Part shown: positions 1-64,000 of the stretch, piece after piece
Position numbering within the stretch: the first letter of the stretch is position 1
Layout: every line of letters starts with the position of its first letter
Assembly (NCBI GenBank): GCA_947561395.2
Contig: OX387187.1
Coordinates: 19,263,829-19,327,828 of the forward strand
Direction of reading: 5' to 3'
Origin: Buxus sempervirens
Lineage: Eukaryota; Streptophyta; Magnoliopsida; Buxales; Buxaceae
DNA length: 64,000 bases
The notes under the pieces: model-generated
Told to the model about the DNA's origin: nothing
What the model saw: the letters and a program-made list of their open reading frames with translations, nothing else
Database searches by the model: none
Position numbers and translations under genes: made by a program

Positions 1-338
1 AGCCAGAACAGATCAATTGGTTCTGGTTATATAACACAAAGATATATGAAACTTGTAACTTAATTAATGGTTAAATCAACTATCAAAAAGTTGCACCTTT
101 TCCTCATGAATTTTAAACATTTTATGTCAGCTCCTAAACGAAATAATACAAAATTATCAGAACATGGGGATATCCCACCACAGAAAGAATATTCAAGTGC
201 AATTCAAAGGCAAGAACATGCAATGGCTACCAATTTATCTGGGAAAGAAAAATTCAAACAACCTACATTACACTACAAGAAAAACCCCAAAAAATTTCAG
301 GATTTTCCATCAAGAAGGAAAGAAAATAGAACCCTCAC

Positions 339-802
339 CTTCTGAAGATTCAACATTCTCTCATACAGTTCAAGAACCAGTTCGACATTGGCGTTCGAGT
401 TTCTGTTCTTTATGTTCTCGGCGACCGCGTCCTTGTTTTCGCGAATCCACTTGAAATCAATCGCAGCTCTCCATAGAGGTTTAACAACTGAAGCAGAACG
501 GCAGCCATTAGAACAGACTTAAAACTTCAAACGACAAGAAGGAGGAGCAAGAGAGAGAGAGAGTGAGAGAAACCCTTTTCGTCTGGGTTCGTGATGGGGG
601 TGGTTTGAAGAGCTGAAGCTGATAGCGCCCTAATGAGAAGGGGAGGAGGAGCAGGCCTTTGAGAAGCGCAATGTCGAGGAAATAGAGATATGACTAATGT
701 TTTAGACGCAGAGGGGTTGAAGATAGAGGGAGGAATAGACGGTAAAGCTGCCAGTTTTAGGGTTCGGAGGGTTGATCCTCCACAAGCACAGGAGAAGCTC
801 AT
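339..802 (-). CDS. OVA7: Organellar serine--tRNA ligase, first two coding exons (partial)
   Basis: This is the 5' end of the nuclear gene for the chloroplast/mitochondrial seryl-tRNA synthetase, which charges tRNA-Ser for organelle translation. Exon 1 (574-802) has 76 codons plus one base: a Ser/Pro/Arg/Ala-rich, acid-poor start typical of an organelle transit peptide, ending in TNPDEK. A GT donor follows at 573-572. Intron 1 is 488-573 and ends in a CTGCTTCAG acceptor. Exon 2 (339-487) restores the codon phase exactly and reads [19 protein letters not shown], then [19 protein letters not shown], then MLNLQK. That is the conserved start of the N-terminal tRNA-binding arm of plant organellar SerRS. 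An AAG/GTGAGG donor closes it in phase 0, matching the family continuation EVERLR. Bases 1-338 are intron 2, and the remaining exons, including the class II catalytic motifs, lie beyond the left edge. The start is the first ATG of the open exon 1. The symbol is that of the Arabidopsis orthologue. I see no damage. Confidence 0.88.
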
Positions 803-1223
803 GCCTGAGCTTCAAATATTCGTTGTTAATAGACAGCGAGGGAGGAGACAGGTATTGTGGAATTATCCAGCTACATCGGCTGGTTTATTTGTATGTGGAG
901 TCTATCTTCATTTCTCAGGTCAGGGATGAGCCTCCAATGGAGCGGGTCGAGGAATACTAATAGAAATAACTCCGTTAGGGTTCACCTAACCCGACTGGAC
1001 TCAAACTGATTGAAATTATTGTCAAAATTGGATTGGTCTTGGTGCAGAGGTGCAGTGGTTTTCATTTGGGTAAATTACGAAATAAGGATAACTTGTTGTC
1101 GGTATTTATAAAAACAGTGCATCGAAAACCTTATTTCCAAAAAAAGAGTTATTTTTTTCAAAAAAAAAAGTCATTTTACTGTAGCTAACTAGGATACGAT
1201 CACAATCTACTTGGGACACGAGC
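803..1223. other. Upstream region of the SerRS gene
   Basis: This stretch lies upstream of the minus-strand SerRS start. Forward open frames at 690-960 run opposite to exon 1 and look like its shadows. An AT-rich stretch around 888-900 (minus-strand ACAAATAAACC) might serve as a TATA-like element, but nothing decisive marks a promoter. No other gene is seen. Confidence 0.3.
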
Positions 1224-1392
1224 TGTAACACCCCAATCCCTACAGCAACGATATTGTTTGTTTTGGCCATCAAGCCTCACACTTTTGCTCTTGGGTTTTA
1301 TCTCAAAAGGCTTCGTTGCTTGAGAGAGTCTCAAACCTACATAAATAAACCTTCACCTTCTCCCTGAACAATGTGAGACTTAGGATCTTACA
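1224..1392 (+). mobile_element. Solo LTR of a TRIM-like small LTR element
   Basis: A 169-bp unit begins TGTAACACCCCAATCCC and ends GGATCTTACA, the usual TG...CA form. It contains the GTGAGACTTAGGATCTTACA-like ending common to plant TRIM LTRs. The flanks are CGAGC (1219-1223) and CAAGC (1393-1397), a 5-bp target duplication with one difference that fits loss of a methylated CpG. It is a fossil with no coding content. Confidence 0.6.
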
Positions 1393-2939
1393 CAAGCACA
1401 TAGTATGTAGGATACGAGTTTCCTTATGTGAGATATGGCGCATCTCATGTGGGATTCGAGAGCATCTTACATAAGATACAAACTAACCTACGGCCATGCA
1501 GAGATAATTGCATGTAAATGAGTATGTGGTATGTAGGCTCCTTACAATTAATATGTTCAAGTTAATATGTATATAAAATAGAAGGGCAAAAGAAGGCCCG
1601 TGCAGAGATATACATTAGTAGTATGTAGGCTCCTTACAGGTAATATGTTAAAGTTAACAAAAATCTATAGAAGTTAGTGATCCATGAAAAAAAGAAATAA
1701 AAAAAATTATACACATGTATATACAATAGAAGGACAAAAGATGAGCAAAATGTTAGAGCAAGAAATTGTTGAAGCTCCATAAGCTCCTGAGTTTTCTCCT
1801 ATTCTTGTGAAGAACTTGTAAGAGAACTGGAAGGTCATTGTTGTATGTAAAGGAATCGTAAACATGGGCGCACAACTACACACAATAAGGGAAGAATATT
1901 TCAATAGTCGTAGCACAGTAAACATTATAGAAAGTTTTCAATAACAACTATGTGAAGATAACCTATTTTGGAAAGCAAGTAGAAGACAAAAGTATTTTCG
2001 GTACACTTTGAAATTTGAAGACATTGGGAGTCCATAGCTGCAATAGCCACCTGCTCGTAAAGAGTCTATTATGAAGAGGGAAGTAGATACACGTTTTGTC
2101 ATGTCTGTTACTGAAACAAATATATTGTTCCTATGTCGGGCGCAACCCCCAATATACAATCAATAATGTTTTAATGCTAAGGCATGGCGTCCAAGGCCGC
2201 AAGAGTATGTGATATGCATTGAGCCATAAATTCATAACATGTAAGATATAAGAAATAAATAGTGAAAATTGAAAGTTATGAAAAAAAAAATCCAATATTT
2301 GCCCCAAGAAAAATTTAGAAGTGCATATTCATTAACATATGCAAAAATCAGTTTAAAGACCACGTAAGTTTAAAGACCAAAAACATTCAAATAAATCAAA
2401 ATTTTGCCCCAAAAAAGCAATGCAACTAATATTAATCTTCCCTTAAAATCATGATGCTTACATGGCTGTTAGGTAAGGCATGATGCTTACAAATTGATGG
2501 TACTTACTTATTTGAGAGATTTATCGATTTTAACCAGCACTATTAGTTTCCCTAGTAGGCCTTTTGATTGATATATTCCATCACATCTAAAATTCAGGTG
2601 CAGATCCATCACTGTATGGGGATGCTGATAGTGATGGCCTTGTGAGGTAATCAACTCAAATGTATTGCAAGTTAGGGTCTTACAGATAAAATAATTGTAT
2701 TAATCCAACTGTATATGGTTAAACAATACTAATTAACTTAAATAAGATTATGATGTTAAGAGAAACTTCATGGACACTTCTGAGTGTAATGCCACTATTT
2801 GGATATTCAAACACCATCCTATATATGTATAATGTATTGTAAGATTCTAATTAAGACCACTTAATTAAGATATATAGTAAGTTGTAATGGATGAAATAGG
2901 CAAGATTAAACACCATCACATTTAATAAAGAAGACAGTG
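1393..2939. other. AT-rich intergenic DNA without a recognisable gene
   Basis: I see no gene here. At 1520-1740 a phrase around ATGTAGGCTCCTTACA and another around AATAGAAGGRCAAAAGA are each repeated at about 100-130 bp spacing, a decayed local duplication. Short open frames on either strand look like chance. Confidence 0.4.
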
Positions 2940-3309
2940 TGATGTAGGACGAGTGGGACTTAAAGTCTAGATTAGTTAGTTATTTAGTAAAAGTAGAATT
3001 CTTATTTTCTTGCATTAGGTATTTGAGTTATATTAGGAGTCTTTAAGAGCTTTAGAGTTAGATTTTAACTTTAAGTTGTTTACTATGAGCAGGAGTCTTA
3101 ATTTTAATAGGTTTCTATCTTATTTTGGGGTCTTCTAAGGTCTATAAATAAGGGGTAAAGGTTGTACACGAATTTTAGAGATTAATTTTTAAAAGAACTA
3201 TAAAGTTTCTCTCTCATATTCCTTGTGGATTCAAGGTTATTTGTTGGTGGATTCCAATTTTTTAGGATTAATGAATATTAATCCTTGTTTCATAACTTTA
3301 ACTGTGTCA
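2940..3309 (+). mobile_element. Solo LTR, 370 bp, family unassigned
   Basis: The unit begins TGATGTAGGACGAGTGGG and ends AACTGTGTCA. Perfect 5-bp target duplications CAGTG flank it at 2935-2939 and 3310-3314. A TATA-like TCTATAAATAAGG lies near 3140, followed by a CTCTCTCATATTCC stretch, the order expected of an LTR promoter read on the plus strand. Copia or TRIM origin is possible. The internal region has been lost, as in solo LTRs made by recombination. Confidence 0.65.
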
Positions 3310-4269
3310 CAGTGTAAGAGACAAACTGTTTTACAGAAACTGGGGTTAATTAATTTACACATTTTAAACAATGTTTATCAGTGCTTTGGGCACTCATTTC
3401 AAGCAAAAGAATATTTTTCAACAGGTGAAAAAAATTTCATTTCTTGATTCCTATTCAATTCTTGGATCTAATAATTAAATTCAGTGAAAATGTACATGGA
3501 ATCTTGCCCCAAAAAACAATGTAAGTTTAAAGACTAAAAACATTGAAATAAAGTTTCCAAATTGCTAGAGTACGCATGTTTAGGATTCCTTTAGCATATG
3601 TGTAAAAAAAAAAAAAAGAAAAGAAAATGTTTGGTAGAACTTGTCGTTATGCTAATAAAGCTTGGAGGACAATGAAAGAAAAAGAGTGATAGAAGAATAA
3701 AAATAAGTAATTATACCTGTTGTCAATTTTCTTGTTCAAGGATGGATTCTTGTGGTCTTTGTGTTATAGTTTGCTATAGCTTGCATTGGAAATCAAACAT
3801 ATAGGTTAGTTTGTTGAAGTGTGATTGGAAATGAAACATATAGATTGTTAACTTGAAGGTTAGTTAGTATTTATTTTAGAAAAATTGATAAGAAAATGAG
3901 TGTTGGTTGAATTTAAGTAAGTTTTACCATTTGGTGTTGTTCATAGCTTTCCATGACCCTCAAAAGTTGAAAAGATTCATACAACCAATTTGGTTGTAGA
4001 ATACCACATGCTACAAAGGAGAATTGTGAACTAGATGAAGTAGGAAGCACATAGAGTGTGATAATAAAGATGTATGGCTTCCATAATGTTGTTCTGATTT
4101 ACTCCTCCAATAAGTAGAATCCGTTGTCCTATATAAGTTTTACATTTAGTATAACATGAATATGGCTATAATAATTGGAATAATGTATTGAAATTTTGGA
4201 GCTAACCTTTGTTGATAATTCTTTGAGGTGTTGTGCAGGACATCTTAGGACAAATTCTGCCTCTTTCTC
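3310..4269. other. Intergenic DNA, no gene seen
   Basis: AT-rich sequence with a short imperfect direct duplication around GGAAATSAAACATATAG at 3785-3850. No open frame, RNA gene or clear repeat boundary can be supported. Confidence 0.35.
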
Positions 4270-4888
4270 AAAGAGTCTGAAAGTTGCGTCTGTTCGCACC
4301 TGACTTCGGTTGCCGCACTGGATAAAAATGGGAAATTGGAGTCGCCACCGCCTGATGGGGTGCAGGCGGACACCTGGGTGCCTAGATTTTCTATTAGACT
4401 GGTCTGCGGCTTAGAGATTCTTAGTAAGTTCTCGATTACGGTCCGGGGAAGTCCGTAGACACCCCAGTCCGCCCCATCACATGACAGGTCCCATAGGCTT
4501 CCCTAGTTTAAGTCAACTTTGGTCTCTCACTCACCCGTTTCCTATTCCAGCATGCACACTTGTTTAAGTCTGGCGGGACCGCCAAAGTGGTGTGGGTCCC
4601 TTTACTTGATTTTATCTTCTTAGCTTTAAAGTGAGGTGAGTCTGATTGGGTGGGCCCCGTTGGAAGGCCCACGGTACCCCTTGGTGGGCCAAGTGTGGCC
4701 CACATGTTCCTTGGTGGGCCAAGTGTGGCCCTTTGGACTTTGGTTCAATTTTACTTGATTTTATTTTGAAGTTCAAATGGGGTTATTAAGTTATTTCCAT
4801 GCAAGGTGGGTTGGATTACTTTGCGGGCCCCAGGGTGGGCCCCACAGTTGCAGCCAAGTGATTCATTGGGTTTATCTTGATTGGTTTC
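4270..4888 (-). repeat. Decayed LTR-like segment related in inverse to 39600-40030
   Basis: The block contains GGAGTCGCCACCGCCTGATG, GTGCAGGCGGACACCTGG and GGGAAGTCCGTAGACACCCC. It then carries GGTGGGCCCCGTTGGAAGGC. The same phrases in the same order occur on the opposite strand at 40030-39600. The GTGGCGACTC phrase on the minus strand resembles the 3' part of the Tat-type LTRs elsewhere in the window, so I read this as the tail of an older reversed LTR. Confidence 0.45.
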
Positions 4889-5243
4889 TGTGAGACATGG
4901 GAAAAAATCACCTGAAGATGATCATCCCTCCGTCAACACGCGGGGCTCGACGTAAAGAGTGGGAGTTGCCACCATCCAATTGTTTAGGGTGTGAATGGAC
5001 ACCAAAAGAGTTAAAAACAAGCAAAAAGAGATAAAAAGTGCTAAAAGACAAATTCTAGAGTAAAAATAACCCTACTTGAAAATCAAATACAGAGATGGGT
5101 AAGGGGATTAGATTATGAACGGGGGAAGGTGTTAGGCACCTCCATTCACCCACACAAGGTGGTTGCCAAATTTTTATTCATGCTAAAAAAGAAAATAGAA
5201 AGCTTGCTAAAAATCATTAAAAACATTGGAAAAGAATCAAGCC

Positions 5244-6280
5244 TGAAAGAGTAGATGACTACTCTATAGGTCCACGATCTATAACAATTCAGAATTGAAC
5301 AATGCGGAAACAATACACAGAGAATTATACGAGGAAACCTGGATCCAGATCCAGGAAAAACCTCGAGTCTATATGAGGCGACTAACCCTTCGAAATCCAC
5401 TATTGAATGAAAAGACAATTACAAAGGAGTACATACTTAACCTTTACAATTTGACTCACTCAACAGTAATCCACAGTTCGAATCCACGAACTGCAACACA
5501 GCTTGAATCCACAAGCTGCAGAACACGATCAATCCAGATCGCAAACAATCACTCACCAGTGATCCACAGTTCGAATCCACGAACTGCAACACAGCTTGAA
5601 TCCACAAGCTGCAAAACACGATCAATCCAGATCGCAGCAATCACCTCAGAATCCACTGAGACGATCCAATGCAGTAGGAATCCACCTATGCATCAATCAA
5701 GGCCGATCACCAGTCCAGGCGATCACACGATCAGATGAAGTTCCGAATTGAAGAAGAATCCTCTATCTTCAATTCCAGGTGATCTATCTCAGATCTCCCC
5801 CTCACTCAATCGCCGACTCTCTAAAGAAGATTTGATCGAATCTCAAACACCTCAAGATTCGAAATCAAAAATGATCCAAAGAAAAAAGTCTCAATTAAAA
5901 ATTACAACACGTCTATTTAAAGAATAAAACTCAGATCGCGTAGAGCGCTGGTGGCGTCGTGAAGCGATCGGTGTAGACAGCTGGAAGCGAACTCAAGTCC
6001 CGCTCAGAACAAGTTGAATCAGTTCAAAGCGCGCTGCCAGCGAGCTGCTAGCGGGAGAGTACGCGGCATGTGCACGAACCTTTCTTTCAAAACACTAATT
6101 CACTTATGCGCTGCCAGCGGGGGTGGCAGCGGCGTGGTAGCTGTGTGGTAGCATCGACTTCTTCTTCTTTACTAAATTCACTGAATTTTCATTGTTTAAT
6201 CTGCACATCTTGAAGGTTTATTAGAAGACATAATTTGTCAAACATTTGCCATAACAGGAGTGTGAGTTTTCACACTTACA
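5244..6280 (-). mobile_element. Solo LTR nested in the reversed Tat-type LTR
   Basis: A 1,037-bp TG...CA unit is flanked by perfect duplications AAGCC (5239-5243 and 6281-6285). The surrounding LTR homology stops and restarts at these points. A minus-strand TTTAAATAG near 5910 suggests reverse orientation. Inside, a roughly 92-bp unit containing CAGTTCGAATCCACGAACTG is tandemly duplicated at about 5465-5635, and this creates spurious open frames. The family cannot be told from the LTR alone. Confidence 0.7.
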
Positions 6281-7381
6281 AAGCCAATGTGTGATATTTT
6301 CACATGAGGAATCCAAATGGATTATAGATCCTCTTTTATGTCAATATCACTTCTGGAATATCACAAAAAGATGGAAATCAAAATAAAGGTTGCATAAAAC
6401 CAAATGGTAGGCATAAACTAGACAGCCTCACCTTTCTCATGGTTCTGAAATCACTCGAAAATTCATTCGGATGATGAAGTTATGAGTGTCCGAAGTTAGG
6501 GTACAGTTGCTGTCAAGAAAACCCTATTTCGAGTAAAACCAATACAAAAATGTGACAAAGTGTGTGCAATTCGTGCAAGAAGAACACAAAACCTTTAAAA
6601 ATCATTTTTAGACATTCCAGAATTGATTGAGGCCATTTACTAGAGATTTATCACAATGAATGTAATAAATCCCCAAATACGAGCCTATCTCGCCAAAATA
6701 GTGCAATATGTGTGCAAGGGTGAAAATCCATACAATATCAATACAACAATATAGCATGCATATAGATTCAACAAAATAAGGTTCTAGAACAGCCTAGGGT
6801 TCCGTTCCATTATCGTTTCCCTTTGTTCTCTCTCCCCGTTAAACACGGTTCTTCAAGATAATCAAGGGTACTTTGAATATAGAACGGTTTTCAAACATTC
6901 AAAAGGCTTATGCAAGTTAGGGTTCTAGTACTAGGGTCAATCTCCAGTCTCGTTTCTCCTAGATCCCGCCTCCACGTTTTACGGCTAGGGGGAGTCTCGA
7001 GATACTTTGAGCCGGGGAAGGATTTTCACACACAAACAAGGCTTTATTCTACAGAAAGGTAGAAGAAGAGATCTAGATCTAGGAAAATAAATACAGAAAA
7101 ATAAATGAGGGTTGAGGCTTACCTGGGGTTTGGAAGCAATCCGGCAGCGGTTCCCTTCTTCACTCGGAGCTCTTGGATCTCTAACTTCTTGGCCATTTGC
7201 TTGAGGAGGAGCCTCCTATTTATAGGCAAATGCTAGGGTTGTTGGTAGACACAACTTAATGTTTAGAACCCCCCAACCTTAACCCTAAGGCTGTTTCCGA
7301 GATTTCCCCTCATTTAATGAGGGACATGATGGTAAAAAGTGATTTCTCTCAGAAAACCCTAATTTTGAGCAAAACTAATGT

Positions 7382-7522
7382 ATCCGGCATCTCAGGCCGG
7401 ATACACTAGGGATTTAATGTATCCGGTATATGATACCGGATACACTAAAGGCTCCTTGTATCCGGCACTTGAGACCGGATACGAAGGAAAGCACTTGTAT
7501 TCGGCCTGAGTTGCCGGATACA
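7382..7522 (-). repeat. CCGG palindrome array in the reversed LTR
   Basis: Four imperfect palindromes, each about 22-26 bp with a GTATCCGG arm and a CCGGATAC arm around a short variable centre, are spaced by about 10-20 bp. They sit between the LTR 5' end and its TATA box, as in the other Tat-type LTRs here. Confidence 0.7.
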
Positions 7523-7612
7523 GGTAAAATTTCATTTTCTCCAAATTTTGTGCTGGCTTTCAAAGAGATGATGATTTTTGATGATTGTTTGTGCAATTTG
7601 GGGGTGTCTACA

Positions 7613-9321
7613 GATACTTCCAGTTGGAACACTTCCTAGACACCTAACTCTCACTTATACATAGGTTGGATTTGAATAACAACAATTGGTAGTTTGATCT
7701 GGGCTAAAAATCACATTTTTGGAAAATCTGGATAGAGCGCTCGAGCCTGCTACAAGCGGCTGGAAATTAGCTCTCGAGTTCTCTGTTTCAGGCAGGTCGC
7801 TCAATCGGTCACTCAAGCTATCAGCGAGCGCCCATGCCTTAAACTATTTCCTAAAAGGGCACCTGATACTGCGCTCAAGCGGTGGTTCAGGCAACTAGGC
7901 TTCTCGACAGTTCGCGAAATCCGAACTTTTGGGGATTTGTGGTTTTTCTCAAATCTCACTTATTTTTTGTGTTTTTGGGCTCTAAATTGCCCCTAGCATG
8001 TGAAAAAAACTATTTCCTACAAAACCCCAAAAGAAATCACTCCTATTTGTACAAATAAACAATTTCATCTCTCAAACCCTAACTTTCACATCTACATACA
8101 AAAATGACCGAAAATTGAAATATGGGTTGGGGTGGTGTTGCTTACCTCTTGCAATCACTTAAGCAAACCTTCTAGCTTCCTAATCAACCCACGAACAGCA
8201 CTTGATTTGCTCCAAGCTTCAGTTCCTCCAAGCTTGCCTCACAAATCCTCCAAGAAAACCCAACGAAAATGGCTTTCTTTGTGTTCTTTTTCAAGTGGAC
8301 TTTAATAATAAAGGGGAAGGGAATGTGAAGGAAATAAAATGAGAAGAGAAAGATATGAAGCATGGAGATGAGAGTAGGAGAAGAGAAGGAAGATGAAGAA
8401 AAGGGTTTTTGCTCACAAAAGGGGGCATACGAATGGGGCATATGAATGGGGCTTTTCCACACTTTAAGCAACTTCACAAGACACCAAATATTACCAGTTT
8501 GCCACTCTCCCTCCTATTACACACAAATCCAACACTTTCGAGCCTGAGAGTCTTTGGAATTTCTCAGGCTCTCAGCTTGAGAGCCATTTTCCATCACTAA
8601 AATAATTGCTCAAAACTTTGGAATTTCTCAGATAAGAGAAGGCTCACCTTTATACCTCACTGATGAGCCTGGACTTAGCCACTTAACTGGCTTCAAGCTT
8701 AGGCTTCTCCAACTTCACCTACACAACACCTTCACTGATTAGGGTGTGTTAGTGGTATGGAAATTCAAGGTTTCACATGCGTGGTTTGGCCATTGACTCA
8801 AGTGACTAGGCTTTTCGAGCCTCCGGTCCTCTTCTTTCTTTAGGGAGGAGAGTGGCCTCACTGATGGAATCTAGGGTGGAGTGTCCCTAGTCTACCTGAG
8901 AGTCTTGATATTCCATATCAAGCACAAAGGAAGAGGCCCCAAGCCTTCCTTCCTTTCATTATTGGGTTTAATCACCTAGTAAGCTAGGTAAAGTGGTGCT
9001 TAAAATCAATTCGGAAGCCTTCGTGGGTCGGTCGAATGACCCCCACCTGATATCAAACCCACATGGGGTAGGGGACCCCTCCTCCCTCCTAAAAATTGAA
9101 GTTTCTGTTATTTCAAGTGTTGCCCGTACACACAAGGCGGTTTGCCTTGATTCGTATGATATATAGATTAGGCTAATCCGTATGTGTTATACGGACAAAT
9201 CATAGAATTGCAGAATTTGACTTCTTTTGGGAATAAATTAGATTAAAACCAATCTTAAACAACTTACCGTAAACCAACATGACCTTTAGGTAATTAGAGA
9301 CCTCTCCTTGGGAATTGGACC
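7613..9321. other. Repeat-derived DNA without a gene
   Basis: The part 7640-8160 contains AGCGCTCGAGC and related GCTC/GAGC words. It resembles the cluster at 10700-10880 in the chromovirus-like LTR, so a decayed relative is likely. At 8400-8460 the phrase GAATGGGGCATATGAATGGG is a short tandem duplication. The rest (8500-9321) holds no open frame I would call a gene. The right edge is the insertion site of the next element. Confidence 0.35.
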
Positions 9322-11507
9322 TGTAATGGCCCGAATCCAGGTTTATTTACACACATAAACCCAAATTTGGTTCGTTAGGGAAAATGGCTCAAAACAACTA
9401 TTCCAGACTTAAACAAATTCATTTATTATATCAGAGTGCGGAAATAAAAACATCTTTCAGAAAGCACGGAATTAAACTACCGAAATCATCCTTTTATATT
9501 TCATCTATGAAGTCTGGAAAGTGTTCAACTAAATAACTTAAATAACATCCACTAAGGTGTGGATTAAAGATACCAATCATCTTTTAAATAACATCAAACT
9601 CCTTAATCAAAATACTAAAAATAATCCCTAAGAGAAATAAATCTAAATGTCTCTCCATGTCCTTCTGGACTAACACAAGAATGAAGTAGCCTTCTTCCTG
9701 GTAATCACAGTAATTTCCCGAAGTCTTTATCCCAGCAACATCCTCTCCAGGAATATCTGAAAACAAAACCGATAAAACAATAATGTGAAAAACATCTTAG
9801 TAAGCAGTCATGTAAATAGTTGACCGCAATAAAATATGCATCGTATAATCCGAATAATCACAATAAGATATCAAGACAACAATGAAATACAATTTGTCCA
9901 CCTCATGGGACTCATGAAATAGTATACTAGAAAAAGAGAGTAGACATGTGCCAATATGCTACCTAACCGATTTACGATGGACCAGCCGCCCTGCAGTCTG
10001 GCTATTCAACACTAACAGAAGAACCCAAGCATGAGTTAGCATGTACGGCCCAACCAATCCAGAAGTGGGTAACGTAGCGACCGACCAATCCAAGAGCGGT
10101 ACCATCCTCGAGGTGATGGAATGCTCAAACACAGAATTCAAACCCCTCTAATACACATTTCACTTACTAGCTATTCTATGGATCCATATAACTGTTAAGC
10201 CCACTCAACAGTGAGAAAAACCAACCAAGGTAATAGACATACTTCTTAATAACACCCACCAAATACAGAACCATATCTGTCTCACCAAATCCGCCAATGC
10301 GGGAAACAATAGTTCAGGCACCAGTTGTCACACCAGTGACCCAAAACCAAAACATAATGCACCAAGTCATATGTCCAAAACTCTAGGTTTCAACGGGCCA
10401 ATATGTTTCAAATGTGTATCGACTCTATCGATGCACAAAATACTTTTATATCACCAAAATACAGGTGTATGAACTCACAAAACCAACCTTGGTTAAAAGT
10501 AAAATCTTTTCGAATAATAGAATCAAGTAAAAGTGCCTCTTTAGAAACATCTACTCAAAATCTTTATAAAATTGAATTTTAAATATCCGCCAGTGCAAAT
10601 ACTTCTCAAATACCCTAATCTTGATGGTACATAGGTTAAAATTGGATAGAAACACTTCCGTAGTGAAAACTAGGTTTAAAAGACAAGTTTTCCAAAATCT
10701 GACAGACTGGTCGCTCGAGCAGCCAAGGGCGCTCGATTGGCCTTACAGAATAGGTTAATTCAGGGTAGGTCACTCGAGCGACTGTTCTAGCGACAGTTCA
10801 ATCTGGGTAAAATTACTCTCGGGTTTTGAGTATATACATAGGGCGCTCGAGCGACTGCTCAGGCGGTCCGATACGTGAAAAATCCGTAACTTTACGAAAT
10901 TCCATAAAAATTCCACAACTCAATAATCAATGCATCAAAACCATTCTAAATCATTCTAAAATACTTTATAAACATGCTAGAACAATTTCCAACAATTAAA
11001 ACATCATAAATAACAAAATCAATGCATCAAAATACCGAATAACCATGAATATCGTATAAACACAAATTCAGATTTTATGCAATCGTCAAGGGACTACTTA
11101 CCTGATTTTAGGAACTTAAATCTTCTCTAAGAACCATGAAATATCACCCCCAAAGTTTGCCAAATGATCCCAATAGAACCTCAATCATGTCTGGGTTAAA
11201 AATCACATTGTTAAGACTCTTTAACATGTGGAAATCTCAAGAACAGAACTTATGTCTATATGGCTCTTACCTGAGTTCTCTATGCACGAAAATACTCCTC
11301 CTTCTTCTCTAAGACGGCTCCAACAGTTGTTTAGGGTTTAGTTTTAGTCACAAGGCAACTAGGAGAAGGATAAAGGAAACAAGGATGAAACAAAACGGCT
11401 GCTTCTAAATTGGTGTTTTGTTCTCAACGTGAAACACTCCTTGCATGGTTAAGTTTAGTTTATTATTTATTCCCTATTACCATAATACCCTCCTTCATTA
11501 AGCCTAC

Positions 11508-14223
11508 TGTAGACACCCTAAATTGCACTGTGAAAATGATGAATAATTGGCCAAAATCATAAAAAGCAGCTTTTTCTTTTGTATCTAAAATAAAAGTTCG
11601 GATAAAAGCTTCTTTCTATGTATCCGACAGATAATGTCAGATACAAAATTACTTTTATTGTCGGGTATCCGATAGATAATGTCAGATATAAGGGTTATTG
11701 TTTGTATCCGACCTAAGTTGTCGGATACTAATGTTTTACTGCAAACTTTGAAAATTCCGAGAGTTTTCACCTTTTTACTGTTTTATCTCTGTTTAAGAGT
11801 TGGGAATTCCCGAATTTAGCCTTAGGGTTAAGTGAGAGGATTCTAGACATATTTTTGTGTCTACCATTAGGGCACCACTTGCCTTAGCCTTTGCCTATAA
11901 ATAGGAGGCTTCTCCTCAAGCAAATGGCCAGAAGATTGGAGATTGAAGAGCTCCAAGTGAAGAAGGGAACCTCTGCCTCATTGCTCCCAGAAACACAGGT
12001 AAGCCTAAAACCCTTTTATTTTTCTGTTGTTAAATTCTAGGATAGCTTCTTCTTCCTTTCTTTAGAATAATGGCCTACTTGTATTTGGAACCCCATTCTT
12101 GTTTCAAAGTACCTCAAGACCCTCTCTAGCCGTAAAACGTGAAGAGAGAGCTAGAGGAAACAAGAATGGGAATAGAACCCTAGTTCTAGAACCCCCATTT
12201 GAATGTTATATGTTGTGCATATGTGTGTTATTTAATCTTGTGAAGTTTGCTTTCATTTTCTGGAGAGGATGCCAAGATCCATGCTCTTTATAGCATTGGA
12301 TCTCCATTCCCTTCGAAAAATATGATTTTTTACACATGCACATATCTCACTTATTTTGATAAAGTAGGCTCGTATTTTGGATCTTTCATATCCATTATGA
12401 TAGATCTAAGATGAATGGCCTTAGATCAACTTTTTTTATGATCCTGGAATGGATTTTAAGTAATCCTACCTTTGAGAGGAGGTTTTCATAGCCTAATCTC
12501 TCAAGTAGGGATTTTCGTTTCAATACGGGTACATCCAATTCACATTCTTCAATCCATAAGATTCATAAATCGGATCCTTACCCAAGATGTTTCTTGAGTA
12601 TTTTCTAACTGTTTTAATGGATTTCAAGTAATCCCATCTTTGAGAGGAGACTTTCATTGTCTAATCTCTCTAGTTGGGGTTTTTGTCTCAATACGGGCAT
12701 ATTCGGTTCATTTTCTTAATCAATGAGATGCATGAATTGATTCCTTATCCTAAATCTTTCTTGGACATTTCTTAATGGTTTCAAAAGAATACAAGCAAGT
12801 TCATTTTTGAGGAGAAAAGACCTCATGGTCTAGTCTCTCCATTTTGGGCCTTTTTGCCCTATTTTGGGGGTTTTAGTATTTTCTCTCCAATCAATGAGAG
12901 TTTTGAGCCAAATTCGTGCCCTATATCCTTCTGGAGGTTTTCCAACATTTTTTCAAATGATTTTAGTTCAGATCGTATTGATCGTATGCACATACCCACT
13001 GTTTTGGGTTGATTTTTACCCTAAAGTTTTCCAGACAGGACAGCACCTGTTCCCTGTCTTAGAATACTCATAACTTCGTCATCCAGATGAAGTTTTAAGT
13101 GATTTTAAAGACATGTGATAGGTGGGATTGTCTAATTTTAGTCTGTAAAATTTCAGCAATTTCTATGGAGTGGATTTTTGATACCACTTGATCAAAATCG
13201 ACAGGTCAGTTCAGGCCAAATTGCCGAACCTGTCACTTTGACTAAGCACCATTTGCTCGTTTTAAGTCCAATTTAAGTGGTTTTGGTTTCTGTGTTTTCC
13301 TTTGTGAGTTTAATTTCAAATCCAATTGGTTTCAAGACTTTTCAATTTCATTTGTGTCTTGTGTGTTTGATTGACTCAGAACTGCTTAATAGCAGAATTC
13401 TGGGTTAATCTGTGATCCTCTAGGTATGTTCGGGAGGTCACACAAGTCACATTCGAATGGAGTTTTGTGTGGGGCCTATTTCATGTGAAAGATGACACCT
13501 CATGCTTCATTCATACAAGTTTTCAAAGATTTATATGGAGTCAATCTCCACAAATAGGTTTTCAAAGTTGCCCATTTGTCACTTTTACTAACTTACAACA
13601 GTAAATTTCAAACAAGCACAACTTTTTGGATTTTAATCAGATTTAATTGGAAATTTTCCTAAGTCTTCTACTTTACATGATCTTTCAAATGGCTTTGGTT
13701 TGATTCAATTTGAATTTTATTTGAATGATTTATGGTCGAATGAGATTTTCAAGCTCCAATGGCTCCATCTTCTACTGAATTTTTTGGGTTTGTTTTAACT
13801 TGCTTGTATTTAAGTTTTACTTTAATTTTCATTAATTAGGAATGTCCTAGAAGTGATGCATCCATAGAGAGTGTCCAAAATTTATTGGACTACTTAGATG
13901 GAGGAATCATACATATGTTTGATCCTTTTTCAAGCCCTTTTAATTGTTAGCAAGCGTTTATTTGAACATGAACAATACTTGGCAACCACCTTGTGTGAAT
14001 GAATAGGGGTGCCTAAGACCTTCCCCTATTCATAATCTAATCCCCTTACCCATCTCTGGTTTATTTTAAAATAGGGTTATTTTTAGTCTAATTTTGCTTT
14101 TTCATTTGATTTGATCTTTTTGGTGTCCATTCACACCTAAAAGGAATGGTGGCAACTCCTCCCTTTTTATTGAGCCCGTGTGATGCTTGAGGAAGTCAGC
14201 AGATTGATTTTCTATGTCTCACA
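11508..14223 (+). mobile_element. Solo LTR, Tat type, divergent subfamily
   Basis: It starts TGTAGACACCCTAAATTGC and ends TTTTCTATGTCTCACA. Perfect duplications CCTAC lie at 11503-11507 and 14224-14228. Its length is 2,716 bp. It has the TTGCCTATAAATAGGAG TATA block near 11890 and the conserved 3' region with GTTCATAATCTAATCCCC. Its palindromes differ from those of the young element (see 11619-11730). It is nested in the chromovirus-like LTR. Confidence 0.85.
11619..11730 (+). repeat. CCGAC-type palindrome array
   Basis: Three palindromic units have arms such as GTATCCGAC and GTCGGATAC, or with GTCAGATAC on one side. They occupy the same LTR position, upstream of the TATA box, that the CCGG palindromes occupy in other LTRs. 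Confidence 0.65.
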
Positions 14224-15860
14224 CCTACTTAAATCAAACCATTTAATTCTTAAACTAACTCAACCCCTTGGGTCAACCCACTATTATTGGGTTCGACCAA
14301 CCCCTTTTATTTTCCTTGTTTATAATATAATTAATTCTTACTAATATAACCATAGTGTGAGACATGGAAAAAATCAATTTAATGACTTTCTAATCATCAC
14401 GCTGGATTCATTAAAAACAAAGAGTCGCCACCATTTTTTGTAGGTGTGAATGGACACCAAAATATCAAATAAGCACAAAAAGGCAAATTTAGGGTAAAAA
14501 TAACCCTATATAAAAAAAACAACCAGAGATGGATAAGGGGATTAGGTTATGAACAGGGGAAGGTGTTAAGCACCCCTATTCATCCACACAAGGTGGTTGC
14601 GAAGTATTGTTCATGTTTTTCAAAAGAAAAAGGGCTTGCTACAAAAATCATGAAAAATCACAAAGAAGACAAAAAAATGTATGGTTTTTTCATAAGAATA
14701 GCCTAATTGATCCAGAACTTTCAAATATGATCATACCATTCCTAGGGTTTCATAAAATTGAGATAAAATCAAATAAAACCAAAATAAAGTGAAAACTTAA
14801 AAAATCTGGCTTCAAGTTAAATTCTAGAAATCTAGAAAAATATGATTTTTATGAAATATTTCAGAATTGAACTAGAATAGTCCAAGACATAGATATAGCC
14901 CAAATTTCACATTAAATCAAGAAATCAAAACCAAAAATACCCACGTTGATGAAGAACATCAAAAGGGGAGAACTTAGACCGTAGGGTCTTCTCTCAAAAG
15001 TGAAAAAGAACTCAAAAACCACATCATGAAACCCTAAAAATTACTTTCAGGCTTTTGAATCCAGATTTATCATATAGATCATGATAAATCCAGGATCTTA
15101 GCCTAATATCACGAAAACAGCGCTGTAGGTGCAAAAGTGTGAAAAATCCAAATTCTAGAAAAAAGTGGGGATCTCATGCTATAATCACCCTGAACTCATA
15201 AGATTAATCCAGATTCAAAATAAAATCATTAAAACATGATCAGGATATCAAAAACAGCCATATCTCACAGATTAGAGCACATGGGGGCCTACCCTACGGA
15301 TCCACATGTTCTCTTTTCCCCTTGCTCTCTCTTCACGTTTTACGGCTAGAGAGACTCTTGAGGTACTTGGAGATAGGTTTGAGTACACAAACACAATCAA
15401 AGGCCTTATTCTAAAAGAAAAGAAAAAAACAGATTATGGAGTTCTATTCTAGGGATCCACCTGTTCCCATTTTCCCTAACTCTCTCTTCACGTTTTACGG
15501 CTAGAGAGACTCTTGAGGTACTTAGAGACAAGTTTAGGAATACAAAATAAAAGAAGGCCTTATTCTACAGCAATGGAGAAGAATAGATTAATTCTAGAAT
15601 TAAAAACAAAAATAAAAGTAAATAAAAGGGAAAAGGGACTTACTTGGATTGAGCAAGCAGAGCAGCATGGATTCCTCTCTTCTCTTGGAGCTCCTTAGAC
15701 TTCAAATTTTCGTGGCCCTTTGCTTAAGAATCTCACCTCTATTTATAGGCAAACCCAGGGGTATGGCTGGTGTAGACACCCCAAATTGCACAAACAATCA
15801 TCAAAAATCATTATCTCCTGGAAAACCAGCACAGAATTTGAAGAAAATATACTTTTACCT

Positions 15861-16003
15861 GTATCCGGATACTCAATCCGGATACAAGTACTTCTTCATG
15901 TATCCGGAATGATTATCCGGATATATGTGAGCCTTAATGTATCCGGTACCATGTACCGGATACCTTAAGGCCCTTTGTTATCCGGTCTGATATACCGGAT
16001 ACC
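15861..16003 (+). repeat. CCGG palindrome array in the 5' LTR
   Basis: Four units follow one another: GTATCCGGATACTCAATCCG (continuing GATAC), GTATCCGGAATGATTATCCG (continuing GATA), GTATCCGGTACCATGTACCG (continuing GATAC) and TTATCCGGTCTGATATACCG (continuing GATAC). The spacing is about 12-20 bp. The array ends about 155 bp upstream of the TATA box. A copy is at 36614-36756 in the 3' LTR. Confidence 0.85.
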
Positions 16004-16158
16004 TTAAGTTTGCTCAAAATTAGGGTTTTCCGAGAGCTTTTCACTTTTACCATCATGTCCCTCATTAAATGAGGGGAAATCACGGAAATAACCTTAGGGT
16101 TTAGGTTGGAGGGGTTCTAGACATTAATTTGTGTCTACCAATGACCTTAGCCCTTGCC

Positions 16159-16166
16159 TATAAATA
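16159..16166 (+). promoter_or_regulatory. LTR TATA box
   Basis: TATAAATA sits in TTGCCTATAAATAGGAGCC. The same block appears in every Tat-type LTR in the window: near 11890, 53507-53514, and reversed at 7217-7224 and near 15740. It is the likely core promoter for the genomic transcript. Confidence 0.7.
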
Positions 16167-18045
16167 GGAGCCTCCTCCTTGAGCAAATGGCACACAACTC
16201 TTGTTTTGAATTCTCGCAAAGAAGAACTCCAAGAGAAGAAGGAAACCGCTGTGGAATCGCCTCCAGCACTCAGGTAAGCCTCAACTTTTCTTTTTATTTT
16301 CTGTCTTTACATTCCTAGATCTAGATCTCTTCTTCTACCTTTCTGTAGTGTAAAGCCTTGTTTGCATGTGTGGAAATCCTTCCCCGGCTCAAAGTATCTC
16401 AAGACTCCCCTAGCCGTAAAACGTGAAGGCGGATCTAGGAGAAACGAGACTGGGGATTGACCCTAGTGCTAGAACCTATGTAGCATAAGGCCTTTTGGAT
16501 TGATTGTAAACCGTTCCATATTCAAAGTACCCTTGATTATCTTAAAGAGAACAGAGGGAAACGATAATGGAACGGAACCCTAGGCTATGCTAGAACCTAT
16601 TTTATTGAATCTATATGCATGTGTATGGATCTTGCTTGGTTTTTTCACTTTTGCACACATATCACTATTTTGGCGGGATAGGCTCATATTTGGGGTTTAT
16701 TGCATTTATTGTGATAAATCTCAAATAAATGGCCTCAATCAATTCTGGAATGCCTTTCGGATGATTTTGAAGTATTTGTGTTCATCTTACACGAATTTCA
16801 TTTTTTATCAATTTTCGGATTTGGTTTTTACTCAAAAATGGCTTAGCTTGACAGCAACTGTACCCTTACTTCGGACTCCGTAACTTCATCATCCGAATGA
16901 ATTTTGGGGCGATTCCAGAACCATGGGAAAGGTGAGGCTGTCTAGTTTATGTCCACCAAATTTCATGAATTTCTATCTAGCCGATTTTTGACACTTCTCT
17001 GTCGAAGTTGAGTGGACAGTTCAGGTTCAAATACAGAACTTGTCACTTCGACGGACCGCCATGTGTTTGTTTTAAGTCCGATTCGAGTGATTTTTATTTC
17101 TGAGTACTCCTTTTTGAGTCTATTTTCAAATCCAGTTGGTTTCATAATTTTTGGATTCCATTTGAATTATTGGTAGCCGATTTACTCAGAACTGCTCATT
17201 TGCATTTTTCTGGGTAAATCTGTGATCTTCGGGGCCTGTTCGGGAGACCACCCAAGGCACACCCGAAGGGATTTTTGTATGAGGCTAGTTTCTGTTGAAA
17301 GATGGCCATACAGACTTCAATCACACCAAATTTCACGGATTTCTATGTAGTGGATTTTTCTAGACAAGTTTCCAAAGTTGCCCACTTACCACTTTTAAAA
17401 ATCCCCAACAGCAACTTCAAAGGAGCATAACTCCTAGATTTTTCATCGGAATGAAGTGAAATTTTGCATGAGACTCTTGTTTACCCTAATCTTTCAAATG
17501 GATTTGGTTTGGGTCAATTTAGAATCGGATTTGAATGATTTCAAGGCAAATGGTATACTTTTTACCAAATTTTCCGAATTTGATTTAACTTGGTTTTGAG
17601 CAATTTGTGCTTTGATTTCCATCTTTTGAGATATTCCAGAAATGATATTGACATAAGAGAGGATCTAAAATCCATTTAGATCTTCATGTGAAAATATCAT
17701 ACATTGTTCTTTTTTCAAGGCTTTTTCATGATTTTTAGCAAGCTTCTTATTTTCTTTTTAGCATGAACATACACTTGGCAACCACTTCGTGTGGATGAAT
17801 GGGGGTGCCTAACACCTTCCCCCGTTCATAATCTAATCCCCTTACCCATCTCTGGATTTGATTTTCAAGTAGGGTTATTTTTACCCTAGAATTTGTCTTT
17901 TGGCTATTTTTGCCTACTTTTGAATCTTTGGTGTCCATTCTCACCCCAAAATCATGAATGGTGGCGACTCTCCCAATTTTTGCGTTGAGCCCGTGTGCTG
18001 ACGGAGGGACGATCACTCCGGTGATTTTTTCCCATGTCTCACAAC

Positions 18046-18063
18046 TGGCGACTCTGCTGGGGA
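18046..18063 (+). promoter_or_regulatory. tRNA primer binding site of the Tat element
   Basis: TGGCGACTCTGCTGGGGA starts two bases after the 5' LTR. It would pair with a tRNA 3' end reading TCCCCAGCAGAGTCGCCA. Tat-lineage elements are reported to use tRNA-Arg. Confidence 0.8.
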
Positions 18064-19558
18064 CTTGTGGATTTAAGCCTTTTTTGTGTATATTCATGCT
18101 TTTTAATTATTTTTGAATGCTTGCTACTTTGTTTAATTCATTTGTATATATTCTTGTAATTCAAATCAGATTGGGATGCTTTTGAATTTTATATGAATCA
18201 AGTCAGGTATGTTTTGTTTGATGTTGCCTAAAGGTTGATTTAGGAAAAGCCTATCTTGAAGCATGATTTGGTTGTATTTGGTGGTAACATGCTCTAATTT
18301 GAATTTTGAATACCATGGTTTGAATATGAGAATTAGTAGCATGAAATCTAGGAGTTCAGAATTTTTGGGTATTCAAACATGATTCCTATAAAGCATGCTT
18401 TTTTGTGCTTAAAAATTTTTGTTATGCCATGCCTTTGATTTGGGGTATAGGGGGATTCAATTTGAGCATGAAAACCAAGAGCATGAAATCTGGAATTTTA
18501 GTGCACATTGTGGATTTTTTAGTATGTTCACCAATATACCATGTCAAGTAGTTGCTAAACTTTTAGGCATTAATTTGGGGTATAAAGGATGCACTTTTGG
18601 GCATGAAAATTCTGGGAATTTTAGTGCATATTTATGGAGATTCTAAGCATATTTTACCTCATTGAAACACTTTTGAACCATGCCAAGTAAGTGCTAAAAT
18701 TTTAGGCTTCAATTTGGGGTAAATGGTGCACTTTGAGCATGAAAAAGAGCATGAAAATCTGGGATTTTAGGGAATGCTTTTGGGTTTCAAGCATGCTTCC
18801 ATGGTTTAATTGTTATTTGTACAAATAACATGTTTTGTATACCACTTTTTGGGCATGTAATATTTTTTGTGCATATTTAGTTGTTTTGGTGCTTGCTTGC
18901 TTGTATTTAGCTTCATTATTTTTGTCATATGTACCTTGGCTTGAAATTGAATGCATGGCTACGAAAAAGAGTGGCAAGGGGCTGGGACGTTGTGAATGTT
19001 ACCACAATTTAAAATTGCACTTGAGCACTTAAAACAATTTGCACAGCCTACCCATTACCTATTATGAAGTTGAACCATGAATGTGTGTAGCTTGGCGCAC
19101 CGAGGTCGTGACTTCGGAAAGCGAAAGTGAAAACATTTACCTTAGAATTTGGGTCAATGATGTGATGACAATGGGATCTGTGATTCGATTCCGGGCATCA
19201 CTAGACTTGAGTTCTAAGTTGCCAATTAAGCCAAAACCCAAAAAACCATACGCTTGAAGGTGGAGAAACACGTTTTCAGCTAAAAGCACACAATTGCGTT
19301 TGGGGAATTGGGTGTAAATGTGGGAAGGCCGTTTGCATGTTTTACAGGCCAAGGTATAATGTGCATACCATATTGAATGAAGGTAATACAAGGTGGCAAG
19401 GTAAAGCCATGTTCTTTTCCTAAATTTGGGGAATTTTGCAAGTATGATGTCCAAGCCCAATTTGGGGCAAGTTTTGAAGGTCAAATTAAGGTGAACATCA
19501 ATTGGGAATGAAAAAAAACTAATCGGGTGAAAAAATGAGTCAAAAAAAGCCATTTCGG

Positions 19559-19703
19559 CAATAACCGGTAACTCAGGCCGGTTAATAACACTTATATTCA
19601 TATCCGGTATGTATTTCCGGATACAAAGGCATATGCGCGTATCCGGTTAGGGTAACCGGATACCATAAGGCATATCCTTATCCGGTATACTATACCGGAT
19701 ACG
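19559..19703. repeat. CCGG palindrome array in the leader
   Basis: Four units include TAACCGGTAACTCAGGCCGG, TATCCGGTATGTATTTCCGG, GTATCCGGTTAGGGTAACCG and TTATCCGGTATACTATACCG, most followed by GATAC. The arms match the LTR array but the centres differ. A weak TATA-like AATATAAG lies on the minus strand near 19595. Confidence 0.75.
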
Positions 19704-19998
19704 TTCAAAAAATGCACAAATTGGCTGTTCAGCCCAAATTTTCAGAATAAAATGCCTAAAACACTGTGGATAATCCCTAGGCACCCCGAAAAGAACATAA
19801 GAAATGTTCCCAAAAATACAAAGAAAAAAATATAAAAAAAGAAAAACAAAAAAGAATAAAATAAAATATTCTTTCAGGATTTAACCTAAGTTTGAAAATC
19901 AAAGAGGAAACCAAGGTGTTATATTTTTGGACACCAACTCAACTCAAACATGTGTCAATCAAACTATGGAACTTGAAAACTGAGAAAATTCAGCAAAT

Positions 19999-21285
19999 TT
20001 GAAGAAGGAAAAAAAAACCTTTGGTTGGTTATTTTTGTCAATCAAATCAAAAAAAAAAATGAAAACCTTGGTTGGTTATTTTTATCAATCAAATACAAAA
20101 AAAATCAAAAAATTGGGACCCTTGGAAGCCCTAGAATATTCCATGAAAACCTTGGTTGGTTATTTTTATCAATCAAATATAAAAAAAATCAAAAAATTGG
20201 GACCCTTGGAAGCCCTAGAATATTCCATGAAAACCTTGGTTGGTTATTTTTATCAATCAAACCAAAAAAAAAAAATCAAAAAATTGGGACCCTTGGAAGC
20301 CCTAGAATATTCCATGAAAACCTTGGTTGGTTATTTTTATCAATCAAATATAAAAAAAAATCAAAAAATTGGGACCCTTGGAAGCCCTAGAATATTCCAT
20401 GAAAACCTTGGTTGGTTATTTTTATCAATCAAATAAAAAAAATCAAAAAAATTGGGACCCTTGGAAGCCCTAGAATATTCCATGAAAACCTTGGTTGGTT
20501 ATTTTTATCAATCAAATAAAAAAAATCAAAAAAATTGGGACCCTTGGAAGCCCTAGAATATTCCATGAAAACCTTGGTTGGTTATTGTTGTCAATCAAAT
20601 CAAAAAAAAAATGAAAACCTTTGGTTGGTTATTTTTATCAATCAAATCAAAACATTTGTGGGATACTTGGATAGAGTAGTCCAAGACACCTTTGGTTGGT
20701 TTTTTTATCAATCAAATCAAAACATTTGTGGGATACTTGGATAGATTAGTCCAAGACACCTTTGGTTGATTATTTTTATCAATCAAATCAAAACATTTGT
20801 GGGATACTTGGAAGCCCTAGAATATTCCAAGACACCTTTGGTTGGTTATTTTTATCAATCAAATCAAAACATTTGTGGGATACTTGGATGGAGTAGTCCA
20901 AGACACCTTTGGTTGGTTATTTTTATCAATCAAATCAAAACATTTGTGGGATACTTGGATGGAGTAGTCCAAGACACCTTTGGTTGGTTATTTTTATCAA
21001 TCAAATCAAAACATTTGTGGGATACTTGGATAGAGTAGTCCAAGACACCTTTGGTTGGTTATTTTTATCAATCAAATCAAAACATTTGTGGGATACTTGG
21101 AAGCCCTAGAATATTCCAAGACACCTTTGGTTGGTTATTTTTATCAATCAAATCAAAAAAAAAAAAAAAAAGAAAAATTGGGACCCTTGGAAGCCCTAGA
21201 ATATTCCAACTCAAAGCAAAAAAAAACAAAAACAAAAAAAACAAAAACAAAAAAACAAAAACAAAAACAAAAAAATTTTTCTGGC
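19999..21285 (+). repeat. Two-type tandem repeat array in the Tat leader
   Basis: Type 1 (about 20030-20640) is a unit of roughly 85-90 bp with CCCTTGGAAGCCCTAGAATA, CCATGAAAACCTTGGTTGG and TTATTTTTATCAATCAAAT plus an A-rich run of variable length, in about six copies. Type 2 (about 20640-21150) is roughly 75 bp with AAACATTTGTGGGATACTTG, a GGATAGAGTAGTCCAAGACA phrase and the same TTGGTTGGTTATTTTTATC core, in about seven copies. Hybrid units carry the type 1 CCTAGAATATTCC in a type 2 frame. The 21150-21285 end is A-rich. Frames running through the array are artefacts of the repeat. Tandem arrays in untranslated regions are known in Tat elements. Confidence 0.9.
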
Positions 21286-21397
21286 TGGTGTTCACCTAAC
21301 CTACTGGTTTACATATATAGGGGTGTGACTCAAGTTAAATGGAAGCTAACATGTTCTATTCATTTTTTTTCATCAGGTATATTTACTTTCGACCCAG

Positions 21398-22846
21398 GTG
21401 CACTTATTTGCAGTCATTGCTCCCGTGACCAGATCCAAAGCAAGAGCCATGAATACTGAAGAGAACCAAGCCCAAGCTGCTGTCCCCACTCAGGACTTTA
21501 CTCAACTGCAGGAGCAAGTGGCCGGTCTGGCCAAAATGCTGGGGGACCTACTGGCGGCTCAAGCCCAGCAGGCCCAAGCCCAAAACCAGGCATCTACTTC
21601 CCATCAGGCACCACCACCGCAGGCCTACATTCCGCCTCCGGTTCAGCCCATGCCAGAGCCCATTTCTGAACCAGTCCCTGAACCCATTCTGATCAGGGAA
21701 AATACAGCTGAGTCTGAGAAAGAGCTGGAAAAAGAAAAGGCCCGAGATGAGATGGAAAAGAAAATGCTGCTCAGGATAGAGAGGATCCAAGCAGAGCTGA
21801 AGGAAGTGAAGGGGGGAGGCAGCCATGCAGGCACCACCTTCGAGGACCTGTGCATGTACCCGGACGTCTGTCTACCGGCTAAGTTCAGGTGCCCGGATTT
21901 TGACAAGTTTGATGGCACGGGCTGCCCATTAAGCCATCTGAAACTATACTGCGGGGCCCTGTGCCAGTTTGGCCGGGATAATGGCATACTGATCCAGCTT
22001 TTCCAGAGGAGTCTGACCGGGTCAGCCCTTCGGTGGTTCGCTACAGTGGACCATGGAAGGATCAGGAGGTGGAAGGACTTGGCTGATGCTTTCTTGGACC
22101 AATACAAGTTCAACTCTGAGATCGTGCTGGACCGGTACGACATGATGAGGATGACCAAGGGCAAAGATGAGCCGGTACGGCAGTACGCCAAGAGATGGAG
22201 AGAGGCCGCCTCCCAGGTCAGGCCACCTATGCAAGAGCCGGAGATGATCTCCACATTTATGGGCACACTGGGGCAGCCCTTTTACAACCATCTGGTGGGC
22301 CAGATCACCACCAACTTTGCAGCCCTGGTACAGGTAGCGGACCGGATCGAGGAAGGGGTCAGGTCAGGACGGCTGATAGACTACTCTACTCTTACTGGGC
22401 AGTCTGATTCCTCTGCCTCCATGGCCCAGAAGAAAGGGGCCGGGTTTAAAAAGACGGGGGCCCGAAAAGAAGGGGAGGTGAACCTGGTCCAGGCTCCTCC
22501 AGCCAAGAAGCCACTGCACGTCAACATCTCTGCACCCCAACAGGCCCAGCAGGCCCAGCAGTCGTACCAGACCCCGCTGAATGTCAACTTCCCTCCCTCT
22601 GTGCCAGCTAACACAAGGAGGACTTTTTCTAAGGAGGAGCGGGATGCCTGGTTCGCAGCAAGAAAGAACCGGGTTTTCACCCCTCTACCCATATCTCTTT
22701 CCCAACTATTGCCAACTTTGCTGAAGGGTGAATACCTGACTCTGAAGGAGCCTAACCCGAATGCCACCAGGGGGAGGAATTTTGACACATCAGTCACCTG
22801 TGATTTCCACATGGGTGCACCGGGGCATTCTACAGATACCTGCTAG
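21398..22846 (+). CDS. Gag region of the Tat element
   Basis: This frame of about 480 codons encodes the capsid-type protein that packages element RNA. It has a Gln/Ala/Pro-rich N-terminal part with an acidic-basic coiled segment (about residues 100-140). The retrotransposon gag core follows, with FRCPDFDKFDGTGCPLSHL, ALRWFATVDHGRIRRWKDL and YAKRWREAASQVRPPMQEPE (about 160-285). A basic linker comes next, and the frame ends in a His/Cys cluster of the CxFHMGxxGHxxxxC kind, as in Tat-lineage Gag. An internal ATG (MNTEENQ) near 21449 is an alternative start. It is a fossil part of the element and is fairly well kept. Confidence 0.85.
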   Translation: MHLFAVIAPVTRSKARAMNTEENQAQAAVPTQDFTQLQEQVAGLAKMLGDLLAAQAQQAQAQNQASTSHQAPPPQAYIPPPVQPMPEPISEPVPEPILIRENTAESEKELEKEKARDEMEKKMLLRIERIQAELKEVKGGGSHAGTTFEDLCMYPDVCLPAKFRCPDFDKFDGTGCPLSHLKLYCGALCQFGRDNGILIQLFQRSLTGSALRWFATVDHGRIRRWKDLADAFLDQYKFNSEIVLDRYDMMRMTKGKDEPVRQYAKRWREAASQVRPPMQEPEMISTFMGTLGQPFYNHLVGQITTNFAALVQVADRIEEGVRSGRLIDYSTLTGQSDSSASMAQKKGAGFKKTGARKEGEVNLVQAPPAKKPLHVNISAPQQAQQAQQSYQTPLNVNFPPSVPANTRRTFSKEERDAWFAARKNRVFTPLPISLSQLLPTLLKGEYLTLKEPNPNATRGRNFDTSVTCDFHMGAPGHSTDTC

Positions 22847-22849
22847 GTA

Positions 22850-25153
22850 TTGAAGCATGCGGTCCAGGACCTGTTGGACCAGAAGGCTTTGGTCTTTAAC
22901 ACTGCTGCACCCGCCCCGTCGGGGAATGATATTGGGCAGAATCCTCTGCCTTACCACAATGGGGCAGGCCCATCCAACTCCATCACGGCCATATCCACCA
23001 CCAGAAGGGCCTTTGACCCATCACAGCTCATAGCTCCCGTGGGGACCACGGTCCAGGTCCGATTTTTCCCAGAAGAGGAAGAAGAGGAGATCAACATGGT
23101 CTCCCAAAAAAATAATACAGCTGCTGAGGACATAAGTTCCTCTTTGAACCGGGTCTCATCTCTTATGACCCAGATGAATACTGCAAGGCCCGCATTGGTC
23201 TTCAATTGCAGTCCACCCACTTGTTCCCCATCCAAGCCGTCTAAGGCTCCACTGGTCATCAATCTTGACCCCACCACTGCTTCCATCACTTCTTCTGTCC
23301 CCACCAAATCCAAACTTCAACCCTTGGTTGTAAATGTGCAGCCAGCCCATACTATCCCTAAACCGGCCCATACATCCCGGTCCAAACTCCGGCCACTAGT
23401 GGTTGACATCCCTAAATTAGCCTATTCCGAGGCCGCTGTACCATGGAACTACAGCGAGGGAATCACGGCTATGGTTCCAATGGTCAGGGACCAGAACCAG
23501 GAGGAGGTGAACCTCATGACGAGGTCAGGGAAATGTGCAGGGGGTGAAGAGAAAGAAAAAGAGACAGAAGTAGAGAAAGAGAAAAAAGAGAATGAAGAAA
23601 AAAGAAAACAGAAGGGAAAAAATAAAGTGGGAGAGGACACCCCCCAGGGTGCAGAAAATGAGGCAGCAGACCTCATAAAAATAATAAAAAAGAGTGAATT
23701 CAATCTTGTGGATCAGCTAAACAAGGTCCCGGCCCAGATTTCAATACTGGGCCTTTTGCTGAATTCTGAAAAGCACAGGGATGCATTGTTAAGGGTGCTA
23801 CAGAGTGCACACGTATCCCAGACCATTGATCCGGACCAGCTTGGTAAAATGGTTGGTCAAATCTTGTCACATAATGTGATAAGTTTCTCAGAGGGTGAGA
23901 TCAGCCCAGGTGGGTGTTATCATGTGGACCCTTTGCACATCACTGTGCTTTGTAAGGGCTGCATGGTTGCACGGGTTTTAATTGACAATGGGTCAGCGTT
24001 AAACGTTTGCCCGTTAATCACTTTTACCAAGCTGGGTCTGGACCAGTCGAGGATCAAGCAAAATGGGCGGATAGTGAGGGCTTTCGATAGCTCCAAGACC
24101 CACTCCCTAGGGGAGATTGAACTGCCGGTCACAATTGGGCCGAATATCTTTAACATCACATTTGAGGTGATGGATATACCCGCAGCATTCAATCTACTCC
24201 TAGGAAGGCCGTGGATACATTCGGCTAGGGCAATACCATCCACGCTCCACCAAAGGGTGAAATATGTAAGAGGGCAAAGGGTGATAACAGTCCTAGCCGA
24301 AAACTTGGTGCCGCCCATCGTGTCACCTGATGTACCATTAATCAATGTGGACTTGACTGTCGACAAGATTGCATTCCACTTATTCCAATTTGAGGCGGTC
24401 AATTTCATACCTGGGGGGTGTGAGAAAAAGAAAGAAAAGGGGACCACTGCAGAAAGGATGGTCAAGAAAGTGATGGAGAAATACCACTTTCACCCAGGGA
24501 AAGGCCTGGGGATCAATCTGCAGGGGATGGTGGAGCCAATCACGGCTAAGAAACTGATCCCCAAGGTAGGGTTGGGCTTCAAGCCCAGGGGCTGGAGAAG
24601 AATGAAGTATGAAGAAGGGGAGAGCAGAAGCAAAGGAAAACTCCCACATCTGAGGGTGAACTTCCCAAAACCCGCTTATATAATCCAAATTTCTCCTCCT
24701 ATGGACCAATCAAAACCTCCCTACTACAATGTCAACCCATTTCAAAAGCCTCCTGTTTCGGCCCTCCAACCCTATAACCCATCTCCAATACTGGGAGCAG
24801 CAGATGGGCCTGGACCACAGCCCGAGCAGCAGGTGGACTTTTCTGAAGATGTTGGTGCATTCTTCGCTATGACTGAAGGCGAAAAGACAGGGGTAGACAT
24901 GGACCTGCCGTTTATTGACTGGGCCGCAGTAAAGATTCCAGAGGAGGTCACTTCTGGACTGAGCCCCGCAATAGAAAAGGGCAGTACCCACCCGGTGATG
25001 ATGGCATCGGATTCTGGGTTTGAAGAGCAGGCTTTCCCTATTTCCCCTGCTCCCCAAAATTTTGTACTGAACAATTGGGAGGAAACTCCCCTTACCTTTG
25101 AAGCAGCGTTAGTTCGGCAAACTGATGCGGCTTCCAAAAAAAAACTCCAATAG
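22850..25153 (+). CDS. Protease region of the Tat element, with a G-patch-like motif
   Basis: The frame has a long, low-complexity N-terminal linker containing a Glu/Lys-rich run (about residues 235-265). The aspartic protease domain follows, with VARVLIDNGSALNVCPL as the active-site region (about 375-390), then ELPVTIGPNIFNITFEVMD and FNLLLGRPWIH as the closing part. After it, YHFHPGKGLGINLQGM (about residue 545) resembles a G-patch. A Pro-rich tail runs into the next frame. The family processes Gag-Pol with this enzyme, and splicing of an intron near the pro/pol junction is known in some Tat relatives. Confidence 0.8.
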   Translation: MKHAVQDLLDQKALVFNTAAPAPSGNDIGQNPLPYHNGAGPSNSITAISTTRRAFDPSQLIAPVGTTVQVRFFPEEEEEEINMVSQKNNTAAEDISSSLNRVSSLMTQMNTARPALVFNCSPPTCSPSKPSKAPLVINLDPTTASITSSVPTKSKLQPLVVNVQPAHTIPKPAHTSRSKLRPLVVDIPKLAYSEAAVPWNYSEGITAMVPMVRDQNQEEVNLMTRSGKCAGGEEKEKETEVEKEKKENEEKRKQKGKNKVGEDTPQGAENEAADLIKIIKKSEFNLVDQLNKVPAQISILGLLLNSEKHRDALLRVLQSAHVSQTIDPDQLGKMVGQILSHNVISFSEGEISPGGCYHVDPLHITVLCKGCMVARVLIDNGSALNVCPLITFTKLGLDQSRIKQNGRIVRAFDSSKTHSLGEIELPVTIGPNIFNITFEVMDIPAAFNLLLGRPWIHSARAIPSTLHQRVKYVRGQRVITVLAENLVPPIVSPDVPLINVDLTVDKIAFHLFQFEAVNFIPGGCEKKKEKGTTAERMVKKVMEKYHFHPGKGLGINLQGMVEPITAKKLIPKVGLGFKPRGWRRMKYEEGESRSKGKLPHLRVNFPKPAYIIQISPPMDQSKPPYYNVNPFQKPPVSALQPYNPSPILGAADGPGPQPEQQVDFSEDVGAFFAMTEGEKTGVDMDLPFIDWAAVKIPEEVTSGLSPAIEKGSTHPVMMASDSGFEEQAFPISPAPQNFVLNNWEETPLTFEAALVRQTDAASKKKLQ

Positions 25154-28100
25154 TGGAATGCCATTTCCCTGAAGGTTCTAATGGGCCTTCGTCTTCAGGG
25201 GAATTATGTTTAGAAGGCCCACAAAAAACCCAAAAAGATTTTTCTATTTTTTCTAGAAAATTTAATTTTTTCAAAAAGGTCCAAACCACTTATGAACCAT
25301 ATAATCAGACCGAATTGGACCAGGTTGAATATGACTTCGACCTTGAGCTCGACTTTGATCTCATGGGGGTCGAAGAAGAGACCGAGGTCGAAGAAGAAGA
25401 CGTTCCAAAAGAAATTGAATACCAATTAGAACGTCATGAAAAGGGGGTCCAACCTAATATTGAGGAGACCATATCCATAAATCTTGGGACCAAAGAGGAC
25501 CCAAAAATTGTAAAAATCGGGTCATGCTTGTCTGATGTGCAGAAAAATGAAATGTCACAATTCTTGGCAGATTACAAGGATGTGTTTGCTTGGTCATATC
25601 GGGACATGCCGGGGTTGGACACTGACATGGTGGTGCACAAGTTGCCAATTTTGCCAGGGGTTAAGCCGATTAAGCAGAAGCTGAGAAGATTGAAACCTGA
25701 ATGGACCTTGAAGGTCAAGGACGAAGTGGTCAAACAGTTCCAAGCTGGATTTTTGGCAGTCTCTACATACCCAGAGTGGCTCGCAAACATAGTGCCGGTA
25801 CCAAAGAAGGACGGGAAGGTCCGAATGTGCGTGGATTATAGAGACTTGAACAGGGCAAGCCCAAAGGACGATTTTCCGCTTCCACACATCGACATTCTGG
25901 TCGATAATACTGCGGTACATAGCCTGTTTTCCTTCATGGATGGTTTCTCAGGGTATAATCAGATCAAGATGGCTAAGGAAGATCAAGAAAAAACAGCATT
26001 TATCACACCTTGGGGCACATTCCACTACACGGTCATGCCGTTTGGGCTTAAGAACGCTGGGGCAACATATCAGCGGGCCATGACTGCACTATTCCATGAC
26101 ATGATCCACAAGGAGATGGAGGTCTACGTGGACGATATGATTGCCAAATCGTGCAAAGAGGAGGACCACTTGATCAATTTGAAGAAAGTGTTTGATCGGC
26201 TCAGGAAGTACAGTCTACGGCTTAACCCGGCTAAATGCGTCTTTGGGGCTACATCAGGGAAGTTACTGGGGTTTATAGTGAGCCAAAGAGGAATTGAAAT
26301 TGACCCGGCTAAAGCCAAGGCCATAATTGAAATGCCAGCACCCAGAACCGAGAAGGAGGTCAGGGGCTTTCTTGGAAGGATTCAATACATAAGCCGGTTC
26401 ATAGCACAGCTCACTGCTATCTGTGAACCGATTTTCAAACTTCTAAGGAAGGATAACCCGACGGTCTGGAATGAGGACTGCCAGCAGGCATTTGACACAA
26501 TAAAGAGGTATTTGCTGAACCCACCTGTGCTAGTGCCACCAACTCCAGGAAGACCGCTGATCCTGTACTTGTCAGTGTTGGAAACATCGATGGGATGTGT
26601 CTTGGGGCAGCATGATGAGACTGGTAGAAAAGAAAGGGCAATTTATTATTTGAGTAAAAAATTCACAGAATATGAAGCCAAGTATTCATCATTGGAGAAG
26701 ACTTGTTGTGCTCTAGTGTGGGCCACTCAGAGGCTAAGGCACTATTTCCTTAGTCACTCCACACTATTGATATCCCGGATGGACCCGCTGAAGTATTTAT
26801 TTGAGAAACCGGCACTGACTGGCAGGACGGCTAAGTGGCAACTACTACTGTCCGAGTTTGACCTCACGTACATCACCCAGAAGGCGATCAAGGGTCAAGC
26901 CATAGCTGATCACTTGGCTGCACATCCTCTGCCAGAATATCAACCCTTGAAGACCAACTTCCCAGATGAGGCAATTCTGTACACTGAAGAGGAGGACAGT
27001 GAGAGTTCTTGGCAGATGTTCTTCGATGGGGCCGCCAATATGAATGGGAACGGAATAGGGGCAGTCTTGGTTAAACCAGATGGTTCACACATCCCGATTG
27101 CAGTAAAGCTGAGATTCCAGTGCACCAATAACATAGCAGAATATGAGGCATGCATAATTGGATTGCAAGCAGCCATGGATCATGGAGTAGAGGAACTTGA
27201 CGTATACGGGGATTCGAGTCTTATCATCTTCCAAACAACTGGTGAGTGGAAAACCAAGGATCACAAATTGATCCCCTATCACCAGTATTTGGAAGAAATA
27301 AGCACAAATTTCACTCGAATTTCCTTCAACTATATGCCAAGGGCCAAGAATCAGTTTGCGGATGCTCTAGCAACCTTGGCTTCAATGGTCAGCATACCAG
27401 AAGGAGTAGACATCAGACCACTGGAAATTGAGGTCCGTGATGAACCAGCTTACTGTCTCGTTCTAGAGGGAGCACCAGAAGAAGAAGCACCATGGTTTCA
27501 AGATATCAAAAATTTCTTGAACAGTCGGAGTCTACCAGAAAATGCCACTGCTACTGAGAAGAGGACAATACAGAGATTGGCTGGTCAATTTCTGCTAAGT
27601 GGTGGACATGTGTACAAGAGGTCACATAATGACATTCTGCTCAGATGTGTTGCCAAGGCTGAATCAGAAAGGCTGATCGAGACCGTACATGGAGGAGTCT
27701 GTGGGCCCCATATGAGTGGACACATGCTGGCTAAGAAGATCCAGAGGCTGGGATACTACTGGACGACCATGGAGCATGATTGCTGTATACATGTCAGGAG
27801 GTGCCATCAATGCCAAATCTATGCAGATAACAAGCATGCACCCCCAGGTGAGCTGCACAACATGACATCACCCTGGCCCTTCTCTATGTGGGGCATAGAT
27901 GTTATTGGCATGATCTCCCCTAAAGCATCGAACGGGCACAGATTTATCCTGGTGGCGATTGACTATTTCACTAAGTGGGTGGAAGCAGCTTCATATGCAA
28001 ATATCACAAGCAACCATGTTATTAAATTTGTGAAGCACAATATCATTTGTCGCTATGGACTGCCAAGTGCCATAGTATCAGACAATGCTTCAAATATTAA

Positions 28101-28740
28101 GAACAAGGACATGAAGAAAATGTGTGAGCAGTTTCAGATCACCCACCACAAGTCAGCTCCGTATAGGCCAAAGATGAATGGGGCAGTAGAAGCAGCAAAC
28201 AAGAACATAAAGAAAATCATTCAGAAGATGGTAGTGAGTTACAAAGATTGGCATGAAATGCTACCACTTGCTCTACATGCCTACAGAACCTCGATCCGGA
28301 CTTCAACTGGGGCAACCCCGTACTCCCTAGTCTATGGGATGGAAGCAGTCTTGCCCGTGGAAGTAGAGATCCCCTCACTCCGAGTGCTCATGGAAGCAGA
28401 ACTAGAAGAAGCCGAATGGGTCCAGTCGAGACATGATCAACTCAACCTGATAGAAGAAAAGCGGTTGAAAGCGCTTTGCCATGGACAGTTGTACCAGAAG
28501 AGAATGGCCCGGGCTTACAATAAGAAAGTGAGGCCCAGAACTTTCCAAGAAGGAAACTTAGTGCTAAAGAAAATTCTAACATTTTTGGAAGACCCTCGTG
28601 GTAAGTTCAAGCCCAATTGGGAAGGCCCATATGTCGTCAAGAAAGTCCTATCAAGGGGAGCACTCATCTTAGCAAAAATGGATGGGTCAGATTTTCCTGA
28701 GCCCATTAACTCTGATGCGGTAAAAAGGTATTTTCCTTGA
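25153..28740 (+). CDS. RT, RNase H, second RNase H and integrase region of the Tat element
   Basis: The frame of about 1,195 codons contains reverse transcriptase with PVPKKDGKVRMCVDYRDLN, the catalytic EVYVDDMIAKS and LGFIVSQRGIEIDPAKAKAI. The usual Ty3 RNase H follows, from LILYLSVLETSMGCVLGQ to KGQAIADHLA. An archaeal-type RNase H comes next, with WQMFFDGAANMNGNG, NIAEYEACIIGLQAA, DVYGDSSLII and NQFADALATLASM. The integrase has an HHCC zinc finger with RRCHQCQIYAD, a core with WGIDVIGMISP and AIVSDNASNIKN, and MNGAVEAANKNIKKI. The domain order RT-RH-aRH-INT is diagnostic of the Tat lineage. The frame ends with a short C-terminal LVLKKIL region. Confidence 0.93.
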   Translation: MECHFPEGSNGPSSSGELCLEGPQKTQKDFSIFSRKFNFFKKVQTTYEPYNQTELDQVEYDFDLELDFDLMGVEEETEVEEEDVPKEIEYQLERHEKGVQPNIEETISINLGTKEDPKIVKIGSCLSDVQKNEMSQFLADYKDVFAWSYRDMPGLDTDMVVHKLPILPGVKPIKQKLRRLKPEWTLKVKDEVVKQFQAGFLAVSTYPEWLANIVPVPKKDGKVRMCVDYRDLNRASPKDDFPLPHIDILVDNTAVHSLFSFMDGFSGYNQIKMAKEDQEKTAFITPWGTFHYTVMPFGLKNAGATYQRAMTALFHDMIHKEMEVYVDDMIAKSCKEEDHLINLKKVFDRLRKYSLRLNPAKCVFGATSGKLLGFIVSQRGIEIDPAKAKAIIEMPAPRTEKEVRGFLGRIQYISRFIAQLTAICEPIFKLLRKDNPTVWNEDCQQAFDTIKRYLLNPPVLVPPTPGRPLILYLSVLETSMGCVLGQHDETGRKERAIYYLSKKFTEYEAKYSSLEKTCCALVWATQRLRHYFLSHSTLLISRMDPLKYLFEKPALTGRTAKWQLLLSEFDLTYITQKAIKGQAIADHLAAHPLPEYQPLKTNFPDEAILYTEEEDSESSWQMFFDGAANMNGNGIGAVLVKPDGSHIPIAVKLRFQCTNNIAEYEACIIGLQAAMDHGVEELDVYGDSSLIIFQTTGEWKTKDHKLIPYHQYLEEISTNFTRISFNYMPRAKNQFADALATLASMVSIPEGVDIRPLEIEVRDEPAYCLVLEGAPEEEAPWFQDIKNFLNSRSLPENATATEKRTIQRLAGQFLLSGGHVYKRSHNDILLRCVAKAESERLIETVHGGVCGPHMSGHMLAKKIQRLGYYWTTMEHDCCIHVRRCHQCQIYADNKHAPPGELHNMTSPWPFSMWGIDVIGMISPKASNGHRFILVAIDYFTKWVEAASYANITSNHVIKFVKHNIICRYGLPSAIVSDNASNIKNKDMKKMCEQFQITHHKSAPYRPKMNGAVEAANKNIKKIIQKMVVSYKDWHEMLPLALHAYRTSIRTSTGATPYSLVYGMEAVLPVEVEIPSLRVLMEAELEEAEWVQSRHDQLNLIEEKRLKALCHGQLYQKRMARAYNKKVRPRTFQEGNLVLKKILTFLEDPRGKFKPNWEGPYVVKKVLSRGALILAKMDGSDFPEPINSDAVKRYFP

Positions 28741-29683
28741 GTGAATATTTCTAGGAAATGATCCGAGGCCATTTTTCTTTATTTCCTTCAAAAGTTTTAA
28801 TCCCTAGTCTAGCCAGGTTGAGCCGGTTCGTTTCTTTGATCAACCCAAACCGGATTTACAGTCAAATTGGGGCAAAATCAATTGGGGCAAAAGTGAGGAA
28901 AGAAAAAGAAAAAGAGAGAAAAAGCAATGGCAAATGAAAGCCAAGTGTGAAAAAAGATGCAAAAAAATGCAATTTGGGGGAAAAGGGTTAAATTCATCAT
29001 GACTGTAAGTCCGGTTGACCTATTTCCACACTTGAAAATTTTTGGGCCTTTAATACCCTTTCTTTCATAAACTGAGCCTAGCCTTTATTTCGTCCTATTT
29101 TTAAGCCCTCGGTGATCTTAGCTTGTTCATTTAAATATCAGAGTAAGATGGGTGATGACGGAATTCAGAAGCCGGCCCTAGTGAAAACCGTAACTGGCGC
29201 TAGGGGCAATATTGGCGAAAAAAAAAAGAAAAAAAATAAGAAAAATGAAAGAAAATCAGAGGTTGAGTTGATCATGGGGATCCGAGCTTCAAGCAAAGTT
29301 GGCATGAGCAGAATGGGGCAGTTTTGGCAGTTGGGAATGACTCTAAAGGTCCTAAGATGGACGGTTCTGATCCCTCAGTATTTTGTGGACTACCCTTTTC
29401 ATTATTTAACCTGGTTCTAATTCCTTTAATTATAGGTGATTAAGTGCATGGACCAAATTTCAAAAAAATATATATATACAAAAAAAATATATATAAAAAG
29501 GAAAAATTATACTTTGGCCAGTGATGAGAAATCAAATACTTTTTATAAAACCTTTGTTTTTACAAGCATCTGAGCATTCTGAGGCCAATAATATAAAAAC
29601 TTTATTTTGAATTAAATCCTTTGTATTTCCACTATTGGAGTTCAATTTTGTACAAAGGAATGAAAAATGTGCAGGAAATAAAG
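28741..29683 (+). other. Spacer between integrase and the antisense genes
   Basis: No gene is evident. The stretch holds AT-rich DNA, AAAAAGAAAAAG runs and a short (TA)n tract near 29470. A 102-codon frame at 29112-29420 is low-complexity and unsupported. Confidence 0.4.
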
Positions 29684-31460
29684 CTAATCTCCTAGCCGCT
29701 CCTCAAGCTCCCGAATCCGAGCTGCCTGAGCTGCAATGACTCCTGAAGGCCCCTCTGCAGCGGGATCACTCAAGAAGGAAATGACCTCATCTGAAAGGGC
29801 CTGCCTGATCCGCATACTCCTGAGGCTGGCCAAAGTATCCTGGTACTTCTGCCGGATCATACGGACCTCAAAGCAACGGGCCTGCCTCTGCTCCTCCAGC
29901 TTCTCTTCCGCGGCAATACGGCGTGAGGTCTGCTCCTCAAGCTGCCTCTCCAGATAAACACTCTGTATCCTGAGCTCCTGGGCCTCCCGTACCCATATCT
30001 GCTGAAGCCGCTTATGAGAAGCCCGCTCAGACTCTAGAATGTCCTCATAGGTGGGAGCCAAGACTACAGGAGGATCTTCGGGTACTGGGGCCTGAGTCTG
30101 TATCTGTTCCTTGATCCAGAAGAGATAATCCTTCACATGGGTTTCCGAGAAGACTGGACCATGCATAAAGCGGACATAAGACCACTGCTTCATCAACCAG
30201 GCATTCAGCTTCATAGAAAGGGGCCCAAGACGATCCTCATATCCACATGGGATGATAATCCCCTGGGTCGCTCGGAACTGACGAAGGACCCGCAGAGGAA
30301 GATACAGCACTGCATGCTTCAGGCCCGCCAGAATCAAAAAGTTGCGGTCTCGGAAGCTAATCACTGTCTCCGCATTAGGTTGATAAGTACCAGGCCATCT
30401 GACCTGGTCATCCTGAAGCGAGCCCAAGAAAGTGAACCAGCCCTGTTTGCCCCCTGGAATATCGGGGCACCCCCTGTTGCTCATCAAGAGAGGGACTTTC
30501 AGACTCGGGAAGAAGTGTCGATTGATCTCTTCAATCTGGCTCAAATGATCAAGTAGCCAAAGCTGCAAAGAAAGGGAGATATGTCAGCACAAATAAAAAA
30601 AAAAAAAAAAAAAGAAAGCAAGCAAAAAAGGCAAAAAGAAAGCCAAAAGGCAAGAAAAAAAGAAAAAAAAACTTGTTTACCTGCAGGATCTGGGCACATG
30701 CTAAGAAGCGTTTCGACTTTCTGTTGTAGCAGTCAGTCAAGGCCTGATATATCCCAGCTAAGATCATAGGGGCCAACCTCTCCCGCTCCCTAACCTGGCA
30801 TATCACAGAAATCAAGGCCAAGTCCACCTCGTCATCCTCCCGTGGGAAAAGCAACTGGTTGACCACTATCAGGGTCAACGCATTGAATCGGGCCTCCTTA
30901 TCTTCTCCCCTCAAAAGCTTCTCAGTCAAAAAAGCCTTAGATAGGGTCAAAAGGGTGTCAGAATCCCCCAAGTCCTTCTTCCCTATGCCCAAAAAAGTAG
31001 AAGCTTCCTTCTTGTAACTGGGCCTAAGAGGTGGATTCACCACCTTCTCATCAAACCTCAGGCCCAGGATGGTTTCCACCTCTTCAATGGTGGGGGTCAT
31101 CTCATGGGTCCCAAAACGGAACAAGTTGAGATCAGGAACCCAATGACCAATCATGGCCTCTATAATCTCCCACTTGAAGGGAACCTTGGGAATGAGCAGG
31201 GTATGGCCTAGGTTGGTAGTACCCCATCTCCTCTCCTCATCTAGGGTCATAGAGTTAACCCACCTTGTGTAAAAGGAATCCACAGGGTTGTACCTAGTAA
31301 GATTTGGGGGTTTTGATCTAAAAGGCTGTTTTGCAGGGGAGGCAGTGTGGACAGACAATAATGGGGCAGAAGATGATCCGGATTCCATTGGATTTGACGG
31401 GAGCAAGCTAGAACTCAAGAGGAGGAAGAAAAAGGCGAAAAAGGGGGTTTCTAAACTCAA
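29684..31460 (-). CDS. Antisense gene I of the Tat element: DUF7745/plant-mobile-domain-like protein
   Basis: Two long minus-strand frames (30681-31460 and 29684-30562) are separated by a 118-base stretch with a CTGCAG/GTAAAC donor, a T-rich tract and a TTTGCAG acceptor, in phase. The first has FRFGTHEMTPTIEEVETILG and, at its end, SKRFLACAQILQ. The second opens LWLLDHL and has FLILAGLKHAVLYLPLRVLR. These match the DUF7745 family of plant retroelement-associated proteins, related to the plant mobile domain (my recognition, not a search). The C-terminal 110 residues form a Glu/Arg-rich coiled coil. Its own TATA box and palindromes lie upstream. The function is unknown. Antisense extra genes are known in Tat relatives such as Grande and Retand. 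No break is obvious. Confidence 0.75.
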
Positions 31461-31500
31461 AAACTCGTAAAAAAATGCTCAAATCCCGAGGCAGGTTGCA

Positions 31501-31508
31501 TTTATAGC
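31501..31508 (-). promoter_or_regulatory. TATA box of antisense gene I
   Basis: On the minus strand GCTATAAATG lies about 45 bases upstream of the antisense gene I ATG at 31460. The palindrome array starts about 12 bases further upstream, so the layout repeats that of the LTR promoter in compact form. Confidence 0.6.
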
Positions 31509-31519
31509 ATCTTTTAACA

Positions 31520-31660
31520 TATCCGGTAACTCAGTCCGGATACAAAGGCTTTGGTAATGTCCGGATAAGTATACCGGATACAGAGGATTCAATGAATATC
31601 CGGTATAACATACCGGATACAAAGACCAATAAATGTATCCGGTATGTCAGACCGGATACC
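31520..31660 (-). repeat. CCGG palindrome array upstream of antisense gene I
   Basis: Four units include ATATCCGGTAACTCAGTCCG, GTCCGGATAAGTATACCGG, ATATCCGGTATAACATACCG and GTATCCGGTATGTCAGACCG, each followed by GATAC or close to it. The pattern and spacing match the LTR array. Confidence 0.8.
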
Positions 31661-31935
31661 GAGAAAAAATGCAAAAAAGGAGCTAAGGATGAAAAAATCC
31701 GAATTTTTTACCTGTTTTACCTGCTTACATGTCATAATTGCATAAAATTGAGAACAAAAGATGTGCAAAACATGATGGAATGAATAAAAAGTTTTTCATA
31801 TATATCTGGAAGTTTTTGTACAGGGATGATAAAAATACATGAAAATGAAAAAAAAATAATCCTAATCTACTCCTATGCAGGATCATCCCCGCGTCCTCGG
31901 CCGCGTCCACCTCTACGGCGTCTCCCCCAAAGTGC

Positions 31936-34553
31936 TCAGCCTCTAGAGTATGCAAGGATCCGCTCGGCTGCATGGCGAGGATGCCGACCTACCACCTGCT
32001 GAAGATGATACTCCAAGCAATAATCCTCGAGATCTGGGGGAGGAGCAGGAGTAGAATCTGGGGAAGAACCCTCAGGCTCAGCAGCAACCGGCCCAACTGG
32101 GCCCTCATCCAAAGCATCCTCTGCTCCCGCAACTCCAGAAGGCCCAGCATCAGCAGCAGAGGGGACAGGATCAGAAGTAGCTGAGTCCACAGAAAAAAGA
32201 AAAATCAGAAGACTCAAATATAAGGAAGAATAAAAGAGGAGAATTAAAAGAAGATCATACCAGGAATGTCTGCAGAAGGAGCAGGAGGATCCGGCTCGTC
32301 AAGACCAGCCGCTGGGGCATCCTCGGGATCAGCAGCCCGAGCCGGAGATGGGTCAGGAATCAGGAAATCATGCTCAAAGAAGGTGTCCTGATCAGGGACC
32401 GGGCCCTGCACAAGTCAAACAAGCATATCAGAATAGCAGAAACAGGAAAATGAAAGAAAAGAAAATATAAGAAGACCAGATACCTGTCTAGCCTGGAGCT
32501 CAGCAACCAAGGCCTCCAGCTCCCTGATCCGGGCATCCCGCTGGGCCACGACCGCATCGTGCTCCGCGATCATATCATCGATCGCGGCCCGCTGGCTCTC
32601 GAACCGGTCCCTGATGGTGTTCAGCTCGTGTACCTGTCAACAAAAACCAAAGAGGATCAAAAATGCATACAGAAAGGCAGATAAAAACAGGAAGAGTACA
32701 AGGCTTACAGTGTCCTCATGGATCCGGATACGAATCCCGCCGATCTCAGTCACCCCGGCACGAGTGGGTCGATCCATCAAGCATCCGATAGATACCCTCT
32801 GGAACCACTCATCATAATCTCCGGCTACTGTGAGCCCCTCTGCATCCAGGAAGTGATCGAACTGATCAACATCAAAGCCAGGAAGGAGTGTGTCGGGACC
32901 CACAGGAGGAGGAGGGACGGGGATGCGAAGTGCGCCAGTGTGCTGGAAGTACAGGCGCTCTCCCAAGTACATCACCCTACCAAGCCTCCCAAGGAAGCAC
33001 TGGTAGGGCTGACGTCGTCGATCTCTATCGAAGGCGTCCTGTACCGCCATCTCACGGGCCACTCCGACGTCCACGTCATCAAATCGGGACAGGAGGAGCT
33101 GCAAAAAAGGAAAAATAATCAGGTACAGTCAAGATACAGGAAAAGAAATAAAAAGGAAAAAGGATAAAGGGTTTACATCAGGTCGGCGGGCACGGTCCAA
33201 GTGCACCCGGGCAGTGCGAGGCTGGCTCCTATCAGCATCTCGGACCTGGGCCGACCATCGCAGGGCCACAGGGAAATCCGCAACCTCAGGAACCGGAGAG
33301 GGGCGAAAGAAGGTCATATAGGTGTACATGAACACCTGGCAAAAGGAAAATCATTCAAGAAAAGATAAAGCCTAATGAATTAAGCCAGACAGATGAATGC
33401 AATACCTGTAGAATCTGCCAGAAGAACCGGCTGCTAACTCCATCGCCTCTCGAGGATGCCAGACCTCGAACTGCACGGCACAACCCGGCCAAGATAGTCC
33501 CATAAATGAGCCGACCCCATGCTAGCTGGCGGGTCTGATGGAGATCTCTCAAAGCGTCCAGGAAAAGTGAGCTGACGCCGGTCGTATCCTCCGGGAAAAA
33601 GCAGCTCCCAAGCATCAGTAGGAATACGTGTCGGAAGATAGGAACAAAAGCAGCATCATCCACAGCCACAGTCCTGTGTCTCCCCTCAAAATGTCGAGCC
33701 AGACTCTCCCGCAGCCAGCTAATGGAGAGCCGGCCGCTCCGCCCATCCCAAGCAGTAGGTGGCAGGGCCTGATATCCCAGGAGAAGTCCCATATCCTCCG
33801 CAGAAGGCCGCTCCAAGACGATGGTCCGCCCCGTCAGAGGGATGCCAGTAATCATCACAAAATCGGAGGGGCGGATCCCCAGCTCCACGTCCGGCAGGTG
33901 GAACGACTGTGTCTCTGGAAAGTATCTCTCCACCATGGCAAAGATGAGTGGACGGTCGGCTCTGAATGATGGAATGCTGAGGAAGTGATCCAGGTGGCAC
34001 CTCCCAAACTCCCGCCTGAGCGCTAGAGAAAGTGACTATGCCAACTCACTGAATCTGCCCCAGCTACCGCGCAGATGAGAAGAATGGTACGGAAGCGGCA
34101 CATCAGCCCTGATGCACATAGAGGGGTGGCTATCCAAGCCATGGAGGAGCTCTGTATCATGCACAGAAGCCCTCAACTCCTCAGAGACCCCTGCCAGAGC
34201 TACAGCAACCCCCTCTGGAGCCGTATCTCTGGCTCTGCCTCGGCCTCTACCACGGCCTCTCTCGCCCTCAGGGGCCTGATCCTGAACCCGGCCTCTGCCT
34301 CGGCCTCGACCACGAGCGGATGCAACCATGGGCTAAATTTCAAAGGAACAGCGTAAAGGTTTGTGTAGAAAGGAGAATAAAAAAAAGAAAAGAGAGAAAG
34401 GGCTTGAACGTCTACCTCGGCAGAGCTCTCTCGAGAGTCGCCTAATGGCTCAGATAGGGTGGCACTAGAACTAGTCTCAATCCGAGCTCGAGAAGAAGAG
34501 GGCCGGTCGGCCGGGTCAACCTCCTCACGAACACGAGAACGACTCCTAGCCAT
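31936..34553 (-). CDS. Antisense gene II of the Tat element: plant mobile domain protein, several exons
   Basis: About seven minus-strand coding segments are separated by short T/C-rich gaps with GT...AG borders. In order they give a basic Ser/Arg-rich start (about 34417-34553), an Arg-Gly repeat region near 34230-34330 and the plant mobile domain (about 33400-34020, with YFPETQSFHLPDVELGI and FVMITGIPLTGR). Then come FMYTYMTFFRPSPVPEVADF (about 33330), DRDRRRQPYQCFLGRLG (about 33020), a coiled coil with AEHDAVVAQRDARIRELEAL (about 32540) and an acidic Pro/Ala-rich tail to 31936. Plant mobile domain proteins in the host (MAIN, MAIL1) affect silencing and development. This copy's role is unknown. 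It appears to have about one break. It is a different protein from antisense gene I. Confidence 0.6.
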
Positions 34554-35865
34554 CTACACAGGGAAGTGTTTTATGAATTTCCAAGTTGGCTTTGCTTACA
34601 GTTCACATCCAATTTTACAGGATTATTCTTCAAAAATTATCGTGAATTATGGAATACTTCTGTTTCTAATTCTGAAACATTTTCTAAAGGAGTCCTACAG
34701 TGCTTAATATTTCCTAAATATTTTGTGATTTCAGGATATGAGAATTGCAAGCAGAGTTACGGAAATTCAAAGCCAGAAGTGGCAAACCAGGTCAGAAAGT
34801 CAAGATGAATGAAAAATTTTTTAACCGGAGAAAATGGCACCAGTAGACCATCTGAAGGTATCAAATAATGCCGGTCTAAAGTGAAGTTACGAGCAGTCAA
34901 GGAATCCAAGGTTTAACACAACCAAGCATGTGCTTGTTTACCTGGCTCAAAGCTAGCAAAGAAAATTGAGGAGCATCACAAGTATCCTAGGCAAATGGGC
35001 AGCCAATAAAGAAGTTGACAGGATAAATTGGAAAAAAGAACAGCATGGCATTTGCAATTCCAAAGTAGTCTGAGGCATGGGAAGTCAGAATTCTTCACCA
35101 ATCAAAATCAGGAAAATCCCAACATGAAATCAGCAATTCAACATGAGGAAAACATTATCCCAAAAAGCATGCAATCAGCAGTTCTATCAGCAATCAACCC
35201 AAGGTCTTGAAAACATCCAATAAATAATGCAGCAAATTACAGAAAACAGCCTATCCAAAATTAGAGCATGGCAATAGCATGGAACAGCAATTACAAATTC
35301 CGGCTCGAAATCAGCAATGAATGGAAACAAATTTGCCATTTTCGGCAAGACCAGTGGGGTGATGGGCAATGGTTTACCAGTGGACTAAATTCCACCAACA
35401 GTCAAAGTAAAAGATCATGTGGAATTCGGCAATCAAGATAAACAGTAAATTTTTCGTGGGAGGCTGCCATGCCATAGTTACAGTTTGATTAAAGAAGAAA
35501 GAAAAAAAAAACCTGTCTGCAGGTAGAGGAGTCGGATTGCTCGACTGGAACTCAGGTGGAACAGTCGAATCACCAGGAAGCTAGGGCTCGGCCACCACAG
35601 GATATGAGCAAGATGTATTCGATCCTTGCCGAGGAATCGCCGGAGCTTAAACTGTCGAGCAAAATCGAGCAAAACCCGAAAATGGAGAGCTAGGGCTTGG
35701 TCGCGCAACCAGGTTGGGTCGCCGGCAGCAATAGGGAGCACCGGAGTTGCCGGAGGTCGCCGGAGAATGATGAAGAGCAGTCGGGTGAAGAAGAAGAGGA
35801 GGATAACCGGTCTGAGTAATCGGAGCAAGAAGAAAAGAAGAGGAAAAGTCGCGGTCGCGCGCGAC
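34554..35865 (-). other. Probable untranslated leader and intron of antisense gene II
   Basis: On the minus strand a TGTGTAG acceptor directly precedes the ATG at 34553. A CTGCAGACAG/GTTTTTT donor-like site lies near 35514. The stretch 35515-35865 would then be a first, non-coding exon below a TATA box. No conserved protein is seen. Open frames there are Arg- or Phe-rich and unsupported. Confidence 0.35.
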
Positions 35866-35873
35866 TTATAAAA
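35866..35873 (-). promoter_or_regulatory. TATA box of antisense gene II
   Basis: TTTTATAAG on the minus strand lies directly below the palindrome pair at 35881-35944 and is followed by a GC-rich GTCGCGCGCGACC stretch, itself palindromic. The layout parallels that of antisense gene I. Confidence 0.5.
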
Positions 35874-35880
35874 CCTGCGG

Positions 35881-35944
35881 GATCCGGATACTCAGGCCGG
35901 ATACCCGCAGACCCTTTATGATCCGGATATACTTACCGGATACC
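35881..35944 (-). repeat. CCGG palindrome pair upstream of antisense gene II
   Basis: Two units, GATCCGGATACTCAGGCCGG(ATAC) and GATCCGGATATACTTACCGG(ATAC), have the same arms as the LTR array. It is the shortest array of the element. Confidence 0.75.
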
Positions 35945-36118
35945 AAAGAAAAAAAGAAAAAAAATAGAAAAAAGCAGAAAAAATAGGAAAAAATAGAGAA
36001 AAAACAGGGAAAAATAGAAAAAAAGAAGAAAAGAAAAAAAAAGAAAAAAAAGAAAAGAAAAAAAGAAAAAAAAAGGGAGAGAAGAAAGAAAAAAAAGAAA
36101 AAGAAAAAAAAGAGAGCA
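35945..36118. repeat. Polypurine tract, about 170 bp
   Basis: Almost every base is A or G on the plus strand, in runs such as AAAAGAAAAAAAAAGAAA. It lies just upstream of the antisense gene II palindromes. A long Phe/Ser frame on the other strand is a compositional artefact. Confidence 0.75.
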
Positions 36119-36510
36119 AAATTGTGCTACAACTTACTATTTTCTCAAAAATCCTATTCTTGTCTCGAAATCCACCTCACAGCCACGAGAGCTCTGTGGA
36201 ATTTGGAACAACTTTGGGAAATGTGCCTGGTCAAAAGGATGATATCCACTCAATTTTCAACTTGGTTTGATAAAAAATCAGTTTTTCAAAAACCCTATTT
36301 TTGGGCTTAAAATCCACTTCACAGCCACAAAGGGCTCAGTGGAATTTAAGAATTCTTGGAGAGATGCCCCCTTAAAGTGAGGGCTTTTTGGCAAATCTCC
36401 ACTCAAAAATGGTTTTATACAGAAATTGAATTGAACCGAGCAAATCATGCTCATGGGAATGCAATTTGGGCTTGTCTACTCTTTGCAGCTCACTGCTTCG
36501 CAGCTCCCAC

Positions 36511-36523
36511 AAAGAGGGGCAGT
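36511..36523 (+). promoter_or_regulatory. Polypurine tract primer of the Tat element
   Basis: AAAGAGGGGCAGT directly precedes the 3' LTR, the place and composition expected for plus-strand DNA priming. Confidence 0.7.
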
Positions 36524-38796
36524 TGTAGACACCCCAAATTGCACAAACAATCATCAAAAATCATTATCTCCTGGAAAGCCAGCACAGAATTTGAAGAAAA
36601 TATACTTTTACCTGTATCCGGATACTCAATCCGGATACAAGTACTTCTTCATGTATCCGGAATGATTATCCGGATATATGTGAGCCTTAATGTATCCGGT
36701 ACCATGTACCGGATACCTTAAGGCCCTTTGTTATCCGGTCTGATATACCGGATACCTTAAGTTTGCTCAAAATTAGGGTTTTCCGAGAGCTTTTCACTTT
36801 TACCATCATGTCCCTCATTAAATGAGGGGAAATCGCGGAAATAACCTTAGGGTTTAGGTTGGAGGGGTTCTAGACATTAATTTGTGTCTACCAATGACCT
36901 TAGCCCTTGCCTATAAATAGGAGCCTCCTCCTTGAGCAAATGGCACACAACTCTTGTTTTGAATTCTCGCAAAGAAGAACTCCAAGAGAAGAAGGAAACC
37001 GCTGTGGAATCGCCTCCAGCACTCAGGTAAGCCTCAACTTTTCTTTTTATTTTCTGTCTTTACATTCCTAGATCTAGATCTCTTCTTCTACCTTTCTGTA
37101 GTGTAAAGCCTTGTTTGCATGTGTGGAAATCCTTCCCCGGCTCAAAGTATCTCAAGACTCCCCTAGCCGTAAAACGTGAAGGCGGATCTAGGAGAAACGA
37201 GACTGGGGATTGACCCTAGTGCTAGAACCTATGTAGCATAAGGCCTTTTGGATTGATTGTAAACCGTTCCATATTCAAAGTACCCTTGATTATCTTAAAG
37301 AGAACAGAGGGAAACGATAATGGAACGGAACCCTAGGCTATGCTAGAACCTATTTTATTGAATCTATATGCATGTGTATGGATCTTGCTTGGTTTTTTCA
37401 CTTTTGCACACATATCACTATTTTGGCGGGATAGGCTCATATTTGGGGTTTATTGCATTTATTGTGATAAATCTCAAATAAATGGCCTCAATCAATTCTG
37501 GAATGCCTTTCGGATGATTTTGAAGTATTTGTGTTCATCTTACACGAATTTCATTTTTTATCAATTTTCGGATTTGGTTTTTACTCAAAAATGGCTTAGC
37601 TTGACAGCAACTGTACCCTTACTTCGGACTCCGTAACTTCATCATCCGGATGAACTTTGGGGCGATTCCAGAACCATGGGAAAGGTGAGGCTGTCTAGTT
37701 TATGTCCACCAAATTTCATGAATTTCTATCTAGCCGATTTTTGACACTTCTCTGTCGAAGTTGAGTGGACAGTTCAGGTTCAAATACAGAACTTGTCACT
37801 TCGACGGACCGCCATGTGTTTGTTTTAAGTCCGATTCGAGTGATTTTTATTTCTGAGTATTCATTTTTGAGTCTATTTTCAAATCCAGTTGGTTTCATAA
37901 TTTTTGGATTCCATTTGAATTATTGGTAGCCGATTTACTCAGAACTGCTCATTTGCATTTTTCTGGGTAAATCTGTGATCTTCGGGGCCTGTTCGGGAGA
38001 CCACCCAAGGCACACCCGAAGGGATTTTTGTATGAGGCTAGTTTCTGTTGAAAGATGGCCATACAGACTTCAATCACACCAAATTTCACGGATTTCTATG
38101 TAGTGGATTTTTCTAGACAATTTTCCAAAGTTGCCCACTTACCACTTTTAAAAATCCCCAACAGCAACTTCAAAGGAGCATAACTCCTAGATTTTTCATC
38201 GGAATGAAGTGAAATTTTGCATGAGACTCTTGTTTACCCTAATCTTTCAAATGGATTTGGTTTGGGTCAATTTAGAATCGGATTTGAATGATTTCAAGGC
38301 AAATGGTATACTTTTTACCAAATTTTCCGAATTTGATTTAACTTGGTTTTGAGCAATTTGTGCTTTGATTTCCATCTTTTGAGATATTCCAGAAATGATA
38401 TTGACATAAGAGAGGATCTAAAATCCATTTAGATCTTCATGTGAAAATATCATACATTGTTCCTTTTTCAAGGCTTTTTCATGATTTTTAGCAAGCTTCT
38501 TATTTTCTTTTTAGCATGAACATACACTTGGCAACCACTTCGTGTGGATGAATGGGGGTGCCTAACACCTTCCCCCGTTCATAATCTAATCCCCTTACCC
38601 ATCTCTGGATTTGATTTTCAAGTAGGGTTATTTTTACCCTAGAATTTGTCTTTTGGCTATTTTTGCCTACTTTTGAATCTTTGGTGTCCATTCTCACCCC
38701 AAAATCATGAATGGTGGCGACTCTCCCAATTTTTGCGTTGAGCCCGTGTGCTGACGGAGGGACGATCACTCCGGTGATTTTTTCCCATGTCTCACA
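36524..38796 (+). repeat. 3' LTR of the Tat element
   Basis: It is 2,273 bp, the same length as the 5' LTR, with about 8 differences by eye. The palindrome array is at 36614-36756 and the TATA box near 36912. The end CTCACA is followed by the GCTGG target duplication. Confidence 0.93.
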
Positions 38797-38975
38797 GCTG
38801 GTCCAAAAGGATATACCCTGATCCTCAAGATAGAGTCAAAAATGGAGATAATGCCCATCCATGGCCAACAAAGATAACTCGAGCGAATAAAAGAGCTAAT
38901 TCGCTCATCTAGAAAGATATTAGGCTAAAGATAAGGCTCAGAAATTGAGAAAGGATAAAATTCGCACAAAAACAT

Positions 38976-39082
38976 CGCGCCCGTAAATATATTAAGGGCA
39001 AGTGGTGCCCGTATTTCCAATACGGGCGCACTTGACCGTATAGAAAACTCGGGCGCGACCGGCCCGTAATTAAAATACGGGC
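38976..39082 (-). repeat. CCCGTA-type palindrome array
   Basis: Units such as GCCCGTATTTCCAATACGGG and GCCCGTAATTAAAATACGGG lie in the part of the 14356-39186 LTR that corresponds to the CCGG array of its relatives. The arms have a different core sequence. Confidence 0.65.
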
Positions 39083-39384
39083 AAAGCATGCTTGATCATA
39101 TTTTATGCATTTTTGACCTGTTTTAAGCCCCAATTACATGTTTTTAATTATTTCCTCATTTTGTAGTGCAATTTGGGGTGTCTACACATAGCAACAATAA
39201 TTATTAAATTAAATTAATACTCAGCCAATAATCATGATCTCACCTTACACAGGCTCTCCTATCACCTCCAGTTCATCTTGGACTCTTCCAGGTTGAACTA
39301 AAATCTCTTCCGGGTTGAACTAAAATCTTATCTCCTGCATATTATTAACCAATTAGTTTATTTACTAAAATCTGGGATTTTACA

Positions 39385-40060
39385 GGACCTATCCAAAGCC
39401 CAACGATGTCTCCTTGTGGGCCTTCCAAAGGGGCCCACACCCGTCTTGCTTAACACAAGTCCATCCCAATGGTGGACTCTAAAGCAACTTGATTAATTCT
39501 TTGGGCCTCCTCTAAGCCCAATGGATCCCCTTTTAAAAACCTAAACCAATTACATTCATTTTTGCATCCTTAAATAATATCCAAACCAAATAAATCAAAT
39601 CCGAAAGGGGGTTATCCAATGTAACCCCCAAACAGGACTTAGGTTTACTTTAAGCCCAAACTTGGTATTCCCACACGTGGGCCTTCCAACGGGGCCCATC
39701 ATTTAGACTCAGGTCACTTGAGTTAAAGAAAATAAAATCAAAGCAAAAAAAGAACCTATACCTTGCATATGGTCCCCACAAGAGACTAAATCAAGCAGAC
39801 ATGCAGGTTTAGGATGAGTGAGGTAAAAAATGAGTTGACTCACTAAACACTAACCAGGGATAACCCGTGGGACCCGTCTTTTGACAGGGCGGGACAGGGT
39901 GTCTACTGACTTCCCCAAACTGTAATCGGCCCTTTTCCCAGAATCTCAATGCATAGACTACCTAATAGAAATCCTTTAAGCATCCAGGTGTCTGTCTGCA
40001 CCCCATCAGGCAGTGGTGACTCTCGCTCTCCGCCTCATATCGCGTGCGCCACGGATCGAT
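39385..40060 (+). repeat. Decayed LTR-like segment, inverse relative of 4270-4888
   Basis: It contains GGGCCTTCCAACGGGGCCCA, GACAGGGTGTCTACTGACTT and CTGCACCCCATCAGGCAGTG, the reverse complements of phrases in 4290-4760. It is the right-hand flank of the 30-kb stack. An A-run follows at 40089. Confidence 0.45.
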
Positions 40061-41899
40061 GTGCACACAACTTCCATTTCACTACCAAAAAAAAAAAAAG
40101 AAGAGCGCTTGGCCAAATGTAACAATTCAAGGGATCTGTACCTATTTAACCCATACACAATAAGAAGAATCTTATTGTTAGCTCGTATACCCCTACTAGG
40201 ATTTATCTGTGGTTGATTTGAGATAACCTATCATGCTCTACTCACATTACTCACGTCCCACCAGCCACAATCTTCTTTATGCCACATTCTTATTCATTAT
40301 ACATCTATTCACTAGGAACTTTGGTCTTATTCAAAAATTCATATACATAAGGATCTTATACACTCCATAAGTCTATTTTACAATATAGTCTAAATACAGC
40401 AACAAATCCTGTGAAATTTCTATAAAAAACATTATAACAGTTCTAAAATCAGGCATATGTATGCTATGAATGAGTGTATAAACGTCCTAATTTTGCACTA
40501 TAAAAGTGTGCAAGAAGTGCAGGGAAATGTAACCCCAAAACAAGGATAAAATTTGAAATAACGGGTTTGAGGGGTAAAATGGTTATTTTGTAAATATAGT
40601 TGAACAGAAAAAAAAAAAAAAAAACCCAATTCATACATATTCAAAAACAATTAATAGTGTAAAATGCCACGCTCAATTTGAACTTAAAATGAAGAAATAA
40701 AAAGCACATAGTGGTGAAGGCATTTTTGATAAAAAAATTTAAGAGAGCCAACTGGTGTGGCATAACAGTTAGCACAGAAAATTATCTAAATATTACACGA
40801 TAAAGGTTTACAAAATGAGCCAACCAGAATGTGCCAAGAAGGCGACTTCAAATTCCTCCAACTAGGATGTGCCACTTGATAGAGGCCATGTTGACGTCAT
40901 TGAATCCAGTTCTGCTGGAGGTGCATGGATTTAGTATGCATAAATCTTACACAAGTGATATTTATGGATGTGGGAATAACAATTAGCTTATATTATTATT
41001 CAATAATAGTTCATCCTCAGAACTTTTCATGCCAGCATGTGTCCATTCATGTGAATCCTACATAGTCCTCTATAGACTTCCTCCATTAACAACTTAGCTC
41101 GTTTGTCATCTACATACAAAAACAATATATCCTGTGTGATTTATTGTACAATAAAATCAGCCACGCCATCTTTTGAATCATTATTCTTTCTTCTTTTATT
41201 TTATTTTTTTGGGAAAGTAAGAAAGGTTATATGTATGTGTAAAATAATTATAAGACTGCCCGAGAAAACTAAATGGGGCACTTCATAACATACTCATCCC
41301 ATGACTTGTACTATTTGGGTTTACACACCAAAAAACTTGTAGCGAACTGTGCCAAAAAAAAACATATTCAGCTCCCATCTAACACATGTAAATTAGGCAA
41401 AATAGATCAAAACCTGTACAAAGAATATAACCCACAAGAAAAGTAGACCATCTAACAACCCATATATTGGGAATTTAGCTCCACATCATCATTCTTTCTG
41501 TAGGTTTTACCGTCATTTAGGAGTTTTTTCCTCCAAATATTTCACAATGTCATGCAACCATGGTCTGTCATCTTGGACACTTGTCGCGACTCTCATACAA
41601 TACGCAAGATTGTATCTAAGATCGATTTCTTGAGGTTGGATTGTGATATTTTCTATTATGTTTACCATAGACGTCTAAGATGCCAAAACATCTATGAATT
41701 GATTCTTTGTGTGAGACATGTAATTGAATGTCACACTGTCAATTTGATCCTTCAGTTCTTCAATGTTCAATCAACTCATGATACGGCATAGCTTTGAATC
41801 TTTTGTCTTCTAATCCCTTGTAACCAGATAAATTATCAAGCTTGAATCTCTTTACATCACTAGTTCTTGTATATCTATGTCAATTGTTGCCCTTAAGCC
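40061..41899. other. Intergenic DNA, no gene seen
   Basis: AT-rich sequence with A-runs near 40610. The end (41500-41899) may hold further decayed integrase-side sequence of the reversed pol fossil that follows, but no motif is clear enough. Confidence 0.3.
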
Positions 41900-42295
41900 A
41901 CACACTTTGTATTCCACCCTATTATTTATACACTCAAACATGCTGCTACTGGGTGATGGACATTTCTAAAAGACACCAATATTGCCCCTATCCCTTTACC
42001 ATTTGTATCTACTGTCCCATCAAGGTATATGGACCATGGCTTACTGTATTCCATTGTCATTGCAAAGAGCGCGCAGGTCTTCATTTGGAAAGTGAGTTCA
42101 TAATAGTTAATAATATGGCAATGGATGAGCAACTAAGTGGTAGCAATTGCCTACCCCTTGATAGCTTTTCGTGTCTTGTATACTACATCGTACTTTAATA
42201 GAAGCACTTGCCATCTTGTAATTTTTCTGGTTGATACAAGCTTTTGAAAATAAGTGCCTTAGTGGGTCCATATTTGAAATTAAGAACACAGTGTG

Positions 42296-42648
42296 TAGGG
42301 ATGGCAATAGGGTAGGTTAATGGGTAACCCACCCCACCCCTAATTGTTAGGTTTTCGTATCACCAAAATCAGGTTAGGGTTTAGCCCTGACCCTGCTCTG
42401 AATCGAATCATTTTTATTGAAGTATTATATTCATATGTTTAAAATATTATTTTAATATAAATCAATGAATGTTTTCTTTATAAATACATTATAAATTTAT
42501 ATATTCTATTGAAAAAACAAATTTTGTACATTTTGTACCACAACTGGAGGAACCTTGACTCACCACTTATCGACCCAACAAAAGTGGTTTGGGTTTGGTA
42601 TTACCTAACCCCTTATAGGGGTGGCTTTTGGTTATGTTGCCATTCCTA
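42296..42648. mobile_element. hAT-like MITE 1
   Basis: A 353-bp unit has ends TAGGGATGGCAATAGGGTAGG-like and TTGCCATTCCTA, which form terminal inverted repeats. Flanking 8-mers ACAGTGTG and ACTGTGCA match at 5 of 8 positions. It is AT-rich inside and has no coding content. Confidence 0.6.
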
Positions 42649-42669
42649 ACTGTGCAGCTAAGCACAGAT

Positions 42670-43015
42670 TATGGATGGCAATGGGGTGGGTTACCTATTT
42701 AACCCAACCCACCCGCCCGCCCCTAATGGTTAGGGTTTGGTATGCATATAATTGGGTTAGGGGCGGGTTCGGGTTTAGTCCAAATAGCCCCAAACTGGAC
42801 CTATCTATTAAAATATTATTCTTAATATATTTTAAATATTATTTTCATACATATTTTATTAATTTATATACTCTACTTAAAAAAAAGTAATATTTTGCAT
42901 TTTATACACCAACCAAGGTAGACCCGCCCCGCCCCCAACCCAATAGGGGCGGGTTAGGGTTTGATATTGGCTAAACTCCTATATATAGCACCTAACCCGC
43001 CCCGTTGCCATCCGT
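42670..43015. mobile_element. hAT-like MITE 2
   Basis: A 346-bp relative of MITE 1, 21 bp away, with ends TATGGATGGCAATGGGGTGGG-like and CCCCGTTGCCATCCGTA. Flanking 8-mers GCACAGAT and GTAGAGAT match at 6 of 8. Both ends carry AACCCGCCCC/GGGGCGGGTT-rich subterminal blocks. Confidence 0.65.
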
Positions 43016-43650
43016 AGTAGAGATTGTCATAACTTCTGGTCATCAATGCACCACATAATTTTTCCAGCATTCAGCAGCAAGATTCACAATCTATAAATTT
43101 CTTGTTGAGATAGCAAATCATCCACTCCTTTCTGCCAGTGTCATTGTGTCATCCTAGTACACTTCTAAAGATGTTCCTGAAACTGAAACTGACAAATACA
43201 TTATTAATGGTCGATTGGTACTGGCGAATTAAGGCTGGTGTATTCATCAAGTACTTCTTTACTATATTGAAAGCTTGATTTCAAACTTCGTTCCAAGTCA
43301 CCAAGTTGTTATTCCTTAGTAATTTGAAAATCGGGTCACAAATCGATCAGTATCAAGCACGGAAATAAATCGACTGCTATACTGTAGCATTCCCAAAAAT
43401 CCTCTCAACTATTTTTTCTATGATGGGATGGCATCTCAATTATTGCCTTCATTTTGGCAAGTTCCACATCAATTCCTCTCATTCCCACAATGTAATCGAG
43501 TAATTTCCCAAATGTAGCCCCAAGTACACATTTAATTCCCCTTTCATGCATTTCTAACATATGTTTAATTTCTGGTAGGGATACCAAAGGTTTAGCATCG
43601 TCCTCGTATTCTAATTACACCAGGTCGTCCTTGAGGGCCGTGTTGGGACC

Positions 43651-44465
43651 ATTCTCTGTGTAGGTGAGCTGGGATTTTTAGGGTTGCTTATGTCAGTGTT
43701 GTTTCGGCCTTTTGAAGACTATGGGTTTGGCTCAAAAACTATATGTGGACCATTTTCATGGTTGGGATCTTGCCAATTAATTTTAGAGTCATGAGGCTTA
43801 GCCCTGTACTTTCCTTCTGAACAATGTGATCTGGCTCGATGGAATAGTGAGTAGCTGGATGTCCCAGTTGTTCAATGACTCCACACCTTCAGTAAGATAT
43901 GGAAATGGGCGTGCTCACTTAGTTGGATGAAAGGTGATGGTGCTACTGTTAAGCTTTCCCTCTTTTAGTCCTATAAGGACCATTACTACTTTCTTGGAGG
44001 CCTTTGGAGCCTCCATTGGGGAAGTCAGTGGTGGAAGTGGGTGGTATAATAGATAGGTACTTGAACAGCTTACAAACCTTATTTAGTTCATCTTTCAACT
44101 CTTCATAGGCTTTTATACTCTTCATGTTCCAAACATGATTTTTGTTTTTCTATAGCAAATAAAATGTGAACCCAATAGTTTTTATTCATGAAAAGATCTA
44201 TTGCTTTTCTTGCTTTTTGCAACAATTTTTGAGAAGCAATACCAAACACGTAGTTTGTGCTGTAGGAATATTTAATATATTTATGGCTAATTCAAATATT
44301 GAATATTCCAATGTTCGATTTCATGGACTTTATTACTATAAATATCTCGTGTCCTTGAAGGATTTAGCGATGCTGTCTTTTTTTTCTTTTTCATATATAC
44401 TAGTGTTTGTGTCTTCGCTATTGTAGGTGCTACTTCATGGAAACCTAAGAAACAAATTATATTAA
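43651..44465. other. No gene seen
   Basis: This may continue the decayed pol fossil upstream of RT on the minus strand (43651-44100), but no motif can be stated. The rest is AT-rich. Confidence 0.3.
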
Positions 44466-45275
44466 CTAACGGGTTGTTTAGTTGAGTTTCTAGTTACTAG
44501 ATTCTGGATTATAATTTGGATTTTGAAAAACTAGATTTAGAATCCCAAAATCTTGTTTGGATACTTTGGATTTCGGCTCCATTTTTTAAGTGAGACCCAC
44601 CACTATGAATAGTTACTTATTACTTGGGTTTATTCTTTTAATTGTCAAAATCTATAGAAAAAAATAAAAAGTGGATTATGTGGTTTTTAGCCAGATTTTA
44701 ACATCTGATTTGAAGATCTAACTTTCAAAAACCCTACCAAACAGTTTTGTAGGGCTGTAAATAGATCAAATTTAGTATTGATATGCTAAGATTTGAATTC
44801 AATTCGATAAGGAATACCAATATTTGAATTCAAACTGATTATCCGACGGGTATTTTACATTTGAATCTAAATTTGACTTCTAATCGGATTATCCGATATT
44901 TGAATCTGATTAGATAATATTTGAAAAAAAAAAAAAAGATACCATAAACCTCAAGTTAGTGGATAAATCAATAAATACTATATGGAGCCTTCATTTCTTC
45001 TATATTAATATATAAAAAGACTTAAAAGGTCTAGAAAAGCATAGCATATATACAAAATAAATGGTCGGATCATTATCGAGTCAAATATGTATAATTTCAT
45101 ATTTGAATCCAAATATAATTGGACCTGGATAATTGAATGCGTATTAGGATATTCAATCTAAACTAAGATCCATATTCGAACCTTCATTGATAGTCCTACA
45201 ACTTAGTGGACCTTGGATTCTGGATTATACTAAAATCTAGAAACTAGAAACCCTACCAATGACTCCTAAGTCCAC
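44466..45275. mobile_element. MITE with inverted ends, holding a second MITE
   Basis: The ends TTTCTAGTTACTAGATTCTGG-like (about 44482) and AATCTAGAAACTAGAAACCC (about 45235) are inverted repeats. The internal copy at 44750-45198 interrupts it next to ACCCTACCAAACAG. No coding content is seen. Confidence 0.45.
44750..45198. mobile_element. Nested hAT-like MITE
   Basis: The ends TAGGGCTGTAAAT and ATTGATAGTCCTA are imperfect inverted repeats (9 or more of 13). The inside is rich in ATTTGAATYC and ATTATCCGA phrases repeated in both directions. Flanking 8-mers match only in part. Confidence 0.5.
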
Positions 45276-45953
45276 AATGGAATCTTTGCTGATTGCACTT
45301 AACATGGTTAATGAGGTAAATTGGCGGATTTGCCTTTTATATGATTTTCCTACATGGGAAAGACTCATTCTTCTAATTTTAAAACATTGCTAACATAGGC
45401 ACTATTGGCAAAGTGCGAAAAAAAATATTATAATGGTAAACACTGACCTCTTAGGCGTAAACATGCTTTTATATGTAACCTATTGAGAAATGGTACCATT
45501 GCAATTGATTTTGCGAAATTCGAAGACAATAATACTAATCCAACGACTAAAGCTTTAGCTAGAGAAAAGGTCTAAGATATATCTAAATTGATGGGAAAAG
45601 ACCATAAGATAACAAATGACTTATGATGAATACCCAACCTAATAATTGAATATCCCAATGACTAGGTTCAAAGGAAAGAATGAAGCCATAGAGTAAAATG
45701 AAATGGATACACTGTACATGTATTTTTATCCATCCCTAGATAAAAGTGCATGACCCTGTAATGTGCTAAAGAAGTGGTTTATACTCTTAATGAAGACTAA
45801 AGCTCTTACAATTAGGATGTCTAACTGTAGAAACATTATTTGTAGAAGGGGTGCAACATAATTCGATTAAAACAAAGAATCAACAAACCCAACCAAATTA
45901 ATTTTGATTCTAAAATATGTGAACCAAATTAAAATTTGGACTGGTTTTGGGTT
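45276..45953. other. Intergenic DNA, no gene seen
   Basis: AT-rich sequence up to the 5' end of the LINE. No open frame, repeat boundary or RNA gene can be supported. Confidence 0.3.
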
Positions 45954-47484
45954 GATGCTCCGGGACCCGATGGCTTCACCTTAGCATTTTTTAAAGCATG
46001 CTGGAGAATTATTAAAGATGACTTGATGGCTACGGTGGAGGAATTTCATAAGTCGGGGAAATTTGAAAAAAGCTTGAATGCAACATTCGTCGTATTGATT
46101 CCTAAGAATGAGGAAGCATACAAAGTGGATCAGCTAAGACCTATAAGCCTTGTTGGGAGTGTGTATAAGATTATATCAAAGTTGCTTGCTAATAGGTTGA
46201 GGAAGGTGTTGGATCCATTGATATCTCAGACATAAGGTGCATTTGTAGGGGGAAGGCAATTACAAGATGGAATACTTATAGCAAGCGAATGCATAGATTC
46301 ATGTTTGAAGGAGAAGAACCTGAAGATTATGTGCAAACTTGACCTCCAAAAGGCATATGATAGTGTGAATTGGGAATTTCTCCTCTATATTATGAGAAGA
46401 ATGGGGTTTGGAGAGGGGTGGAGGAGGTGGATTCTCTATTGCATATCGTCAGTTCGTATATCCATGTTGATAAATGGTTCTCCAGCTGGTTTTTTTAACA
46501 CTCAGAAAGGGCTTAGACAAGGGGACCCACTCTCGCCACTCTTGTTCACATTGGTGATGGAGGTATTTAGCAAAATGGTGACTAGAGCTTCAATTCTTGG
46601 ATTAATTCAAGGGGTAGGTTTTGGAGGAGGTGTCACCATAAACCACCTACTCTTTGCAGATGATATTCTCATGTTCTGTGATCCTACTCAACAGTCCATT
46701 GAGTGGTTGAAGGGAGTGCTACTATGCTTCCAAGCGTGTTCGGGGCTGAGAGTGAATTTGGCCAAGAGCGAATTATTTGGAATTGGGGAAGTGGGATGCC
46801 TTAGGGACCTAAGTTTGGCACTTGGTTGCAAGGTGAGTAAGTTGCCAATGACTTATTTGGGAATACCCCTAGGAGCTAGGTTCAAGGACACTTCGGTGTG
46901 GAACCCAATCATTGAAAGGATGGATAAGAAGTTAGCCTTGTGGAAGAGCTGCACTTTGTCTAAAGGAGGTAAGTTGACATTGGTGTTAAGTGTGTTGGCG
47001 AGTCTTCCTACATTTTTCATGTCAGTCCTTAAGATGCCCATGTCTATTGTTCATAAACTAGAGCAAATCCAAAGAAATTTTCTGTGGGAAGGGCCTGGGG
47101 GTAAGGAAAAGTATCACCTAGTGAGCTGGGAATCTGTTTGTAAACTTAAGGAGGAAGGAGGGCTTGGCTTGAGACCTCTTCATCTCTTTAATAAAGCTTT
47201 GCTCCAGAAGTGGATATGGAGGTTCGGAAATGAGTCCGACAGCCTATGGAGAAAGGTCATTCTACATAAGTATGGTGCATCGTTTGGTGGCTGGTTTCCG
47301 CGACAGTCAAAAGCCTCAATTGGAGTGAGTCTATGGAAACCAATTGCAAAGGTTTCCGCAACAATAGAGAAAGATTTCAGATTTATTGTCGGTGATGGCA
47401 GGAGGATAAGGTTCTGGGAGGATAAGTGGTGTGGCATGGTGCCATTGAGGGAAAGGTATAAAGTTTTATATAGCATCTGTAGGG

Positions 47485-48497
47485 TGTAGACACTAAAATT
47501 TTTGTGTCATCAAGTTAAAAAGTTGACCAAGTCAAATAATTGACTTTGGCAAATGAGATCAAATCCAAGGCCAGGGCTTAACCAAACAAATAAGCCTGTG
47601 TTAAACAAAGATGGTTTGGCCCGTTTATGAAATATGTGTCAAGATAAGCAGCTTACAAATCCGACCCATTAACTACAAATGGGCCCCACAAAGCAAGACA
47701 TGGATGATATTTGTTACTAAAACAAAATAAATGCATTTTGGTAACAAAGTTGTGATGATCCAAAAAAGGAAATTCACAACCCCACAAATGGCATAGAATA
47801 TTAGGAAATAATTTAATATTCAAATAAATGCCAAAATTAAATCAAAGAGATCTCTCAGTATGGTATGCTCAATTAAATTCAAATTGCTACCAAATGAGAC
47901 GCACTCTCAAAAGGAAATTCTCAATCAAAGAATATCCTCATATTAAGGCAAGTGCTCATACCCTTTGCCGATAAATAGAGGACCTCGATGAGAAGAAAAG
48001 ACGGACCATTCAAGCTCTAGAAGACTTGCCTAAAGCTTGGCGAAACTCTGCAAAAATCAGAAGGCAAATTCAAGCTATAGAAGTTCTGCCTAAAGCTTGG
48101 AGAAACTCTGCAGAAATTCAAAGAGAGTTGGAGAAACTCATTCAAGTCTACACCAAATCTACACCGTTTTCTCTTTATCAAATTTATACTTTGAGAAAAG
48201 AGAAGACAAAATCACAATCACAACGAAGGAAGATCGTCCGGTTCGAGACCAAGCTTTACGGCCCCCGAATCAAAGATCAAAGCCCAATTTGAGATCAAGC
48301 TCTCGTAGCCCTCAAGTTGAATATTGAAGTTTGATTCAAGATCAAGCTCGTGTAGCCCTTGGATCAAAGACCCATTAAGGAGATCGAATCAGAGGAGAAT
48401 CACAAAGATTGTAACCCATTTCTTCTTTTCAAATACAAATTGTTATTTGTTACATTTTTCTTGTCTTTTGTTTTAGACACGAAAATTTGTGTTAACA
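47485..48497 (+). mobile_element. Solo LTR in the LINE, 1,013 bp
   Basis: It starts TGTAGACACTAAAATTTTTG and ends GAAAATTTGTGTTAACA. TAGGG is repeated at 47480-47484 and 48498-48502. A CCGATAAATAGAGG TATA block lies near 47970. A unit with CTGCCTAAAGCTTGGMGAAA is repeated twice at about 48020-48120. The terminal TGTAGACAC is shared with the Tat-type LTRs but the body is different. Confidence 0.85.
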
Positions 48498-50026
48498 TAG
48501 GGATAAAGAAGCCTCAGTGCATGATTCTATGGAGTTAACATCTGCTGGAAGGGTGTGGAACATAATGTTTAGGAGGGAACTGCAAGATTGGGAGGTTGGT
48601 TTGCTGGAAGAATTGCTGCAGGAGCTCTATAGCACCCAGGTGGAGGACCGGGAGGAGGATGGAAGAGTGTGGACAAAAGGAAAAGTAAGCCTATTCTCAG
48701 TAAGGGAAGCTTTTTCATGCTTAAACTCCATTGGATCAATACTCCCAGAGCATAAGCTTATTTGGTCGAAATTCATTCCAAGTAAAGTTGTTTTCTTTAC
48801 CTGGACAGCAAGATTAGATAAGATTCTAATTGTGAATCACCTAAAGAGTAGAGGGTGGCAGATGCCCAATAGGTGTATAATGTGCAAAGAGGAAGAAGAA
48901 TCAATTGAGCATCTACTCATCCATTGTAAGGAAGCTAACAATCTTTGGGGCAAAATTATTGCGAGGTTTGGACTGATGTGGGTCCAGGAGAAAAGACTTG
49001 ATAAGGTGCTACAAGCATGGGGCGTAATGAGAGGGAAAGGCCGGAAAAACTGGTTGTGGAATGTTACTCCGGCAGCCATTATTTGGGTACTATGGGGTGA
49101 AAGGAACAACAAAATCTTTAGGAGCATGGAACGTCTGTAAGACCCCAGTTTTGAGTAGAAAAAAAAATATAATAATAATAAACAATATAAAATAGTAGAT
49201 AAAATAAAATATATGCAAAAGTATGAACACATGGATTTATGGACAGGCTTAATCAAAATTTATTTATTGCTGGAGATTGTGGTCACTAGTTGTCAAAGAG
49301 AATAACCTAAGTGGCCGGAACATGTAGGGTTTCCAGTGGGCGAGCGCGCATAGGATCAAGGAGTTAAATAGTGATCGGGCGGCGTATGTATCGCAAGGGA
49401 AATATACCAAAAATGGAAAGTAGGGTTTGGGTTTAAACGAATGCTCGTATCATACTTATGGAAAGATTTTCGCTAGTCTCGTTATCTGGAGAACTGGGCG
49501 ACTTGGCGATTGCGGCTGGTAATGGCGATTAGGGTTATACCTGTGAAGAACGAGGATCGCAAGGACTACTAGGAGGCTATTGGAGTCGGATTTCTGCGGG
49601 TTATTTCTCTCGCGAGCAGAGGATCCGTTCGACTGCAGTTTCATCCTCGCGCACAGCCGGAAGTCGTGCTCGGCCGGTTGTCGAATAAGCTTTTGTTTTG
49701 GGGATTAAGCGCATACTGGTGAGTAGCACTGTTTTATAACCGGGTTTGTGTTTTGGGTTTTCTCGAGCTTATTCGGATGCATGTTTTGAATATTTAGTGA
49801 GAGTATGAGGTTTTTCTGTTTTTCTGGTTTTTCGGAAAGTTGCATGAACAGAGTCTCCGGATTTAAGTTTTAATTGAAAATGAAAGTGTTTAGATTAATT
49901 TCAAATATGGTTGGGAAGTGTTCTGGGAGTATTAGGAGTGTATTGGAGCAATTACAGACCTAAACCAACCGGCCAGACTTGTAGATCTTGGAATAACAGA
50001 GAAACAAAAATCACAGGGGGTATCCG

Positions 50027-50286
50027 CCCACCTCGCGCTCACCGGCGTTCACCTCGGAGGTAGGCGCCCCGTTAAAAATGACTTACCGCCGATCTCGCGC
50101 TCACCTCGCGCTCATCTCGCGCGAAGTAGAAAACAAGGCGCTCATCTCACGCCCACCTCACGCCCATCTCACGCCCATCTCGCTCTCACCTAGCGTCGGG
50201 TGAGCGACGGGTCGTTTTTACCCATTTTCTTCACCGCCGACCGGCGCTCACCTCGCGCCCACCTCGATAGGTGAGCGGTAGACCTA
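50027..50286 (+). repeat. GC-rich word cluster in the chromovirus-like LTR
   Basis: About a dozen variants of CTCGCGCTCACC and CTCACGCCCATC in direct order, about 0.9 kb into the LTR. The 9322-39384 LTR has CGCTCGAGCG words at the same relative place. Confidence 0.65.
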
Positions 50287-50877
50287 TTTTGCTTACCGAA
50301 ATGGAATTTCTGACTTGGCCAAGAGTATTTGCACTTCTTAGGGGTTAAACCACTTCACTATTCACTTGGTTAGGAACCTGGGAAACCATTTTGCCTATGA
50401 AATTAATAGAGGAAAATTTTGTGAACATCTTATGAGTTTCAAGTTAGGTTTAGGTTACTTATGAGTATTGTGCCGGACACCGAACTAGTAAGAGTTACCA
50501 GTTACTTTTCTTTGTTCTATACACTGTTTTGATTGAGAAGTTCTTGTATTTCGGGTTTCACTTGTTGGAAACTTTATACGTATTGAATGGTTTTCTTTGG
50601 TATGAATGGATTGAGTTTTACTTTCATATGACTTGTGTTATGGAAATGAGAAAGTACTGAATGTACTTGAGGTACTGCTTGGTCCAGAGGGACAGGTGAT
50701 GAATTGTGATGAGAAATTACATGATGTGGAAATGAATGGTATGTTTTGATATTGAAATCGAGATTATACGATATTTACTGTTTTGGTCTAGCTTGTCCTG
50801 GATCCAGAGTCTAAGCTTAGTAATGTGATGTTATTGATGGTTGTTGAAATTGCATGGCCTTGTGTGTTGCCACGACC

Positions 50878-51330
50878 GGTGTAGAGCAGCCAGAAACCCT
50901 GAGTAGGCCTGGTTGTCAATGCAGAAACCCGGGGAGTAGGCCTGCATTGGATGACGAAACCCTGAGTAGGCCGTCATTTCAGAGTATCCGAAACCCTGAG
51001 TAGGCCGGAACTGTGTACATGGAGGTGTGGAGTGTCTACTTGGCATGTTTAATTTATCAACTAAACGATAGTCATGACATTGACCAATGTTGGTACTTGA
51101 TTTGTTTTGACGTGATATGTTTTATTCGCTGGTTTGTTGGTATTTATGGTTCATGGAATATTGTTTACCGATTATTGGGTATTGTACCTCCCGCCGGTGT
51201 AGAGCAGCCAGGAACCCTGAGTTGGTCTGGTTGTCAATGCAGAAACCCGGGGAGTAGGCCTGCATTGGATGACGCAGTCATTTCAATATCCGAAACCCTG
51301 AGTAGGCCGGATATACATTTGGAGGCGTGG
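50878..51330 (+). repeat. Duplicated CCCTGAGTAGGCC block
   Basis: Two copies (50878-51025 and 51198-51330) of a block itself built from GAAACCCTGAGTAGGCC words are separated by about 170 bp of unrelated LTR sequence. The second copy lacks part of the word series. Confidence 0.7.
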
Positions 51331-52220
51331 GCATGGTTATGAGAAGACTTGGTGTTATGTGACATTGGTATATCTGGAATTATATCTTGAGATACAAAAT
51401 TATGCTTATTTGCTAAGTTGTTGCCAATTAATCATTATTTTATCGATATCTTCGGGATTGGAAACGGATTGTTATTGCTTGATTTACCTGATGGTTTTCC
51501 GCACTGATATGAATTGGATTATTGAAGTTTAGTCGGATTATTCGGAATATGCGTATTATCCTCATTGTACATGGTTATAATCGTGGCATGTTTTAGAATT
51601 GAAATAAATGTATTTGTGCATGCATGTGCTGCTCACTGGGATATTCGTATCTCATTCCGTATTGTTTTGTTTTGTTTTCAGCTGCTCCTGGAGAGGGCGA
51701 TACTTGCGGGTAGTTACTTGGTCATGTGAGTTTATTTTCGTTTGGGATTATTTTAGCGCACTCTGTTATATAGTTTTTGTTGTATTCATGTTTTTCCTTC
51801 ACTCTGATATTGCGATCCTGAGTTTTATAATAACCTCTGGAGACGAGTTACGGGTTTTTCATGTGACTCGGATCCGGGGCGTTACAACGTCATATGCCCA
51901 TTTTAGAAAGAAAAGTTCTCAGGCTCATGTATGATTGGCTGGCAGTCCATGGTATGATGATTGATGTACAATTCCAGGACTTTGCCATGAGTCAGATGTT
52001 TCCAGAATAGATAAGAAACGTGCTGCAGATTGGGTGGAATCCGTAATTCTAAGAGGAAGGGGGAGTGGGGTTGTGAGTAGGAGAAGTTGCAATGAAATGT
52101 TTCCTTAGAATGCTGTATGGTCCTAGTCCTCTGTAACATAGGTATACTGCGGTGTACTTATGGCTCTAGCTCTACTTCTATCATATATACAATTCTCCTT
52201 TTACCTATCAAAAAAAAAAA

Positions 52221-52924
52221 GTTGGAATGATTGATTCTCAATTCGATTCAGTTTCATTTTGGGTTAATAGTTACAGACCATGATTTGATATTGGGTTGAT
52301 GTTAATCATGAGTACAAGATGGTACAAGACACTTACAAGCTTTTTTAGACACCAATGATTATTGTGTATGTTCTTTTATTTTTTCCATATTCAAGAAATT
52401 TGGTTCTAGACTTATTCACCATTATTTCTTATACGAAAGATATATTCATACCAAATGAAGGCTGAAGACATTGTCATCTTCATTATACATTATACTTAGT
52501 TTTGTCCAGTATTCTTTTTATATATATTTTTGTTAAAATAAGTGGGAATTGTTGGTTATTTTAATAACAAGATCATTTTATGTTTTGTACTTTTCTCTTC
52601 CGTTTATTATGGGTACTTCTTTTTTTCTGGTAACTTGGGGTGTCTAGGCCAGCTTACACTAATCCCCAAGGCTTGTGTAGTCCCCATCCCACACAAACCA
52701 AGTAATTACCATGCTGAAGGCCCTTGGGTGGTCCCAAGAATTGATACCAAAGAGGTTTGAAACTAGGCTTTTTTTTCCCCAATATTATGGGTATTTGTTG
52801 CATGTGTGGGGAGGATATTCCCATATCGAAAAGAGATAACTCTTCTTGGGATGTTAGAATGTGGATTGTGGGCAACACTAGATGCTTTTCTCTTTTTCCT
52901 TTGTAGAAAAGAGGGGCAGAAGGG
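52221..52924. other. Intergenic DNA, no gene seen
   Basis: AT-rich sequence. At 52630-52760, CTTGGGGTGTCTAGGCCAGC and CCCATCCCACACAAACC resemble a phrase widespread in plant genomes, but I cannot assign an element or ends. Confidence 0.3.
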
Positions 52925-53131
52925 TGTAACATCTTGATCCCAATCAAAAACTGATGAAAGTCAGATAAGGTATAAGAGTCGGGAAGAACACTTAACCTAG
53001 TGAGACGCCTTTTGGGGACAAAATCGTGTAAGCTTAGGCTCAAAGCAGACAATACCTCTCTGGGTGGGATTGTTACTAATAATATCAGAGTTCGATCCAA
53101 GTCTAGAAGTCTAAGGCAGGTATGGGCCCTA

Positions 53132-55394
53132 TGTAGACACCCCAAATTGCACAAACAATCATCAAAAATCATTATCTCCTGGAAAGTCAGCACAGAATTT
53201 GAAGAAAATAAACTTTTACCTGTATCCGGATACAAGTACTCTTTCCCGTATCCGGATATTCATACCGGATACATGTGAGCCTTAGTGTATCCGGTACCAT
53301 GTACCGGATACCTTAAGTTCCTTTTTTATCCGGTCTGACATACCGGATACCTTAAGTTTGCTCAAAATTAGGGTTTTCCGAGAGCTTTTCACTTTTACCA
53401 TCATGTCCCTCATTAAATGAGGGGAAATCGCGGAAATGACCTTAGGGTTAAGGTTGGAGTGGTTCTAGACATTAAGTTGTGTCTACCAATGACCTTAGCC
53501 TTTGCCTATAAATAGGAGCCTCCTCCTTGAGCAAATGGCACTGAACTCTTGTTTTGAATTCTCGCAAAGAAGAACTCCAAGAGAAGAAGAGAACCGCTGT
53601 GGAATCGCCTCCAGAACTCAGGTAAGCCTCAACTTTTCTTTTTATTTTCTGTCTTTACATTCCTAGATCTAGATCTCTTCTTCTACCTTTCTGTAGTGTA
53701 AAGCCTTGTTTGTATGTGTGGAAATCCTTCCCCGGCTCAAAGTATCTCAAGACTCCCCTAGCCGTAAAACGTGAAGGCGGATCTAGGAGAAACGAGACTG
53801 GGGATTGACCCTAGTGCTAGAACCCATGTAGCGTAAGGCTTTTGAATGATTGAAAACCGTTCCACATTCAAAGTACCCTTGATTATCTTAAAGAGAACAG
53901 AGGGAAACGATAATGGAACGGAACCCTAGGCTATGCTAGAACCTATTTTGTTGAATCTATATGCATGTTGTATTGATCTTGCTTGGGTTTTCACTTTTGC
54001 ACACATGTTACACTTTTTTGGTGAATAGGCTCACATTTGGGGATTTATTACATTCATTGTGATAAATCTCCAATAAATGGCCTCAATCAAATTCTGGAGT
54101 GTTTTTAAATGTTTTTCAAAGGTTTTGGATTCATCTTACACGAATCTCACACACTTTGTCAATTTTCGGATTTGATTTTCTTCAAAAGTGGCTTAACTTG
54201 ACAGCACCTGTACCCTTACTTCGGACGTCCGTAACTTCATCATCCAGATGAATTTTGGGGCGAATCCAGAACCATGGGAAAGGTGAGGCTGTCTAGTTTA
54301 TGTCCACCAAATTTCACAAATTTCTATCTAGCGGATTTTTGACACCTCTCTGTCGAAGTTAAGTGGACAGTTCAGGTTCAAATACAGAACTTGTCACTTC
54401 GACGGACCGCCATGTGTTCGTTTTAAGTCCGATTTGAGTGATTTTTATTTCTGAGTACTCCTTTTTGAGTCTATTTTTAAATCCAGTTGGTTTCATAATT
54501 TTTGGATTCCATTTGAATTATTGGTAGCCGATTTACTCAGAACTGTTCATTTGTACTTTTCTGGGTAAATCTGTGATCTTCGGGGCCTGTTCGGGAGACC
54601 ACCCAAGGCACATCCGAAGGGATTTTTGTATGAGGCTAGTTTCTCTGGAAAGATGGCCATACAGACTTCAATCACACCAAATTTCGTGGACTTTTATGCA
54701 GTGGATTTTTCTAGACAATTTTCCAAAGTTGCCCACTTACCACTTTTAAAAATCCCCAGCAGCAACTTCAAAGGAGCATAACTCCTAGATTTTTCATCGG
54801 AATGGATTGAAATTTTGCATGAAACTCTTATTTACCCTAATCTTTCAAATGGATTTGGATTGGTTCAATTTGAAATGGGATTCGAAGGATTTCAAGGCAA
54901 ATGGCATACTTTTTACCGATTTTTCCGGATTTGATTCAACTTGGTTTTGAGCAACTTGTGCTTTGATTTCCACCTCTTTAATGCTCCAGAAATGATATTG
55001 ACATAAAATGAGAACCCAAAATTCATTTGGATTCTCATGTGAAGATATCATACATTTGACCTTTTTCAAGGTTTTTCATGATTTTTAGCAAGCTTCTTAT
55101 TTTCTTTTTAGCATGAACATACACTTGGCAACCACTTCGTGTGGATGAATGGGGGTGCCTAACACCTTCCCCCGTTCATAATCTAATCCCCTTACCCATC
55201 TCTGGATTTGATTTTCAAGTAGGGTTATTTTTATCCTAGAATTTGTCTTTTGGCTATTTTTGCTTATTGGTGAACTCTTTGGTGTCCATTCTCACCCCAA
55301 AATTATGAATGGTGGCGACTCTCCCAATTTTTGCGTTGAGCCGGTGTGTTGACGGAGGGATGATCATTCCGGTGATTTTTTCCCATGTCTCACA
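53132..55394 (+). mobile_element. Tat-type solo LTR in the TRIM, 2,263 bp
   Basis: It starts TGTAGACACCCCAAATTGC and ends CCCATGTCTCACA. Perfect CCCTA duplications lie at 53127-53131 and 55395-55399. It is close to the LTRs of the 15771-38796 element over its whole length but clearly more diverged than those two are from each other. The TATA box TATAAATA is at 53507-53514. Confidence 0.92.
53221..53349 (+). repeat. CCGG palindrome array in the solo LTR
   Basis: Four units. The first is shortened to the perfect GTATCCGGATAC, and the others keep two arms around a short centre (for example GTATCCGGATATTCATACCG followed by GATAC). The arms are the same as in the young element and the centres differ slightly. 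Confidence 0.8.
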
Positions 55395-55666
55395 CCCTAG
55401 TGTTGTCTGTAGGAGGTGGTTGAACTAATGAGAGCAGGCCCATGAGGGACTGGCAGGCTTCTAGGTTAGCAAACCACTGCACTAGGACGTATATCCCTAA
55501 ATGAGGGGAGATTGTGATATTTGGATCCCACATCAGGAACAGATGAAAGCCCAGTAAAGTATAAGAGTCAAGAAGAACACTTAACCTAGTGAGGGGCCTT
55601 TTGGGGACAAAACCGTATGAGCTTAAACCCAAAGCGGACAATACCTCACTATGTTAGGTCGTTACA

Positions 55667-57185
55667 AAGGAAGAGAGGAGGAGGCTACCAGTGTGGTCAA
55701 ACCCCCCTGTGTGACCATATGGGCTTCTTCCCTGTTGCGGAATGTTTAGATTGAGCCATACCATATCGACCCCGCCTTATTCGGGGGAATTGGACTGTTA
55801 CCACAACAACACGAGAGTGCACCGTTCTTGCAGGCAGAGATCAGTCCTTGGGCTAATCCTTCGGGCAAGGAATTCGATCCTTAGACCTTTGACCTCCAAA
55901 CCACATGGGAGTAAGCTACAAGATGACCACCACTTCCATCGTTAATAGTGGACGCTTTCTAAAAAGTCTTTTTTCCACTTTCTTCTTTCTTTGAAAGTGA
56001 AGCCCCAACCTGAGTTCCTATCTTTTTTTTATCTAGAAGGCGATAGCATTCTGTTTGTATGCTTATGATATTCTACAGCATAGGAGGCCTCTCATGGTTA
56101 AACAGTACACAATCTTCCAATGAATTGCAAGGCTATATGGTGTACTTGGTAGACTTTCTTGAGAGGGACTGTTCTGAGTTGGGTTTGTTGTGGCACTCTA
56201 AAGGACTTGGCTAAGTAATGGAGATCTTCACATATAAAAAACAAGGTAAGAAGTTCTTGTTTGCGTTCTTTTTTGTTATTACGTGGCACGTTTAGAGCAC
56301 ACGTAACAAATGTACAGTAATAGATGAAAATATTTACCGGAATAATGACTACTAGGTAATATTGTGGGTATGTTAGCTTTGTGGGCAGATGAGATTAGAA
56401 GTCTTTTTTTTTTTTCTTTTTGCTTTTGTTACCGGAATAATGACTACTAGTTTTATTGTTTGCTAAATTCCTATATTTGCTTTTGCTTTTGTTAGATTGT
56501 TGTTTCTAGCCATTCTTCATGGATAACTCGCGTACTCTTCATTTCCTCTCTTGACATATGATATCTTCATAACGTTATTCCCAAAAATAAAAAAATAAAA
56601 ATAAAAAAGAGACATACACACTTTCCTCTCTTTATTAATAGTTGCTTTTTTTCAGGTCATAGCTAAAGAGATCTTTAATGCGTGTACATCCGAACCATGC
56701 ACCTGCACGTCCAGTCATACACACAAATACGAGAAACATGTTTTCCTGTTATTTTCTCCCATACTTGTGAGCATAAATCAAGGCCAAGTTTCACAATAAC
56801 ATTTTGATCAGTTACCAAACGTTGAACGTTCATTATTAAAGAATTCTTCAACGAATCTACGACCTATCTGTCTGTCTCTTTTTCCTCTAAAACATTGTTT
56901 CTCAGTCATTCTTCTTGTTCTTTAATATTTCTATTTTATCTTTCTTGGGCAAATCATTGGCGCGCACACGGTTATTGTGCTACTCGTGTGCAAAGTGCTT
57001 GGGCATTTCAGTAATGATCAGAATCTTCGTCGGAACATGAATAACCTGTAAGAAAGTGACATTGTGTGTGCCTCAACGTCAGCTATTGCTTTCTTTCTCA
57101 ATAGCTAAATAATTAGGATTTTTCTAATCATAAATACAATCTCTCTCTATTTACATTACCAAAAACCAAAAATAGTGGTGTTATG
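55667..57185. other. Intergenic DNA with a 22-bp direct repeat
   Basis: No gene is seen. The repeat containing TACCGGAATAATGACTACTA lies at 56334-56355 and 56429-56450 around a 73-bp stretch ending in a T-run. Near 56590 there is an (A)nT microsatellite. Confidence 0.5.
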
Positions 57186-57475
57186 ATTTTGTGGAAATAA
57201 TAGTGATAGTGGTAGTAATGATGTTGACGGTAATATCAATATGCTTGTGTAGTGATTGTAATGATGGTTCGGGTGGTGTTGACGTGTGTTTGCGATGGTT
57301 TTAATGATAGTTGTCATGGTGATGGAACTGATTATGGTGGAGCAGTGGTGGGCAATTAGGGATTAAGACGGCTATATGATGGTGGTTAAGGTAAGGGTAT
57401 TGGTGGTAGTGGTGTATTCTTGGTCGTTTGTGGTGGTCATGCTGGTGGTGGTGGTTGTAGTGACGGTTTTGCTGA
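57186..57475. repeat. Imperfect GGT/GAT-rich simple repeat
   Basis: Words such as GGTGGTGGTGG, GATGGTGG and GTAGTGG dominate the plus strand. A His-rich frame on the minus strand (57301-57537) is its product and not a gene. Confidence 0.7.
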
Positions 57476-57939
57476 CCATGCCGCATGATGAAATCAAATG
57501 ACAAAAAGTTACCAGATCGAAGCATCAAATCATGCATGAAAATGAGCTCAAATTCGTATTGGTCATTTTGTACAGCGTTTTCAACAACAAACGTATGGAT
57601 CTCGTTTCAATGAAAACGCAATGTCCTCGTAAGAAAGAACTAGCAAAGACAATAGAGAGATAGCAGTTGAGAATTTGTTTGACTAAAAGCGGAACCGGCA
57701 TTAATGTTACTTGTATTTAATTAAGTAATAAATATATACAAACGCTAAGAGTTGATTCACATGAATGTACCTCAAAAGTGGCCGAAGATGAAAGACTGGT
57801 CTCTGCTCGCCAAAAGATAGAATACAAACTACAAAAATGTTATTGCCTCAGAGGAAAATTAAGCAGTGAAATTTGGGTCTGGTTTCATAAATGGAACGGA
57901 GACAGCAAAGTAACATGTAGGAGGAATGGCTGAAGTGCA

Positions 57940-57990
57940 TCAATCTCCGTGGATGGTATAACGCTCCCACTTCTTTGTTGGATCATATAT
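57940..57990 (-). CDS. Possible last coding exon of an unidentified host gene
   Basis: On the minus strand a good acceptor (T-rich stretch then GTGGTTGCAG) is followed by 16 codons, IYDPTKKWERYTIHGD, and TGA. After it come about 200 bases resembling a plant 3' untranslated region. I do not recognise the protein. Upstream exons would lie to the right, beyond the LINEs that would then occupy an intron. It could be chance or a gene relic. Confidence 0.35.
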   Translation of the reverse strand: MYDPTKKWERYTIHGD

Positions 57991-58547
57991 CTGCAACCAC
58001 AATAACAGGTGCCAATGAGGAAACAAACCCAGAAAGAAAATAACAAGGGATTTCAGTGTCAGAGATCATAAAAGAACAGCATCATCATAAGTATTTGCTT
58101 GCCAAGAACTGGGGGCACATCCTCTTCAATGAAAGGAGTGCAAGCATACGTCAAGCTCCTTTTTTTTTTTTATTAACAAAATTCAAAAACCCAATGGCCT
58201 GATTGTTATATGTTTTAGACAATTCCACTCACAAGAACTTGAGTTGTACTGACATTTGAGACAACGCTGTGATCCACAACTATAATTGCCATCCAAATAC
58301 AGATTTATGACTTCCAACCTTTGAAATCAGATAAAAGATGCACCATAAAGCTATTACCGTCCCATTACAAAATACAGTGTCTATTACTAGCACACTGCAT
58401 CCAAAATACCGATCAAAAGAAGGCTGACACATTGCGGCATCAGACAATATATCTCAATCCACCTGTCAATCTTGCACTCAACAAAGCAATTTCAAAATTG
58501 GATTTCATGGTAGAAATTTAATCCTTTATATCTGTTGATGGCAGAGG
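57991..58547. other. Possible intron, no exon identified
   Basis: No gene feature can be supported. It contains a T-run near 58163 and AT-rich DNA. On the minus strand it could be the intron before the exon at 57940-57990. Confidence 0.3.
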
Positions 58548-58673
58548 GGCAAATGTAGTCAAGTGGATTAAGGCAATGAACTGTGAATCCACCATACATG
58601 GGTATGCAGTCAAGTGGATTAAGGCAATGGATTTTGAATCCACCATACATGGGTTCAATTCCCGTTATTTGCC
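58548..58673 (+). pseudogene. Decayed organelle-type tRNA-His (GUG), internally duplicated
   Basis: GGCAAATGTAGTCAAGTGG, TTAAGGCAATGAACTGTGAA and TCCACCATACATGGG follow plant organellar tRNA-His with a GUG anticodon. The copy breaks off at 58605 and a second copy starts at GCAGTCAAGTGG. The second reads TTTTGAATCC in the anticodon region (GTG altered to TTG) and runs to GGGTTCAATTCCCGTTATTT. The 5' seven bases of the first copy (GGCAAAT) pair perfectly with the last seven of the second (ATTTGCC). Changes such as GCGCG to ACATG look like CpG decay of methylated nuclear DNA. It is likely a nuclear insertion of plastid or mitochondrial DNA. Confidence 0.75.
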
Positions 58674-59277
58674 CATTATTCCTCCCATTCTATTTCATTT
58701 ATTTTATCCTTTTTTTTTATTGAAGAAACATATTCTATTTTATTGCCTATTTACTATGGCAACAGTGAATCAAACTATATTTTATTGCCTATTTACTACA
58801 GCGACGAAGAATCAAACTATCACTATATTTATTCCTTTTTCTACTTCTTCCAACATCCCATAACACATCATTCCTCTTAAATCAGCTTCCTCCTAACCAC
58901 AACAAAAACAAATTCACAGCCAACCCCTTGCCAACAGTAGCTTTAAAAGCTAAGATAAAAGGTTCCTCGCATTCTGATAGCTTCTTAGGGGCTATTCGAA
59001 GCAGACAATATGGTTAGATTGTATATGCTACTGATGCTAACAAATTTGGAGATTAAATATTGTGCAGAATCAAGAAAAATAATTCTCCCTCCGACAAGGT
59101 AAAAAGCTAGGTGCTGAGGGGAACAAAACAGAAACTTTTACCCACCAATGAAAGTTCCATTTTGTTTCTTCAGTTACTTTCTCATGGCAGCATGAGGATG
59201 TGGAGGAAGATATGGTATCCAGATGCATGGCGAGAGAGATGAAAGAGATGAAGAACTTCAAGTAATTTGAAGACAAG
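58674..59277. other. No gene seen
   Basis: AT-rich DNA with a short duplicated phrase CTATATTTTATTGCCTATTT-like near 58735 and 58775. The left end of the following LINE cannot be placed exactly and may lie in 59000-59277. Confidence 0.3.
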
Positions 59278-60331
59278 TTGGGCAGCTCACTTTATCAGGG
59301 CCCTAATCAAGTTCAGACCTCAAGTAGGGGTTTGGGTGTAGACAAAGATCGTCATTCACCCAGTCCAAAGAGTATGCAAGTGGGAGTTAGGGATGAAGGA
59401 GAACAGGAGTGGGAGAACAGGGGCGTCGGAGCTGGAGAAACTGGGATGGAGTGGAAGCGAAGGGGGGAGTCGAATATGCAATGGCCATCGGAATCATTTG
59501 GTGGTGACTTCGCTTTGGGAATGGATAGATCACCATTGGTGCTAAGTTGTACTCTATCTCAAGGGATTACGTACTCTATCTCAAGGGATTACGTGCAACG
59601 ATGGACACTTCCATGCGACAGTGCGTATGGAATCTGATTGCTAGAAGACTATACTGATTTGGAAGTCCCTAGGGAGGAGATCCAAGAAGAATTCAGTTAG
59701 GAGTGTTTTGTGGAGAGGGTTGAGGGGCTGTTTAACGCGATGATGCCATTAGAAGGTGTAGAGGTGGTGGTGGCATCAACGGAAATGGGTGGGGCTGAAA
59801 ACGTTACAACTTACGACTAGAGATCCACAACCCTCGATGCCTTTGTATGAAGAATCATTAGGCGGTGAAGATTCTCAGGCCAACTGTAAGAATGATGATA
59901 ATGTCTGTGGCAAGATCCTGCTTAGGCATCAGTTCAGCGATGCTTTTTCCCAGTTTCAAGATTTCAATTCCCATCTTAACTCTGAATTGGTCAGTCTGAT
60001 TGAAATAGGGATGTCTAACGATGCTTTGTGTTCATTTGATTGCCCTGTTGCAATGAATGCTCTCTCAGGATAATCCAATTGACTGTTGCGATGAATGCTC
60101 TTTCTCAGGATAATCCAAGTGAGACTCTTGCCTCTGTTTCTTGCTGATGCGGTCAGAAGTTAAATTCGGATGGTGGAGAGGAAGTTGCTTTAGTATATAT
60201 GCCTGAGGGTAAGGAACTAATACTGAGGAATGATAAGGGCAGAAAAGGAGGAGGAAGTAATGAGGGGGAGATAATTAGAGCTAAAGAATCTAGAGTGGTT
60301 AGTGAGGTACAATAAGAGGCAGTAGAGGATT

Positions 60332-61816
60332 GAAGGTTAGCTTGGGTAAGAGCGAAATGTTCAGTATGAAAGAGGCGGAAAATTTATCTCAGCTAAGTAG
60401 TCTCATGGGTTGCAAGATTAGTTCACTTCCAACAATTTATCTTGGAATTCCCCTTGGTGCGGGATTTAAGAAGGCCTCAGTTTGGAACCCGTTTGTGGAA
60501 AGAATGGAGAAGAGACTTTCTTCATGAAAGGGTTGTGTCCTATCAGAAGGGGGGGAATTAACTTTAATTTCAAGTGTCTTAGCGAGCTTGCCTACATTTT
60601 ACATGTCTATCTTGAAGATTCCAATCTCCATTGCTAAAAGATTGGAACAAATCCAAAGGAAGTTCCTTTGGGAAGGTCCGAAAGAAGAAGCTAAGTTTCA
60701 TCTCGTTACATGGGAAACCATTTGCAAAGAGAAAGAGGAAGGGGGGTCTTGGGTTGAGGCCACTAAAGTTATTTAACAAAGCTTTAATGCAGAAGTGGAT
60801 TTAGAGATATGGAATTGAAAAGGAGAATCTTTGGAGGAAGGTCATTCACTTGAAGTATGGCTCATCATTCAGGGATTGGTTCCCAAGGCAATCAAAAGAC
60901 GCCTACGAGGTAAGTTTGTGGAAACCTATTGCAAAGATGAGCGCTTCAATTGCAAAAAATTGCAGATTTTTAGTTGGTGAAGGCTCTAAAGTGCGGTTTT
61001 GGTTGGACACTTGGTGTGGAAACCTGAGCTTAAAGGATAAGTTTCCCATTCTTTTTAATATATGTTGGGACAAAGAAGCTACTGTCAAGGATTACTTGGT
61101 TAACATTGGGACTGATATAGTGTGGAAAATTACTCTAAGGAGAAATCTCCTAGACTGGGAGGTTTGTAACTATGAAGATTTACTGAAAGAACTCTATAGT
61201 ACTAAGCTGAATCAGGCGGAAGATGTGTGTTTGTGGATGAAAGGAGAAAAGGGAAGATTCTCTGTTAAATCAGCATTTGAAGCTTTGAATTCTACAGGTC
61301 TTAGGTTTATGGAAAGCAAGCTGATTTGGGTTAAGGCTGTGCCAAGCAAAGTGGCTTTCTTCATGTGGGTTGCTTCCTTGGACAAGCTCCTAACAGTAAA
61401 TCATTTGAAAAGTAGGGGATGGCAGCTTCCGAACCGTTGTATAATGTGTAAACTTGACGAAGAATCAGTGGAGCACCTCTTAGTACATTGCAAGGTTGCA
61501 AACAATATGTGGAATACAGTCTAAGCAGATTTGATCTGAAATGGGTCAGGCAGAAAATTTTGATGAAGTGTTGCAGGCATGGGGAAAGAAGTCTGGGAAG
61601 TCCAGGAAGGTCTTGGTATGGAACTTGATCCTAGCAGCAATTTCTTGGGTGATCTGGAATGAAAGGAATAATAGAATTTTCAGAAACCTTGAGAAGAATG
61701 TAAAATTCTTGGAGAAGAAAGTCCTGTTACTGATCTATAATTGGTTAGAATCAGAAAAGTTGATGGCCACTGTGTCTTTGGAGGAGTTTTTAACATGTGA
61801 TAAGTTCCCAGATTAG
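60332..61816 (+). pseudogene. 3' part of LINE ORF2 (RT thumb and zf-RVT)
   Basis: It reads IYLGIPLGAGFKKASVWNP, ASLPTFYMSILKIPISIAKR and LEQIQRKFLWEGPKEEAKF. The zf-RVT part (about 61250-61520) has PSKVAFFMW, LKSRGWQLPNRCIMCKLDEE and SVEHLLVHCKVANNMW. It ends EEFLTCDKFPD. A TGA at 60525-60527 replaces tryptophan (relatives read WK). An extra G in the G-run near 60745 shifts the frame, a TAG near 60801 replaces tryptophan in KWIWRYG, and a further shift lies near 61515. It is closely related to the LINE at 45954-52220. Confidence 0.85.
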
Positions 61817-61926
61817 TAAGGGAGGGGAATGCTTTGTTTCTAATCTTCCTATCCCTAGTCTTAGGTACACAATCAGATATATATATATATATATATATCA
61901 TCTGGATTACTGATCAAAAAATAAAA
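60332..61926 (+). mobile_element. 5'-truncated LINE inserted in a LINE
   Basis: A 21-bp direct repeat (60311-60331 and 61927-61947, containing AAGAGGCAGTAGAGGATT) flanks a 1.6-kb segment that ends in the A-rich TGATCAAAAAATAAAAAAT. It starts inside the RT, after the catalytic motif, at a GLKVSLGKSE piece. A (TA)n microsatellite lies at 61878-61898, near the 3' end. The perfect long duplication indicates target-primed insertion. Confidence 0.88.
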
Positions 61927-62247
61927 AATAAGAGGCAGTAGAGGATTATAGTTGCATTGGGGGTTTTTGTAATCCATGAAGCATATCAGCTGGACTACTA
62001 GACGAAAAGGAGGGGCATAAAAGAAAAGAGCAGTTAGGGAATTATGCACCAAAGAAAACCCGTGGTTATGCATTACACGAGATAAAAAAAAAAAATGGAT
62101 TTTTTCAGAAAGGATGGTTAGTTTTATGTTTTTCTTGTTTTGTAATATGGGATCCCAACTCTCTGAAAGGGTCCTTGCCAAAAGTCGGTGTATTCCATCT
62201 CCTTAATTTGTTAGTATTGAGGTCGGTTTTGGTGGGGTTTTCCTGGG

Positions 62248-62829
62248 GTGTATGGTCCTAATGTTGGCAGAGAAAAGGAGGTGTTTTGGAATGAACTGGA
62301 TGAAGTTGCAATGGCGATGCCTGCATTGTGGTGTTTGTTGGGTGACTTTAATGTGTGTAGGAATGCACAAGAAAACAATGGGGGCGGAAGAGTTACTAGA
62401 AGCATGACGGATTTCTCATTTTTTATTGACCAAAGAGAGCTGATTGATTATCCATTGGGTGGAGGCAAATTTACATGGTCCAATATGCAGGAAAAGGCGA
62501 TATGTAGCAGGTTGGAACGGGTGTTGGTATCACCAAGTTGGGATGATCAGTTCCATAATGTGGCCCAAAGGGTGTTGCCACGGTTGGTGTCAAATCACAG
62601 TCCTATTATGGTGAATACGAAGGTCTTGTCGGGAGGTGGAAGTATAGCATCATTTCGTTTTGTCAACATTTGGTTGGAGGACAAGTCCTTTCAAGATTCG
62701 TTGAAATTATGGTGGGATGACAGAAAAGAAAATGTGGGTGCATGGGCAGGATATAGGTTCATGAAAATACTGAAGGATTTGAAACAAAGAATAAAGCTGT
62801 GGAATAGGGGGCTGCTCGGAAGAATGTAA
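62248..62829 (+). pseudogene. LINE ORF2 endonuclease fragment
   Basis: YGPNVGREKEVFWNEL, then CLLGDFNVCRNAQEN (catalytic GDFN), KFTWSNMQEKAICSRLERVL and VSNHSPIMV (equivalent of the SDH motif) identify the C-terminal half of an apurinic-type endonuclease of plant L1 elements. The N-terminal catalytic part is not legible to the left, and the frame stops at 62827-62829 before the linker to RT. The linker continues near 62830-63010 with EYFDRLEESKDLNEEEK in another frame. Confidence 0.8.
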
Positions 62830-63239
62830 TGACGGAAAAAGGACATATAGGATATGATTGAATATTTTGATAGACTTGAAGAAAGTAAGGATCTAAATGA
62901 GGAGGAGAAGGTTATGAGAAAAGAAAACCAGGGTGAGATGGAAAAGGTGTTGAGACAAGAAGAGGCACTTTGGAGACAAAAATCAAGAGTTCAATGGCTT
63001 AAATAAGGGGATGGAAAGGCAGTTTTTTCACATGGAAGCCAATAGAAGAAGAAAAAAATGGAATGAGGAGTCTAATGGTGGATGGAAGCTGGATTGAGGA
63101 TGATGATAAAGCTATAGGGAGAGAGTTAACGAAATCTTAATCAAAGATGTATAGGTCTGAACCAATTTTACCGTGTTGCTTAAGGGAATTGGACATTCCT
63201 AAAATTGATACACATCAAATGGTGTGGCTAGAAAGGGAG

Positions 63240-63995
63240 TTTTGAGGAAGATGAATTTATAAAGGCAGTAATGGAGTTAAGTAGAGACAAAGCCCCTGGT
63301 CCAGATGGTTTTACATTAGCATTTTTCTAGGATTGTTGGGAGGTAATTAAGGAGGAACTTATGGAGATCTTCAAGGAATTTCATTCATATGGAATCATTA
63401 ACAATATTACTAATGCCACATTTGTGTCTTATTCCAAACTTCCAAGAGGCTGCTGAAATTAAGTATTTCAGACTGATTAGCTTAATGACCTGCTTGTATA
63501 AGATCATTTCTAAAGTTCTCTCGATGAGATTAAAGTTAGTGTTAGGTAGTATAATTTCAGCAAATCAAAGTGCTTTTGTAAATGGTCGACATATTTTGGA
63601 TTGCTCCTTGGTTGCTAATGAGTGTGCAACTGAAAGAGAATGGATAAGGTACCCAAGTTTTGTATCGAAAGTGGATATTTGAGAAAGCCTATGATAAGGT
63701 GGAGTGGGGCTTTTTGGAAGAGGTCATGAAATGGAAGGGATTTGGAGACGGTTGGTGCAGATGGATAAAGGGATGTTTACACAATGTTTCATTTTCATTT
63801 ACACTGAATTGCAAGATTACGAATCAATTTAGCTCTTCGAGAGGGCTTAGGCAAGGGGATTCATTGTCTCCATTCCTTTTTGCTTTCGGGTTTTGGGAAT
63901 CAAAGGTGGAGAAAATGAGGAAAAAATTGGCTTTGTGGAAGAGAGTATTTATCATTTGGGGGTCAAATAACCTTAATAAAGGCATTATTGTCTAA
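63240..63995 (+). pseudogene. LINE ORF2 reverse transcriptase fragments
   Basis: Pieces read [14 protein letters not shown], then a TAG near 63329. They continue with LMTCLYKIISKVLSMRLKLV, ANQSAFVNGRHILDCSLVAN and FEKAYDKVEWGFLEEVMKW. GLRQGDSLSPFLFAFGF then jumps directly to WESKVEKMRKKLALWK. An internal deletion has removed roughly 150 or more codons, including the catalytic FADD motif. At least one frameshift lies near 63660. The copy is dead. Confidence 0.85.
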
Positions 63996-64000
63996 TTTCC

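Follow-up and report, generated by a model that had tools for sequence, protein, structure and literature searches.

The retroelement and its antisense genes

The window, the whole 64,000-nucleotide stretch of Buxus sempervirens DNA analyzed here, contained a 23-kb Tat/Ogre-like LTR retroelement with the TSD GCTGG on both sides. Its 5′ LTR (15771–18043, plus strand) was 2273 bp long with TG...CA ends, and comparison with the 3′ LTR (36524–38796, plus strand) revealed 8 substitutions in 2273 positions and 0 gaps. The putative primer-binding site TGGCGACTCTGCTGGGGAC (18046–18064, plus strand) had 1235 exact copies on the plus strand and 1226 on the minus strand of the genome, with 0 for the control. 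The sense strand encoded gag (21449–22846; PF03732, E 8e-12), a reading frame with a G-patch in the gag-pol interval (23096–25153; PF01585, E 4.7e-06), and RT, RNase H, a second RNase H and integrase (25363–28740; PF00078, PF17917/PF17919, PF13456 and PF00665). Within the pol frame, PF17917/PF17919 matched at 369–499 and was followed by the second RNase H, PF13456, at 554–672. This second RNase H after the RT-linked one, together with the great length, long LTRs and long internal region, is characteristic of Tat/Ogre-like Ty3/Gypsy elements. No chromodomain was found among the Pfam matches of the element, including its integrase. The presence of gag, RT and integrase places the carrier among LTR retroelements and not among MULE/VANDAL DNA transposons.

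Two genes were predicted on the minus strand. Antisense gene I (aI; 29684–31388) comprised exon 1 (about 31388–30683), with a PMD/DUF7745 match, an intron (about 30682–30563) with splice sites AG/GTAAAC and TTTGCAG assigned by eye, and exon 2 (about 30562–29684), with a weak DUF7745 match followed by a long charged stretch that, read by eye, is a putative coiled coil. The gene is under purifying selection, with a pN/pS of 0.12 across 31 copies both in exon 1 and in the covered part of exon 2; exon 1 was open in 28 of these copies, and 3 stop changes occurred among them in exon 2. Antisense gene II (aII; 31900–35870, outer limits approximate) had several exons, including a PMD exon around 33936–33355 (PF10536, E 1.1e-11 and 1.7e-15), and an RGRGR-rich N-terminus of RGRGRGR type. 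Its frame in the window was broken by a TAG at residue 98 of the translated piece.

The PF10536 matches exceeded the cut-off in aI (52.5 bits) and in aII (44.9 and 57.5 bits), so that the element encodes PMD proteins in antisense. In this they resemble PMD-A1 and PMD-A2, which Ty3/Gypsy elements encode according to the available parts of two reports (PMC5418596, PMC7156037). TRP28 (PF04195), the domain of the antisense genes of Retand, was absent from the scanned aI and aII pieces, which included part of the aII exons. A search of aI recovered no recognizable DNA-binding fold, which counts against its role as a binder: Pfam returned PMD/DUF7745 and one sub-threshold, chance-like match, PDB held no relative of exon 1, and an AlphaFold model of exon 1 alone was unusable (mean pLDDT 36.7).

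Palindrome arrays in three element families

The first-pass annotation had described palindrome arrays at the LTRs, leader and both antisense promoters, and a sequence scan of the window recovered all of them. The unit was a 25-bp palindrome, GTATCCGG-N9-CCGGATAC (8+9+8). Four units with a 39-bp period made up the arrays of the 5′ LTR (15861–16002, plus strand) and 3′ LTR (36614–36755, plus strand), and the CCGG cores of the LTR array fell on a 13-bp lattice. The leader array (19561–19702, plus strand) began with a divergent AACCGG..CCGGTT unit (19561–19585), followed by three GTATCCGG-type units. On the minus strand, four units lay at the aI promoter (31519–31659) and two at the aII promoter (35880–35943). 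As previously annotated, TATA boxes lay downstream of the LTR array (TATAAATA, 16159), the aI array (31506–31501, minus strand, 12 bp away) and the aII array (TATAAG, 35870–35865, minus strand, 9 bp away).

The leader array of the window held an antisense-strand TATAAG (19596–19591) between its first two units. Since this sequence was absent at that position in 8/8 other family-A leaders, it was discounted as a conserved promoter, as was the array as antisense promoter of a 154-aa frame (19137–19601).

Other LTR copies in the window carried further arrays (7380–7521, about 11620–11728 and 53222–53350). The earlier observation that centres vary while arms stay was borne out, as the centre was 9 bp long in 23/23 window pairs in which neither arm had more than one mismatch, and its sequence varied. 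CCG-N11-CGG occurred 34 times in the window and CCG-N24-CGG 22 times, the latter as a by-product of the array lattice; among the remaining spacings between 0 and 25, none exceeded 12 occurrences. Genome-wide, exact family-A arms separated by N0–20 gave 20,522 matches, with 0 for the backward control, which together with the N11 excess in the window excludes chance. Spacings of N0–8 and N10–30 gave 36 and 238 matches, respectively, and most of the latter among those listed were N22 pairs bridging neighboring units; the family-A spacing is thus essentially fixed at N9. Among viral contigs, no encoded relative of aI was found, and eight held one exact palindrome each, which was read as chance.

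The arrays were not confined to a single retroelement, as had first been supposed, and occurred in other elements and families throughout the genome. At places equivalent to those of family A, family B carried GCCCGTA-N7-TACGGGC and family C carried AACCG-N11-CGGTT. Family B had 11,266 genome matches at exactly N7 (control 0) and 54 summed over the 21 spacings N8–28 (control 26), these being the spacings counted; family C had 19,195 at N11, the one spacing counted (control 1,691). The half-sites were TATCCGG in A, G[C/A]CCGTA in B and AACCG in C, and the core common to the three families was CCG-N11-CGG rather than CCGG. The first annotation's suggestion of CCGG methylation targets was rejected, because CCGG is no requirement of the half-sites in B and C.

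An LTR promoter array of type A, B or C was present in 32/34 elements sampled through the primer-binding site. These were picked irrespective of arrays as the first 40 in order minus 6 members of a 15.3-kb tandem series, out of 100 listed places of 2,461 in the genome. The two exceptions were L068/L099, which was rearranged, and L089. Arrays were also found in 10 of 12 leaders pulled, comprising two of family B and eight of family A besides the window, all eight of the latter with arrays of the same type as the window; of the remaining two, L132 resembled LTR sequence and L134 was a piece that may end before the array.

Motif types were matched within families, as with VANC-type family-specific motifs. 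One contiguous stretch had the B type at aI (L114), aII and the LTR (L122); in L095/L133 and L096/L131, the LTR and the leader were both of B type. The C type was found at an LTR (L121) and at the adjoining aI promoter (L112); a primer-binding site comes after this LTR, and the C linkage therefore joins neighbors that possibly have one LTR in common. Type purity was incomplete, which counts against a family-specific reading. Mechanical typing detected one foreign-type unit also in 4/35 LTR pieces and in 3/45 aI pieces with typed units, family-A leaders held one unit with the C-like outer bases AACCGG..CCGGTT (8/8 pieces), each of the two B leaders held two units with C-like outer bases, and in several places AACCGTA..TACGGTT-like sites occurred at a distance of about 0.9 kb from B-type arrays.

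At the antisense promoters, arrays followed one class of protein. Twelve of 20 DUF7745 promoters had arrays, in a set chosen by hand to represent the reading-frame classes among 118 scored hits (5,751 candidates), so that the figure is no genome-wide rate; all 12 belonged to one antisense-protein class and the eight without arrays to another. The N-terminus RSKPPN[LVF]T[RK]Y was found at 10/12 array-bearing and 0/8 arrayless loci, and the other two array-bearing loci (L114 and L116, with 25–28 readable residues) had its continuation. The B and C aI proteins were read over their first 25–75 residues. The 20 promoters contained 36 CCG-N11-CGG sites, whereas none of the other spacings between 3 and 24 occurred more than 8 times; three of the eight arrayless promoters had a single CCG-N11-CGG. 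TATAAA lay below the array in 6/6 A- and B-type aI promoters, while TATAA[AG] was missing below it in 6/6 C-type promoters, which had a TTTTAAA-like stretch there. PMD in general was rejected as a predictor of arrays, as none occurred within about 1.5 kb of 30/30 other PMD loci, those with the best PF10536 matches.

Constraint on the arms

The first-pass annotation had proposed comparing the decay of arms and flanks across copies, with equal decay as the refuting outcome, and this outcome did not occur. Among 18 LTRs the arms decayed more slowly than the flanks, with deviations in 12/1152 arm cells (1.0%), 122/4990 flank cells (2.4%), 82/755 spacer cells (10.9%) and 89/648 centre cells (13.7%), although here and in the other divergence comparisons the cells share ancestry and are not independent. 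The CpG cells of the LTRs had changed in 1/324 cases in arms, 4/108 in flanks and 13/36 in spacers. In the aI promoters of the 31 copies, divergence was 0.40% in arms, 0.86–1.11% in flanks, 1.43% in centres and 2.68% in spacers; these loci were the best promoter matches, which lowers promoter divergence relative to the rest of the gene and leaves the comparison of arms with centres unaffected. The B LTRs (n = 9) had 7.3% in arms, 11.7% upstream, 16.3% downstream, 24.6% in spacers and 31.0% in centres. Across 89 distinct A units, arm positions carried about 1.6–2.0 bits and the outermost base 1.0, the CCG and CGG positions being inflated because units were picked around them. The arms are therefore under constraint, and the centres and spacers are loose.

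A candidate regulator and its alternatives

The first-pass annotation had proposed one dimeric regulator, from the host or from the element, for sense and antisense transcription. What stands of this is a constrained site of symmetric-dimer type common to sense and antisense promoters, and the choice between host and element appears to lean toward the element, since each of three families in one genome has a different palindrome, which it carries both at the LTR and at the antisense promoters. With slightly better than even confidence, we consider the arrays to be family-specific dimer sites whose binder is most likely the element's own aI, acting in a VANC-like manner. Two inverted CCG half-sites held 11 bp apart would be bound by a symmetric protein dimer, with family specificity set by the bases adjoining each CCG. 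The best candidate for the binder is aI, the PMD/DUF7745 protein encoded by the element, possibly dimerizing through its coiled-coil-like C-terminal half. It would bind its own promoter, the aII promoter, the LTR and the leader simultaneously, and would activate all copies of its own family or prevent their silencing, leaving sister families untouched. Protein binding, aI as the binder, its dimerization, and activation or anti-silencing rather than repression are what we infer from sequence patterns.

VANC and the VANDAL elements offer a precedent for motif-specific self-recognition encoded by a transposable element (PMC5735166). As far as the available parts of the reports go, these Arabidopsis MULEs likewise carry family-specific short tandem motifs in noncoding regions, with different motifs in related families, and the element itself codes for the matching regulator, whereas aI is a candidate only (PMC5735166, PMC10398659). 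For VANC21 the motif, YAGTATTAY, consists of one 9-base site to which binding was demonstrated, and the text of that paper has no word beginning with "palindrom" (PMC5735166); the putative binding site described here is dimer-like and two-fold symmetric with fixed spacing. VANC-type self-recognition also entails loss of DNA methylation and derepression of the protein's own family. Unlike in VANDAL DNA transposons, the carrier is an LTR retroelement, and copies of the site recur at the LTR, in the leader and at antisense promoters.

One survey covering LTR elements of plants recorded PMD as the most frequent additional domain (PMC9289625). Host PMD-C proteins (MAIN/MAIL1) act in transposable element silencing and have been tied to the promoter motif "DOWN", which is found in host gene promoters, although the authors did not settle whether it is recognized directly; the available portions of these reports give no binding site or target for the Gypsy-encoded PMDs (PMC5418596, PMC7156037). 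Retand, a long non-chromovirus Gypsy element, has antisense TRP28 genes between pol and the 3′ LTR that have been suggested as regulators; the antisense pieces here are PMD/DUF7745, and palindrome arrays are not mentioned in the portion available of that paper (PMC11963269). Grande reportedly has an accessory gene with its own promoter. We found no prior description of such arrays in the open-licence literature.

For PMD in Gypsy elements, the anatomy described here proposes a target site along with a candidate protein, and a code that a binding assay could test. More tentatively, and at somewhat less than an even chance, retroelement PMD proteins in general may be unrecognized, sequence-specific dimeric DNA-binding regulators that use an evolvable code, in which the CCG-N11-CGG frame is constant and the adjoining bases differ by family. 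Each giant Tat family would then switch on its sense and antisense promoters jointly and shield its own copies alone from silencing, giving private, non-crossing regulons across thousands of sites. If aI acts as proposed, self-specific anti-silencing or self-activation would extend from DNA transposons to LTR retroelements, the persistence of antisense genes would have a reason, and several giant families could coexist in one genome without cross-activation.

It is unlikely, although it is the strongest competitor to binding by aI, that a host transcription-factor family reads CCG-N11-CGG with differing flanks and that each element family adopted one of its members. Plant LTRs commonly recruit host factors, the antisense proteins have no recognized DNA-binding domain, and ACGTCA/TGAC-type sequence, which could presumably be read by a host bZIP, is also present in the B and C aI promoters. 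Against this, three specificities coexist in a single host, each common to the LTR and antisense promoters of its own family and represented by 11,000–20,000 exact sites per type, and all promoters with arrays fall into a single class of element protein (12/12 versus 0/8). To our knowledge, no plant factor has a CCG-N11-CGG dimer site.

Marginally less probable again is binding by another element protein, either aII or a gag or integrase product using the sites outside transcription. The aII gene has its own array in families A and B, its RGRGRGR-type N-terminus would suit this role, and the lack of a TATA box recurring among leader arrays is consistent with a non-promoter function such as RNA or DNA marking. 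However, the aII frame of the window is interrupted, one family-C copy has about 1.5 kb from aI array to LTR array and so no room for aII, and the arrays precede TATA boxes and are not part of the predicted aI and aII transcripts.

Folded RNA, as hairpins or small-RNA sources, had been listed in the first annotation and is very improbable. The units can be folded on paper into perfect 8-bp stems closing 9-nt loops, and tandem arrays could feed small-RNA production, yet a hairpin needs complementarity only and the A arms keep a fixed sequence, the C type retains a complementary arm of just 5 bp, and three of the four array sites lie upstream of a TATA box, beyond the transcript's expected 5′ part. 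Equally little weight is given to plain tandem-repeat copying, in which an array arose once and left functionless copies elsewhere: arrays within one element do have a common unit and often a common period, but copying would carry centres and spacers along, yet these change fastest and the arms slowest, and the period varies between families (39, 27–28 and mixed 28/41) while N11 is constant.

Organization of the retroelement and its palindrome arrays

An LTR retroelement of 23 kb, recognized by its LTRs, TSD and gag/pol genes, extended over positions 15771–38796. Its two LTRs (2273 bp each) had 8 differences between them, the TSD GCTGG flanked both ends, and sequence placed a putative primer-binding site at 18046. 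The sense genes were gag, a reading frame with a G-patch domain between gag and pol (23096–25153), a reverse transcriptase with two RNase H domains and an integrase, a gene order that corresponds to that of Tat/Ogre-like Gypsy elements. Positions 20015–21205, between the leader array and gag, contained tandem repeats of 71 and ~84 bp (CCTTTGGTTGGTTATTTTTATCAATCAAAT). The interval from pol to the 3' LTR carried a backward-running pair of genes, aI and aII, both encoding plant-mobile-domain (PMD) proteins; the aI frame was open in two exons with an apparent intron between them, and aII of the window copy was broken by TAG. Earlier work has described additional PMD genes for Gypsy elements, as well as antisense genes for Retand elements (PMC5418596, PMC9289625, PMC11963269).

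A pair search of the window showed that the palindromes described in the first-pass annotation are real and precise in position. The unit of this family (type A) was GTATCCGG-N9-CCGGATAC, with a period of mostly 39 bp. Each LTR and the leader carried an array, and further arrays preceded the TATA box of aI by 12 bp and that of aII by 9 bp. Arm pairs with a gap of 0–20 numbered 20,522 genome-wide (677 Mb) versus 0 for the backward control. There were 36 pairs at gaps of 0–8 and 238 at gaps of 10–30, most of the latter, among the matches listed, bridging adjacent units, so the gap of type A is essentially always 9. The nine centre bases varied widely, with 27 distinct centres among 77 units in the family-A LTR pieces alone.

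Other LTR copies were present in the window. A solitary LTR of the same family (53132–55394), with CCCTA on both sides, was 96% alike to the element LTRs in most ungapped stretches compared, and 70% in the one compared stretch beginning ahead of the array. Two more arrays lay in other copies at 7380–7521 and 11620–11728; one of them was on the minus strand, and the other was an old array of the variant GTATCCGA..TCGGATAC, with both arms changed symmetrically.

Three palindrome types within a common frame

Among 34 elements sampled via the primer-binding site, 20 had the window's palindrome type or a close variant at the LTR, nine had type B (GCCCGTA-N7-TACGGGC) at the same LTR place, two had type C (AACCG-N11-CGGTT), and two had no array in the LTR. 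The remaining element, L086, combined a different LTR with the same primer-binding site and had B-type palindromes directly before the TATA box, so that the B address was possibly shared or stolen. One tandem array of a retroelement unit (G000:C1:8477724-8569677) contained seven primer-binding sites, ~15.3 kb apart and on one strand.

Aligned on the symmetry axis, all three types read CCG-N11-CGG with different neighbours. Scanning CCG/CGG gaps of 3–25 in 40 LTR pieces gave 125 sites at 11 and 50 at 24, the latter due to the 13-bp lattice of family A, and no remaining gap had more than 13. Type B had 11,266 exact sites at its own spacing versus 54 over 21 longer spacings, and type C had 19,195 versus 1,691 for the control, a count that takes in the AACCGG..CCGGTT unit of family-A leaders.

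The LTR and antisense promoters changed type together. Within C10:7199000-7205370, arrays of type B stood at the LTR, at the aI promoter and, next to a PMD exon, at the aII promoter, and LTR and leader types agreed in two further B elements. An LTR array and an aI array ~1.5 kb away were both of type C; this LTR has a primer-binding site after it, and tandem elements may share it. Purity was imperfect: among the pieces with typed units, one unit of another type also occurred in 4 of the 35 from LTRs and in 3 of the 45 from aI. Leaders had one (A) or two (B) units with AA...TT outer bases, and mixed AACCGTA..TACGGTT-like sites occurred near B arrays.

The CCG-N11-CGG rule was noted before the upstream DNA of 20 genomic DUF7745 genes was read. 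Twelve of the promoters had an array in the corresponding position (1 type A, 5 type B, 6 type C), and the scan counted 36 CCG-N11-CGG sites, with no more than 8 for each of the other gaps between 3 and 24. The array-bearing genes formed one protein class, with the N-terminus RSKPPN[LVF]T[RK]Y in 10 of 12; L114 and L116, with 25–28 residues readable, matched its continuation. The other eight genes (L101–L108), of a different protein class, had no array within 800 bp upstream and a single CCG-N11-CGG in three cases. None of the 30 top-scoring PF10536 loci, inspected beforehand, had an array within ~1.5 kb. Over ~70 residues, window aI was 67% identical to B (L118) and 50–53% to C (L109, L112, L113). 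TATAAA stood below the array in all six A- and B-type aI promoters, its place being taken by a TTTTAAA-like stretch in the six C-type promoters. The aI promoters of B and C also had in common, below their arrays, a ACGTCATT-type sequence similar to plant bZIP sites (L109–L112, L114, L115, L117–L120), reading ACGTCATTnTGAC where fully read and present as a variant in L113.

Constraint on the arms

The arms had been proposed to be under constraint, and this was upheld, as they deviated less than the flanks instead of decaying at the same rate. In 18 LTRs (17 copies and the window, picked by primer-binding site and not by array), cells differing from the column majority amounted to 12/1152 in arms, 122/4990 in flanks, 82/755 in spacers and 89/648 in centres (arms versus flanks, Fisher p = 0.002, a guide value only since cells share ancestry). 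CpG positions, expected to decay fastest if methylated, were changed in 1/324 arm, 4/108 flank and 13/36 spacer cells. Part of the centre excess arose because the first centre was inverted in 6 of the 18 LTRs (L065, L076, L081, L085, L087, and L088, against the window), reading ATTGAGTAT, which is exactly reverse-complementary to ATACTCAAT, as though copying flips the palindrome. The same order, with arms slowest and below flanks, was obtained for aI promoters (31 rows, i.e., the 30 best matches, including the window's own place, and the window reference row), with divergences of 0.40% in arms, 0.86–1.11% in flanks, 1.43% in centres and 2.68% in spacers.

A candidate regulator

Half-sites at a fixed distance, a centre that varies freely, a two-fold axis and arms of specific sequence suggest that such arrays are probably left by a dimeric DNA-binding protein. 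Host factors are unlikely readers of the palindromes, since three specificities coexist in one nucleus, the LTR type equalling the antisense-promoter type in each family, and a regulator carried by the element accounts for this more simply than a host factor for each type. For such a regulator aI is the best candidate from sequence, because the antisense gene was seen with all three types, is under purifying selection (pN/pS 0.12 over exon 1 and the covered part of exon 2) and has a C-terminal half that looks like a coiled coil. A sequence search matched no solved structure to aI exon 1.

An aI dimer would bind the palindromes of its own family at the LTR and antisense promoters, and the outcome may be self-activation or anti-silencing. 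We favour this over repression because the element gains by escaping silencing and because of the precedent of VANC, the regulator of VANDAL elements (PMC5735166). Element-encoded, motif-specific self-recognition is known from the VANDAL DNA transposons, whereas here the carrier is an LTR retroelement with aI as candidate regulator. Searches of the open-licence literature returned no report of palindromic arrays common to antisense promoters, leader and LTR, nor any of arms that differ by family within a common frame.

The leader array may open chromatin instead of initiating transcription. A-type units were present in all eight family-A leaders read, with no TATA box recurring among copies. 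The window leader array itself contained TATAAG on the antisense strand (19591–19596), beside a 154-aa antisense frame (19137–19601), but none of eight other leaders had TATAAG at this position.
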